This document shows, in pieces, positions 1 through 64,000 of a stretch of 64,000 nucleotides of DNA. Both the position numbers and the translations under genes were made by a program. The stretch is from Macrolepiota albuminosa. Lineage: Eukaryota; Basidiomycota; Agaricomycetes; Agaricales; Agaricaceae. Location: assembly GCA_027475525.1 (NCBI GenBank), contig JAMWFC010000118.1, positions 121,173 to 185,172 on the forward strand, read 5' to 3'. Position 1 is the first letter of the stretch, and every line of letters begins with the position of its first letter. Under the pieces are notes generated by a model, which did not search any database, was not told where the DNA came from, and saw only the letters and a list, made by a program, of their open reading frames with translations.

Positions 1-3000
1 TCCCAGACACCGTCCCCGCCGACCCGCAGCCCTCGTTTGTACGTCCCCCAGACCCACACATGTCCCTCCCCGACCCTTCTCAATTCCCTGATCCATATCC
101 CTTTCGCCCACCGCACCATCGTCTTCCTAGCGTACCAGCCCTCTCCTCAACAAGCTCTTCTACCCGATCCTCCGCCTACACCAGTTCTGCCAGTGGTTTC
201 GCATCAGGCGATTACGGCCTTGTCCATGTCGCCTCTGGAGACGACGAGGAGTCTACTGTAGGCGTCGGCATCACATCAGATGCCGTAGTCCAGCTTCTTG
301 CAAAGGACCCTACTGTTTCCTCTTCTGCCCGTGGCATCCAATCACGAGCCCCAGTAGATCAGAGTCGTTGGTCTGAGTCTTTTTCGAACGAAAGGTCACC
401 CTCGTCTTTTGTCGGAAACAGCAGCGCGGGTAATGTACAAGAAAATCCTCCAAAACTACAACAAAAACCAAGCTACGATATGGGCTGGGTAGATGAAAGG
501 GACGAGGTTGGTATGAGTGAGGACGAAACTGACGACGATAACACTCTCGATGACGACGAAGACGAAGAGAAGGAAGAAGAGCGTACCTCCGCTGCTGTTA
601 TCGCTGAAGAGGGCCGTGGCCTGATTGTACAGGGAGACAATGTTCCAATAACACAGCTTCAAGTGCCGCCCGGTAGGTATTCCTCTCCAGCAGGAGATTG
701 AGCTATATCTGACACCTTTAGGTACTACTCATCTTCTCATCGGATCTTCGAGTACACCCAATGCCATGCCCACCTTCCTAACCGCGACCCTTCCTCAAAT
801 CTGTCACAGCCTTTTAGCTCTCGACATTTCCGCCAACTTTCTGGGTGCTTTGCCCCCGGTGCTGGCCGTATGCGAACGTCTCGAGGAACTCAACATCGCT
901 TGCAATCCTCTTCGTGTGCTTCCTGTTTTCCTCGCCGATCTCACTAATCTCCGTGTTATCATAGCTGATTCTACTGGAATTGGTACACTGCCCGAGTCTC
1001 TTGCCGACCTTGACAAATTGCACACTATTAGTGTCCGGAAGAACAAGCTGAACGCTCTTCCCAGTTGGCTGTGCCTGCTTCCCGCTTTGAATACACTTTG
1101 TGTTGATGGAAATCCGTTCCAAGGACCGTGGAAGGCACTCGTTGAACCTCTGTTAACCAAGGTGCCCATGTCACCTACGTACCACCCTTCCACTCCGGTC
1201 TTTCCTGCTCAAACCATGAGCATACAGTCTTCTACCAATAGTGAGACAGACGCCACAGATATCGATGACCTGTCGGATTCGAGTCTGGTTAGTACGGGCC
1301 TTGAGGAACATATCTCTGCTATCGACGATGAAGATCAGACCATTACGCTTGCTCGTGCCGCTCCAGTTCTTGGACGTTCTGTCACGGCCCCACTCCCCGC
1401 TGCTCCTCATATGCCTTCGCCAGCCGTTGGCCTCACGCGTACACGAACGACCCCCAATCGTGCTCATTTTGAAACGTCGAGAGCCAAGACGGCGCAGACC
1501 GGTAGCCAGCCAGATAGAACTTCGAAACCTGAAGAATTTGGATCCGATCGCGAGCTACGCAAGATGAAGAGTGCTGGTGATCTCCGCCGCGGCAAAACAA
1601 CCGGGGTCACACAACCAGGTCCTACTCCCAGTATGCGACCGACACTATCCAACTATACTACATCGGCTTCGAGCTCGAACCTCCTGAGCTCTGCGTCTCC
1701 TAGTCCTTTGGACCGTCCTAGTATGACAAACAGATATGCAACGATGGGACAGAGACAGACGACGATGGGGGACAGTTCAGGCCGCCCCAACATGAACGAA
1801 ATGAGAACGCAACTTACGAAATCTATGTGGGACACACCATCTAATCACATTGTAGAATGTTCATCTTCGACCTTAAATCGCGCTTCGCTTATTCAGAGTA
1901 GCGCCATTTCGTCTCCTGTCAAGCCGTCGATCCAAGATATTCAGGATGGAAAGTATCCCAACCGGGTTCGATCTACAAAGGATGGTAAGGAGAAGGGAAG
2001 CAGATGGGGTTTCTTAAAAAAGATGTCAATGGGCAAGATGAAAGTCGATTCGCCTTCGTTTTCTATCAGCCAAAACCATGTTGGATCTCGACCACAGACT
2101 CCAGCAGGGCCCATGCCGCGAAATGTAGGATTCAGACCAGAGCGTTCCAAGACACCACAGATTGATCTACGCTTCTCAACTACTGGTACCTTGGATGTTC
2201 TTTCCCATCATCTCTCAGCGCCAAGTTCTCCTGATAATTCAAAAGAACTTGTTCACGACCCACCGAAAGTTGTGCCACCGGCGACAATGTCTTTAGGACC
2301 TCCATCTCCGCTCCCTAGAGCAGCCAGACGCCGAAGTTTCCTCCCGGTCGACGCCCCTGGAAGCCTGTCCCTTAACCTACCGACACAAGAGTCTTCGTTG
2401 TTTGTACCAGCATTGTCAGCTCTCGAAGATGAAGACGACGAGCAAAGAGTTGCTACTCCAATAGGCGACAGTGAGCAATACCTGCGTCGGGAGGAGGAAC
2501 GAGCACGCGAAGCTTACAATCGTGCACTTCGATCAGTTATGGCATATCTTAAGGACATGAATGATTTAGGTCTATCGCAGCAGGCACGTACTATGAGTTT
2601 GTATGGTGCCGCTTCGGATGATGTTGTGGCAACCCGATCAAGACGGCCTACCATGGTCGATGGTCAGCGCGAAGTCTCCATGGCGCTAAGTGGTTCGACG
2701 GGGTCATCGGACTCCACTGGTCAACTTCGACCCAATGAAATGATTGCTGGTCTCCGCAGCGGAAGTTCTGCTCAAACGCTCAGTATTGCGACTACGGACA
2801 GTACTGGCTCATCATATGAGGAACGGAAGTTCAAAGACGATAAGGGGAAACGAACCATGATTGTCCGTGAGATTGTTGCGTGCGTCCCGGTTCTATCAAA
2901 TGACATGTGTATTAAGTTGACTTTTTCCGCCTAGGACTGAACGAACTTACGTGAAGGGCCTTCAAGAATTGATGGATATTTATATCAAACCGGCATGTGA

Positions 3001-4454
3001 CACAATCAACATTCTCAGTGGTGTAGGGTCAAACAAAGACACTGTTGTTCCTGCTGCTGAGCGGAAGCTCGTTTTTGGCGGTATTGATGCTCTCTTCTCC
3101 TTCCACAAAGACAGTTTCCTTCCCGCACTCGAAGTTGCAGCTGCCCCGTTAATGAAGTCAAGCGAGATTCTCCAGCAAGCAGACGCTGATGGACAACTTT
3201 CGCTGAGCGTCGTAAAAGCAGTCGGTTGCATGTTTCTCAAGCATGCTGCTTTCATGAAGATGTACTCGAGTTATATAAAGTAAGTTTTATCCACTTTTTA
3301 CTTCTTCCAACATGACAGTGAACGGTTGAAAAAAGCAATTTTGACAATGCGGTCTCGCGTGTCAAATATTGGACAGCAGAACGTCACCTACAGGGTACCA
3401 CTAGCCCAGCATCATCGACGATATCACCGTCTTCTAGCACTGGTCAACTTGTCGGTGTGAATTCCCCTCCTATGTCTGCGAGTACATTAGACGCTAGCTC
3501 TGCCACCGCCGGCGTACCAAATCTCACATCGAGCCAGCGCAAGCGGATCAAATCCTACCTCAAACGGTGTCGTTTAAATCCTCGCCATTCTCAATTAAAT
3601 CTTGAGGGTTATCTACTCCTTCCCGTCCAACGGATACCTCGTTATCGATTATTGGTGCGTGATTTTTACTTAGATTTTCTACTTCAAGCTCACGTCGTTT
3701 TCAGTTAGAGGAGTTGGTAAGGAGTACCCCACCTACAGACGAGTTTGAAGATGATCCTCTGGAACGAGCGTTGGCGGAGATTTCGTCTCTTGCAAACAAT
3801 ATGAATGAAGGAAAGCGGGAGTCAGAATCTCGGCGAAAACTTGTTCAATGGCAAAGCAGAATACGAGGGAAATTTCCCAGTCCTCTTGTTCAGCCACACC
3901 GGTACGTTATTGCTTACCTTCCAAACGCAACACACGAAACTCAATATCTGACAAGTCGTCTTATCATGGACGGTCCTCTCCTTTTGACACGTGTCGTGCG
4001 CAAAGCCATGGTATCCTTTGAAGCTATCAATGCACAGGGCGATGCGTCCACTGTGCAAGTGGATTGTCTAGCCCCAGAATTGACGCCTCGAGCTTTGGTT
4101 GGTATCTTGTGCAATGATTTACTGGTTTTATGCCGTGATCCATCGGATGGCAAGGATCCTACATCTTCTGTAGACTTGTGGGCAGTGCTAAGGATGCAGA
4201 CCCTACCTCAACCAGCTTCCATCGTCCACGGAAATGGCATGTATTCGCATATTTTTTGGCACTGCCGAAAAAACTGACTTCTTCAAGCTCTCCGACTCGT
4301 CGATAATAAAGCGATCCTTTACTTCGATGCACCTTCTCCATCCGATGCTCTGAATTGGTATAGGGGTTCGTTTCACACTTACCCCCTTGCAGATCGACCA
4401 TGACTGATAAATGCTCTAGCTATTAATCTCCATATCCCTGCTTCTAAGACATAG
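1..4454 (+). CDS. Leucine-rich-repeat RhoGEF (DH-PH) protein, 3' part
   Basis: The reading frame is already open at base 1, so the start lies outside the window. Order of parts: a Ser/acidic-rich segment (to about 670), four to five leucine-rich repeats (about 790-1120, with spaced L-xx-L-x-L and N-x-L positions), a long Ser/Pro-rich linker, then a Dbl-homology domain from about 2925 (ATERTYVKGLQEL, later LLLPVQRIPRYRLL) and a PH-like C-terminus ending at TAG 4452. I traced GT-AG introns at 673-721, about 2887-2936, 3281 to about 3336, 3655-3705, 3902-3955, about 4236-4286 and about 4367-4422; two near the 3' end are less certain. DH domains exchange GDP for GTP on Rho/Cdc42 GTPases, so a role in polarity signalling is inferred. 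The DH assignment is firm; the partner GTPase is unknown. Confidence 0.88.
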
Positions 4455-5054
4455 ATTATGGTTGTGTTGACGTTTATATTTGATTTACTATATCATGTAT
4501 TGCTGAACATCAAGAATTTCAATTCCTGGAACATGTTGAAATCACAATTCGACTTACAGTAAGATATGTAGGACTCTTGTAAAACGCGCTAACGTCACGT
4601 GCCAAAACGTGATTTTGCGTGAAATGTCACGCAAAATCTTAATGGCAACTTACAAGGGTGGAAATCTGTTCGCGCAGACTTCTAGCTAGATAAAGCAGTA
4701 TTCAAGGTTTCTGTGTGGTCCGATTTTCAAAAAAAAAATTGAATTTAGAGATGCCATTAAGTAAATACGTCCGAAAGGGTCATCTCCATTGGGACAGGCT
4801 CTCTACTGGAGATGAATGACTTAGAACAGGATGGCATGTCATAATAAAAAGCTTTTATTCACCTAAGATAGGGCTCTTGTAAAACACGCTAACGTCATGT
4901 GGTGTGACTATGTGATTGTATCGAAATATGGCCATTTCCTCGAAAAATTAGTGGAAAAAGACCAGGAGATGTATGAGTGAAGAGCTGCTGCTGATCCTCG
5001 ATAAGACAGTACAAGGATTAACATTTAGTGTAGTATGTGAAGGAATATGGCCGA
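4455..5054. other. Intergenic, with a ~37-bp direct repeat
   Basis: This stretch lies between the 3' ends of two convergent genes. No coding frame or RNA gene was seen. It holds two near-identical copies of a ~37-bp sequence with the core CTCTTGTAAAACRCGCTAACG (4561-4601 and 4865-4901). Confidence 0.6.
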
Positions 5055-7724
5055 TTACCACAAAGATTGAATGTCTTCTCCTTTCCATCCTTGCTCTCGT
5101 GCTTCCCAATAACCTCCGACATAGACCCATTCATCTCCTTCGTGTTTAAACCACCGAGGGTGACAATCTTTCCCCTGCTTACGACGTTCTCGTTGCATCT
5201 CTTCCACTGTCAATTTTTGTTCCTCCGCCCTAACTGTATCTCCCTCTTCCAGTGCTCTGACATCCGGACGCAAGCGGGAATCTGTCGGGGGTATCTTTCC
5301 GAGGAGATCGTCCGTCAACTCATTCAAAGTAATGCCGAAAGATGTAAAGCCATAAAACTCATGTGCATTCTTCGGATACGGAGTTGAACGCCAAAGTACC
5401 CGGAAATTTGAAGAGTCAAGCGTTTGAGTCATCTGATCATCCCATTTTCCTTCTAGATGCATGACAATGTCACCCCGAGGCCCGTAAACAACTCCAGTCA
5501 CCACGTTTGAAGGGCCCCAATAACTATTTGGCTTGAAGTCCAAAACACAGTGTGTTTGGTCACGGGTATTCTCGATCGTCATTTGGCCCGTGTGTTCAAG
5601 ATACTTGGTACCAACCATGATATTCCTCACGAAAGACGACGGTTTGTTCCTTTTATTTCGCTTGATAAAGATTGGTATACAGAGAATGACAGTATCGGAC
5701 GAACCACACATAATGATCCTTGTCAATCGTCAAGCGCGTGGTACCAAGAGGGATGATCTCCAAGCTTTTGCCTACAAGAAACAGCATTCGGAAGTAATTC
5801 GGAAACGTGTCACGACGTTGCGTACCCCAAAATTTGGTCCTTCCAGAGGAAGTGGCGTTAAGCACCCAATTCCTTCCTTCAGCATGATAGGCAATTTCAA
5901 GAGGATTATGGCGGACTTTCTCCGCAATAAACTTCATTCGAGCGTCTTCAAATGTCTCACCTAGCATGGGATTGCTGAACGATCCTGGTGTCAGTGAATG
6001 TCGAACAGATAAACTTGTACTTACAAGGCTTTCCTCCCAGTCCGATGTCTTGTATGAGTATAACTAGAGACAACGAAGGCCGCAACGTAACATATCCTGT
6101 CAAATGTATTGTCTACCAGGGCAGCGGCGTCGAGGATACTATGATATTCAACTTCTTCAGCTGCTCTTTGAAGAAGGGTGAGAGGTTCATTGAACGTGAC
6201 AGGAAATGTGATGGTAGAGAGGTCCTGAGCGATGATAAGGATGGGAATAATGCCATTGTTAATGCACAAGGCAGTGTGACCAGATATGGATCTTCACCTT
6301 TCCAACGTTCTTCTTGAGGATTGCAAAAAGACTACCTTCATCACGAATGGGAGGTGATGGAAGTTGTGTTCGATGTTTCACCTGGAGAAATTCAGAAGGA
6401 GATGCAACACTCGTTGGGACAGGATGCTCCTTCCGGTCTGGTTCCTGAACATCAGTATCGATACTAGGGGCGTCTTCCTGATTCAGGCTACTTCTGCTCT
6501 CGTCTATAAGCATTCTACCTGTCCTCTCCTCGGGAATCGGCACATCCAATACGAATTCTTCAGCACCATCAAGGGCGTCGAACCACTCCTGCATACTCCC
6601 GCTCCCGCTAGTAACAACTGAGGCCCGTCTGGACAGCCTTGAGACAGGTGTCGACAACCGTGGTGAAGAATTGTGAAGGGCTGAAGGATCCTCCTCAACT
6701 GTGGCAGGAAGAGATGATCCTTGATTGGCTTGACCTATTTCGGTCAACGCTTGCATCGACGTCATTAACATCGTATGCTGAGCTTTGAGGGTTTCCAATG
6801 CCAGTTGGAGACGATGGAACGACGAGTGAAGAGGGTCAGGAACAGCATCCAACGCTGTGCCATCAGACCCAAACTCGGAGGGACGTAAGGACGAGTGATT
6901 TGAGGCTAATTGATATATCTTAGTCGAATGACAGTGTATTGACGAGTCGGAATCTCACATCTTTTGAAGAAACTAAACTTCGGTTCCTTGGTTGGGTCTT
7001 TCACCTTGTCTTTATCAGATTTTTTGCCAAGGCCATGACTTTTTTTTGACAACAATGAAGCCTCTAGGACCAGATTCTGAAGAGAGAATTCCAAAGACTG
7101 AATCGTCTACAAAATATAGTCAGAGCGTCTTTGAGGGCAAGGGGCTTGCAAGCCTGACGTACAGATCCCATTTCCTCAATAATTGCTCCAGACTTATTCA
7201 AACTGATACTTGGATTACCATGACGCATAGAAAACCTTATACTTGCCGATTTTCGTGCCTCCACACCGAAATAAATGAATTTCCTTTGAGAACATGAACT
7301 GGGAATTTGCTGCGAGATAAACAGAATGGCCCGACCTGCAGGCCACCATCCACATGTCGAAATCCTCTGCGCTTAAACATTTGATATGAAATGTAGCGGT
7401 GCTTGAATCTATATGGATGTCTCTGCGACCCGGGGCCGTAGCAATGGCGGCATGGTGCAAAGTGATTTGGTCGCGAACGGGTTGACCAGGTTCCAAAGAG
7501 TAGGAAAGGATCCCGGACTGATACAATGTAAAATACCTACGTGCAAAGCCTATGCGACAGTAGACAAGTCAAAAGGGATGATGGGTCACGTCGCAACCAA
7601 TACCTTGCATCCTTTTTCTTCGTTTCTTCAGCATCCATCCTTCACAAACGATACCAGAAGTTATGCCGTCCGCTGGCAAGAGGTTATCGATCTTGGCGCC
7701 AATTGTGCCATACACAGAAGGCAT
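5055..7724 (-). CDS. Oxysterol-binding-protein homologue (PH + ORD; Osh3-like)
   Basis: Read on the minus strand, the start chosen is ATG at 7724 (MPSVYGTIGAK...), which runs into a PH domain: GWMLKKRRKRMQ, an intron, then GFARRYFTLYQSGILSYSL and the closing W of the domain near 7330. A Ser-rich linker follows, then the lipid-transfer domain: MLGETFEDARM at about 5967, the OSBP signature region, TKFWG and a C-terminal HPRWFKHEGDEWVYVGGYW. The family moves sterol or PI4P between membranes at contact sites. The signature is degenerate: the family pattern EQVSHHPP reads EKVRHNPLE here, so one of the two histidines is Asn and both the Ser and the second Pro are replaced. It is transcribed divergently from the 6PGDH gene. 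Several introns interrupt it; I did not place all of them. Confidence 0.85.
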
Positions 7725-8125
7725 GCGTTAGGGTATATGATCATACCAATGGGTATGGACACAAAAGTCCAAATCAGGTCTGATTGACAACAGCCGGCCG
7801 GCCCGCTCTGGTCCGCTCAGGCGACATACTTGACTTACTCTTTTCGCGTCTAGCCAATGTGCTTAGTTCAGGCTGGTTCGGGGGGCTAATAAGCATCAAA
7901 TTCATATCCAGCCCACTTATTGGCAGAGCTTCATGCTAACCCGAGTATGTCTGCCAAACGAACCTCGCTCTATCCGTTTGCACTGTTACCTCGATCTCCG
8001 AATAGATCAAGGATGACCAATCTGATTGTCCACAAAGTCCGTCATCATCCGGTGTTTGAAATACCATCCTGTCTTCTTGAACCATTCTTTCCACACCACA
8101 ATCACCTCTCATTCATCATATCAAC
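7725..8125. promoter_or_regulatory. Bidirectional promoter region
   Basis: About 400 bp separate the start codons of the divergent OSBP-like and 6PGDH genes, so both promoters must lie here. A pyrimidine-rich, CA-repeat-like stretch (about 8085-8122) immediately precedes the 6PGDH ATG. No clear TATA box was seen. Confidence 0.5.
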
Positions 8126-10113
8126 ATGGCCACGTACGTCTATCCTCTCTTATCCATACCGTCCCGCTCATATAGATATCATGAAGTGGAGATATCGGTC
8201 TTATCGGCCTCGCCGTCATGGTATAGTATATATACATCGATATACTGAGCAATTCAGTCAACGCACTGCAGGGTCAAAATTTAATCCTCAACATGAACGA
8301 TAAAGGGTTTACCGTTGTAGCGTATAATCGTACTACGTCAAAAGTCGACCACTTTCTCGCGAACGAGGCCAAAGGTGCTCGATTTCCTTCTTGATTATCT
8401 ACGCGAGATTATTTACATGAAAGTCTTAGGCACCAGAGTTCAGGGTGCTCATTCCATTGCTGAGCTCGTTTCCAAGCTCAAGAAACCTCGCAAGATCATC
8501 CTCCTCGTCAAGGCTGGATCTGCGGTAGACGATTTCATTGCTCAACTTGTCCCGCATCTTGAACAAGGAGACATCATAATCGACGGCGGCAACTCCCACT
8601 ATCCTGATTCCATTCGCCGCACAAAGGAGCTTGAGTCCAAGGGCCTGCTCTTTGTTGGATCTGGCGTTTCGGGTGGCGAGGAGGGCGCTCGTTATGGACC
8701 ATCCCTCATGCCTGGTGGTTCCCCTGCCGCCTGGCCTGCAATCAAGGACATTTTCCAAAAGACTGCTGCTCAGGTTAAAGGCGAGCCTTGCTGCGACTGG
8801 GTTGGCGAGACCGGATCTGGACACTACGTAAAAATGGTTCATAATGGTGAGTAGACGGACGCGTTAAATAAAAATAAGTGTTAAGTGTTTATCTAGGAAT
8901 TGAATACGGTGACATGCAGCTTATTGCTGAAGCTTACGACATTCTCAAACGTGGTCTTGTTCTTGGGGATGACGAGATCGCTGATATCTTCCTGAAGTGG
9001 AACAAGGGCGTCCTTGATTCCTTCCTTATCGAAATCACTGCAAATATACTTAAATTCAAGGATGACGATGGCGAGCATGTTGTCAGCAAGATTCTCGACA
9101 AGGCCGGTCAGAAAGGGACCGGAAAATGGACCGCCATCGCTGCCCTTGAAGCCGGAACTGCTGGTCAGTTGATTCTTATACTTTGGATTTTTTGCCTATT
9201 ATGATTTTTCTTAGTTACATTGATCGGAGAGGCTGTCTTTGCTCGTTGTCTGTCCGCCATTAAGGAGGAGCGCGTTCGTGCTAGCAAGGTCCTAGCTGGA
9301 CCTCAAAAGGAACCTTTTCGGGGTGACAAGCAAATGTTCATTGATGACCTTGAGCAGGCCTTGTATGCCTCCAAGATTATATCCTACACTCAAGGCTTCA
9401 TGCTTATGAGGGAGACCGCTAAAGAGGTGATTTTAAAATGTCACTTCTTCATCAACCTAGTTCCTGACTATCTTCTTAGCTTAGTTGGAACTTGAACTAC
9501 GCTGGCATTGCGAAGATGTGGCGTGGTGGTTGCATTATCAAGGTCCGCCGCTTGAGATATTACACGTTCGCTCCTTACAGCTCAATCGATGTAGAGCGTC
9601 TTCCTTGGTGATATTACGGCCGCGTACCAGAAGAATCCCGAGTTGGAGTCTCTACTGTTCGATGACTTCTTCAATAAAGGTCACCCATTTTGCAATTATT
9701 TGATGTTTGGTGATTGATGCTCTTTTGTAGCTATGCACAACGCTCAGCCAGGATGGAGGCGTGTCATTGCTCAGGCAGTTCTTTGGGGAATTCCAACACC
9801 TGCTTTCAGCACAGCCCTGGCCTTCTTTGACGGCTATCGCAGCGAAATAGTACCGGCCAACCTTCTCCAGGCTCAGGTACATTTATGAAGTATATGGAAT
9901 CTGAAGCATCTGGCTTGACCACGTAAAACAGCGTGACTATTTCGGTGCCCACACCTTCCGTGTCCTTCCTGGTAAGGAGAATCCGAGGTTCAAGTCCGGC
10001 GAGGATATTCGTACGTACTTCCACCTCGGAGGTAATTCTGCTAACGTTCTCTGCTAGACGTCAATTGGACAGGACGTGGTGGAAACGTCTCTGCCTCCAC
10101 TTACAACACTTGA
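8126..10113 (+). CDS. gnd1: 6-phosphogluconate dehydrogenase, decarboxylating
   Basis: Catalyses NADP-dependent oxidative decarboxylation of 6-phosphogluconate to ribulose-5-phosphate, the third step of the oxidative pentose phosphate pathway, in the cytosol. Exons traced: 8126-8133, 8187-8220, 8272-8374, 8430-8846, 8897-9163, 9215-9426, 9480 to about 9540, about 9594-9676, then three more ending at TGA 10111. The tiny first exon splices to give [18 protein letters not shown], the Rossmann nucleotide-binding motif. Family signatures are present: [40 protein letters not shown] (catalytic Lys and HNGIEY), and the C-terminal [18 protein letters not shown]. No defect was seen. The first exon of 8 nt is easy for gene callers to miss. 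Confidence 0.97.
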
Positions 10114-10289
10114 TTTGATACAGGACAGAATGTGTAAACAGACCACTTTCACATAGATTTATGGATGTTTATGTTAAATGTGTTGAGATTACCATCATCC
10201 AAACAGTAGATACTTCAGTCAGTCAGACTTGAAAATTTGAAAGCTAGATGTAATCGATGTGATCGACAGATTTGTGACATAAGTCTTCC
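10114..10289. other. Short intergenic spacer
   Basis: 176 bp between two tandem genes. It holds the 6PGDH 3' UTR and the ASNSD1 promoter; no motif stands out. Confidence 0.4.
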
Positions 10290-12700
10290 ATGTGTGGAAT
10301 TCTCGTATCTGCTCGTGCCACCGATGCCGATGTAGATTTTGTCGACCTGACTCACAAGCTTCGAGTGATAAATGCAGCGCGAGGTCTGTCAGAACTATCT
10401 TTTGCGCACAGCTTGTGAACAATCTGCTAGGCCCAGATTCGCAAGGACACTACGAAGTCACCATAGTACCTGAGGTAGCTGGATTAAAAACACTTGTTCT
10501 CGACTTTTACGCGTCCGAATTGCCACTGAGAGGGGATGGTCCCGTTGAACAACCGCACCGGAAGGATGGTGATGTACTCTGTTGGAACGGCGAGGCGAGT
10601 TCAACTACATATATTCCTATGAATTCACTAACTGAACTTATAGATCTTCGACGGAATCCTGAATGTTAGCATTCTTCCTCCATACAGACCAGTATTCTGA
10701 AGCTTGTAGATAGATCCCGGCACACGAGAACGACGGCGTTCGGCTATTCAGCGAGCTACGCAAAACAGATACTATGGAAGATATACGAGATCTATTTGGA
10801 TGCATTGAGGGACCGTAAGCCTCGCGATATGATCAAAGATAATAATTACTGATCGTACGAACTTCGTTCATAGGTACGCCTTCGTTTACTATCAAGTAAG
10901 GTTTAACATCTAAATCTTTCTGGCACTGAAGAACCCATCAGTCTCAATCTCGACGCCTGTTTTTCGGGAGGGACCCCCTTGGACGTCGTTCACTCCTGAT
11001 ACACAAACCTTCACCATCTTTGCCGTATTTCTTGCTTGCATCTGTTTCAGCCGGGATCGATCCAAGATGCGACTTTGAAGAACTTTCAACGGGATCTATA
11101 TTTTATCTGGATTTGGAGCCTCTCGGTGACGTGAGTCTGTCAATCCAGATTTCAGCGAGCACTCTTTCAATCTTTTTGACTAGTTCCAGAGAGATTTTGT
11201 ATCTCGCCTAAGTCCTTTGCCTCGTCGTTCGTTTGACCTGGACGCACCTGTAGCTCCTTTCGTGAGTAATCAAAGTTGAAGGTTGTTGGCACTTAGTCAA
11301 TAGTCAAGCAATACAGGCGGAACCGAACGAAGTCAATACTTTTGTGCCGCCGGTAAATGATAATTCCACCATGGAGTCCCTTGCACACATTCCAAATCAT
11401 CTTCTGAAAGCTGTGGACGATTTAATTCACTATCTGGATCAGAGCGTTATGCTACAGGTTCAAAACATCCCGCAGAAGTCGTAAGTTGGTTCTGATAGTC
11501 TCAAGCACGCTCTGATAAAAATTATAAGGGTATCAAAAGGGAAGGCACGTGTAGCCGTTCTATTCAGCGGAGGTATAGACTCGACTGTGATAACCTACCT
11601 CGCTCATAGGTCTGTCTCGGAAATGAACTTTTCTAACGGGATACTTTAACAATCATTAAGGCACATCTCATTCGACGAACCCATTGATCTACTCAACGTT
11701 GCTTTTGAGAACCCACGGAAGATTCGACTGCAAGCGGAGGGAAATACAGGCGGCAGGCAAAAGTACAAGAAAAAATTTGTCCCCTACGTGGAAGGAGACA
11801 CTTACAAACCATATAACGTTCCCGATCGGGTGACTGGACTTCATGAGGTGGAAGAGCTCAGGCGCTTATGCCCAGAACGTTCTTGGAACTTCGTGAGATG
11901 GTTATAACAATTCTTAGCGTGTAGTTTAGGCTTAACTTCAGCAGGTCGAGATCAATGTTCCATACAATGTGCGTGATAAGACTGACACGGTCCTTCAGCT
12001 CTCTCTAAAATCTCACTACTCAACAGGAATCGCAAGGCGCACGCGAGATCGTAGAATCTTTGATGTTACCTGGACGTACGGTCATGGATTTAGTAAGTTA
12101 AGTTTCCTACCGGCCGAGATGATTTTAAAACCCATGACAGAGTCTAGCACTTGCCCTCTATTTCGCCTCCAGGGGCAAAGGTCAAGTGCGGATCATTCCA
12201 GATGGCGAAGCAATACCTTATACTAGCCCGGCACGTGTGCTCCTTAATGGACTTGGCTCTGACGAATTACTTGGCGGATATGGAAGACATCGATCAGCGT
12301 ATAACTCTGGTGGGTGGCAGGCTGTCATAGAAGAGGTATGTCATACAAGTGAATCGTTATTGGAAGATTACAACTGACAGTGGAAGTAAAGCTTCAATTG
12401 GAGATAGACCGCATACCATTTCGAAACCTGGGGCGAGATGACCGGGTCATTTCGTCCCATGGTAAAGAGACACGTCACCCATTCTTGTCTCTCACAGTTC
12501 TCAACTTTATTGCCAGTCTTCCAGTACATTACAAAATGGATCCTCGACTGGAAGTGGGCCTCGGTGACAAGATGCTTTTAAGATTGGCTGCTTGGAAGTT
12601 GGGTCTAGTCGAGGCCAGTAGACGTAAAAAGCGAGCAATGCAGTTTGGAAGTCACTCTGCTCGGATGGAAGGCGAAAGGAGAGGTGATACACTTGTGTAA
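10290..12700 (+). CDS. Asparagine synthetase domain-containing protein (ASNSD1-like)
   Basis: Starts MCGILVSA, so Cys2, the N-terminal nucleophile of class-II glutamine amidotransferases, is exposed after removal of Met. The amidotransferase part continues with NNLLGPDSQGHYEV and GDVLCWNGE. After several introns the C-terminal half has the ATP-pyrophosphatase loop VLFSGGIDSTVITYLAH (about 11545), NVAFENP, and the family blocks LLNGLGSDELLGGYGRH and KETRHPFLSLTVLNF, ending at TAA 12698. The arrangement and divergence match ASNSD1 rather than canonical asparagine synthetase. True asparagine-forming activity is not established for this family. Introns of about 50 bp are frequent and not all were fixed. 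Confidence 0.87.
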
Positions 12701-13174
12701 CTGTTAGAATATAAAGCCATGGACACCGTGAGCGTGCCACTACGTCACCCCGTCACATTTCACCCTCGCTAATATCACACTTCATTATGACAATGCGGAC
12801 AAAGGACCAGACCACAATATGTATACTAGCTACCAAGAAAGAGCACCCTCAGTCGCTTACAATACAGACTGAGGGTGAGTTACATCGCACATACCAACTT
12901 ACGCACGAATATTAACTGTACCGATTAGATTAGATACTGGTGTCTGTGTATTTAATAGGTACAGAAATCGAGTCGCTTACAATACAGACCGAGGATTAGA
13001 CACTGACTGGTGTCTGTGTATGAATAGGTCCTGGTGGTACAGATTCTAGCAGTAACGACTTACAATGAGAAGAGATAAGAGTTATCGCAAATCAAGCTTG
13101 CTGTTTGTTTGTCTTCGAGGACAGAAACTAAATAACCAATTTCTACCTTGGTTTCAAACGACGACCTCGAGACA
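12701..13174. other. Intergenic with hairpin and short direct repeat
   Basis: No gene was seen. A perfect 11-bp inverted repeat (CACCCTCAGTC / GACTGAGGGTG) with a short loop lies at about 12844-12877. Part of it, GTCGCTTACAATACAGAC, recurs at about 12973, followed in both places by a GGTGTCTGTGTAT stretch, so a ~120-bp unit is imperfectly duplicated. Confidence 0.5.
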
Positions 13175-13906
13175 ATGTCTACAGGTCTTTCTGCGGGGGC
13201 AAAGGCCGTCAGATTATTTCGTATCAAACAGCTTGCGAGTCTCCAATCACATATCATACACAATGGCCCTCTTCCTGCGCCCGCCAGCGAGCAAAGTACA
13301 CCTCACCGACTACCTAACCCATTCGTACCTCACAAAAATCCTCTTACGGGACGATGGGCTCCACCAACGATATCCCTTAGACGCCAGGCTGACCTTGTGA
13401 AGAAAGCAAAGGCGTCAAACACGCTATACCTCCTCCCGCCAGGCCCTAAAAATACCAGACTCTCCGGCCTCGACAAAGCTGCCGAGAATCTGGCGCATAA
13501 GCAGTTTGGTGGATGGAAGGGCCAAGGCTTTCCGGCAGGGCCATTCGATAAGATCAAGTGGAAGCAGAGCCTGGAGAATACGTGGATGAATCCTATTAGC
13601 TGGGTAGGCGAACCTAAGGTGAAGGATGTTCCAGGTGCTGAGCTGGGGACACGATTGTATGCGGCGAAAAAGAGGATGTTCAAAGGGCATAGGTGGGAAC
13701 GGCTCAAAGCGGCTCGGGACGAGAAGAAGAAGATTCTCATGCGGGATATGGCTCGGCGTATCAGGAATTACAAGGCGGTACGTCTACGTTCCGTTTTGAA
13801 TGATTTCTTGACGTGACCCACATTGGTCTGCTAGTATTATCACAAGAGAAAGCCGAATCCACTCAAAGTCTACAATTCAACGAAAGCGAAGAAACTACCT
13901 TTCTAA
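13175..13906 (+). CDS. Probable mitochondrial large-subunit ribosomal protein mL59 (MRPL25 type)
   Basis: Two exons, 13175-13777 and 13835-13906. The protein is short and very basic. The segment PTISLRRQADLVKKAK is followed by LLPPGPKNTR, then a Lys/Arg-rich helical region and a C-terminal YYHKRKPNPLKVYN, the pattern of the fungal mL59/MRPL25 family as I know it. The intron falls between the codons of ...NYKA and YYHK. A second in-frame ATG at 13148 would add nine residues; I chose 13175 because it begins MSTGLSAG, a more usual start. Its role would be structural, in the mitochondrial ribosome. An alternative is another fungal mitoribosomal protein of the same fold. Confidence 0.72.
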
Positions 13907-14817
13907 TATTTTTAAGTCTTGGGGAATAGTTTACAAACACGACTTTTTAACACGTCTGCTTTCCGGATGGACGATATTTCTGTATAAGAAATATTGCCGA
14001 ACCAACAGGTCAGTGCACATTTTCCCTCCATTCTTTCTCTTTTACCCTTCGTCTCCGCATTGTCATCTGTTCGGATCCCAAAGCCCGATGCAGTCCGTGC
14101 AATTTCTCTTGTCATCAAGTGCACCCAGCATTAAAATGTATACATCATGGCGCTGTAGGCCCCGGGGAGTTCTATGTTTGTCCAAAATCAATCTGGGCCT
14201 CAAATATAAATACGCTATATTTCGGGCCTGGCAGACACTACTCTGGTCCTTGACACGTGATGAGATTGACACAGCACGTGATTCAGAAGAAACACGTTAT
14301 TTATCAAGTGAAAGTAAGTGCAGAAAAATGCAAACTGAAAGTACTTTATACATAGTATATGTCACTTAAATATGAAATGTGTAGCAGAAACCTTGAGCTT
14401 GTTACTATTATTGAGTGCAATTTGCACTAATAGTATCCATTTCTTTTTTAGATTTGTTTCTGCAGGGAAGAAGTTTGAGCCAGAATAGTTTAAAGTTCAT
14501 CACAAAATAAAGTAAGCTAAGATCTTTTTAAATTCAAAATGGGGCATCTGACATGAGTTAATACTAGAATTTCCATATCAAAAAATAGCTAGACAAATGA
14601 TTTTCTGTGCAAAGAATGGTAAATACCTAGGACAACTATAAACACATTGTACTGCAAGGCTAATGGCCTGAGCCATCCACATTGACAGAGTTCTAAATGT
14701 GCCCAAGCACATATTCAGCCCCAGTGTTTTGCACTGAAGCTTCAAATGTAAATTATAGAAACACTGTTCACTTTTGAAAACTCCAGTTTTGTACTGTAGC
14801 TTGTAGTAGGGCGTTTC
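13907..14817. other. Non-coding stretch left of the PIF element
   Basis: About 900 bp with small frames only and no recognisable protein, RNA or repeat. It becomes AT-rich towards 14400-14800. It may hold an old element remnant, but nothing supports a specific call. Confidence 0.4.
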
Positions 14818-15089
14818 ACGCTGCGATTTTTGATCGTTTCTTGATGGATTTTTCGACTGATTTTCCGTTCATTTTTCGGAATTCGGATGAATCCGAAAAA
14901 TCAACGTTTGAAAAATGACAGCCATTTTTTCAAGTATGCAAAAGGAGCCTCTGACCTCCTTTTGCATGTTTTTCAGTCAGTTTTTTGCTTCGTTTTTTTT
15001 TGTATTCACGTATTACATATATGAAAATAATAATTTATTATTACAAATTGATACGTCCTTTCTGTCGACCTCCCACTGTCCTATCTGAT

Positions 15090-16573
15090 ATGGCAAAAGG
15101 AGGGAGTCAAAAGTCGAATCGCAAGGCTAGGGCTCCGAATGAGGATGACACCGAACCTGGCAAAGATGCCAAAGTTCCAGCAGCCAAGCGTGATGACCCT
15201 ATACTCTGGGAGAGAAACTCAGTATGGACATGGGCAGCAATCAACTTTCTTACCGAGAACCCAGCATTTCGAATAAAGCTCTTCAGTGATTCCACAGCCC
15301 AGGCAAAAGCAGAAGGACGGCGAAAGGTCAGCAATGGCACAGGAGCAGCTCAGCTATACCAGCAGATGGCAGAGGCAGTGTTTTCGGACATACCTGAGAT
15401 GAAAGCCAAGTATGAAGCCAATCCCACCAAGTATGGTAAATCTATGCAGCAGCATTTCTCAAGGTAAGTGTCTGGACAAGTGGCAGAATAGTAGAGGCTT
15501 ACCAGTGCCTTGATAAAGGCTGAAGGCAAAGTATGTTGGATATCGACGACAATTTATAACTCAAACTGGAGGAGGACTTCTCGAAGGCGAGGCTTATGAT
15601 AATTTATTCCGTTAGTCTAACTGCGAAATATGTTGAACACACGCTCACGAGTACAACAGAGAAGATTTCTGCTGAGTGGGAGTTCTTCGAAGATCTTCAC
15701 AAACTCTGGAGGGAGCTCCCGAACTACAATCCTGTTGGTGTTAGCAGCTCTGAACATGGCCAAGACCATGCAGCAACAGCAGCAGCTTTATTTCAACGAC
15801 GTTCAAGTCCCACAAGAAATGACCACCAAACAACCTCTTCGACTTCGAGCCAATCTCCAGCCCCAGGAGAAGACGACGGTGATGCTGGGAGTGGGATTGA
15901 GGATGCAACTTTCAATAATCTTGTTGCAGATGTACTAGGTGAGAAGAGTGCCGTTACTAGTGCCAGCGGATCTGGTTGGGAAGGAGATGATGATGTTGAC
16001 AAAGATACAAGCATATTAGTATGTGGTCCTTCCTGAATTCAAGCAGAATTGACAAGTTAATGATGATATTAGATGAAAAAGACACCCACACCTCGTAAAC
16101 CACTCAAACCAGTTATCACCCCCACGTTATCGTCGTCAGCAAGATTAAAGAAGGCAGGCAAAGCCAAATTGTTAAAGGAAGGCCTAGACACAAAGAAGCG
16201 CTCGGCACTAGAAGCATTCAACGATGCTCATGCTGAAGATGTGGCTGTGGCAGCTGCTCGTCGTGCAGCTCGAGATGAGTTACGACTTCGTCAGATTGCA
16301 CTTGAAGAGAAAAAACATGAAGCAAAGGTGAGGAAAATGGAGCTGGATGCACAAAACCAGCAGCGCCAGTGGGAGATGATGAAGATGCTGCTGAGTAGCC
16401 GTGGCGATGTAGTGAATGCAGGTCTTGTGGGAGGCAGCGCATATCCTACTCCATCAATTCCAAACACTATGCCAATCATACCCTCACTAACACCAAGTTC
16501 ATCGTCAACAGGTGGCTCCTTGCTTGATGAGCTCAACATGCCAATGGATGAAGACTTCAATCATTCAATTTGA
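15090..16573 (+). CDS. PIF/Harbinger accessory protein (putative DNA-binding)
   Basis: Start chosen at 15090 (MAKGGSQKSNRKAR); upstream in-frame ATGs lie in an AT-rich leader. Exons by GT-AG signals: 15090-15463, about 15518-15609, about 15658-16019, 16075-16573. The N-terminal half has a Trp-rich helical segment (WERNSVWTWAAINFLTENP, later HFSRLKAKYVGYRRQF and WEFFEDLHKLWRELPNY), which resembles the Myb/SANT-like companion proteins of PIF/Harbinger elements. The C-terminal half is Ser/Asp-rich, then has a charged coiled-coil-like stretch (about 16240-16390). By family precedent it would help bring the transposase to the element ends. The Myb link is inferred from context, not from a clear motif. 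Confidence 0.6.
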
Positions 16574-16636
16574 CCATTTAAATTTCAATTAAATGCAAAC
16601 TTTGATTCAATAAACGTATTCTGTTTAGTTACAAAC

Positions 16637-18197
16637 TCAATTATCATTCAATCGTGGACGTTTATAATGAAATAGTGCCTCTTTAACCTTCCTTCGCTTT
16701 CTCTGCCCGGCTGATTCTCTTCGTGCATCGTGCTCTGAAACTCTTCTGTTAGCAGCGATGTCTGAGTCACTGTTCGAGGCAGCTTCAGAATCTTGCCCAT
16801 TTGCTATCAGCTCTTCCTCCCAATCCGATTCTTCAACTACACTCCCATGTTCAATCTCAAGAGTGAGGTTGTGGAGCACTATGCAAGTTCTAATCCATTC
16901 TAGAGCTCGGCAATGGTCCTGGTCATTCTTAATCTGCTGCCTGAGTCCTCGGAGCGATTGAAAACGGCCTTTAAACAGGCCAACAGCATGCTCTGACCGA
17001 ATGCGTACATGGGAAACCCAGAAGTTGAAATGCCGGTTTGCAGGAATGTTAGATGCTGGCTTTTTATAAGGTGTGACACACCAGGCTTCGACAGGATAGG
17101 CTGAGTCTGCCCAGATCCATTCATTTGGACCTATGAGGTGCTGATGGTCCCGAAAGGTGAGAGAAGCCATAAAAACTGTTGAATCATGGGCGCTACCACA
17201 GTGACCAATCACGTAGTCAATAATGCGTAAGTTGGGCAGTGTAATGAGCTGGTAGTATATGTCTAATAAATTCAATGGAAAATAATAAAAAGCTCACCTG
17301 AACATTTAATGAATAATTCGATTTGCGGTCAAAGTAAGCCTCTCCATGGTGACCTGGCTTTTCTGCAAGTGGAACAAGTGTGCCGTCCACAAGTAGCCAG
17401 CCATTCCGCCAGGCTACACATGAAGCCGCCTCTATCCACTCCTTTGCAGCTTCTTTCTCTGCTGGAGAAGGCCAATGAACTGCTTTGTCATGGAGGGCAA
17501 GAATTGCCTGCATGATCCGCCGTGTGCATAAAACAACAGCACCAGCTGATATGCCAGCCCATTGTGCTATAGCTTCAACAGCAGCAGCATTACCAAAATG
17601 ACCAAAGCGATATAAAGCAATAGCAAGCTGCTCTTCTACTGGAATTTGTGCATGTGACCCTGTGCTGATAAAAACAGGGTTATTCATGATTTTCTGAACC
17701 AGCTGATCAAAGGTTTTGGGGGCAATTCGAAGGTTCTTTCGAAATCGTTTTGGATCATAAGTCTTGTATAGTACAAGCACAAGATATAGCTGGGAGAGTT
17801 TATGGACATGATTGGGCTCTAGGACACGTGTCTCTGTAAGATACTTGATGTGAGATCTCACAGCTGCAAGGCGGCACAAATAGTTGCAATCTATTTCTTC
17901 ATCTGAAGACAGTTTCCCATCAGTGTCATCAGCGGCAGAGGTTGGCATATGATCTTCATCAGCCTCTGAGTCCAGAGAAGAGAGAGAAGCTACTGAGAAA
18001 GACGGGGTTGAAGGTGAGGAGAGATCTGAATCTGAGTATAGATAACTATTGTCGGATTCATCACTAGATCCACCAGATAAGGTATGTCCTTCAGAGGTGT
18101 CGCTCTCCTGCTCTTCACGACGGAGGATTTGAAGCTTTTGAGCATACCTGAGAGCGCTGTTGAGGAGGCGTTGTCGTAGAGGGACGGTAGGCATCAT
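16637..18197 (-). CDS. PIF/Harbinger DDE transposase (DDE_Tnp_4 type)
   Basis: Two exons on the minus strand, 18197-17298 and 17248-16637, joined by a GT-AG intron (17249-17297) that restores KSNYSLNVQ-LITLPNLRI. Catalytic triad: Asp in LVDGTLVPLAEKPG, Asp in WIWADSAYPVEAW, and Glu in RIRSEHAVGLFKGRF, all intact and in the expected order. An N-terminal acidic region precedes a helical segment with VEAIAQWAGISAGAV that looks like a helix-turn-helix. The C-terminus has a Lys/Arg-rich nuclear-localisation-like stretch (GQRKRRKVKEALF). ATG 18197 (MPTVPLRQ, preceded by another Met) was preferred; 18224 is a longer alternative. Confidence 0.9.
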
Positions 18198-18424
18198 GAG
18201 ACACAGTACTATTAGATCATACATAATATATATATATATATGTATGTATAGAGTCTAATACTTGCCAGAAACTATATGGGGTGTACCCTCTGAAGGTTAC
18301 ACGTAGATCCATTTTTCTAGAGTTTTTTTAGCATTTTTTGACTGTTTGTTGACTGAAAAACAAATGGAAAATCAGTCAAAAAATCCATCAAGAAACAATC
18401 AAAAATCGCAGCGTGAAACGCCCT

Positions 18425-19396
18425 AGTAAAAGATACAGCTGTCCAGGATCTTCTCCACCTTGTACTCTGGGCCATCCTCTGCAAGGACTGATTGCAGACA
18501 CAATAGAGCTCAATGTCCAGATATTGGGTTGTCTAAGGTGGGCAAGAGTTTGACTGTGTTAAAGACAAGGTGGAGCTGGCATATTCTGGCATGTAGTTGA
18601 AGTTGGTAAGCTAGTGGCTCTACTTGTTGTTCCACTGTGTATGGCCTAAGCTGCTGGTGTGAGAGTTTCTGAGAGGGCTAGATAGTTGCAATGTCCAAAG
18701 CATCTAGCTAGACTTGGTTGTCAGGCTTGTACATGGAGGCTGGAGTCCATCTTCAATTATAGTACCAAGCCATGTTGTCCTTAGCCTTGATGAGCACTGC
18801 CTTTGTCTCCTCTTGCACCTTCTGCATCTGGTTGACAAAATTGTTGACAGACTCATTCTCTAACTGCTGAGCACTGCCTTTGTCTCCTCTTGCACCTTCT
18901 GCATCTGGTTGACAAAATTGTTGACAGACTCATTCTCTAACTGCTACATACATGGTTCAAAGCTCATCCAGAGGTGCCAGCCTGTGCTGAGAAAGAATGA
19001 GGATACCTGCATGAATGAGTAGACATGGTTGTTATACTGGAATTCTGCTTCTAGAAGGAACTTGTTCTAGTCATCCTGGCACTTGTTGCAGAAAAGACAG
19101 AAGTACTGTTCTAGTTCCTAGTTGACATGCTTAGTCTGGCTGTCTGACTGTGAATGTCAGGGGACTCCTCATTTCTTCCTGCTTTCACTCTTCATTCCTT
19201 CATTCTCTTATTTCTGCTGTCATTCTTATATCTTACTACTTCTACTCTTTCAACACTATTTATTGATACTATTCTCAGCCCTTGAAGTGCTCTGATTCTT
19301 TAGCTGTCATTCAGACAAGTGTGAGCCCTTCAATAGTCTGAACAGAAGTCTATTAATGCAAAGTCTATATGTAGAAGCAGTGGATATCCATCTTGT
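18425..19396. other. Unassigned stretch between PIF element and Ngaro repeat A1
   Basis: About 970 bp with no gene, RNA or terminal repeat that I can identify. It contains one exact 77-bp tandem duplication (18791-18944), listed separately. Several frames are interrupted by many stops. Confidence 0.4.
18791..18944. repeat. 77-bp exact tandem duplication #1 (likely assembly artefact)
   Basis: Copies 18791-18867 and 18868-18944 are identical and abut. See the finding on 77-bp duplications. Confidence 0.9.
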
Positions 19397-19606
19397 GGCT
19401 ATTAAAACAAGTGTTTTTATGCAACCAATGAGGACATCTCAGAGGTTACCTGTGGTCATGTGAAACTTCTTGAGAGCAGTTGCAAGTGAGATGTATCCCC
19501 AAGGGAGTCTCACCTCGACAACCACTCTCTAGGTAAGCACATCTTTTCAGAAGGGAGGATCATCCTAGATGACCTGAACACAGATTTGAGTTAAATAGTG
19601 TCTGTT
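19397..19606 (+). repeat. Ngaro split direct repeat A1
   Basis: 210 bp, matched by A2 at 62827-63036 with scattered transitions. Both begin GGCTATTAAAACAAG and end with TTAAATAGT..CTGTT. Confidence 0.9.
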
Positions 19607-20485
19607 CTGCCCACAAATCAATGCAAGCTTTTGGAGCTGTGGGATGAACTTGGAGTCCCTCACAAGCCAAAGAAGCAAGTGTTTGGCACACCCTTAGTGA
19701 TAATTGGCATAGAAGTGGATTCTAACAAGATGAAGATGACCTTACCTAAGGATGCAAAGAATGATCTCATCGCCAAAATGAAACATTTTGCGGAATCCCC
19801 AAAAGGAAAATCAAAATATTTCACCAAAAGAGATTGGCAAAGGCTCACAGGCTGGGTAAACTGGGGGCTGAACATATTTCTGCTTCTCACCCCATGCCTC
19901 GCAAACATTTACGCAAAATTGAATGCTGTCAGGGACTGTCCCCATGCCCGAATTTGGTCGAACAAAGCCATAAGAGCTGACTTACTATGGAGTATAGCAC
20001 ACATGGAACAATCAAATGGAACATGAATTTTAAAGTCAATGGCATGAAATGAGGTTGAGGCAGACTTCATCATTGAGTCAGATGCCTGCTTCACGGGGTT
20101 AGCTTTCTGGTACCCACACACTTGTTGGGCCTTCTATGCTCCTGCACCCTTGGAAGTGCCCCAGGACCTGATATTCTTCTTAGAGGCTCTTACAGTGGCA
20201 TCAGCCTTCTCCTTTATAGTTGCTTCAGCACGCCATCCCCTCAAAATAATTATCTACATCAACAACTCAAATATGGTTGCAATGTTTAACTCTATGCACA
20301 CACTACCTAGGTACAACAAACTTCTTAAACACGTGGTTGACTACATAATTGAGGGTGACCATGATCTCAAGGTCCGCTTTATTCCTGGGGAGCAAAATCA
20401 CATCACAGACCTGGTCTCTCGACATAAATTTGCTGAAGCACATCATATGTTTCCTTCACTCAAGATTGAGTCTTTTCAACCCCCT
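19607..20485 (+). pseudogene. Ngaro reverse transcriptase C-terminus and RNase H (broken)
   Basis: The frame opens in the RT thumb/connection region (LWDELGVPHKPKKQVFGTP, later WQRLTGWVNWGLN), and the polymerase active site is missing. An in-frame stop at about 20024, followed by others, separates it from an RNase H-like part (ESDACFTGLAFWYP; IYINNSNMVAMFNS; VRFIPGEQNHITDLVSRH) ending near 20485. This RT-RH order, with asparagine- and aspartate-containing blocks of that kind, is typical of YR retroelements. It is non-functional: 5'-truncated and with stops. Confidence 0.8.
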
Positions 20486-20559
20486 TAAGTTCTGCTGGGG
20501 GCAAAGCAAAAATGATCCCATCAGCTGTCAAATCCAGGCAGCCGACAAGGGTTGCCTGG

Positions 20560-21080
20560 TTGCATGAGAGACTCGTTAGAGAATGGTCTCTTGCACTTGG
20601 TATGTTTATTGATGGAAGCACTTACATCTCTTATTGTTCAGCATTGAACTCCTACCTAAACTTCATCTGATTACACAATATAGACATTGAACTGACACAA
20701 GACACTTTATCTTTTTATGTGGTATATATATCACACCACATTGAACCAAGATCAGTTCGTACCTACCTTGCCAGAATCTGCAATCAGCTCAAAGTCTACT
20801 ACCCACACATGCATGAAATTAAGAACTCAAGTTTGATCAAGGATACTCTCAGAGAATGTATGCGGATGAAGTCATCTCCAATTAACAGGAAGTTACCATT
20901 ATCACGAGACGATCTACTGCACATCGTAAACTCTGTTCACCCAACAACCGACCACGACGACCTACTTTTTACAACTCTCATTCTTACTGGCTTCTACGGA
21001 TTGCTCCGGTTAAGAGAGCTCTGCCTGCCTGACAGTGAAAATATTAGGAATGATCAGAAAACGATAAAATACTTGTTTGT
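20560..21080 (+). pseudogene. Ngaro tyrosine recombinase, N-terminal part
   Basis: An alpha-helical core-binding-like part (WSLALGMFIDGSTYISYCSA, one in-frame stop near 20671) leads into the catalytic domain with ILTGFYGLLRLRELCLP, whose Arg is the first catalytic residue of the family. The frame is cut at 21080 by the left LTR of El1. The other half, with the remaining catalytic residues, is at 62012-62455. Confidence 0.82.
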
Positions 21081-22228
21081 TGATGATGCCAACTGTGGTT
21101 GGATGCGCTGGATGTATACACAGTACAACGCCGTCTCTAGTGCTTGGCGTTTGTAGTTTTGAGGAGTCCTGACAGGGTCTCGGTGTGCTCAAGCAGAGGT
21201 GGTAGGAAGATGCGCTAGATTACAGCGTCTTGGGTGCTACCTAGTAGGTAGTAAGCGTCTTAGTTTAAGCAGTGATATAGAAGAAAAACAAGGAGCGCAG
21301 CGTAATGTGCCCATAGGTGGCACCATAAGCGAGGAAGACAATATAGACGAGGCTAGCATCTGCCTTAGTGATGAAGTCAGGCAAAGCTAACGCAGTTTGA
21401 ACACTAAGAGTAACTTGGGACTCAAGAGGGTATGATTCGTTGTTATTTACATGTAATGTAGCTATCTTATATACTATGTGCTACTGTGTTTGCCAAGGTA
21501 GAAAGTCTATCTGCAGCGCTACCTCCTAGCACCTCTCCTCGTGGTTCCCTCTAACGGTGACCTGTCAACGGCAACCTTTTGCACATGCTTGACAGCAATT
21601 AACGGCATTATGACCCACAGCGACCAACAGCAACTCTATATTGACTTAGAATTTATATAGGTCTGCTCACTTTTATTATAACTCCAATTGGTCAGGCGGT
21701 TCCGGAGTATGGTCGGAAAATCCTCGACAGACACCGTGAGTGCTAATGTCAGCGCTACTCATTGTACTAGTTCCTGACAAGTCTAGCCATTGGGTATAAG
21801 TATATCCTGTGTCGTCGTTATTGATCCCTTTAGACTTCTGATTGAAGTGCGTCGACGAATGGCAGCGACTACTACTGACTCCTTCTGGAAGTGATCAGGG
21901 TTTAGTTAGAGTCCCTTCCTGCCGTCGTGTTAACGCTATACATTCTGAGCCTCCTTTATCCTTGGTATAAGTGAATGGGGTGTACTGAAGGCCTGGTAAC
22001 TGGTGACTAGCGCTATACATTCTGAGCCTCCTTTATCCTTGGTATAAGTGAATGGGGTGTACTGAAGGCCTGGTAACTGGTGACTAGGATAAATGGATAA
22101 GTCCTGTAATAGAGTGACAGAGCTAGGGCTGCTCTGTACTCAAGCTGGTCACTAGAGTCTCCAGTGTGTCAAGTGTCGGTTGGCCTATAATGTCCCTTGA
22201 TGCGCTCAGCCCGAGTAGAAGCCTATCA
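21081..22228 (-). repeat. El1 3' LTR (LTR A)
   Basis: 1148 bp, or 1071 bp after discounting a 77-bp duplication at 21934-22087. It matches LTR C and solo LTR B over the whole length. The ends TGATGATGCC...CCTATCA follow the TG...CA rule. Confidence 0.93.
21934..22087. repeat. 77-bp exact tandem duplication #2
   Basis: Copies 21934-22010 and 22011-22087. LTR B and LTR C lack the second copy. Confidence 0.92.
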
Positions 22229-22264
22229 TCTCCCCCCAACTGAAAAATTGACTGTCCTCAGTCA
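22229..22264 (-). promoter_or_regulatory. El1 polypurine tract block
   Basis: Read on the minus strand this ends CAGTTGGGGGGAGA directly before the LTR. The 36-bp block is identical to the one before the El3 3' LTR (47076-47111). It would prime plus-strand DNA synthesis. Confidence 0.8.
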
Positions 22265-22316
22265 AACACCGTCATTAATTTGACTGCGCTACGGTCTATA
22301 TGATGCCGCCAGCGCC

Positions 22317-22324
22317 TTATAAAA
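22317..22324 (+). promoter_or_regulatory. TATA-like box of the El1 antisense gene
   Basis: TTATAAAAT lies about 55 bp before the ATG at 22375, between LTR A and the antisense gene. This suggests that the gene has its own promoter outside the LTR. Confidence 0.45.
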
Positions 22325-22374
22325 TAGTTTCCAGCAATTTTCCCCTTCATGTTTTTCATCCCATCCTGTTCAGC

Positions 22375-25300
22375 ATGTCTACTTTTGATTCTTCTGCCCT
22401 TCGTAATTTCCTGGCTAAGGCCTCTTATTTATTTGATCGTGCTGATGACACCCAAAGTTTGGTCAGTAACAAATATAGCAATAGTGTTACCGTACCAAAA
22501 ACTTGCATTGGGCACGCTAAAAGTGGTGTGGAGAGTTCCGGGCAGGTCCCAGAGAACACGCCTATGAAAATAAAGTAAAGTCGGAAAAAGGTTGGCAAGT
22601 GTCAAGCACTAAGGCAAAAGCGCTTAGGAAAAAGCGGTAAGTGAACATGGCAATGTAAGTGGCAAGAACACCGTAAGCTTAGCGAAGTCTAAGCAACGTT
22701 AATGCCTGCTGTAGCTGCAAGGCACGAGTGTGTTGAGTGTCAGCGAGAGTCTGCAACTGCCGATAACTTTGACGTTGCCGACCATAAATGAGATTTGGAC
22801 CGTAAGGTAGACTGGAGTAAGGGGAGCAGGAAACTCTGTTCTTTGTTTTTTATGTACAAGTCGGTAAGTACTTTTTATACTACAAGGAGTTCACCATCGC
22901 CAGTGACTAACCATTGCCAAGGTGCGGTAAACTAGAAAATTTTATAGGGGTAGCTCCAACGGTTTCAGATCCCTACCATCTATTCAAAAACCTTAGCGAT
23001 GCCAGGCAGCAGATCGCGATGCTAAATCATCAATCCATCACCCTTCTGTCTGTCCAAAATGCTTCGCTATGTCAGGTGCCAGATTGAGGCGCTAAGCGGT
23101 GTCAGACGCCAAGGTCAAACACCAAGCTGTCCGTCAGCTTTTGATAGATCGTCAGTCCTCTTTCCAAGCGCTGTTGTCAGTGACTGATGCCATCTGTCAG
23201 TTGTCATTCTTGCTGCCATTGGTGCTATCATTGATCAGATCTGCTTCTTGCCATATGCGGCCATCAAATATTGCCAAAATTGGTTAATTAGCACGCACTA
23301 AGGTATCCCGAGCCAGTGCCTCGTTGCCGTAGCCTGCCGTTGATGCGCTGATCCTGTATGGGGTCCTATCAGCGCCAAGTCTGTTGGTCCTGCCAATGTG
23401 CCACAAACCATCCCTGGAATCATGCAGCTATATCAGTGGTGGCTCGTGGTCTGCAGCTCCAACAGTTCCTGGGTGCGGGGCGTTGAGGTTTGCGAGTGGT
23501 GCATGGCTTGGTACCGCAAATATGAAGGTGCCGATTGGTTGCAGCCGTTCGTGGACTTGTTCATAAGTTTTAGGTTTGATTTTGGGTTTGTGGCGCTAAG
23601 GTTCAATGCCAATGCCAGGCTCCTTCTCTGTCCAACGAGATCGACGCCCTGTTGGCTAGTACTGAGGTTAGCGAAGTAAGTCTCTCCTCTTTTCCCCACG
23701 CCTCCAAAGTTGACTTTGAGTAGTCGGTTGCTATGTCGCCTACCATTGCCAGTCTTTCTAGTGCTTTGTCGGCCTCTACCATCCCTTCTGCTGCTGCCTT
23801 TCCTCTGGCTCCTCCCTCTTCTGCTTCTGTCCAGCCTCCTCCTGTCCTTGGTAGTCCTTTTTGTGGTAGTGCTTCTTCCGCTCGTACGGCGCCTCCTCAT
23901 TTGGCCATCAAACGAATTGCCGTTTCCTCCAGTGAGCCTTGGCCTGGACCCACCCATACTATTTCTTGTCTCTTCCCCTGTAACTTTGCTGTTGTTATTG
24001 AACGCGCACCTCCTGCATGCGCTAGCCCTCCTAAACGTACCGTGCATCCCTTGCTTTCATGCTTCTAATCTTTTGCTCACTGTGCTCCCAGGTCAATCTC
24101 CCTGCTCGCATTGCCCCTTTTTATGTTGTAAGTGTTTCCTTTTAAGATCGCTAGACTTTAGCACCTGATCGTGCCCTTCTTAGGTGCCCAACCAAACTAT
24201 GTTTACCAACGCGGAGCTTTGTGACTTGTTACGCCTTTGCCGCAACACTACCGTTATTGATACCGGCCTTCCAGCTGGTGTCCAAGTACTCGGCGCTAAG
24301 AAGAAGGTTACAGTTGTGCCCGTGGAGCGTCATGCTTTTAGGGCAAAGATTGGCACAGTAAGTAGTTGTTCGTCCCTGATAGATTGATGACGTCGCTAAC
24401 TTCTTTCTTAGTGTGATAAATGTTGGTCTGAGAACAATCCTGAGGGCTGCTGGTTTCCTACCGCCTCTCTTCCCTGTTACCGATGCGATGCGCTAAAACG
24501 TGGTTGTGCCTTCAATGGGATTTGTACTCGTGAATGCGGTAGGGATGCTATCATGCAGCGGAATTTCAAGCGCACCGTCCTAGTTTGTAACGCCCAGGCC
24601 TTTGTGCTACAGCAACGCAATTTAGCAGCCATTTACCAGCCCACTGTGATTAGCGCTGCCAGCCTGGCGCTTCCCATTACTCAGGATGGCACCACCGTGA
24701 CGGCCCCCTTCACCCGCTCTTCCCGTCATCCTATTCCCTTGAAGCGTAAGCCTATTGTTGCCTCTCCTAGCAAGAGTCCCAGTAAGCGCTAGGAGCTAGC
24801 GCCTGCTACTCCCATGGTATTGTCTTCCACTGAGCCGTCTACTGATAAAGGGGAGGATACTGAGAGAGACACTGAGGGCGAGGATGATGATGAGGCTGAG
24901 CCTGTAGTTGATACTGACGCGCTGTTGGCGGTACATGCCCTTCTGCTTTGCCTTACTCCCCCTATTGCCGCTAACCCTTATCAGAGCAGCCCTAGTGGTA
25001 ACTGGTGCGTAGTCCTTGTGTTTTACTTTTAGTTGCGCTAACTTCTTCTTTACCAGGTCCCCTACTCCTTTGCTTTCCATTGTCATGGATATCCCCCCTG
25101 TCGAAGATGTCGTGATGTCTGTCGCCAGCGCTACCCCTGCTCCTGAGGCTGCGGTGGCTAGCGCCTTCCCCATCGCTCTTCCTATTACCCTGTCTCTTAC
25201 TCCTCCTCGCAGCCTTTCTTCCTTCCCCAGTACTTGCGAGTCCTCTACTGTGCCTGAGTCCAAAGGAACTTTAGTGGCTCAGGGCGAGCGCCATCGCCAT

Positions 25301-25788
25301 TGGAGGTACTTGTCCTCTTATGACGTTCACCTTTCCTCCGTCCAGACTATGTCCCCAGGCGACAAGCGCCATGAATAGACTCCTTGTGCTCCTGTAACCG
25401 TTTGAGTAAGTCTGCGCTTATTAGCCTCTTCTCTCCTTCTCTGATCGCCACTAAGTTCGATCCCTTCTGGACTCCTCCTCCCACTATGTGTGTTTCCGGC
25501 AATGCCTACCCTTGGCTCGGGGACGAGTTCTCTTATCCCATTATCCCCCTTTGGCCTGCCACCAATCTCTGCCAACAACTCTGCTATATCGAGGACGTGA
25601 CTGATGCTGTTGGGAACGAACTCGCCATGCTGTGTCCTTATGTTTCTACCTTAGCATGCCATGAGCTCCTCCTCCTCAAGCTTCACGATGACATCACTGA
25701 TGCGCTCGAGTGGCAAGCGAGTAACGCCATTCAGGACAGGGACTTGCTTCCTTTGGATGACCCCACTCCTTTCAAGTCTGATGCGTAG
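22375..25788 (+). pseudogene. El1 antisense gene: cysteine-cluster protein (aORF), interrupted
   Basis: Lies on the strand opposite to El1 gag-pol. It starts MSTFDSSALRNFLAKASYLF and is cut after 22442 by solo LTR D. Removing the LTR plus one 4-bp duplication gives an open frame into QLYQWWLVVC...VCEWCMAWY...GADWLQPF (to about 23566). Later exons: a Ser/Pro/Ala-rich part (about 23733-24120), TMFTNAELCDLLRLC (24184-24360), then, after a GT-AG intron, CDKCW...CWFP...CYRCDALKRGC (24413-24786). An acidic linker and a C-terminal block follow (AYPWLGDEFSYPIIPL; DALEWQASNAIQDRDLLPLD). A homologous gene is in El3. One in-frame TAG (24790) and the LTR make this copy defective. I do not recognise the protein; the Cys cluster suggests zinc binding. 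Confidence 0.75.
22443..23371 (-). mobile_element. Solo LTR D (El3 family) inside the El1 antisense gene
   Basis: 929 bp, the reverse complement of the El3 LTR type (TGATAGGACCCCATACAGG at one end, TTTGGGTGTCATCA at the other). The target duplication is GTGC (22439-22442) against GCGC (23372-23375), one transition apart. Excision restores the antisense reading frame. Confidence 0.9.
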
Positions 25789-25900
25789 TTGCTGGCCCAT
25801 AGCGCCCCGTTCCTTTTCTTGGACCTTTAATTGTGTAAGCGGTTGATATGTAGTTTTTGATGTAGCCTTGTATCCAAATAAACACTCCCCCCTTTCCTGT

Positions 25901-26133
25901 TGTAGCGTAGTCCGCTATGTGGCGTTGGCCACATAGCTTTACTTACTGTAGAGTAGTCTATATTATATTATATTTATTATAATATAATATTAGTTTACAT
26001 TATTATAAATAGTTTTACCAGCTGCTTACAAAGCAGCTTAATTTTGTTGTATACTACATTGTCAATAGACCGGTCTGGTCTGATTCAGTGTGGTGTGCAC
26101 ACAGAGCTCTATAAACTTTGTAACTTGGTTACA
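25901..26133 (+). repeat. El2 5' LTR
   Basis: 233 bp, TGTAGCGTAG...GGTTACA. It includes a palindromic AT-rich core (TATTATATTATA / TATAATATAATA). It is nearly identical to 51532-51764. Confidence 0.93.
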
Positions 26134-26185
26134 TTTTTTTGAATCTGCCAGCTAGGATCTATTGCCTAGCATCTGATGTCAGTCG

Positions 26186-26425
26186 CTGAGTTCGTTGACA
26201 GAACTCTATCAGCTTCTCGAGCTTCTTGCACAGCCACACCGTGCAAATTTCAAACAGGGGATCTGAGTTCGTTGACAGAACTCTATCAGCTTCTCGAGCT
26301 TCTTGCACAGCCACACCGTGCAAATTTCAAACAGGGGATTGATGAGTATTGACAGAACTCTATCAGCTTCTCGAGCTTCTTGCACAGCCACACCGTGCAA
26401 ATTTCAAACAGGGGATTGATGAGTA
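26186..26425. repeat. 77-bp exact tandem duplications #3 (two overlapping events)
   Basis: Period is 77 throughout: 26186-26262 repeats at 26263-26339, and 26272-26348 repeats at 26349-26425. This is El2 leader sequence and not coding. Confidence 0.9.
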
Positions 26426-26433
26426 ATCCCATA

Positions 26434-28039
26434 CAGTGGCTCAAAAAACTGTCCCAATGTTTCATACTTTTTGAAAGATGACATTGGCATGAAGGATGGG
26501 AAGTACATAAAATCCTGATTAAATCATGTAAAATACTATGGCATCGTAGCTACAAATTGAATCTAAGTTTATGTAATCAAGATCAAAACTGATGGAGCAA
26601 TAGCCATTTTAAAATATTCACTCATTGGGACAGTTTTTTGAGCATCTCTAATTTTAGTATCTAGTACTTTGTATGTCCTCTATTTGCTTTGATAACTGCT
26701 TGAATCCTTCTAGGCATGCTTTCTATTAGTCTTTGGCATACCTCTGGTGGTATTTCATCCCACTCCTTTGCAACCCTCTCCCATAATTCATGCACACCAT
26801 AAGGAGGTGTTTCATACTGCCTAAGTTGCTCTTTGAGGTACTCCTAGAGATGTTCAATAGGGTTGAGATCAGGGGATTGGGCTGGCCACCAAAGGACATT
26901 AAAGTTGCTGTCCTCAAACCACTTGTCAGCCCTCTTGGAGTTGTGTTTGGAGTTATTGTCCTGTTGAAAGTAGTGGGCACCCTCCTCCATCTCCAACTTT
27001 TCAAAATTCTCCTTTGCTCCATCATCTAAAATTTCAGAGCACTGCTCTGCATTCATGATCCCCACCACCTCTACAAGCTTTTCTACCTCATTCCAACTCA
27101 TACAGCCCCATACCATGAGATTATTCCCTCCTCCATGCTTCACAGTAGGTGTAGTTGTTCAGTCTGAAATGTCTTCTTCTTGTAGCTTCCACACATACTG
27201 CTTCCCATCTGACCCAATCCTGTTAATCTTTGTCTCATCTGTCCACAACACCCTTTTCCAGTCCTCTATAGTCCAGTTCTGATGCTTCTGAGCCCATTTA
27301 AGCTGTAGTTGTCAATGTTTAGCTTTGAGCATAGGAACTTTTCTCTTGGTAGCAGACCAATACCCCTCCTCCTTCAACACATTCCAGACAGTCTTGGAAG
27401 AGACAGGGTTGAAAATGATGTTGTTGATAAAATTAGTGGCCTGGACAGCTGTATCAAGTCTTCCAGTTGAGATTTGTCGAATAATAGCCTGTTTATCACA
27501 TGGAGTAAGCTTAGCAGGACGGCCTCCAGGATGGTTTTCCTTGTCCATCTCCAACTCTCTACTAGTCCTCCCAGTAGTAGACTTCCCTAAACCAGTTTGA
27601 GCCCCAATCTGACCAGAGAATACCCTTAAGCAAGAAGAGAAGCAACAGTAGAGTGTTGTGCAAAAGGAATAGGTTTCATGATAGTGGTTGAAGGTCAAGA
27701 TGTGGTTCAACCAGCTTGAACTACTCCCAAATATATCTAAACATGGTCACATGACTTTGTTTATATTCCCACATGCAACCTACTCTTTATTTCTGAGTAA
27801 AATAGGGATAAACCTGAAAAATTAGAGATGCTCAAAAAACTGTCCCAATGAGTGAATATTTTAAAATGGCTATTGCTCCATCGGTTTTGATCTTGATTAC
27901 ATAAACCTACATTCATTTTGTAGCTACGATGCCATAGTATTTTACATGATTTAATCAGGATTTTACATACTTCCCATCCTTCATGCCAATGTCATCTTTC
28001 AAAAAGTATGAAACATTGGGACAGTTTTTTGAGCCACTG
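26434..28039 (-). mobile_element. Tc1/mariner element with ~220-bp inverted repeats
   Basis: Starts CAGTGGCTCAAAAAACTGTC and ends with its complement, flanked by TA on both sides (26432-26433 and 28040-28041). The terminal repeats extend about 220 bp inward. Each ends internally with a second, inverted copy of the 21-bp GCTCAAAAAACTGTCCCAATG motif (about 26626-26646 and 27831-27851). Confidence 0.92.
26661..27710 (-). pseudogene. Tc1-type transposase (two nonsense mutations)
   Basis: The N-terminal HTH region has GGRPAKLTPCDKQAIIRQIS. The DDE domain has VLWTDETKINRIGSDGK, YFQQDNNSKH and SPDLNPIEHL, so the DD34E residues are visible. TGA at 27312-27314 and TAG at 26844-26846 each replace an expected Trp codon (KHW and EHLWEYL). 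The protein would otherwise end ANRGHTKY at TAG 26661. The copy is dead but recent enough to align without gaps. Confidence 0.88.
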
Positions 28040-28047
28040 TACCTGCA

Positions 28048-31000
28048 GTGCCCACTGACGGTGGGCGAAATGCCCATGACCTATGGGGAGACCCAGCAGA
28101 CACCCAGGACGCGTCAGCGTCCAATGTGGGTCAGGTAAGACCCAAGGCTCAAGACCGAGGTCAGAGTACCGACCTAGCCAGGAATGAGAGCGAGGCCCGG
28201 AGAGCTGAAAGCTCACAGCAGGACGGTCCGCAACGTCTCCAGGACAAGATGCCCGGGGGATTAACGCCCCCAGTTACGCAGCTGCCAGAAGGACCACGAC
28301 GGTCTAGCCGATTGGCTTCCAAAGGACCCCCGGAGGACGGCCAACAGTCAACCAGCGCCTATGGCACCCCAGGAGACGCCGAGTCGTCAGTACGGACTGG
28401 GAGAGCCCTCCCTGCAAGCCGGAGTAGTGGGACCAGGTGGTCCACCATGGGCTCAATGCCTTTTAAAATGGTGGAAGCCCACATAGAGGAGGTATTGGAG
28501 GAGGCTGCAAGGCCTGAAGTATCCCGCACGGAAAACCGATTTCCATGCACACCAGCAGTGGAGGAAGCTCCGGAGGTTGTAGAGCTTCCAGAGGAGGTGA
28601 TGGAGTTGTCAAGTGACGACGACGCCGGAGCAGAGGAGCAGCGGCTGAAAACTGCGTACACCGTGCGCTTGCGGGTGTTCTGGGACTTGCACCCAGAGGT
28701 GATGAAATACACCACCCAAGCGCGACTCGAGCGCTACGTGTCAGCCCATATAGTAGCACTTAGGCGACAAGGGCACGAAGTGCCCAATGTATTCAGTACA
28801 AAATATACTGATTTAATGGTGAGAGTGCTCACTATGGAGCTGCAAATGTATGTGCAGCGTAAGGCCACACGGCAATCGGGGGTCTCGACCCCCTGGAGCC
28901 ACACGTCCAAGGAATGCTCGGCACGACGCAATCAAGACGTCGGAATCGAGCTAGTGGAGGCACTAGCACGGGTGCAAGAAGTGCCTGAAGTAAGACCGGT
29001 GAGTACTTTTTATACTCCAGCAGGACAAGGGTGGCGTGAGGAGCCCCCACACATGCGTAACCATGACCGTAGGACAGATATGTCAGGTCCGGATGGGCAC
29101 GATAGTACCGTGCTCAAGGTGGAGAGCGAGGCATCTGTGATGCCACACATGCCCATGGCCGACACGTTGAGCGACAGAGTCGTGTATCAACGTATGCGCA
29201 ATGGCGACCTCAGGACTAAGGGACAGTCCCTTATTGACAATCAGGGCATCATATTTGAGGGCACTAAGCCCATTGATGAGATGCGTCGTCAATTCGTCAC
29301 ACAGGGTCAGAAGAATCAAGCTTCTCCAGTTCCAGGGCGGCACAACGATCATGATCGAGGAGACTTCCTCGATCGAGATGGCGCCATGAGATGTGATGTC
29401 CCTGGTAACGGCCGGGATGACAGCCCTAGGTTGATTCCTCAAGACGAGGGCAATTATGCCCACAGTCAAGGAGGCTCGGGACGTCCTCCGCAGGGTGGAC
29501 GAGGGAAGTCACTTCCCCATGCCGCTGATTTGGCGACTAGATCCCCGGGTCAGCGGGAGGCCATTCGAATGCATCGTGAAGCCATGCACAATTGCCTGCA
29601 TCGAGTAGTCGATGATGCCCTGGGTGTAACCTTACGGTTACCAGATGGAGTGAAGCTGCATAAAGCAGACAGTAGGCACATTCGTGCCTATACAGGCGCG
29701 TCCAAGTTCAGCGACCTGGAAGATTGGGCGATGGATGTATGCACCCATCTCGCCATGTGCTTATATGGAGGCGACTGTATGGAACGAGAACGAATCTTTG
29801 TTCTTCCTGAGTTCTTAGTCAGAGAGGCCATGGGATGGTTTTGACGGGCAGTACTGCATGTCAACCGTGTCCAATATGACTGGACATTTAAAGGAGTCCT
29901 TACAGGACTGTACAATCGATTCGTACACCCCTCAACGCTCCAGGATGCAAGGCGGGACTTCCAGTCCGCCAAGTACACCGAGAAGTTGGGAGTGCAAGGG
30001 TTCTATGATACCCTTAATGACCATGCCCAGAACATGGCAGTATACCCAGATGGGTATACAATGCTCGAAACGTTCTTGGATGGCATTCCAGCAGACATGC
30101 GCCGCTATTTGATACGTGAGGACGGATTGTCCCCAGAAGTCAACAATGTAGAAGAGTTTGTGGCATATGCCATCAGGTATGAGCAGTCTCTGAAGACTGC
30201 TAACCACTACGAGCATCGGAGTGGACACAAAGGAGGACCCAGGCGACTACCGCCTGGTGGGACACCCTCACGGGATCAGCATGTGGGGACCTTCCTGGCC
30301 AAAAAGACTGATTTGGACCGTGACTGCAACACGCGGTTTGTTGTATGCAGAACTCCTGCAGTGAACCGAGAGCAGAGCCGCCCACGCCCAGATCGGGCGC
30401 CGGACAGAGAACGTTGATGACGCCAACTGTGGTTGGGTGCGCTGGACGTATATGCAGTACAACGCCGTCTCCAGCGCTTAGCGTGCGTAGTTGTGAGGAG
30501 TCCTGACAGGGTCCCGGTGTGCTCGAGTGGAGGTAGTAAAACGATGCGCTAGATTATAGCGCTTCGGGGGCTACCTGGCAGACGGTAAGCGTCGTAGTTT
30601 AGGCAAAGATATTGGAGAAAAGACGAGTAGCGCAGCGTATTGTGCCCGTAGGTGGCACCGTAAACGATGAAGACGAGATAGACAAAGCTAGCGCCCGACT
30701 TAGTGACGAAGTCAAAGGAAGCTAGCGCGAGTTGAATGCTAAGTGTAACTGTGTGTTCGAGGGGTTACGATTCGTTGTTATATACATGTAAAGTAGCTAT
30801 TTTATATACTATGCACTACCGTGTTTGTCCAGATACAAGTCCACCTGCGGCGCTACCTCCTAGCGCCTCTCCTCATGGTTTCCTCTAACGGCAACCTGTC
30901 AATGGCAACCTTTTGCACATGGATGACGGCGACCAACGGCGTTCTGACCCATGGCGACCAGCGGCGACTCTATATTGGCTTAGAATTGCATGAGTCTGCT

Positions 31001-31657
31001 CACTTTTATTCTAACTCCAATTGGCCAGGCTGTTTCGGGGTATGGTCGGAAAATCCTCGACAGACGCCATGAGCGCTAGTGTCAGCGCTACTCATTGTAT
31101 TAGTTCCTGACAGGTCCAGATGTCGGATTTAAGTATATCCAGTGCCGCCGTCATTGATCCTTTTAGACTTCTGATTGAAGTGCCTCGTCAAATGGCAGCG
31201 CCTGTTGCTGACTCTTTCTGGAAGTGATCGGGGTTTAGTTAGAGTCCTCTCCCGCCGTCGTGTTAGCGCTATATGTTATGGGCCTCCTTTGTCCTTGGGA
31301 TAGGTGAATGGAGTGTGCTGAAAGCTGGGTAGCTAGTGGTTAGGATAAATGTCTAGATCCTGTAGTCAGTTGCCAGAGCTAGAGCTGCTCTATATTCCCA
31401 ACTGGTCGCTAGAGCCTTCAGTACGTCAAGTGTTGGTTGGCCTATAATGTCCCTTGATGCGCTCAGTCCGAGTAGAAGCCTATCAACGTCCTAAACCAAG
31501 GCTGGACTTCAAACCGGCCAACCCACCAGGTCAGACGGGGATTTGTTTCGCGTGTGGCCAACCAGGCCACTACGCTACCAACTGCCCTGCAAAGCCAGGA
31601 GCCCCAAGGAAGGGGTATACACCCCGCACCCACCTTCGAGCTGCACATACTGCAGCC
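28048..31657 (+). pseudogene. El2 gag polyprotein, split by solo LTR B
   Basis: An N-terminal Ser/Glu-rich region (RRSSRLASKG..., 28048-29841) precedes the capsid-like part (DWTFKGVLTGLYNRFVHPST; DTLNDHAQNMAVYPDGYTM; EEFVAYAIRYEQSL). The C-terminus carries a CCHC zinc knuckle, CFACGQPGHYATNC (about 31543-31584), for genomic RNA packaging. A TGA at 29842 interrupts an otherwise continuous frame. LTR B (30415-31485) sits between codons ...DRER and PKPRLDF; deleting it and one ACGT copy restores the frame exactly. The frame then passes to the protease through a 29-bp GT...AG segment (31658-31686). Confidence 0.86.
30415..31485 (-). mobile_element. Solo LTR B (El1 family) in El2 gag
   Basis: 1071 bp, colinear with LTR C and LTR A. 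Perfect 4-bp target duplication ACGT (30411-30414 and 31486-31489). Confidence 0.94.
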
Positions 31658-31686
31658 GTGAGTGAGTCCATTTTAACTCTTTTCAG

Positions 31687-32478
31687 AACCAAGGGCACCC
31701 AGCAAATGAAAACAGATACAAGAGATGTGGGAGTGACAGAGATGTTTCTGCCGAGTCTGAGGCAGAGCACCCCACAAACGACCAGGAGCCCCCAGAGGAG
31801 GCATCGGGCGCCAAGCCCGAGAGTGTGGTCGTGGAGGGGGAGGAGTACATCACAGTTGACGTATATGACAACGTCTACGACAATGAGTACTACAGTCGCG
31901 ACAGCGACTCCGAGTGCCTAGTGGCGATGATGGATTGGCCGTCCACAAATGATCCCAAACAGAATAACGTGGTTCGGATGAAGAAGGTGACTCTTCGTCG
32001 TGCAGAGGGCACTTTGCAGCGCCCTACATTGAAACAAGCAGACAAGGAGTGCCTGGTATTGTATGTGGACGTAGACAGCCACAAGGCATGGACCCTATGG
32101 GACTCTGGGAGTACTACATCGGGCATAACGCCCCAGTTCGCCCATGTGTACGGAATATCCGTGCAGGAGTTGGATACGCCATTGGCGTTACAGCTGGGCA
32201 CCGTAGGGAGCCGAGCCATGGTGCAGTATGGGACAAATGTGAATGTCCAAATGCCGGGCTCACATAGCCAGGAATACATGGATGTAGCGAACTTTGATCG
32301 CTACAATATGATACTGGGAATGCCATTCATGCGGCGTAACAAAGTCATATTAGACTTTGACCATTGTCAGGTGCTAGTGAATGGGAAAGTGATCCCAGCC
32401 GAGCGAGCTACAGCAGACGACACTGATAATCGTCTGCGATGTCATCACACTACGGAGAAACGCAAGGACTCTCCATGA
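31687..32478 (+). pseudogene. El2 aspartic protease region
   Basis: An acidic linker, then a retropepsin domain: LWDSGSTTSGITPQF (active-site Asp-Ser-Gly) and YNMILGMPFMRRNKVILDF (flap and closing strand). It cleaves the gag-pol polyprotein. The frame ends at TGA 32476 and continues in the same phase into the pre-RT linker, which suggests an acquired nonsense mutation. Confidence 0.82.
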
Positions 32479-35314
32479 CTGGGCCGGCGCAGAGTGCCGG
32501 CCGTGGAGGATGTGGAGGAAGAAGTGCAGGCTATGCCTGGACTGAGCACAGACCACAACGTGGTAATGATGAGTGAGGAGGAGTATCAAGCCTCCAAGAG
32601 AAGCAACGAGCCAATAATCGCTCCTGATGTTCAAGGCACAAAGCCTCCAGACAAGCGCCATCGAAAGGCGAGACAACGGGAGGACTCAGTGGATGTATGT
32701 CCACCTACGTCCTCACGAGTCAAGTTGGAAGACTTGAGAGACAGCATCCGAGAGGCGGAAGCCTTAGGAGAGGGGGACACACGGTCCCTATGGGAGCGAC
32801 CAGCCCCCTTGCCGGAGTATGACTGGGCATACGACCCCCGAATGCCGCAAAAGTGGAACGAGCTGGTGGCAGCCACGTGTGCGTGAAATGCACACCAGAG
32901 ACGGATGATTGTCAACCCAGCGTATCGCCAGCCAGCCTCAGACAAGGTGTCCGTAGCGTACTCACTTGTACGTGAGGGGAAAAGCCTCGTGGCTTATAAG
33001 GCAGCGGCAGCGGGTGCTCCGCTGAGACTACATATACCCAATGACAGTGTCAATCGGGTGCTTGCAATGCGCGAGCAGTATGCACCGCCACCTTGGCCAC
33101 CCTCAGAGACAGTGGAAGTACTTTTCCCGGTACGTATGAAGGGGAAGCAGAAGGCGACAAGCCTTCGTGAGGAAGATATTCCTTGGTTGCGTCAGCAATG
33201 GCAAGAAGAATTTGCCGACATGGTCAGAAGGCGACAAGCCTTCGTGAGGAAGATATTCCTTGGTTGCGTCAGCAATGGCAAGAAGAATTTGCCGACATGG
33301 TCAACGGGACCAAGGAGGAGCTGAGGAAGATATTCCTTGGTTGCGTCAGCAATGGCAAGAAGAATTTGCCGACATGGTCAACGGGACCAAGGAGGAGCTT
33401 CCACCATGGTGGGAGGTGAACCATGAGATCAATCTCATAGACGAGAGCAAGCAGTATAAGTACCACTTGCCACGCTGCCCACACGCCCTCCAGGAGCAAC
33501 TACGCGATAAGACTAATTGCTATTTGAATGCTCAATGGTGGTCCCCATGCACCACCGCTCAAGCTGCACCATTATTGTGCATCCCGAAGAAGGATGGAAC
33601 CCTTCGAACAGCTCTTGATGCACGTCAGTGCAATGACAACACCATAAAGGATGTAACTCCTTTACCAGATCAGGAGGTGATCCAGGAAGACGTGGCTCGG
33701 GCGAAGTATCGCTCGAGGATTGACCTTACTGACGCTTACGAGCAGGTGCGCATTCGCACCAAGGACATACCCAAGACCGTATTTGCATCGATCATGGGCA
33801 CATTCACAAGCAATATAATGCAGATTGGAGACTGTAATGCTCCAGCAACTTTCCAGAGGCTAATGACCTCGATCTTCCGAGACGTAATAGGACGTTTTAT
33901 GCACATCTACTTAGATGACATATTCATCTACTCAGATTCTATGGAGGAGCATGAGCAGCACCTCAGAGTTGTATTTGAACGACTGCACAAGTACAAGTTG
34001 TACTTGAAGTGGAAGAAATGTGAGCTCTACGCTCAGAGTATAGACTGCCTAGAGCATGTCATTGATGAGCGGGGTATCCACCCCGATCAGGACAAGCTCG
34101 ATTGCATTCGGGAGTGGCGAACGCCCTGAAACTACAATGACATCCAACGGTTCGTTGATCTTGTCAACTACATATCGAGCTTCTTGCCCGATGTCACAGC
34201 CTATACTGGGCCACTTATGGCCATGACGCAGAACAGGTCACCATTCAATTGGAGGCCGTTGCACCAGCGGTGCTTCGAGATGGTCAAACAGATCTGTACA
34301 AAGACTCCGGTGATTCGACCAATCGACCCTAGACAGGATGAGCCAATATGGCTCATTTGTGACGCGTCCAAGACAGGCGTCGGAGCCATGTATGGTCAGG
34401 GAAGCAGCTGGCAGACGTGCCGCCCAGCAGGGTTCATGTCGAAGAAGTTCACAATGGCCCAGCAAAACTATGCGGTGCATGAGCTGGAGACTCTTGCCAT
34501 ACTCGAGGCCCTCCTCAAATGGGAGGATAAGCTGATGGGATATCCCATCCACATCATAATGGACCACAAGGCCCTTGAGTTCTTCAAAACTCAGGTGAAC
34601 TTGTCGCTGCGTCAGCGACGGTGGATAGACTACATGTCGAGATATCAGTTTGACATCACCTATGTTAAAGGTGAACTCAACAAAGTAGCAGACTGCTTGT
34701 CACGCTACTTTGAGAGTGATGTAGTTGGGGAGGCTCACGAGCCTCATGAATATGTGCAGGCAGACTGCCGCATAGACCCTGATGGAGAGGATTTACCTCT
34801 CCACCGATACCAGGAGCTCAGGGAGCATGTACTGGATGTACGCGCTATGCGTGACGATGAACGGAGGCGAAGCACTCGCCTCAGGGAGCAGCGTGAAGAG
34901 CGGGATGTAGCCGCCCAGTTGCTCAAGGAGCATGAAGCTGTGGACCCGGCGTCTACTGGGGAGCACGAGCACCCCAATATACCTGTTACGCTTGCGGAGA
35001 TGCTCGAAGGCGAATTGCCTTCATCCCAGCCCCCTAGCCTGGTCAACGACGACTTCCAGAAGGAAGTGGTGCAGGACTATGGCGATGATTCTCTCTTTGC
35101 CGAGATACTCGCCAATCCTGACGACCATCCTCGGTTCAGGCATGAGCCTGGTGGACTGATCACAACGGAGAACTGTCAAGGGGTGGCAGTGGTATGCTTC
35201 CCCCGTACGCGAACCATTATTATGCGGGTCTTGGACCAGGCCCATGCACTGGTGGGGCACTTTGGTGCCGCCCGGACGTTGGGCTACATCCGAAGATGGT
35301 ATTGGTGGCCACGT
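32479..35314 (+). pseudogene. El2 RT, RNase H and start of integrase
   Basis: Same frame as the protease apart from stops and a false shift at 33149-33398. RT motifs: PLLCIPKKDGTLRTALDAR, SRIDLTDAYEQVRI and the catalytic YLDDIFIYSD (about 33907). RNase H: LICDASKTGVGAMYGQ, HELETLAILEAL, IIMDHKALEFF, NKVADCLSRYF. Then the integrase zinc-binding start HALVGHFGAARTLGYIRRWYWWPR, cut at 35314 by El3. TGA codons at 32884 and 34127 (the latter in TP*NYNDIQRF, where family members have Arg) break the frame. Two extra 77-bp copies account exactly for the frame change. Confidence 0.88.
33149..33398. repeat. 77-bp exact tandem duplications #4 (two overlapping events)
   Basis: 33149-33225 repeats at 33226-33302, and 33245-33321 repeats at 33322-33398. 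Removing 154 bp puts the El2 pre-RT frame and the RT frame in phase. Confidence 0.92.
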
Positions 35315-36272
35315 TGATAGGACCCCATACAGGATCAGCACATCAACGGCAGGCTACGGCAACATGGCACAGGCTCAAAATACCTTAGCGCGCACTAATT
35401 AACCAAGTTTGGCGATATTTGACGGCCGCGCACGGCAAGAAGCAGATCCGATCAGTGATAGCGCCGACGGCAGCAAGAATGACAACTGACAGATGGCATC
35501 AGTCACTGACGACGGCGCTTAGGGAGAAGCCTGATGATCTATCAAAAACTGACGGACAGCTTGGCATTTGACCTTGGCGTCTGACACCGCTTAGCGTCTC
35601 GATTTGGCGCCTGACATCGCTTAGGTGCTCTGACGGACAGAAGGGTGATGGAGTGATGGTTTAGCTTCGCGATCTGTCGCCTGGCGTCGCTAAGGCTCTT
35701 GAATGGACGGTAGGGATCTGAAACTGTTGGAGCTACCCCTATGAAATTTTCCAGTTTACCGCACTTTGGCGATGGTTGGTCACTGGCGACGGTGAACTCC
35801 TTGTAGTATATATAGTACTTACCGACTTGTACATAGAAAATTGAACAATAGACCAGAGTTCACTGCTTCCCTTACTTCAGTCTCCCTTACGCTCAAGAGC
35901 TCATTTATGGTCGGCAACGTCGAACTCATCGGCAGTTACAGACGCTCGCCAACACTCGACACACTCGTGCCTTGCAACTACGGCAGGCATTATCCGTCGA
36001 ACTCATCGGCAGTTACAGACGCTCGCCAACACTCGACACACTCGTGCCTTGCAACTACGGCAGGCATTATCAACGCTTAGACTTCGCTAAGCGCGCTTTA
36101 CCTTAGCGCTTGACACTTGCCGACCGCGTTACCGACTTTTACCCATTTCATAGGCGCGTTCTCTGGGACCTGCCCGGGACTCCTCACATTACTTTTAGCG
36201 CGCCCAACGCAAACTCTTGGTACGGTAACACTATTGTTACATTTGTTACTGACCAAACTTTGGGCGTCATCA
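35315..36272 (+). repeat. El3 5' LTR
   Basis: TGATAGGACCCC...GGCGTCATCA. Almost identical to the 3' LTR, differing mainly by C/T and G/A changes, so insertion is relatively recent. Contains the 77-bp duplication #5. Confidence 0.94.
35918..36071. repeat. 77-bp exact tandem duplication #5
   Basis: Copies 35918-35994 and 35995-36071. The 3' LTR of the same element has one copy only. Confidence 0.93.
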
Positions 36273-36295
36273 AATTGGAGCCCACCGCGAGGGAT
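36273..36295 (+). promoter_or_regulatory. El3 primer-binding site (probable)
   Basis: TTGGAGCCCACCGCGAGGG follows the 5' LTR after two bases, and the same sequence with one transition follows the El1 5' LTR. It begins TGG, as expected for a tRNA 3' CCA end. I could not assign the tRNA. Confidence 0.6.
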
Positions 36296-36302
36296 CTCTA
36301 GG

Positions 36303-39057
36303 GCAGAATTCTGCCAGAAACCCGTCTCCAACGTAGGCGCTGCCTGCTAGACCAGTCGGCAGAAGGCATAGCTCCTTCCCACCCATCAACTCCACAACCA
36401 CCTGGTGCCTTACCGGGTCTCTCTCTTGCACAGGAACTACAGAACGCCACTGTAGACGCATTTCCTGATCTCTTCCCGCATTCCCTCGATTATAGCGCCG
36501 ACGACCCCTTAGCGTCGCCCTTTACCGTACCGCAACCAATCACCCCAATTACTCCGCTAACGCCTCTTTCTCAACTCATTTCGCTTACCCCGTCGCCAAT
36601 CTCTAGAACCCCTTCCCCACTACCGCTAACCAAACTCGCTAACACAGTCGCTATGGAACAACAAGTTCAGCGCATGCCACCACGTAACCACTTCTCGGCA
36701 CCAAAATGGGACGAGTCCAAGCCACAGGAGCTCTCCCAGTATTTCAAGGAGTTGGAGTATTTATTCAGAGATTGTAACATTACCGACCATACACAGATGA
36801 AGGAGTACGCGGCAAGATACGTATCATATGACACGGCAGAGACATGGACAGGTTTGACCGAGTTTGCCGCCTTTGTTCCTGCCGCCCCACCTGTTCCAGC
36901 CCAAGGCGCTTCATATGAGAACTGAAAGACGGCAGTGATCCAGTTGTACCCTGGCGCAGAGGAGGCTACCCGATACTCAGTAAACGAGCTGCAGAAACTA
37001 GTACAGGAATCATTCGACAGTGGCACATCGTCCTTGGTGCATTCTCCACGTATTACCGCGAATTTCAAAAGATCGCTAGGTGGTTAGTACAGAACGGCAA
37101 GCTATACATTAACGAGGAACGTCGCCTATTCCAACAAGGCATCCCGACTTCGCTTTGGACTCGCATTGCTCGTCGCCTAGAGATAGTTCACCAGGCTCAT
37201 CACCCAGACGAGCCCTATAACGTTGCCGACGTCTTTGAAGCCGGTAAATGGGTTCTCAAGGGAACGGACACTGGCGTTGGACTGCAGCGCGCTAGGACGA
37301 GCCCACCACCTGAGCGAACTAACGGTATCATTCCCATCCCGCCTCCTGTTGCCGACTTCGTTAAGAAAGAGGAGCTCAATGCTGCAATTACCGCCGCTGT
37401 CGCTTCCGCTATGACTCGTATTGAAACCATGATTACCACCAACCTCACTGCTAACCAACCCGCTAACGTACCCGCACCTGGCCCTTGCCACTTCTGTGGG
37501 GAAATTGGCCATACCATGACTAGAGGACGCTGCGCGACTTTAGAAAACTATATTTGGCAAGGAAGAATTCGACGGGCTATCGACGGCAAGATAGTGCTCA
37601 CTACTGGCGCCATCATTCCCAACTACCCAGACAAGAAGTCTTTCCAGGAACAAGTTGATGAATGGCATAGGCGCAACCCAGGACAAATCGTTACCGGCAC
37701 GCTTTCTGGCAATGCCAACCCCGACCCTGAACAGGCGACCCAACAGCAAATGGTTCACGAGGTCTTACACTTTGACAGCATTGGCGACCATCCCACATTC
37801 TCGCGAGAAGAACGTATCGCCAAGCTCCAACAGGAGTTGGATTCGCTTAAGAATCAGGTCTTTGATGGGGTTGAAGTTAAGCAGCCTAAACAACCTCTTA
37901 AAGGATACAAGCCAATGCCTCTCGCTAGCAAGCTACCGACTCCTGCTCCTACCGCACCGCCTGCCACTACCCCTGCTACCGCTCCAGAACCATCGTCGTC
38001 CGCTACCGCTCCTGAACCGCCCTTGCCGCCTCTCCATCCCTACTCAGGGATTCCTGACCGTTATCACGCACCAGCACAACGAAACTTTGCCGCTCCCGAG
38101 AAACGTCCTGAGGGTGGCTACCGACCTACCGCGCCAATATTTGACATAGAGAAATCCAACCACGTCTTTAACTGCATCATGAAAACCAATGTTACCTTAT
38201 CAGTTGAAGAGCTTTGCAGTATTGCTCCCGACGTCCGCAACCAAGTCAAGACGGCAGTCACTCCTCGACGACCCTTGGCGACGACCGTTGCCGAGGTCGA
38301 GGATCTCGACAATGCGCTCCCTGGTTTTTCTGTTACCGTCGATTCGCTGGACGCTGAAGATTCTCCTGCCGACCCTATCGCTAACGCCACCTCTGTGGAC
38401 CCAGTGGAGACCTATCTTAGGTCAGTGGACCATGGAGAAGACCCCGCAATCCTTACCGTCGCTCAAGAATCGCACGCTATTCGCTCAGTAGCGCTAACAG
38501 TAGACAATAAGCACGAGGTAGAGGCAATCGTGGATAGCGGTTCTCAAATTATTTCTATGGCAGCTGAAGTCGCTAACGATCTGGGCCTTATTTACGACCC
38601 TACCGTTATACTAAACATGCAGAGTGCTAATGGCACAGTAGACCGATCCCTAGGCCTCACCAAGAATGTGCCGTGCACCCTTGGCGACATCACTTTTTAC
38701 CTTCAGATACACATTTTGCGATCACCGGCATACGATTTACTTCTCGGCAGACCCTTCGACGTCTTGGCGCAATCAGTCGTCAAGACTGTTACCGACGACG
38801 AGACAACTTTAACGATTAGCGACCCCAATTCCGGAATCCAACGAACGGTGCCAACATTCCCTAGGGGACAACGAAAAGGCGCCCGCGCTAAGCCCCCGGA
38901 GTTTACTGACCAACACGCCAACGAGCCTCCCCATTCCCTAGGGGACAACGAAAAGGCGCCCGCGCTAAGCCCCCGGAGTTTACTGACCAACACGCCAACG
39001 AGCCTCCCCACCGGTGTTTTCACAGACCATCGAGGAGGTGATTGGCGACGATCACGG
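36303..39057 (+). pseudogene. El3 gag and protease
   Basis: N-terminal Pro/Thr-rich leader, then RMPPRNHFSAPKWDE...YFKELEYLFRDC, the start of the capsid-like region. TGA at 36923 replaces the Trp seen in El1 (NKWKKA) and a one-base shift follows near 37015. The frame from 37411 is open: zinc knuckle CHFCGEIGHTMTRGRC (about 37486), a Pro-rich linker, then the retropepsin IVDSGSQIISMAAEV (about 38530) and YDLLLGRPFDVLAQS. The end is confused by duplication #6. The order and motifs match El1 on the other strand. It is not functional as read. Confidence 0.85.
38855..39008. repeat. 77-bp exact tandem duplication #6
   Basis: Copies 38855-38931 and 38932-39008, at the gag/pol junction of El3. El1 has no such duplication. 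Confidence 0.92.
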
Positions 39058-39159
39058 AGATGTGGCGCTAACGCTGGAATATGACCATTCAACTGGTCTT
39101 GTAAATGTTATGTCTACTGCTTTTCTTGACGAAGACGTTTTAACTACTTTACCCGCTAC

Positions 39160-39313
39160 CGACGCAGAGCTTTCCCAGAAAAATCAAAACATTACCGACT
39201 CCTCTCTTGCCTACTTGTACCTTACCGCTTCTGAATCGACGCAGAGCTTTCCCAGAAAAATCAAAACATTACCGACTCCTCTCTTGCCTACTTGTACCTT
39301 ACCGCTTCTGAAT
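39160..39313. repeat. 77-bp exact tandem duplication #7
   Basis: Copies 39160-39236 and 39237-39313, in the El3 pre-RT linker. Confidence 0.92.
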
Positions 39314-39465
39314 CCTTTTAAAATATAGCGTCTACCGATACTTATCTCACTACTCTTCCCGGAGCCTCGTCTCCTGCCGTTCTTGGACTTGCCGCCCCTC
39401 AGGCTACAGTTCCCCTTTCCACTTCTGTATATAACCAAGCTAACGCTCCCAAAAGGAAAGGGGTA

Positions 39466-39619
39466 CAAGTTAAAAAGAAATATAAGCCAGTTGCGCTTAA
39501 AACAAAACCCGTCGCTACGCACTCTCCCAAGACGTTTAGAATCAAGTTAAAAAGAAATATAAGCCAGTTGCGCTTAAAACAAAACCCGTCGCTACGCACT
39601 CTCCCAAGACGTTTAGAAT
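39466..39619. repeat. 77-bp exact tandem duplication #8
   Basis: Copies 39466-39542 and 39543-39619. Removing one restores the alignment with El1 (FRIERxIIGxPLA). Confidence 0.93.
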
Positions 39620-41397
39620 TGAGCGCCAGATTATTGGCGACCCTCTTGCCGACATACCAACCTTATCACCGAATCCGTCACCTTTTCAGCCCACAGGACG
39701 TTTTACCACACAACGCCAGCAGCAGTTTGCCAAGCATGATACAGGATTTTTGACCAAAGATGAGTTGAACGTCCTTACCAATCTTGTCGCTAAGCAAGAC
39801 AAAGCCTTTGCTTGGGAGGACTCGGAACGCGGCAGTCTACATACAGACTTCTTCCTGCCTGTCGTGATCCCGACCATTCCTCACGTGCCGTGGACCGAGC
39901 ACAACTGACCGTTACCGCCTGGAATTGAAGCCGAGGTCTGCCAAATCATTAGGACCAAGATCAAGGCTGGCGTCTACGAACCCTCCAATAGCTCTTACTG
40001 CTCCCGATGGTTTTGCGTCCTCAAAAAGAACGGCAATCTACGCATAGTTCACAGTCTTGAGCCGCTGAATAGAGTTACCATACGACACTCTGGCGTACCG
40101 CCTTTTCCTGATCACGTTGCCGAGTCCTTTGCCGGGCACATTTGTGGCGCCACCCTTGACCTCTACGTTGGCTACGACAAATGCCTCATACACCCTTCTT
40201 CTCGAGACCTTACCACTTTTCAAACTCCGTTTGGCGCCTTGCGCCTAGTTACCTTGCCAATGGGCTGGACAAACTTAGTCCTTATATTCCATGACGACAT
40301 CACTTTCATCCTCCAACCCGAGATACCGCATAATGTCCTCAGCTTCATTGATGACGTTGGTGTCAAAGGCTCCAAAGACTGGCGACTCGTAAACGGCTTA
40401 CCGGCGACCCATCCCGAGAACCCCAACATTTGCTTAGCGCTATGGGAGTTTTTCTTGCTACTCAACCGAGTTCTCCAATGCATGAAGTATAGCGGTGGAA
40501 CCTTTAGCGGCCACAAACTCCTCTTATGCGCGCCAAGGTTCAAAATACTTGGTCACATCTGCACTCCCGACGGTCGTGTTCCCGACGAGTCTCGCTTAGC
40601 ACTCCTGGAGCGATGGGGTCCTTGCCGCGACTTATCTGAAGTTCGCGCCTTTCTTGGCACCGTTGGCGTTCTCAGGATATTCGTCAAAAACTTTGCCCAT
40701 CACGCACATGCCCTTAACCGACTCATCCGCGCCAACAAGCCCTTCGAATTTGGGCCAGACCAGGTCACTGCCCAACGCGACTTAGTAAAAGCCCTACAAG
40801 ACGCCAAACCCCTAGTCCCCATCGATTATACTTCTGCCAACCCTGTTATCCTGGCGGTGGATACCTCGTACATTGCCGTTGGTTACTTTCTGTGCCAGTG
40901 CCTTAGCGACAACCGGAAACAGCAACGCTACAACCGCTTTGGGTCTATTACGCTAAACAACAGAGAGTCTTGCTACAGTCAGCCTAAGCTAGAGCTCTAT
41001 AGACTCTTCAAAGCCTTCCGATCGCTAAAGATGTATTTGATTGGCGTGCGGAACCTTATTGTTGAAGTCGATGCTAGGTACATCAAAGACATGCTGCAGA
41101 ATCCCGATATCCAGCTGTCCGCTAGTATGAACCGGTGGGTAGTCGCTATCCTTATATTTCACTTTGAGTTGGTATACGTCAAGAGCTCTTTCCACGGACC
41201 AGATGGACTCTCTAGGCGACCACGGCAGCCCGGCGACCCGGCAGTGGATCCACAGGCTGATAGCGCTTTCAAGGACTGGATCGACCGCTTACATGGTTTC
41301 GTGCACCTCATACAACAGCCAATCCCCCTACTACGACGGCAACAGCCTGCCAGCATTCTTCTACATCCCATTGTCCCTTACCGCCCCGAGATCTTTA

Positions 41398-41551
41398 GCG
41401 CACCCCTCACATTCTACACGGCAAGCATCCTTGGACAAGACTTGCCTCCAGTAAAAGTCGTACAGGAACCTCATGCGCACCCCTCACATTCTACACGGCA
41501 AGCATCCTTGGACAAGACTTGCCTCCAGTAAAAGTCGTACAGGAACCTCAT
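41398..41551. repeat. 77-bp exact tandem duplication #9
   Basis: Copies 41398-41474 and 41475-41551, between RNase H and integrase of El3. Removing 77 bp puts both frames in phase. Confidence 0.94.
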
Positions 41552-42991
41552 CCGCTAAGAGAAGACAGCAGAAACCTGACCTACGACGCCGTTCCCCGAT
41601 CCGCCAAGGCAAAGGTGGAAGACAGTCGCTTGTTAATAGTTGAGCAATGGATACAAGACCTTAAGCGACCCCCAGACCTTACCGACAAACAATACGCGAC
41701 CTTTATCCGTTATGCCACCCACTTCTTCTTTACCGACAACTGCCTTTGGCGACGAAATCGAGATGGCGCTCACAAGCTGATCATCAAGCCAGAAAGTCGC
41801 TTACGAGTCCTGCGCGCCATGCATGATGAGCTAGGACATAGAGGTCTGTACGCTACCCGAGCCTCTTTGTTAGAACGATTCTGGTGGCCACACGCTAGCG
41901 CCGACATCGCCTGGTACATTAGGACTTGCCACCTCTGCCAAATCCAACAGACACGCCAAGTGCTCATACCGCCAATCGTTGCAACGCCAGCTCCCCTCTT
42001 CAGCAAAATCTACGTCAATACCATGCACATGCCCAAATCTGGTTGCTACAAGTACATCATCCAAGGTCGTTGCTCGCTAATCCACTGGCCTGAATTTCGA
42101 ATGCTTCAAAGAGAAAATACCGACGCAGTCGCCAAGTGGCTATTTGAAGACGTCATCTGCCGTTGGGGAGCGCTAAGAGAAATTGTCACGGATAACGGTG
42201 CGCCCATCATCAAAGCGCTAACATATCTCGCCAAGAAATATAATATCCATCACATTCGAGTATTGGGCTACAACAAACGTGCCAATGGCTTGGTAGAGAG
42301 ACCACACTTTGACGTTCGGCAAGCGCTTTTCAAGGCAGTCGATGGCGACAAATCTCGTTGGAGCGAAGCGACATATTCAGTGTTCTGGTCAGAGAGGGTT
42401 ACCATTCGTAAGCGCATGGGTTGCTCTCCCTATTACGCGGCTACTGGCACCCATCCTTTACTCCCTGCCGACATCATAGAAGCGACCTACCTTCAGCCAG
42501 CACCCAACAGTATCTTAGCGACTACCGATCTTATCGCCAGACGAGCCATTGACCTCCAACGAAGGAAAGAAGATTTAGAGCGACTCCACAAGGTAGTCTT
42601 TAGCGCCCGTCGCCAAGCGGCTTTACGATTCGAAACCGAGCATAGCGCTACTATCAAAGATTACAACTTCCCGAGAGGAGCGCTAGTGCTTATGCGCAAC
42701 TCCAAAATTGAAACCTCATACAACAAGAAAATGCGCCCTCGCTATCTAGGACCTTTGGTAGTTATCTCTCGTAACCGTGGAGGCGCTTACGTGCTCTGTG
42801 AATTAGATGGTTCAGTACTGCATCGACCTGTTGCCGCTTTTCGCCTATTACCGTATCTCGCCAGGGAACAAATTGACTTGCCGCTTGAAGCGCTAGATAT
42901 CGACACCGCTAAGCTTAGGGAACTTGAAGAAACAGAATTATTGGACGATGATGACTTACCGACTCTAGTTGAAGAAGAAGAAAATGATTAG

Positions 42992-43413
42992 AAAAGAATA
43001 TATTGATAAGCTCTCATTTTCTATTACTTACTTTACTTATCTTTCTTGCCGTTGCTTACCATACTATATCCAACAGACAATTCCTTACGTAGTTAAGTCG
43101 CAGCGCTAGCGTGTCGCCAACGCTTAGCGCCCTGCGCAACTCTCGCCAAGGGTTTTTCGCTATGATGATTTACTGAGCGTTTGCCTTTTCCTCAAAATTT
43201 GCCTAAGTCCCTCACCTACTACTCCTCTCGCTAAAACCTATCTTAGAGTACATGCCGCTTGCTTTCTCTTTGCTTTCTTGGCTCTGTGCTGTTGCGCTAA
43301 CTTAGACTATGGGACTTATCCGTTCACTCGACAAAGAAGCGGCAAAAGTATATAACGAAACAGGCGGTATCAAAAACTATACAGTAAAACGACCTATCTA
43401 CGCTAAGGTTCGT
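42992..43413. other. Spacer between El3 pol and the antisense gene
   Basis: About 420 bp between two convergent stop codons, pyrimidine-rich. No coding frame was seen. It presumably holds both 3' ends. Confidence 0.4.
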
Positions 43414-44270
43414 TTAATCGCTGTTATCATCCATGGGCAGAGAATCGTCGGAGATCGGCAAGGAAGAGTCGTGAAGGGGGAGCAGGTCGCCCGGCAAGAT
43501 ATGGTTGGCGGTCTGCCAATCCATAGCGGCTTGGCAATCGTTTTGGTAATCCTGCAGAACGTGTAGGCTGCGGCCCAAGTTGGAGTAGCGCAAGCGAAGC
43601 GCCATTAGTTGGCCACGTACTCGTTCCCGTTCTCGTTCCATGGAGGTCGCCATCGTTGCCGCCTGCCTTGAATACCGCTCTAGCATCTCGCGAGGATTGA
43701 GCGCTATGACCGGATATACGAGGTCCTGTCCCAGCCACTGGAAAGCGTCGCCAGTGACCGTCGGCTCCAGCTGAGGGGTCCAGGCAGGATTAATCCTGGC
43801 GATCACGGGGGGCCTTGGCTCCAAACCGGCAACGTCTTCGGGGTTGGACACCTCCCATGGGGCAACGTTACCGTAAGGAGGTAGCCAGTGCCACTCTGGC
43901 TCCTCTCTGGCGACTCCTGCCACTCCCTCACCCTCTCCCGCTACCACCTCCTCATCGCCTTTGCGCTGAGTCGCCAAGGTTTCATCCTCCTCTCCTTCAG
44001 CGTCCTCATCCCCTCCCGTTGCCGCCCCCTCTGCCTTCTCATCCCCCATCTCGACATCGGCGGGGGCTTCTTCCCACTCTCCCTCCTCCTGCTCCTCGCC
44101 AAGAGACCTCGCTGCCAAATGGATGGGCGACAGGAGGCCACTTGGGCCCGCCTCAGGATCACAAGGAGGCAGGCGACTTGCCGCCAAGGCCTTCTCCAAA
44201 TCGGCCATCTCGGTATCGTGAGGCGTTGGCGAGGGGGAAGGCGACGACGAGACCACGCGAGGACGTTTTG

Positions 44271-44424
44271 CTTTGCCCTTCCCCTTGCTTGGGGAAGGGG
44301 CTTGTCGTTTTTCTGGGACCGAAGTCCCTTGGCGCTCGCCGGCGCCTCTTTGCCCTTCCCCTTGCTTGGGGAAGGGGCTTGTCGTTTTTCTGGGACCGAA
44401 GTCCCTTGGCGCTCGCCGGCGCCT
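44271..44424. repeat. 77-bp exact tandem duplication #13
   Basis: Copies 44271-44347 and 44348-44424 within the El3 antisense gene. Skipping one copy joins the CDKCW frame to the downstream AKRPRVVSSS frame. Confidence 0.92.
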
Positions 44425-45730
44425 CAGTTGCCGACTGTTTCCGTCCCATCTCCTTGGCGTGTCGGCAATGCCAAGGAGGCACGTCCAATAACTGCCATAC
44501 CACCGGCAGCGACCTTCTTCTTCTGACCCTCCACAAACTCCCTTGCTCTCCTGACCAAAACAGCGCACGAAAACGTTTTCTTGACCAGAGCGTCTGGCGC
44601 GCCGCCACGCTTGCGACTCTTCGCCCCGTCGATAGTACAAGCGCGCTTGAGGGCGCCACAACGATAACACGGCTGGGCCCCAGTCGGGAACCAGCAGCCT
44701 TCTGGGTCGTTGTCTGCCCAGCACTTGTCACACTAGTGCTAGGAGTCAGCAAGAGACTAAAGGAGACAGAAAAGTCACTTACCGCTCCCCACGCCTCCTT
44801 AAACGCCTGCCGAGTCGCCAGGGAAACAGTCTTTTTCCCCTTCATCTCTTCCATTACAACCCCGGCCTCCTGCCCCTCATCAAGGACTGCTTCCTCCCGA
44901 CGTGGCAAAAGCAAACCTCTCAGTTCCTTGTCGTCAAAGGAACTTTGAGTTGGCGCCTACAGAAACTTAGTAATTCCAGTCTAAAAAGAAGAGTACCACT
45001 CACTGCGTATTGAGGAGCCGCCTTGCGACTCTGCAGATGTTGTTAGCAATCGTCGGCAACGGCAAGTGAAAATCAGCACTTACCTTGCGTTTGGAAGCAC
45101 CTGCCGGCTTCCTCGGCGAGCCCAACTTGCTAGCCGGCAGCACTGGGCTCAAAGTGCTGCCGGCGCGACCTACCTTGCCGGATCCCTCTGCTACCGCCTG
45201 CCTCTCAACGGCAGGCGCCTTCCCTGCAGCAACTCCCTCCATTTCCTCCGCCAACTCCCTGACCCGCTCCCGCTCCTCCAGAGCCCTGGTGATCTCCCGA
45301 GCATCCTGGGAGACTTCTTCTTGCCACGCCGCCAGCTCCTCAGCTACCTGCATCCGCGCCAAGGGCGCCAGCACCTCCTGTTTGCTGTGAGGAGACAAAT
45401 CAGACCAAAGCTAAGTCAAAGGAATGGGTTAGGAATACTCACTCTGCTGCTGGCGCGCTTACCGTCATCGGCAAGGCACCAGACAGAATATCCTCCAGCT
45501 CGTCCTCAATTGTTGGGACGGGAGGAGGCGCCTGGCAACTCGATCAGCTAGCGACACGGCAGGCAGCAAAAGCAACTTACGAAACGGGAGAAAGGCGCTA
45601 ACCACTCGGCGCCAAGATTGTCAACGTAACAAGCATGACACCACTCCCGCACTTCGATCTCACAATCCCACCCAACGCCAAGGACGCATACCTCGTACCA
45701 TTGCTCCAGAAGTTTCATCACGCCAACCAC

Positions 45731-46803
45731 TGATGACGCCCAAATTGCGCTAAGGTGCACTATCACTAGTACAGCTACTTAGTCAATATAGCTTTGGGCA
45801 CGCTAAGTATGGGAGAGAGTCCCGGACAGGTCCCAGAGAACGCACAGTAGGCAAGAGGTTGGTGGTAAGGAAAAGGGGAGATTGGCGCTTATTTAAGGCC
45901 CAAAAATGCGGCAAGAGTATGCTAAAAATCACCAATGTAAGGTGCTAAGAGGCGCGGGAAAGAGTCACCAAGGAAAGGCGCTAAGGAGCGCGAGAGAGAG
46001 TCGCTAAGGAAAGGCGCTAAGAAGCACGAGAGAGAGTCGCTAAGGAAAGGCGCTAAGAAGCGTGAGAGAGAGTCACCAAGGAAAGGCGCTAAGAGACACT
46101 GTAAAGGGGTCACTAAGAGGCGCTAAGTGTTAGCACCTAAAAGAGATGATAAAATAACGAGATTGCTTAGCAGATCTAAGCGCAAATGCCTTGCCGTAGT
46201 TGCAAGGCACTAAGAGATTGCAGACAGAAAGGGTGAGAGAGAACTAAAGCAGAGTCCCCTTGCCGACACGGTCAACAAAAGGTAGTCTGTTGCGTAGGGT
46301 GACCAAAATGTTGGGATACAATCCCTACTGCCAAATTGATTATTTACTACTAACAAAAAGTAAGTATTTATATGTAAGTAAATGCCCTGAATTAAACTAT
46401 ATGGTGAAGAAGTCCACAATCATGCTGTCAGTCTGAGTCGGCAAGAAGCTAAGCGACGTCAGGTGCTAAGGTGAAACTCCAAGCTGTCTGTCATAAAATA
46501 CTTCATCATTCCTACTGCCACCGGCTAAGAGCATCATGGGTGCCAAGTGTCTGTGTCCGTGTATGGCCCTGAAGGGTGAGTGGCAAGGTGCGGCAAGGTG
46601 TCAAGAGGAGTGCTAAGAATAGATGGTGCCATAAAGAGTGGTCCTGGAGTAATTAGAGGCTCCAGCTGCGAGTTATTAACATAAAAATATGCAAAAATTA
46701 GCCCCTGGAGCGCTAAGACGTGCCGCTCCTGGTGGTCCCAGTGTGCCAATGTGAAATGCTTATGTTGGCGCTATCTGTGGTTATCTATAATGGGAGCTCA
46801 TCA
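45731..46803. mobile_element. Solo LTR E in the El3 antisense gene
   Basis: 1073 bp with ends TGATGACGCCC...AGCTCATCA and a perfect 4-bp duplication CCAC (45727-45730 and 46804-46807). The left part resembles El1/El3-type LTR ends; the rest is its own family. Excision restores SQKLVVGVMKLLEQW in the antisense gene. Confidence 0.9.
45926..46106. repeat. 36-bp minisatellite within LTR E
   Basis: At least four tandem units of about 36 bp (GAGTCGCTAAGGAAAGGCGC plus a tail), starting near 45926 and clearest at 45962, 45998, 46034 and 46070. Units differ by point changes, unlike the exact 77-bp duplications. Confidence 0.8.
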
Positions 46804-47075
46804 CCACTAATTTTTGGGACGCCTCGGCGCCAACGCCCTCGATATGACGGATAAAATTGTTGGCCTTGGCGATATAGGCGTAGGCAGCTTCCTGGGCAGC
46901 CTGAGAGGGCACTGGGGGCGGAGTTGGAATACGGAAGGACATATTTTGATTTTTGAGCGCCAGGTAAAGATGGGGAGAAGAGGTGAAGTCCAAACTTATG
47001 CGCCAGGACTATAAACAAAATCTCAAGAACGCACGGACCACCTGTCACAAAAGCGGTAATGGTAACCATATTTGG

Positions 47076-47111
47076 TGACTGAGGACAGTCAATTTTTCAG
47101 TTGGGGGGAGA
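47076..47111 (+). promoter_or_regulatory. El3 polypurine tract block
   Basis: 36 bp ending TTGGGGGGAGA next to the 3' LTR. Identical to the El1 block (22229-22264 reversed). Confidence 0.82.
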
Positions 47112-47992
47112 TGATAGGACCCCATACAGGATCAGCGCATCAACGGCAGGCTACGGCAACACGGCACAGGCTCAAAATACCTTAGCACGCGCTAATTAAC
47201 CAAGTTTGGTGATATTTGACGGCCGCGCACAGCAAGAAGCAGATCCGATCAGTGATAGCGCCGACGGCAGCAAGAATGACAACTGACAGATGGCATCAGT
47301 CACTGACGACGGCGCTTAGGGAGAAGCCTGATGATCTATCAAAAACTGACGGACAGCTTGGCGTTTGACCTTGGCGTCTGACACCACTTAGCGTCTTGAT
47401 TTGGTGCCCAACGTCGCTTAGGTGTTCTGACAGGCAGAAGGGTGATGGATTAATGGTTTAGCACCGCGATCTGCCGCCTGGTGGCGCCAAGGGTCTTGAA
47501 AGGATGGTAGGGATCTGAAACCGTTGGAGCTACCCCTATGAAATTTTCCAGTTTACCGCACTTTGGCGATAGTTGGTCACTGGCGACGGTGAACTCCTTG
47601 TAGTATATATAGTACTTACCGACTTGTACATAGAAAATCGAACAATAGACCAGAGTTCACTGCTTCCCTTACTTCAGTCTCCCTTACGCTCAAGAGCTCA
47701 TTTATGGTCGGCAACGTCGAACTCATCGGCAGTTACAGACGCTCGCCAACACTCGACACACTCGTGCCTTGCAACTACGGCAGGCATTATCAACGCTTAG
47801 ACTTCGCTAAGCGCGCTTTACCTTAGCGCTTGACACTTGCCGACCGCGTTACCGACTTTTACCCATTTCATAGGCGCGTTCTCTGGGACCTGCCCGGGAC
47901 TCCTCACATTACTTTTAGTGTGCCCAACGCAAACTCTTGGTATGGTAACACTATTGTTACATTTGTTACTGACCAAACTTTGGGCGTCATCA
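47112..47992 (+). repeat. El3 3' LTR
   Basis: 881 bp, TGATAGGACCCC...GGCGTCATCA, followed by the target copy ACGT. Confidence 0.95.
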
Positions 47993-47996
47993 ACGT

Positions 47997-48227
47997 ATGG
48001 CCCAGGAAGTGACTAAGTTTTGTGCCTCATGCGCAGCGTGTCAGAGGGCAAAGTTGCCCCCTGGATCCTTTCCCGGGAAGCTACACCAGCTACCCGTGCT
48101 GGTGAAACCGTGAGATTCGATTGGAATGGACTTTGTAGGTCCCTTTCCCAAGTCCAGAGGGTTCGATTACCTCTGGGTGGTCATATGCCGCATGACAAGC
48201 ATGGTGCACCTCATACCGGTGCGAACT
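47997..48227 (+). pseudogene. El2 integrase, continuation up to the gap
   Basis: MAQEVTKFCASCAACQRAK completes the HHCC zinc motif begun before 35314, and the core starts with DSIGMDFVGPFPKSRGFDYLWVVICRM, which contains the first catalytic Asp. The sequence is then lost in the run of N. The second Asp and the Glu are not present in the window. Confidence 0.85.
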
Positions 48228-48327
48228 NNNNNNNNNNNNNNNNNNNNNNNNNNNNNNNNNNNNNNNNNNNNNNNNNNNNNNNNNNNNNNNNNNNNNNNNN
48301 NNNNNNNNNNNNNNNNNNNNNNNNNNN
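48228..48327. other. Assembly gap (100 N)
   Basis: Exactly 100 unknown bases, a conventional placeholder. The sequence to the right does not continue integrase, so the true gap is probably larger than 100 bp. Confidence 0.97.
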
Positions 48328-48707
48328 CGCCACTTCAAACCATGCAGGGCAACTTCATGCCCCAGAACGCACCTGTGGGCGGCTATCAGCCCCAACAACC
48401 AGTACCAGACGCTTATGCGCCACATCACACCGAGGGCCAATCCCAACAACAGGCCTACGGGGGGCTAGTCAGCCCCCAAGCAGCGCCAGAATGGGGGCAG
48501 TTTGCCCCTGCTATGGCAAGAGGGGCTATGGGCGCACATCCTTTGCCTCAGTTTACCGCCCCGGCACACTACCCTGGGATGGGTGGTGTGCCCGTAATGA
48601 TGCCGTACCTCCCAGCGTGGATGGGGGCTTGGGGTGCAATGCCCCAGTACAGCGACTCGCATGAGTCGCAAGCCAAAGGAGGCTGGTCGATTTTCCTGTT
48701 GACCACA

Positions 48708-48861
48708 GCACCAATTGACAATCTAGAGGGACGCAAAGCATCCCTTGTGCAGGCCACCGTGGCCATCGAGAGCACAGAAACTCTGCACCAATTGACAATC
48801 TAGAGGGACGCAAAGCATCCCTTGTGCAGGCCACCGTGGCCATCGAGAGCACAGAAACTCT
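48708..48861. repeat. 77-bp exact tandem duplication #10
   Basis: Copies 48708-48784 and 48785-48861. Removal brings the two parts of the El2 extra ORF into phase. Confidence 0.94.
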
Positions 48862-50798
48862 CAGTTCAGGATGGAGCATCAGTTCATTGGCTGATGCGCC
48901 GACGGAGAGCTTGGCCAAGCTCTCCTTGCTACAGCGGCTGGAAATGCCGCACCAATCCAAGCCCAGCTTGGAAGAAGAGTCGCGTCCTCGACGCGACAAA
49001 GGAAAAGCACGGGCTGTCGAGCCCACTCACAACCAGGACTTAGTCCTGGCTACCCTTCTCCAACGTCTGGGAGATAACGGGTACGATGTACCCGCAGAGT
49101 CATCATTCCTCCACGATGTGGAGGCAGTCGTCCTCATCTGCCGGGTGATGGACAACATGGATCATATGCACGCCCAGCGCAAAACTGATCTCCTTGCCCT
49201 ATTGGCCGCTCGTAAGCGGCAGACTACACCCCCGAGTCGGGACACCGACTCCAGCAAAAGGGCACGTCAGCAAGGAGTGGAGGACGCGCCCTCCCGCTCG
49301 ATTAAGTTGAGCGTTGCTGCCCCCGGCCGGGAGGCCGGTCTAGGACGGGACATCCTTCTCTATGAAGATGTCCCTGCTCCAGCCGCCCCCCGGCTTATTC
49401 AGCGCCTCGCCAGCGGTGCGTCTGAGGTCGCGTCTTCGTGACCAGTATCCGTGGTGTCCACCACATACTCTGGGGAGCAGAGTTCCAGGGGCGTGAGCAC
49501 ACGCCCCACTGAGGCCAAGGCCTCACAACCCCAAAAGGATTGTCGGGGTAAGCAACCGGAAGGGCACGCATACGTCAACGTGCACTTCCCCGAGGATGCC
49601 CCAAAAGAGGCCCCAGGGGCTAACATCCCCTTTTTACCCGCCATACTGATAGAGGGCCCACCAGCCTGACTCCCGCAGTGTGTGTGGGCTATGGACCCAC
49701 GGTCTGAGAAGTTGGAGCCGGAGAGGCTGCCATCCCCGCCCTCCGACAACGATTGGTATGAGGAGCCTGAAGAGGCTCGTATGGAATTCCCTGTGCCGCA
49801 TGAGACGGCGGCACAACATATGGCGCACGAACAGCGCAACAGCAATTGACGGGCCAAGATGGAACGTCGGGCGCAGGATAGCGCCAAGCGAGGAGCTGCC
49901 CTCCTCGAGGACCAAACCGGGCGCATCCCTGATGCACTTGGTGTTGTGATCTATCGTGATCACACTATTGAGCGCCAGAACTCATTCTTTGACGCGGGGT
50001 TAGCTCCCCAATTCTATTGGTCGCCAGTTACCAATACCATCTTTGTCGGGCAAGAAGCCCACGCAGCTAGATCCTTCGAGACCGATAAAGAGGGCGACGC
50101 CGCGGCGACGTCCCACAACAGTAAGGTGTACCAAGTGGCACCTCGCGGGTTTCCCCGCAGTCCTCGAGAAGTCCGCAGACTTCATGCACTGGTTAACAAC
50201 CAGTTTACGCCGCTTTGTCAGCGTCAGTTGGGCTACCTCTTGCTCAACGAATTCAAGCGGGTGGCGCTCAACTGCCACCCTACGGCCCGAGACAGAGCTA
50301 TGTCTCATTTACTCGATGAGGTCAAGTATAGGACCATTGCAGTACCCTTTGCGAGTCCAGAGAAGTGGGAGAACGTCCCGCAAATGATTGTGCCATCGCG
50401 GCTCTATCGTCGCAAAGAGGCAGGGAAAATTGCCTTCATTGGCCTTACCCCCCCTGATCCAAAGCAACTCTTTGCCTTGGACTACCTGGACTCATATGCC
50501 CTCCTCTATGGACGTCCTGGGACATCCAACGTATGGACCGGTCTGGCCATGGACCGTGCCATGCGCATTCATTGGCACAGCCTCTTTGGGTTTGCGCTTG
50601 TACGTGCCCTCAGCGCCAGCCGCACCTCCAAGGCCACGGTACACAAGTACCTGGCCTACGTATTCGCCCGGCCAGGCCTCTACAAAGAGGCTGTGGCTAA
50701 GTACGAGGCGGCCACGGGGCAGGTCTTTGTGCCCCTCCACGCCGACAACCCTAACTTCGAGGCTCGGGCTGTGGACATCCCGGAAGCGTCAGCTTCCG

Positions 50799-50952
50799 TG
50801 TTCACCACTTCGGACGTGTTACGCGTCCTTCTTCATAATCAAATCCCGGTCAGCTGGGCTGACCATGCATATACTTGTTCACCACTTCGGACGTGTTACG
50901 CGTCCTTCTTCATAATCAAATCCCGGTCAGCTGGGCTGACCATGCATATACT
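50799..50952. repeat. 77-bp exact tandem duplication #11
   Basis: Copies 50799-50875 and 50876-50952. Removal brings the parts of the El2 extra ORF into phase. Confidence 0.94.
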
Positions 50953-51519
50953 TATGGGGTCACCTACTTGGCCCATTTATTCTTCAGCGACAGCCAGCTC
51001 TACAACGAGGCGGCCGCTATCAATGACGAGAGGCTACAACGCCTCGACCATTACAGTACCCCCCAGTCCATCGCTCAGTGGGATGGGTGGCACGAGGCCA
51101 CCATTGGCGACTGCCAACGCCTGATGCTCCAGCAGCAGGACAGTCGTCGTGCATACAACGACGCGCTCGCCAAGGGAATGTACCTCCTCATCGGGCAAGA
51201 CATTCATGCCCGTGAAATCTGGACGCGCCAGTACCCGTCCGACACCAGGGATCTGCCTGATCCCCAACCACCTGTCCCGGGGTCAACCATCGACTCCAAT
51301 CTCACACTGTCCCCCCTCCAGGACTATGACGATTCCCTGCCAGTAGCAGGGCCTTCGGGCACTTCCTACATGCCCACACCCGAGGATGAACTCCTCGACT
51401 ACGACATGGACGATGTGACTGCCGATCCATTCCGAGAGCCTGAGGACTCTCCAATTGCCCCCGTCCCTGACTTACTGACGGCATGACCATCATATTATCT
51501 CAAAACCGTAGCTCAGTCT

Positions 51520-51531
51520 GATTGGGGGGTG
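51520..51531 (+). promoter_or_regulatory. El2 polypurine tract
   Basis: GATTGGGGGGTG directly precedes the 3' LTR. Confidence 0.7.
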
Positions 51532-51764
51532 TGTAGCGTAGTCCGCTATGTGGCATTGGCCACATAGCTTTACTTACTGTAGAGTAGTCTATATTATATT
51601 ATATTTATTATAATATAATATTAGTTTACATTATTATAAATAGTTTTACCAGCTGCTTACAAAGCAGCTTAATTTTGTTGTATACTACATTGTCAATAGA
51701 CCGGTCTGGTCTGATTCAGTGTGGTGTGCACACTAAGCTCTATAAACTTCATAACTTCGTTACA
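51532..51764 (+). repeat. El2 3' LTR
   Basis: 233 bp, nearly identical to 25901-26133 and followed by the duplicated CCTGT. Confidence 0.95.
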
Positions 51765-52202
51765 CCTGTTGATACCATCTTTTCAGCCCGTAAGCAATCA
51801 AAATAAATAAACTAAGGCAGAAAGGGGAAACACTTAGTAGATCATCACAGTGCAAAAACCCCTTTGCCGACGTGGTTCAATAGCCATTACTACACCAGCC
51901 TAAGTAGAAAATGGGTACTGTCTGAAAATAAATAAGCGGATCCATGCAAGAAGTAGAGCGTATAAAGAAATAGAAAACCAGTGATCACTTATGTCCTTTT
52001 AGTGTTGATGTGAGTAAGCGCTAAGCATCAAATGTCAATTCCATTTTTGGATGGTCCCAGAATAAGTTAAATGCTTCTGATTGGCTAGCACTCCCGTTAG
52101 GGTCCTGGCTCCTTGAAAAAAGTCCTCCCATGCTCTTGCTAGTCGAAACGCTTCCCGTGTCCTATAAATTACTTATGCATCAACTCGATTCCATCAGTCT
52201 TC
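51765..52202 (+). promoter_or_regulatory. El1 spacer with probable promoter
   Basis: El1 sequence resuming after El2. No coding frame. CCTATAAATTAC at about 52161 is a TATA-like box about 40 bp before the ATG at 52203. Confidence 0.45.
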
Positions 52203-52595
52203 ATGATGGCCACCCCATCTGGTTGCATGTGGACTCGAAGCTGTGATCGCGCCTATATCACCATGGACCCTCCCACCTTTCTGGACTGGGCCACTTCGTT
52301 CTTTCATCACTACCCTCCCAAGGGCATTTCTAAGTTGGCCAACGAAGTGGTTGAGTTGGGTCGTTGCTGCCAGCTTCTGCAGGCTGCTTGTGAAATATGG
52401 GGAGACGCATCCCCATTAACACGTTTTGGTATAGAGGCCACTTGGAGTCAAGCTTTCCATGTGCATGTATTGCTATTCTTGGTGCACTACAGTGCCCTTC
52501 TGATAGTCGCCCAAATCCAGGAAATCGCCACCAAAGACACGGCAGATTGTCTTCAACTTTTGATGAAGGAAAGCTATTACCTGGTTAGTTACTGA
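52203..52595 (+). CDS. Unrecognised ORF in El1, antisense to pol
   Basis: 130 codons from ATG 52203 (MMATPSGCMWTRSC), with the helical segments PPTFLDWATSFFHHYPPKG and FHVHVLLFLVHYSALLIVAQ; the latter is hydrophobic enough to be a membrane helix. The frame stops at 52593, shortly after a possible GTTAGT donor (about 52585), so it may be a first exon. No counterpart was found between pol and the antisense gene of El3. I do not recognise it. Confidence 0.45.
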   Translation: MMATPSGCMWTRSCDRAYITMDPPTFLDWATSFFHHYPPKGISKLANEVVELGRCCQLLQAACEIWGDASPLTRFGIEATWSQAFHVHVLLFLVHYSALLIVAQIQEIATKDTADCLQLLMKESYYLVSY

Positions 52596-52988
52596 GCCAT
52601 CACCTCTCCTTCTTCCATGTCCAACGGCTTTTTGCTCCCAGTCCCCTTGCAAGTATATCAGCGCTCGTCTTTTTCATGATCCCCTTGAGGGGCCGGCGGT
52701 TGTGAGCAAGCGTATTTCTTGGTTCAGCCCTTCTTGACTTGTCGTGTGTCTGTTTTTTCCCCCCCCATGTTGTTTGAGTGAGGCGATCCCATCTTCTTTG
52801 CAGTGCCACCAGCCTAACATATTCCCAGCTTTTGCTTCTCCTGCCATAGATTTATAAAATATATTGTTGTTGTCACGTCCTTGTGACAGTGCCGCATAAG
52901 TTCTGTTTCCTAAGTCCCTTCAACCCTGCATAATGTCGCTAGGTATATATCTGAGATTTCCGGGCCTAGCGTTGTCAGGCTCTGCAGA

Positions 52989-53662
52989 ATGTCTACTCCC
53001 TTTTTCCTTATCAAAGATACTACCCCCGTCTATCATCCTGAGGTTTTAGATTGCCTCGAGATGTTCTTTGCCTGCCTGCCCCCAGGTGGTATTTGACACC
53101 ACAACGGCAACATCCTTATCCTGATTCGGCGCTACTGGTTACTTCTGGCTATAATTCAGGAGTGGCTTGTGGAGACCAAGCAGCACCCCAATGCGGTAAG
53201 TTTCTACAAGCAGCTTGGTTAAGTATCTTCTTACACGTCTCTCCAGCCTCCTGTTTCTGGTAGCCAACGGTGCTTGGAGTTCCTACTCCTTGAAACGGAT
53301 AACATTGTTAGTTCCCCTCCCCCTTTTCTGTTCATACTCTTTGGTTCGCTAACCCCCTGTTTCCTCAGACGTTGAAGTGGTTGGCCTTGCCAGACCTGAT
53401 TACCGAGGACGTTTGTGCTGCCATGCTTGAGCGTGTCATTATCCCCTTTACACCTCTAGCTCCTTGCTTCAGAGCTGGAGTGCCTCCTGCCTCCATGAAT
53501 GATTCTCCACCCGGCTTTTCTACCTTTCCCCCAGAGACCTTTTCCTCCACTCCGTCGCCTATCCTCTCCCCTGCACCACCTCCTTCTCCTGTGCAACTTT
53601 GCCACAGGCAGCATCCTAGGCGCTCTGAGGGATTTGTCAGGGGTCCTCACCGTAGAGCCTAA
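52989..53662 (+). pseudogene. Second unrecognised spliced ORF in El1, antisense to pol
   Basis: Begins MSTPFFLIKDTTPVYHPEV at 52989. One in-frame TGA (about 53094) precedes NILILIRRYWLLLAIIQEWL. GT-AG introns are plausible at about 53193-53245 and about 53307-53369, joining PPVSGSQRCLEFLLLETDNI to TLKWLALPDLITEDVCAAML. A Pro/Ser-rich tail ends at TAG 53660. Exon joins keep the frame open, which favours a former gene. The protein is unknown. Confidence 0.45.
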
Positions 53663-56456
53663 TGTAGCCAATTTGTCGATTATCATCAGTTTCATAGTCT
53701 TGAATAGTATGATTATTTATGCGTTGTTGTTCTTTTTATAAGTGAGGTGCAAGGCGCTAAGGTTCAGCGCCTTACCCCATCGTAACCCATTACTGATCGT
53801 CTTCTTCTTCTGGTGTGACTTTGTCATTGTCCACGAGTTTGGTCTCCTCTAGCTCTCGAAGTTTAGCAGTGTCAATATCCAGCGCCGACAAAGGCAAGGG
53901 AATGTGTTTACGTGCTAAGTAGGGAATGAGTCGGAACGCCGCTACCAGTCAATGCAAAACTGAGCCATCCAATTTACAAAGCATGTAGGCTCCTCCCCTG
54001 TTCCGGGAAACTACTATGAGTGGTCCCAGGTATTGCAGTCACATCTTTTTATTGTATGTTACCTCAATTTTCGAGTTCCTCATAAGGACCAGGGTTCCTG
54101 TTGTAAAGTTATAGTCCCTTACAGTGGCACTATGCTCATTTTTGAATTGTAGCGCCGCTTGGTGACGAGCCTGGAATACGGTTTTGTGTAAGCGTTCAAG
54201 GTCTTCTATTCGGTGCTGCAAATCTATCGCTTGCCTAGCGATCATATCCATAGAAGCCAATAGTGAATTTGGTGGGGGTTGCAAATAAGTCACTTTCACT
54301 ATGTCAGCTGGGAGCAGGGGATGGGTGCCAGTCGCAGCATAGTAAGGAGAACAGCCCATCCTTTTTTGTATGGTAACCCGCTCAGACCAAAAGACCAAGT
54401 AAGTTGCTTCACTCCAGTGGCTTTCGTCACCATCTACCGCCTTGAATAGCGCCTGTTGGACATCAAAATGCGGCCTTTCTATGATACTGTTAGTGCGTTT
54501 GTTGTATCCAGAGACCCAAATGTGCTGTATATTGTATTTTTTCGTGAGATAGATAAGTGCCTTGACTATAGGCGCTCCATTGTCTGTCACAATCTTGTGA
54601 AGGGCTCCCCATCTGCAAATAACATCCTCGAAGAGCCATTTAGCTATAGTGTCTGTATTTTCTCGCTGGAGCATACGAAACTCCAGCCAATGTACCAAAG
54701 AACACCTTCCTTGGATGATGTACTTATAGCATCCTGACTTGGACATATGCATAGTGTCGATATATATCTTTCCGAACAACGGTGCTGGAGTTGCTACTGT
54801 TGGAGGAATAAGAACTTGGCGCGTCTGCTGGATTTGGCAAAGATGACAGGTGCAAATGTACCACGCAATGTCAGCGCTAACTTGAGGCCACCAGAAACAC
54901 TCCAATAGGTTCGCCCTCATCATGTAGAGTCCCCAATGTCCTAAATCATCGTGCATAGCACGTAAAATTCTGATTCAACCGCCAGGTTTGATTACTAATT
55001 TGTGGGCACCACTTTTATTTCGTCACCAAAGCCAATCTTCAATTATGACAAAAGTTGTTGCGTATCGAATGAATGTGGCATATTCCGTATCTGTAAGGTC
55101 TGATGGTCGTTGCAAATCCTGTAGCCACTTCCTAACCTGGTCGACTCGCTGATCTTCTGACTTAGCTTTGGCGCTTCGAGGTACTGCTGAATACGGTAGG
55201 TTTTGACTGTCTTCCCGCAAGGGTCTGGGTTCCTCAACTATCTTTAGATTGTTAGATGGCTTAGCGACATTATAGATACTGGCCATGTAAAAAGTTAATG
55301 GTGCCTAATACGGTTTCGGTTGATACAGAACAATAGGATGTAGCCAAGTAGAGACTGGCTGATCTTCGCAAAGCACTGGAATAGGCAGTTGGATGATATG
55401 TACAAAACCATGCAGTCGGTCGATCCAGTTGTCAAATACGTCATTGTTGCTATTGTCTAGCGCTTCATCCTCCGGCTGTCTAGGCTGTCTTGATAATCTA
55501 TCTGGCCCATGAAATGCACTTTTTACATGTACTAACTCAAAGTGGAACATTAATATTGCCACTACCCAGCGATTCATACTAGCAGAAGGTTGAATATCAG
55601 GATTCTGGAGCATTTCTTTGATAGTGTGCGTCAACCTCGACAATCAGGTTTTGAACCCCAATAAGGTACATGCGCAGTGCCTGGAATGACCAAAATAAGC
55701 CGTATAACTCCAGCTTAGACTGACTATAGCGTGATTCTCTGTTGTTAAGGGTAATCGACCCAAAGCGGTTGTAGTGCCTACTCTTGCAATTCAAGCTGTT
55801 GTACTGACACAGAAAGAAGCCAACAGCAATGTATGAAGTGTCAACGGCAAGGATGACCAGATCAGTGGTAGCATAGTCAATGGGCACCAAGGGCTTCGCT
55901 TCCTGTAGCGCTTTGACTAAATCCTTTTGGGCGTTAATTTGATCAGGTCCAAATTCAAAGGGGAACCCAGATCGAGTTAAGCAATTAAGAGCATGCATGC
56001 AATGTGAAAAATGGTGAATGAACATGCAAAGGACGCCTACAGTGCCCAGAAATGCGCAGACTTTCGAGAGGTTATGACAGATTCCCCATTTCTCCAGAAG
56101 CACTAATCAGCTCACCTCTGGAATCCTGCCTTCTGGTGTGCAGACGTGCCCTAAAATTTTAAATTGCGGCACGCAAAGAACCAGCTTATGTCCTGAAAAT
56201 GTTCCGCTACAATACTTCATATGCTGGAGCACTCAATTAACCAGTTGGAAAAAATCCCATAGCACCATGCAGATATTGGGATTTTCTAGGTGCACTTCAG
56301 GCTCACCATTCACAAGACGCCAATCCTTTGGGCCTTTAACTCCTACGTCATCTATAAAACTGAGCACATGGTGGGGTATTTCAGGTTAGAGAATAAACGT
56401 AATGTCATCGTAGAATATAGGTACCGAGTTCGTCCATCCAATAGGAAGTGTCACTA

Positions 56457-57188
56457 TGGTGCTGGGTGCTTAGTCACCACTACTTTTGTACAACCAAAGT
56501 CATACCTCTGAGAATTTATCTGATTTTTTATTCCTCTTGCCAAAATGCATTGTTTTATAAAAGGAATAAAACCTCAAGACAGATTTTCAAAATTCTTCAA
56601 ATTGATGGAGATAGATTTTTTGTTCAACTTCAATTTGGCCACCTACCATATATGGTAAAAAAGGGTCCTACCATATATAGTAATCTATACATCGAGAGCT
56701 GCTGCGACTCTTTCTGGAATCCTTCTATGTGATGTATACTGTGCTGAACTGAATTTTTAAACTTGAATTTGTGCTTCCTTTGCTCCCAGACCTCCTCTAT
56801 ATGCTTCCATCCACCTTTTCATCCGATGTTCCCATTTTTGAATAGTTGAAATAAATACCGATTCCAATGCCTTGGGCATATTTTCTTGTAACGTTGCAAA
56901 TGTATAATCACAGTGAACACGGAGATATCTTTTGACAGCACCCCAGAAGAACTCAATAAAATTGAGTTCACAATGGCTTTCTTTGGCTTGTCCTTCACGA
57001 GCATGAGCCGCTGCAGTCTTGAGAGCCTTCCGACGTATCATGTAGGTGGAAAAATGTGTCAAGTTCGATTTCCAATGTCTACCGACAAATCGTGTATTGC
57101 TATGTAGCCCGACCTTGCCAAGAAAATTTTTTTGAACCCCCAATTTGGCCGCTGTACAAAAGTAGCACTGACTAAGTGCCCAGCACCA
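56457..57188 (-). mobile_element. TA-flanked DNA transposon remnant in El1 RT (non-autonomous)
   Basis: 732 bp with inverted ends TGGTGCTGGGxxCTTAGTCA and TA on both sides (56455-56456 and 57189-57190). Excision with one TA restores the RT frame (RALQ-LVTLPIGW). On the minus strand it encodes only the C-terminal part of an IS630/Tc1-like transposase: [51 protein letters not shown]. The parts with the first catalytic Asp residues are missing. Confidence 0.85.
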
Positions 57189-57934
57189 TAGTTGTAGCGC
57201 TCTGAACGGTGTTTGAAATGTTGTTAAGTCACGAGAAGAAGGATGGATCAAACGCTCATCATAGCCAACGTACAAATCCAGGATAGTACCACATATTCGC
57301 CCTGTGAAAGATTCAGCGATGTGATTGGGAAAGGGTGGTACCCCTGAATGATGAATTGTGACTTTGTTTAGTGGTTGTAGGCTGTGGACTATACATAGCT
57401 TCCCATTTTTCTTTAGTACACAAAACCATCTTGATCGGTAGGCCGAATTGGAAGGCTCGTAAACTCCTGCCGCTATTTTGGAACAAATAATTTGACAAAC
57501 TTCAGCCTCAATGCCTGGCGGTATAGGTCAGTTATGCTCGGTCCAGGGTACATGAGGTATTGTTGGTATAACTACTGGTGGAAAGAAGTCAGTTCTGAGT
57601 TTACTGCGTTCTGAATCCTCCCAAGCGAACGCCTCATTCTGTTTTTGCATGATGTCGACCAATATGTCCATTTCTGCCATTGATAAAAAACTGGTATTGT
57701 GGGCGCTAAGAAATAGTGCCCGTTGTTCCTCCATAAATCGTCCTGTTGGTTCAAAGGGTGGCAGATTCAGATTAAGTTCAGGAAGGGTAGCTAACGGATT
57801 GCCAATAATTTTTCGCTCAATGCGAAATTCCTCAGGTACGCTACTCGCTACCGGTTTTGTTTTAAGCGCTACTGGCTTGTACTTCTTTTTAACCTGAACC
57901 CCTTTGCGCTTCAGGGTACTGTTGTTAGCAAACG

Positions 57935-58088
57935 TATTATAAATAGAACTTGGGTTTCTAGTGAAACCAGATATCAAAGGTTCTTTAGAATCAAGTGTAG
58001 AAACAAAATAATATTATAAATAGAACTTGGGTTTCTAGTGAAACCAGATATCAAAGGTTCTTTAGAATCAAGTGTAGAAACAAAATAA
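57935..58088. repeat. 77-bp exact tandem duplication #12
   Basis: Copies 57935-58011 and 58012-58088 in El1 pol. Removal joins NPSSIYN to TFANNSTLKRKG. Confidence 0.93.
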
Positions 58089-58329
58089 GTGTCTGTTGAA
58101 AGATTTTCAGTAATATCAGACGTGGTGAGGTATAAGTATGATAAAGCTTTGCTAGTAAGCGAAGTAGAAGAGTTCAAAACTTCAGGGGCTAAAGGGGTAT
58201 GTGATATAAGGGTTACTTGCCTAGTCCAATGATTATAGTCCAAGATAAGCGCTTCATCTCCATGATCCTCATCACTCATCTCCTCGATGGCGCCGGAAAA
58301 CACTCGCAAGGATTGTCGCTAACGTAAGG

Positions 58330-60861
58330 TCACTTCCTTGGTCCTGGCTTCTGGAATTTCCCTTGGGGGAATGTCGGTACCATTCTCCTGACCCCAGAGT
58401 TATAGTTACTAATAGTTAGTGTTGTTTCTTCTTCGGACGTCGTCTTAACCACGGATCTTGCTAACACGTCAAAGGGCCTTCCCAAAAGTAAGTCATATGC
58501 AGGTGATCTAAGTATGTGAATTTGCAAATAGAATGTAAGGTCGCCAATAGCACATGGCACGTTCCAGGCCATTCCTAAGGATTGGTCAATGGTGCCGTTA
58601 GCGCTCTGCATATTAAGAATGATGGTTGGGTCATAAATGATGCCCAGTTCGTTAGCTACGTTGGCAGCCATTGAAATAATTTGTGATCCGCTGTCCACGA
58701 TAGACTCTATCTTGCTTTTTCCATCAACTGTCAACATGATTGAGCGAATTGCATGAGAATCCTGGGCTACGGTAAGAATGGCCAGATCGTCGCTAGATCT
58801 TAGCGATTTGAGATAGGTTTTGACCGGGTCAATGGACGTAGCTTCTTTGGGGGGGCAGCCTCTTCTTTGATTTCCAGTGCTACCGTCTCTGTTATGTACA
58901 CAAATCCAGGTAGCGCATAGTCGCATTCATCTATCGTCATTACATTGTTAGCTATGTTGCGGCGAGGTGTAACAGCGGTATACATCTGATTCCTGATGTC
59001 TGGTGCCACACTGCATAACTCTCCTACCGATAGCGTGACCTGGCTCTGCATGATGTGATCAAAAACTATCTTGGACTTTTCTAGGTCAAATATAGGTGCC
59101 GTGGGTCGATATCCCCCCATAGGCTTGTCTGGCATTCCGAAGTTGAGGGGTGGGGCGTAGTTGCCTCCAAGGCCCACATAAGGATGCAGCGGTGGCTTTG
59201 TAGCAGCCGGCGCTTTAGTTGCTTCTGGTGCATCGTTGTTAGCGTTAGAAGTTGAAGCTTTTGCTGACGCGGGGTCTGTCATTGCACCTGAGGGCCTATA
59301 GTCTTTTAATGGCTGCTTGCTCTTTCTGATTTCCACCCCATCAAAGACCTGATTCTTCAGCAACTTCAATTTCCTTTCCAGGGTTTCAATCCTTTCTTTG
59401 CGTGACAATGTAGACCGTTTGCTAACAGCGTTCAACTGGAGTATTTTGTGAATTAGTGCTTGTTGGGGAGTCGCTTCTGCTTCGTTTGTCGCTGTACTAT
59501 TCAAGTTTCCTGTTGCTATGTTCCTGGGGTTTCGACGGTGCCACTCATCAATACATCCCTGGAAAGTCTTATGCTCTGAATAAAGGGGAATGTTAGCGCC
59601 CGAAGGTAAGACTAGTTTTCCATCTATTCCACGGCGTGCTTTCCCTTGTCGCAAATACTGTTCAAGAATAGCGCATCGACCCCTGGTCATGGTGTGTCCT
59701 GCCTCGCCACAGAAATAACAAAGGCCCATCTGTACGTTGCTTCTAGGTGCCGAGAGACTAGTCGAGATCAAGGTCTCCAATTTATTCATAACGCTAGCGA
59801 CCACGTTGTTAACAGCGTTTTCCAAATTCTCCTTCTTGACAAACCTGTTCCAGTTATTTGTGGTGCTAGGAGCTGGCGACTCTAGTTTAGGTGCCATTCC
59901 TCCATGGTCCGCGCCAGGTTGCTGTAAGGGTATACCCATGTCCGTGCCTTTTAAAACCCACTTTTCTGCCTCAAAGACTTTTTCTATGTTGTAAGGTTCC
60001 TCAGAGTGATGGTCATGCATAATAATCTCCAATCATCGCACAATCTTAGTTCAACAACGAGGTTGGGAAGCCCTGTTGGAACAGCCGACATTCCTCGTTT
60101 CTATACAGCTTCCCATTCTGGACAAGCCATCTCGCTATCTGCTGGAAATCACAATAATAAGTTGATAACGCTCCTAGAGTATAGATTCCTGCTGCAAAGG
60201 TGTCCTATACTAGCTTCTGGATTTTCATTACCATATAGCATGTAGCTTCCTCAGCGCCGGGATATAAATGAATGATAGCCTTCTTCCATTTATTATAGGT
60301 AAAAGGCCTTGGCACTGTGTCATCGGTAAGTCCTTGAAACTCTTTTAAACCCATCCATGATTCAGCTGTATCGTATGAGACGTATCTGGCGGTGTATTCC
60401 TTCATCTGAGTATCGTCTGTCACGCAGCAGTCACGTAGTAAATATTCCAACTCCTTGAAATACTGCGTTAATTCACGGGGCTTCGTTTTGTCCCATTTTG
60501 GTGATGAGAAATGGTTTCTGGGTGGCATGCGCTGGTTATTCAGCTGCTCCATATTGGCAGGTGAGTGTGTCGACATAGGAAGGGTGGTGGTACTCGTGTT
60601 GCTTGGAGTCGATGTAGTAGATACAGGTTTGGTTAGTTCTGAGTCACTAGGTTCTGGCGATAATGACCTAGATAACTCTTCTAGAGGAGTAAGCAGCGTA
60701 TAGTTTTCGCCTGCTAAATACTCAAAAGGTCGGAAGAAAGGGAAGAAACTTTCAGCTAGGCTGTCTGGGGCGGCCTCAAGCTTCTGGTCTAAAGTCTGCC
60801 TTAGTAGCGTGCCTGGTAAATGTGGTGAATCAGTAGTGCTTGGTTCAAAAGCGCTCTCCAA
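58330..60861 (-). pseudogene. El1 gag and protease (decayed)
   Basis: MESAFEPSTTDSPHLPGTLL at 60861 leads to RMPPRNHFSSPKWDK, YFKELEYLLRDC and NKWKKAIIHLYPGAEEATC, then several stops (about 60207-60040). The second part (60032) has the zinc knuckle CYFCGEAGHTMTRGRC (about 59706-59659), and after a shift near 58850 the retropepsin ESIVDSGSQIISMAANVAN and YDLLLGRPFDVLARS. Same layout as El3 gag-protease. It ends at 58330, just before the pol frame. Confidence 0.86.
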
Positions 60862-60916
60862 AAGGAGGCGGTGCTGTCACTGGGCTCGAGTTTCTGGCAG
60901 AATTTTGTCTCAGAAG

Positions 60917-60940
60917 AACCCCTCACGGTGGGCTCCAAAA
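60917..60940 (-). promoter_or_regulatory. El1 primer-binding site (probable)
   Basis: On the minus strand TTTTGGAGCCCACCGTGAGG follows LTR C; same core as the El3 site. Confidence 0.6.
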
Positions 60941-62007
60941 TGATGACGCCAACTGTGGTTGGGTATGCTTGATGTATATGCAGTACAATGCCATCTCCAG
61001 CGCTTGGCGTTCGTAGTTTTGAGGAGTCCCAACAGGGTCCCGGTGTGCTCAAGCAGAGGTGGTAGGAAGATGCGCTAGATTACAGCGTCTCGGGTGCTAC
61101 CTAGTAGGTAGTAAGCGTCTTAGTTTAAGCAGTGATATAGAAGAAAAACGAGGAGCGCAGCATAATGTGCCTGTAGATGGCACTGTAAGCGAGGAAGACG
61201 ATATAGACGAGGCATCTGACTTAGTGATGAAGTCAGGCAAAGCTAATGCAGTTTGAATGCTAAGAGTAACTTGGGACTCAAGAGGGTACGATTCGTTGTT
61301 ATTTACATGTAATGTAGCTATCTTATATACTATGTGCTACCGTGTTTGCCAAGGTAGAAAGTCCATCTGTGGCGCTACTTCCTAGTGCCTCTCCTCATGG
61401 TTCCCTCTAACAGTGACCTGTCAACGGCGACTTTTTGCACATGCTTGACGGCGACCAACGGCATTATGACCCACAGCGACCAACAGCGACTCTACATTGA
61501 CTTAGAATTTATACGGGTCTGCTCACTTTTATTATAACTCCAATTGGTCAGGCGGTTCCAGGGTATGGTCAGAAAATCCTCGACAGACGCCATGAGTGCT
61601 AATGTCAGCGCTACTCATTGTACTAGTTCCTGACAAGTCTAGCCATCAGGTATAAGTATATCCTGTGTCGTCGTTATTGATCCCTTTAGACTTCTGATTG
61701 AAGTGCATCGACGAATGGCAGCGACTACTACTGACTCCTTCTGGAAGTGATCGGGGTTTAGTTAGAGTCCTTTCCTGCCATCGTGTTAGCACTATACATT
61801 CTGAGCCTCCTTTATCCTTGATATAAGTGAATGGGGTGTACTGAAGGCCTGGTAACTGGTGACTAGGGTAAATGGATAAGTCCTGTAATAGAGCGACAGA
61901 GCTAGGGCTGCTCTGTACTCAAGCCGGTCACTAGAGTCTCCAGCGTGTCAAGTGTCGGTTGGCCTATAATGTCCCTTGATGCGCTCAGCCCAAGTAGAAG
62001 CCTATCA
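60941..62007 (-). repeat. El1 5' LTR (LTR C)
   Basis: 1067 bp, TGATGACGCC...CCTATCA, colinear with LTR A and LTR B. Followed by the target copy TCGT. Confidence 0.94.
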
Positions 62008-62011
62008 TCGT

Positions 62012-62455
62012 CAAAATCTTTCACAACCATTTCAAGTTCTTACTCTCTGCACAAAATCTGATGCTTACTTCGAAGGCAATCACATTGTCATTCTTAAAAC
62101 CAATCACCCTGCAGACCCCCATAAATACTTCTCCATTTACCTTCAAAGTTGTGTCTCTAAGTTCCCACTGCGTCGGGAGTTATGGCTTATGAGCAATGGC
62201 AAGCAACCAACTCGCTCCTTTTTCATCACACACTTGAAAAAATTCTTCCCGACGTCAATAGCAGGACAATCTATGAGGGCAGGTGGTGCCACTTTTCTTG
62301 CAGAGGCAGGCATTGCTCCACACTTGATCCAGGCTACCAGGCATTGGTCCTCAAAAGCTTTCCAATGCTATATTAAAAAAAACCCTATAATCATTCATGC
62401 AATGGCTTTGTGCCAAAATCATGCAGCGTCGAACAATCTCGCTCAATGTTATTAA
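62012..62455 (+). pseudogene. Ngaro tyrosine recombinase, C-terminal part
   Basis: Continues the recombinase interrupted at 21080. After a one-base shift near 62060 the frame reads SDAYFEGNHIVILKTN, PLRRELWLMSNGKQPTRSFF, then the catalytic block QSMRAGGATFLAEAG (Arg of the HxxR box), ATRHWSSKAFQCYIKKNP (His/Trp and nucleophile Tyr), ending at TAA 62453. These are the strand-exchange residues of YR retroelements. Confidence 0.85.
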
Positions 62456-62655
62456 AAAAAAATTAGTAATTCATGAAAAAGAAAACAAAATAATAATAAT
62501 AATTCATAAGAAAGAAAAGAAGAAAAAAAAGAATATTCATGAATAAAAAAAAAGAAAAAAAAATTATTCACAAATAAAAAAAGAAAAAAAAAGAATATTC
62601 ACAAATAAAAAAAGAAAAAAAAATATATTTACAAATAAAAAAAGAAAAGAAAAAT
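62450..62655. repeat. A-rich low-complexity tract
   Basis: About 200 bp of A-runs with AATAAT and AAAGAA units and repeated ATATTCA(C/T)AAATAAAAAA. Lies between the recombinase stop and B1. Confidence 0.85.
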
Positions 62656-62708
62656 GCCTTACATTCATCATCTCAATTCATCTTTTAGGGTATTAGCAGT
62701 TGGCAGCA

Positions 62709-62825
62709 TTGTATATTAGTGTTTAATCTTATCATACATGTGTTGGGGCTTGGGACAGGCCATATAGGCCCTCCCGGAACGTGCTCCAGCTTCTCCGGTA
62801 ACAATTGTATGAGTGTAAACATTGG
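62709..62825 (+). repeat. Ngaro repeat B1
   Basis: 117 bp, matched by B2. Confidence 0.9.
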
Positions 62826-62826
62826 C

Positions 62827-63036
62827 GGCTATTAAAACAAGTGTTTTTATGCGACCAATGAGGACATCACAGAGGTTACCTGTGGTCACATAAAACTTCT
62901 TGAGAGTGGTCACAAGTGAGATGTATCTCCAAGGGAGTCTCACCTCAATGATCACTCTCTAGGTAAGCACATCTTTTCAGAAGGGAGGATCATCTTAGAT
63001 GACCCAAACACAGATTTGAGTTAAATAGTATCTGTT
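62827..63036 (+). repeat. Ngaro repeat A2
   Basis: 210 bp, matches A1 at 19397-19606. Confidence 0.9.
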
Positions 63037-63062
63037 TGTATCTACCCACCACTCCACACCCT

Positions 63063-63179
63063 TTGTATATTAGTGTTTAATCTTATCATACACACGTCGG
63101 GGCTTAGGACAGGCCATATAGGCCCTCCCAGAATATGCTCCGGCTTTTCCAGTAACAATCGTACGAGTGTAAACATTGG
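63063..63179 (+). repeat. Ngaro repeat B2
   Basis: 117 bp, matches B1 with about ten transitions; both end GTGTAAACATTGG. Confidence 0.9.
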
Positions 63180-63872
63180 GTGCAGTTCTAGTGCCATGCT
63201 TGCCTATGCTACTCACTGGGCTAGGCCAAAACCAAAATTTTTGTCTATAGTCATTGACACTATGAGTTTATACATAATAGGCATATTTAAAAAGTACTGT
63301 CAGAACAATTCAAAATAGAAGTACAGAAAAAAGTACATAGATAAATGTAAAGTATACAATTTTTTTTTAATTTTTAATTTTTTTTTAATTTGAAAAAATA
63401 TTAATTTTTTTAAATTTTTTTTTTTTTTGAAAGACGCAAAATAAATAAGATGTCTCATAAAATGCAGCCATTGTCTAAACCAGTAACCATAAAAGGAAAA
63501 GGATAGAAAGTCCCAGTTGGTCACCTGCAAGCTATATTAAAGCCTTAAAAGTGAAAACAAGATTTAGACTATATTCAAAGCTTGAATTAACAAAACAAAA
63601 ATCTAACCAAACACAATGAAGCTGAATTTAAGGCTAAGCACTGAGTCGTGAAACCTGAGGCCTTAACTGACTGAAGTTAGGTTGAAGCTGGGATTAAGCA
63701 CTAAGTTATCTATACATACTTGGAGTCCTAACCGAAAAAGTGAGATTATGGTGGAGGCTGTGTTGGAGAGGGCCCCCAACGCGAATCGTATTAGCTCTGT
63801 CTATTCTTCCGGAACATTGTCACGTGACTTCTATAACAGAATTTTCGAGTTTGATTCTTCGTGTAGCACGTC
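63180..63872. other. Intergenic and prohibitin upstream region
   Basis: T-rich tract at about 63360-63430; otherwise no gene or repeat seen. CACGTGAC at about 63819 is an E-box-like palindrome close to the prohibitin ATG. Confidence 0.45.
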
Positions 63873-64000
63873 ATGGCTCTCCCTCAAGCTGCAGGCCGTC
63901 TTCTGAGTGAGTTTTTGCCCTTAAAAAAAAAGTGCTATTCTCAGCCCACTCTCAGTCCCTCTTGGTGTGGCAGCAGCTGTCTTGCAAGCCAGTCTCTATG
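63873..64000 (+). CDS. phb1: Prohibitin (PHB1 type), 5' end
   Basis: Exon 1 at 63873-63906 (MALPQAAGRLL) splices over a 49-bp GT-AG intron to exon 2 at 63956, giving IPLGVAAAVLQASLY at the window edge. This hydrophobic N-terminal stretch followed by a start like QASLYDV is characteristic of prohibitin-1, which forms ring complexes with prohibitin-2 in the mitochondrial inner membrane. Only about 25 residues are visible, so the call rests on this block. Confidence 0.75.
   Translation, partial: MALPQAAGRLLSEFLPLKKKCYSQPTLSPSWCGSSCLASQSL

What the first reader, a model, noticed from the sequence alone, without database searches (positions are those of the whole stretch)
22375..46942. Conserved, spliced antisense gene shared by two diverged gypsy elements (aORF)
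El1 and El3 have different LTRs, yet each has, between pol and the PPT, a multi-exon gene on the strand opposite to gag-pol. The two proteins share an N-terminal EWCxACY/EWCxAWY...GA(E/D)WLxPF block, a cysteine cluster CDKCW..(N)xPEGCWFPT...CYRC, and a C-terminal block (WLGxxxxYPxI ... WQxxNxIxxxDLLPL). A GT-AG intron lies directly before CDKCW in both. TATA-like boxes precede the ATGs outside the LTRs. Preservation of protein motifs and intron position in two separate families implies selection. An intron-containing antisense gene cannot be lost by splicing of the sense genomic RNA, so the layout makes sense. Possible roles (inference): control of transcription, a host-silencing counter-factor, or nucleic-acid chaperone. 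I know no name for this family.
Basis: partly seen in the sequence, partly recalled or inferred. Interest (0 to 1): 0.9.

Follow-up and report, generated by a model that had tools for sequence, protein, structure and literature searches.

The report
Antisense accessory gene in fungal retrotransposons
Two related jumping elements in a fungal genome (closest known relatives are in termite-farmed mushrooms) carry, written backwards behind their replication genes, a real intron-containing extra gene that selection keeps working, and one of these element families is studded with a short conserved DNA word that the gene's protein might recognise.

Summary
Intact copies elsewhere show a 6-exon (El3-type, 705 aa) and an 8-exon (El1-type, 712 aa) gene antisense to gag-pol, with 48-58-nt GT-AG introns; the products are 34% identical end to end and share five introns in order. 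Selection is purifying: dN/dS 0.14 and 0.26, cysteine core 0.04-0.08. Homologues found were all Termitomyces 'hypothetical proteins'. Both window copies are broken.

New: (1) the gene is a hypervariable cassette: two elements with 92-98% identical pol and 95-98% identical LTRs have genes 50-78% identical. (2) El3 elements are dotted, on both strands, with TTRSCG (154 sites, 23 expected); in pol these sites have six- to seven-fold fewer synonymous changes. El1-type DNA is enriched in TAGCGC instead.

Antisense accessory genes are a known kind (Grande gene23, Retand, Boty brtn); this is a new variant. Best mechanism, inferred: a nuclear self-recognising DNA-binding regulator or anti-silencing factor working like VANC. 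Transcription, splicing and binding are untested, and a control gypsy family weakens the motif link.

The parts
35315..47992 (+). El3: full-length gypsy LTR retrotransposon (LTRs about 35315-36272 and 47112-47992) with 4-bp target duplication ACGT
   Evidence: LTR repeats; flanks; protease, RNase H and integrase domains; gag/pol tblastn
43414..46942 (-). El3 antisense gene (degenerate copy), ATG 46942 to stop 43414
   Evidence: gene model from intact relative L012
46804..46942 (-). El3 gene exon 1, first part
45731..46803 (.). 1,073-bp LTR-like insert splitting exon 1, flanked by GTGG duplications
   Evidence: itself rich in TTRSCG (17 against 1.6 expected over 45730-46800)
45581..45730 (-). 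El3 gene exon 1, second part (EWCxACY..GAEWLAPF)
45443..45531 (-). El3 gene exon 2
45084..45384 (-). El3 gene exon 3
45004..45030 (-). El3 gene exon 4 (27 nt)
44783..44956 (-). El3 gene exon 5
43414..44732 (-). El3 gene exon 6: cysteine cluster, linker, C-terminal coiled-coil block; in this copy a stop near 44424 and a 77-bp tandem duplication at 44271
22375..25788 (+). El1 antisense gene (degenerate copy); eight exons by comparison with L050
22375..22442 (+). El1 gene exon 1, first part
22443..23371 (-). El3-type LTR inserted in El1 exon 1, flanked by GTGC/GCGC
   Evidence: inverted repeats I1, I2, I5-I8; ends
23372..23562 (+). El1 gene exon 1, second part (EWCxAWY..GADWLQPF), including the duplicated GCGC; following donor reads AT
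23619..23675 (+). El1 gene exon 2
23724..24041 (+). El1 gene exon 3
24092..24127 (+). El1 gene exon 4
24184..24357 (+). El1 gene exon 5
24412..25004 (+). El1 gene exon 6 (CDKCW cysteine cluster; in-frame stop near 24790 in this copy)
25057..25405 (+). El1 gene exon 7 (stop near 25375 in this copy)
25456..25788 (+). El1 gene exon 8 (WLGxxxxYP..DLLPL block)
35001..48000 (.). TTRSCG-dense stretch, 11-18 sites in every kb against 0-9 per kb elsewhere in the window, matching the El3 boundaries
   Evidence: per-kb profile

Best explanation
Shown: a multi-exon gene, predicted from sequence and kept by selection, lies antisense between integrase and the 3' LTR of two related Ty3/gypsy families, with a TATA-like region of its own outside the LTR, and behaves in El3-type elements as a hypervariable cassette. 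Shown: El3 elements carry a dense motif (TTRSCG) on both strands that is selectively kept; El1-type DNA is enriched in a related but different word (TAGCGC). Inferred: the protein (N-terminal helical domain, six-cysteine cluster likely to bind zinc, basic patch, acidic/Ser-Pro linker, C-terminal coiled coil) enters the nucleus, binds these words along chromosomal copies and so marks the element's own DNA, switching on its transcription or protecting it from host silencing, as VANC does for VANDAL elements. Antisense placement lets the gene keep introns, because the sense genomic RNA does not display them as introns.
For: Gene: spliced products 34% identical, shared intron order; dN/dS 0.14/0.26 against 0.26-2.22 in the other frames and on the gag-pol strand; a set chosen by integrase (plus L012 and L071) with no stop cells and core dN/dS 0.08. 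Cassette: pol 92-98%, LTR 95-98%, gene 50-78% identity; identity 0.93 at 250-420 nt past the stop against 0.66 in introns. Motif: 56 in pol against 11.3 in synonymous-codon shuffles, z 14.5; first of 360 permuted patterns; 79 sense and 75 antisense sites; synonymous changes 3.0 in 84.3 sites inside against 152.0 in 729.3 outside for L071, and 3.0 in 84.0 against 186.5 in 714.7 for the window copy; kept more often than average in aORF loci of both families. El1-type TAGCGC observed/expected 12/1.9, 13/2.3, 12/1.2. Architecture. VANC: a short motif at high density in its own element, conserved domains plus highly variable regions (PMC5735166, passages).
Against: The link between protein and motif is correlation only, and the motif was found after looking. 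El3-type genes differing at 27-34% of nucleotides from L012 sit among the same TTRSCG sites, so specificity has not tracked cassette divergence. The control gypsy group: L003 has its own weaker word (TCCCGG, z 6.4) although no antisense-gene match lies in the 3.4 kb fetched after its integrase region; the eight control loci hold 8-15 TTRSCG against 4.3-4.5 expected from dinucleotides, mostly TTGGCG, and these sites are also kept more than average (0.897 against 0.736). TTRSCG enrichment in the El1 gene CDS is weak (z 1.9). The cysteine cluster was not modelled with confidence; canonical Zn2Cys6 spacing was found in 0 of 51 proteins. No RNA, methylation or binding data.
Confidence: 0.4

Rival explanations
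1. The dispersed motif is read by a host protein (silencing, transcription, recombination or integration factor) and is unrelated to the antisense gene, whose product counters host defence by protein-protein contacts through its variable regions.
For: Motif constant while the gene varies; a control gypsy group has its own word, a mild TTRSCG excess and keeps those sites.
Against: The two families with the gene are the ones strongly marked here, each with its own word; 13 kb at the window start shows no excess (22 against 17.8).
Confidence: 0.25
2. The protein is a retroviral-accessory-like (Rev/CERV-like) RNA factor that exports or stabilises unspliced genomic RNA, or a Gag partner; the DNA motif has another reader.
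For: CERV of Cer1 is a nuclear accessory protein of an LTR retrotransposon required for genomic RNA export (PMC10309623, abstract and outline). Basic patches and long coiled coils would also fit RNA or particle binding.
Against: The motif is about equally frequent on both strands of the internal region (79/75), which fits duplex DNA rather than RNA, though that argues only about the motif; CERV comes from a spliced Cer1 mRNA, not described as antisense.
Confidence: 0.2
3. The antisense transcript, not the protein, matters (double-stranded RNA that tunes copy number).
For: Proposed for plant antisense aORFs (PMC7264820, parts 1-2 of 3 read).
Against: dN/dS far below 1, open spliced frames and kept splice signals: the protein is selected.
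Confidence: 0.08
4. A chance or relic ORF.
For: Both window copies are broken.
Confidence: 0.01

Closest known systems
Antisense aORF-3R genes of Ty3/gypsy elements: maize Grande gene23, rice RIRE2, Retand (TRP28), Botrytis Boty brtn
   Same: [quoted passage not shown] for Grande own promoter and a nuclear product are reported; TRP28 is suggested to bind DNA (PMC7264820 parts 1-2 read; PMC11963269 passages; brtn through the Vicient review and a methods passage and reference title in PMC8365987).
   Different: No Pfam match over cut-off, Transposase_28 included; five to seven short introns in this gene; hypervariable cassette; element-wide selected motif. Whether the known genes have these last features was not tested.
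VANC anti-silencing proteins of Arabidopsis VANDAL DNA transposons
   Same: Analogy only: accessory protein with conserved and highly variable parts; a family-specific short motif at high density in its own element (PMC5735166 passages).
   Different: DNA transposon, plant; motif mainly in non-coding parts, same orientation, spread by tandem repeats; here both strands, coding and non-coding alike. No homology shown.
Fungal Zn2Cys6 (Gal4-type) regulators
   Same: Six cysteines with two CxxC pairs, then basic and coiled-coil parts (resemblance recalled).
   Different: Commonest spacing C-x2-C-x8-C-x8-C-x2-C-x6-C; canonical spacing 0 of 51; no Zn_clus hit.
DUF3716 (PF12511)
   Same: One of six 63-aa core pieces matched at E 0.019; one of 45 proteins at E 1.1.
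   Different: 15.3 bits against a cut-off of 22, partial; no match in this genome, though that search rang in none of its control genomes either.
CERV of Cer1 (C. elegans)
   Same: Nuclear accessory protein of an LTR element made from a spliced mRNA (abstract).
   Different: Acts on genomic RNA; not described as antisense in the abstract.

Membership tests
LTR retrotransposons with antisense aORF between pol and 3' LTR | ORF between pol and 3' LTR, opposite to gag-pol | tested here: met
   34 of 34 listed co-located pairs on opposite strands, 1,234-1,470 nt past integrase; element L069-L070 with LTRs and CCAG duplication
LTR retrotransposons with antisense aORF between pol and 3' LTR | Present in most copies of the family | tested here: met
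   34 of 87 integrase-chosen copies through a list cut at 150 of 783; 11 of 13 fetched from the other 53. El3-type only; not tested for El1-type
LTR retrotransposons with antisense aORF between pol and 3' LTR | Transcribed (own promoter in Grande) | not testable with these tools
   no RNA data; TATA-like sequence only
Retand TRP28 / gene23 / brtn protein families | Protein homology | tested here: inconclusive
   no Transposase_28 match; gene23 and brtn sequences not at hand
Zn2Cys6 (PF00172) | C-x2-C-x6-C-x5-12-C-x2-C-x6-8-C (pattern recalled) | tested here: not met
   0 of 51, partial gene models included
DUF3716 (PF12511) | Score over Pfam cut-off | tested here: not met
   best 15.3 of 22 bits
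VANC-like anti-silencing systems (by function) | Dense family-specific motif in the element | tested here: met
   a control group shows a two- to three-fold TTRSCG excess over dinucleotide expectation and its own word
VANC-like anti-silencing systems (by function) | Protein binds the motif | not testable with these tools
   needs EMSA or DAP-seq
VANC-like anti-silencing systems (by function) | Protein causes loss of DNA methylation or silencing | not testable with these tools
   no methylation data
VANC protein family | Protein homology to VANC | not tested
   no VANC sequence compared

The most novel reading that the evidence does not exclude
A retrotransposon self-recognition system: LTR elements spread the binding word of their own antisense-encoded zinc-cluster protein through every part of their DNA, including synonymous sites of gag and pol, so that the protein coats and desilences only its own family, while the rest of the protein diversifies as a swappable cassette in an arms race with the host.
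Probability: 0.3. Interest if true: 0.92.

Novelty: new variant of a known kind. Interest (0 to 1): 0.73.

Why it matters
The antisense accessory genes of LTR retrotransposons have no determined function (PMC7264820). Here one comes with a selected DNA word covering the element, which makes a function directly testable by simple binding assays. If the link holds, retroelements would have evolved VANC-like self/non-self recognition independently, with family specificity written even into synonymous sites. The hypervariable cassette points to conflict with the host worth mapping, in a genome where these elements have hundreds of candidate copies.

Tried and rejected

LTR-specific motif: I first suspected that the word was confined to LTRs; it is everywhere in the element. 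RNA-level motif: not favoured, given strand symmetry of the internal region (the 948-bp LTR has 16/6). Regular spacing: none beyond chance (0.107 of random sets had lower variation). L087, fetched as the expected El1 pol of another copy, held no pol, so El1 motif counts rest on the window's gag-pol and on L072; the window LTR at 60941-62009 has only 3 TAGCGC (0.5 expected).

77-bp duplications: I considered intron-like mobile inserts. They are tandem copies of local sequence; by exact matching all 46 in fetched loci have period 77 and none any of 14 other periods tested, so an assembly artefact is more likely; reads were not at hand. The cassette pattern does not rest on them alone: L071 has none and 1 of 13 integrase-region loci has one. 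L069, the other side, has four, one near the pol end.

Bias: loci were picked as best matches to the window's cysteine exon, so core dN there is biased low; one search repeats the test mostly on loci picked by integrase. In one search, L074 and L076 were dropped beforehand and L075, L079, L080 fell to the 97% redundancy filter; at aligned boundaries 59 of 65 donors read GT and 64 of 65 acceptors AG, the rest being alignment slips, changes or locus ends that I did not sort out. In one search loci under 90% coverage or at least 97% alike to a kept one were dropped (18 of 30 and 14 of 30 kept); El1 rows still include broken copies. In one search I chose 17 and 8 loci by hand. control patterns: drops were small or absent (largest 0.143 against 0.205).

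Not in print: the listings of searches (tops of the lists only) showed no paper describing this gene in Termitomyces or basidiomycete elements; the library is open-access only.
Full report
WHAT IS THERE. The window lies in a 100-Mb assembly of 129 contigs, fungal by its gene and intron character and its relatives. El3 is a full-length gypsy element at 35315-47992 with a 4-bp ACGT duplication. Both window copies are broken, so I read the gene from intact relatives: L012 (El3-type) and L050 (El1-type).

GENE STRUCTURE. L012 gives 6 exons, introns of 48-58 nt, 705 aa; L050 gives 8 exons, introns of 50-57 nt, 712 aa. Donors are GTAAGT, GTGAGT or GTGCGT and acceptors AG. The products align at 34% identity, E 9e-83. 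The first five introns are shared in order (phase differs at intron 2), and the CDKCW exon begins directly after intron 5 in both. In all 30 El3-type loci the ten aligned splice dinucleotides are GT and AG. 21 of 30 have an open spliced frame of 705-721 aa once exon 4 is allowed 27 or 30 nt; 13 of 30 passed with fixed boundaries. 9 of 30 El1-type loci pass; 15 of the 21 failures carry an extra stretch of about 75-80 nt in an exon, mostly 77-bp duplications.

SELECTION. Among 18 El3 representatives (153 pairs) dN/dS is 0.14, and 0.04 in the cysteine core; among 14 El1 representatives (91 pairs) 0.26 and 0.07. The other five frames give 0.26-2.22 and 0.34-1.60; the lowest, on the gag-pol strand, mirrors the coding frame and holds 2,803 and 2,131 stop cells. 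Those loci were chosen by similarity to the core. I therefore took loci chosen by integrase: 10 representatives (8 such loci plus L012 and L071) give dN/dS 0.07 (exon 1), 0.03 (exon 2), 0.44 (exons 3-4), 0.15 (exon 5), 0.08 (core), 0.26 (linker), 0.22 (C-terminal block), with no stop cell.

LINKAGE TO THE ELEMENT. Of 87 integrase matches (95% identity or more), 34 have a listed core exon downstream at 1,234-1,470 nt, all 34 on the opposite strand; the exon list was limited to 150 of 783 candidates. Of 13 fetched from the 53 without a listed exon, 11 have the gene, L074 a 29-aa remnant and L076 no match.

HYPERVARIABLE CASSETTE. L069-L070 against L071: pol 92-98% and LTR 95-98% nucleotide identity per 250-nt bin (a short first bin aside), but 50-78% from about the gene's stop to its start. 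In the integrase-chosen set synonymous divergence in the gene is about 0.5-1.1, while the stretch 250-420 nt past the stop is 93% identical. Between families, gag is about 51%, most of pol about 74% and this protein 34% identical. I infer exchange of old gene alleles among elements with a recent pol/LTR backbone, for example by template switching. Mis-joining in the assembly is a possible contributor, but L071 and 12 of 13 integrase-region loci have no 77-bp duplication.

DISTRIBUTION. Three protein searches returned 22, 26 and 37 proteins, all from Termitomyces (T32_za158, T159_Od127, J132, Mn162) and called 'hypothetical protein'. Two of them scored only the 7,998 candidates sharing most words, so distant relatives may be missed. 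That the window is Termitomyces or a close relative is my inference from this. Several gene models there join the same exons. 31 of 51 proteins (49 database proteins and the two spliced products) keep the six-cysteine pattern, 21 with spacing 2-8-8-2-6 and 10 scored as 2-7-9-2-6; several of the others are partial models.

DOMAINS. AlphaFold gives an N-terminal helical domain (about residues 13-112 of P0003), a long helix (129-192), a helix after the core (360-387) and a C-terminal coiled-coil-like helix (541-608) between low-confidence stretches; the cysteine core is not resolved. NLS-like basic stretches occur in 26 of 51.

THE MOTIF. TTRSCG occurs 154 times in the 9,682-nt internal region of L069-L070 (23.1 expected from dinucleotides), 79 sense and 75 antisense, median spacing 45. 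In the window it rises from 0-9 to 11-18 per kb over El3. Codon usage does not explain it: 56 in pol against 11.3 (sd 3.1) in synonymous-codon shuffles, the highest of 360 permutations of the same letters. Sites are kept: across three El3 pol copies 90.5% of TTRSCG hexamers are unchanged against 66.0% of all hexamers; synonymous differences are 3.0 in 84 sites inside against 152.0 in 729.3 (L071) and 186.5 in 714.7 (window) outside, while three control patterns show small or no drops. In aORF loci TTRSCG is kept in 0.643 against 0.430 (El3, 17 loci) and TAGCGC in 0.629 against 0.409 (El1, 8 loci). El1-type DNA has TAGCGC at 12/1.9, 13/2.3 and 12/1.2 observed/expected in the window's gag-pol, the L072 gene region and the L072 LTR, and only 15/9.2 TTRSCG in gag-pol; the window LTR at 60941-62009 has 3/0.5. 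Eight RT loci of another gypsy group have TTRSCG z -0.2 to 3.0 over synonymous shuffles and no TAGCGC.

RESULTS AGAINST MY READING. By dinucleotide expectation the same eight control loci hold 8-15 TTRSCG against 4.3-4.5, mostly TTGGCG, and keep them at 0.897 against 0.736 overall. L003 has its own word TCCCGG (21 against about 6.5, z 6.4), kept at 0.848 in the group. So dispersed words may be a wider feature of gypsy elements here, read by a host factor. Divergent El3 cassettes sit among the same motif. No experiment ties the protein to the motif.

MECHANISM AND COMPARISON. The layout is the known antisense aORF-3R kind (PMC7264820, parts 1-2 of 3 read; PMC11963269 passages; brtn via PMC8365987 passages). 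What it would work like is VANC (PMC5735166 passages); membership in that protein family is not claimed. I put 0.4 on a self-recognising nuclear DNA-binding regulator or anti-silencing factor, 0.25 on a host-read motif with a separate defence-countering protein, 0.2 on an RNA or particle accessory factor.

Noticed in passing
window 18791, 21934, 26186, 26272, 33148, 33245, 35918, 38855, 39160, 39466, 41398, 44271, 48708, 50799, 57935; 46 in fetched loci: Tandem duplications of exactly 77 bp at many different places, none at 14 other periods tested. Probably an assembly artefact (joins over 77-mers, recalled as a common assembler setting), so several frame breaks in the window's El3 pol and gene need not be biological.
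   Followed up: partly
window 21081-22230, 60941-62009, 51532-51764 and 25901-26133: El1-type gag-pol (53988-60906, minus) and the El1 antisense gene may be two halves of one element split by about 25 kb of nested insertions including El3; the LTR pieces at both ends are 91-97% alike and a 233-bp piece is repeated at the break. Not resolved.
   Followed up: partly
window 28033-29844 (+): 603-codon open frame without Pfam match (tested from 28048), followed by another open frame at 29845-30417 that looks gag-like by eye; unexplained.
   Followed up: no
L001-L008: Another gypsy group shows its own dispersed word TCCCGG in pol beyond codon usage (z 6.4 in L003), suggesting that dispersed family words may be general.
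   Followed up: partly
window 766-2931 (+): 722-codon ORF with leucine-rich repeat matches, a probable host gene.
   Followed up: no
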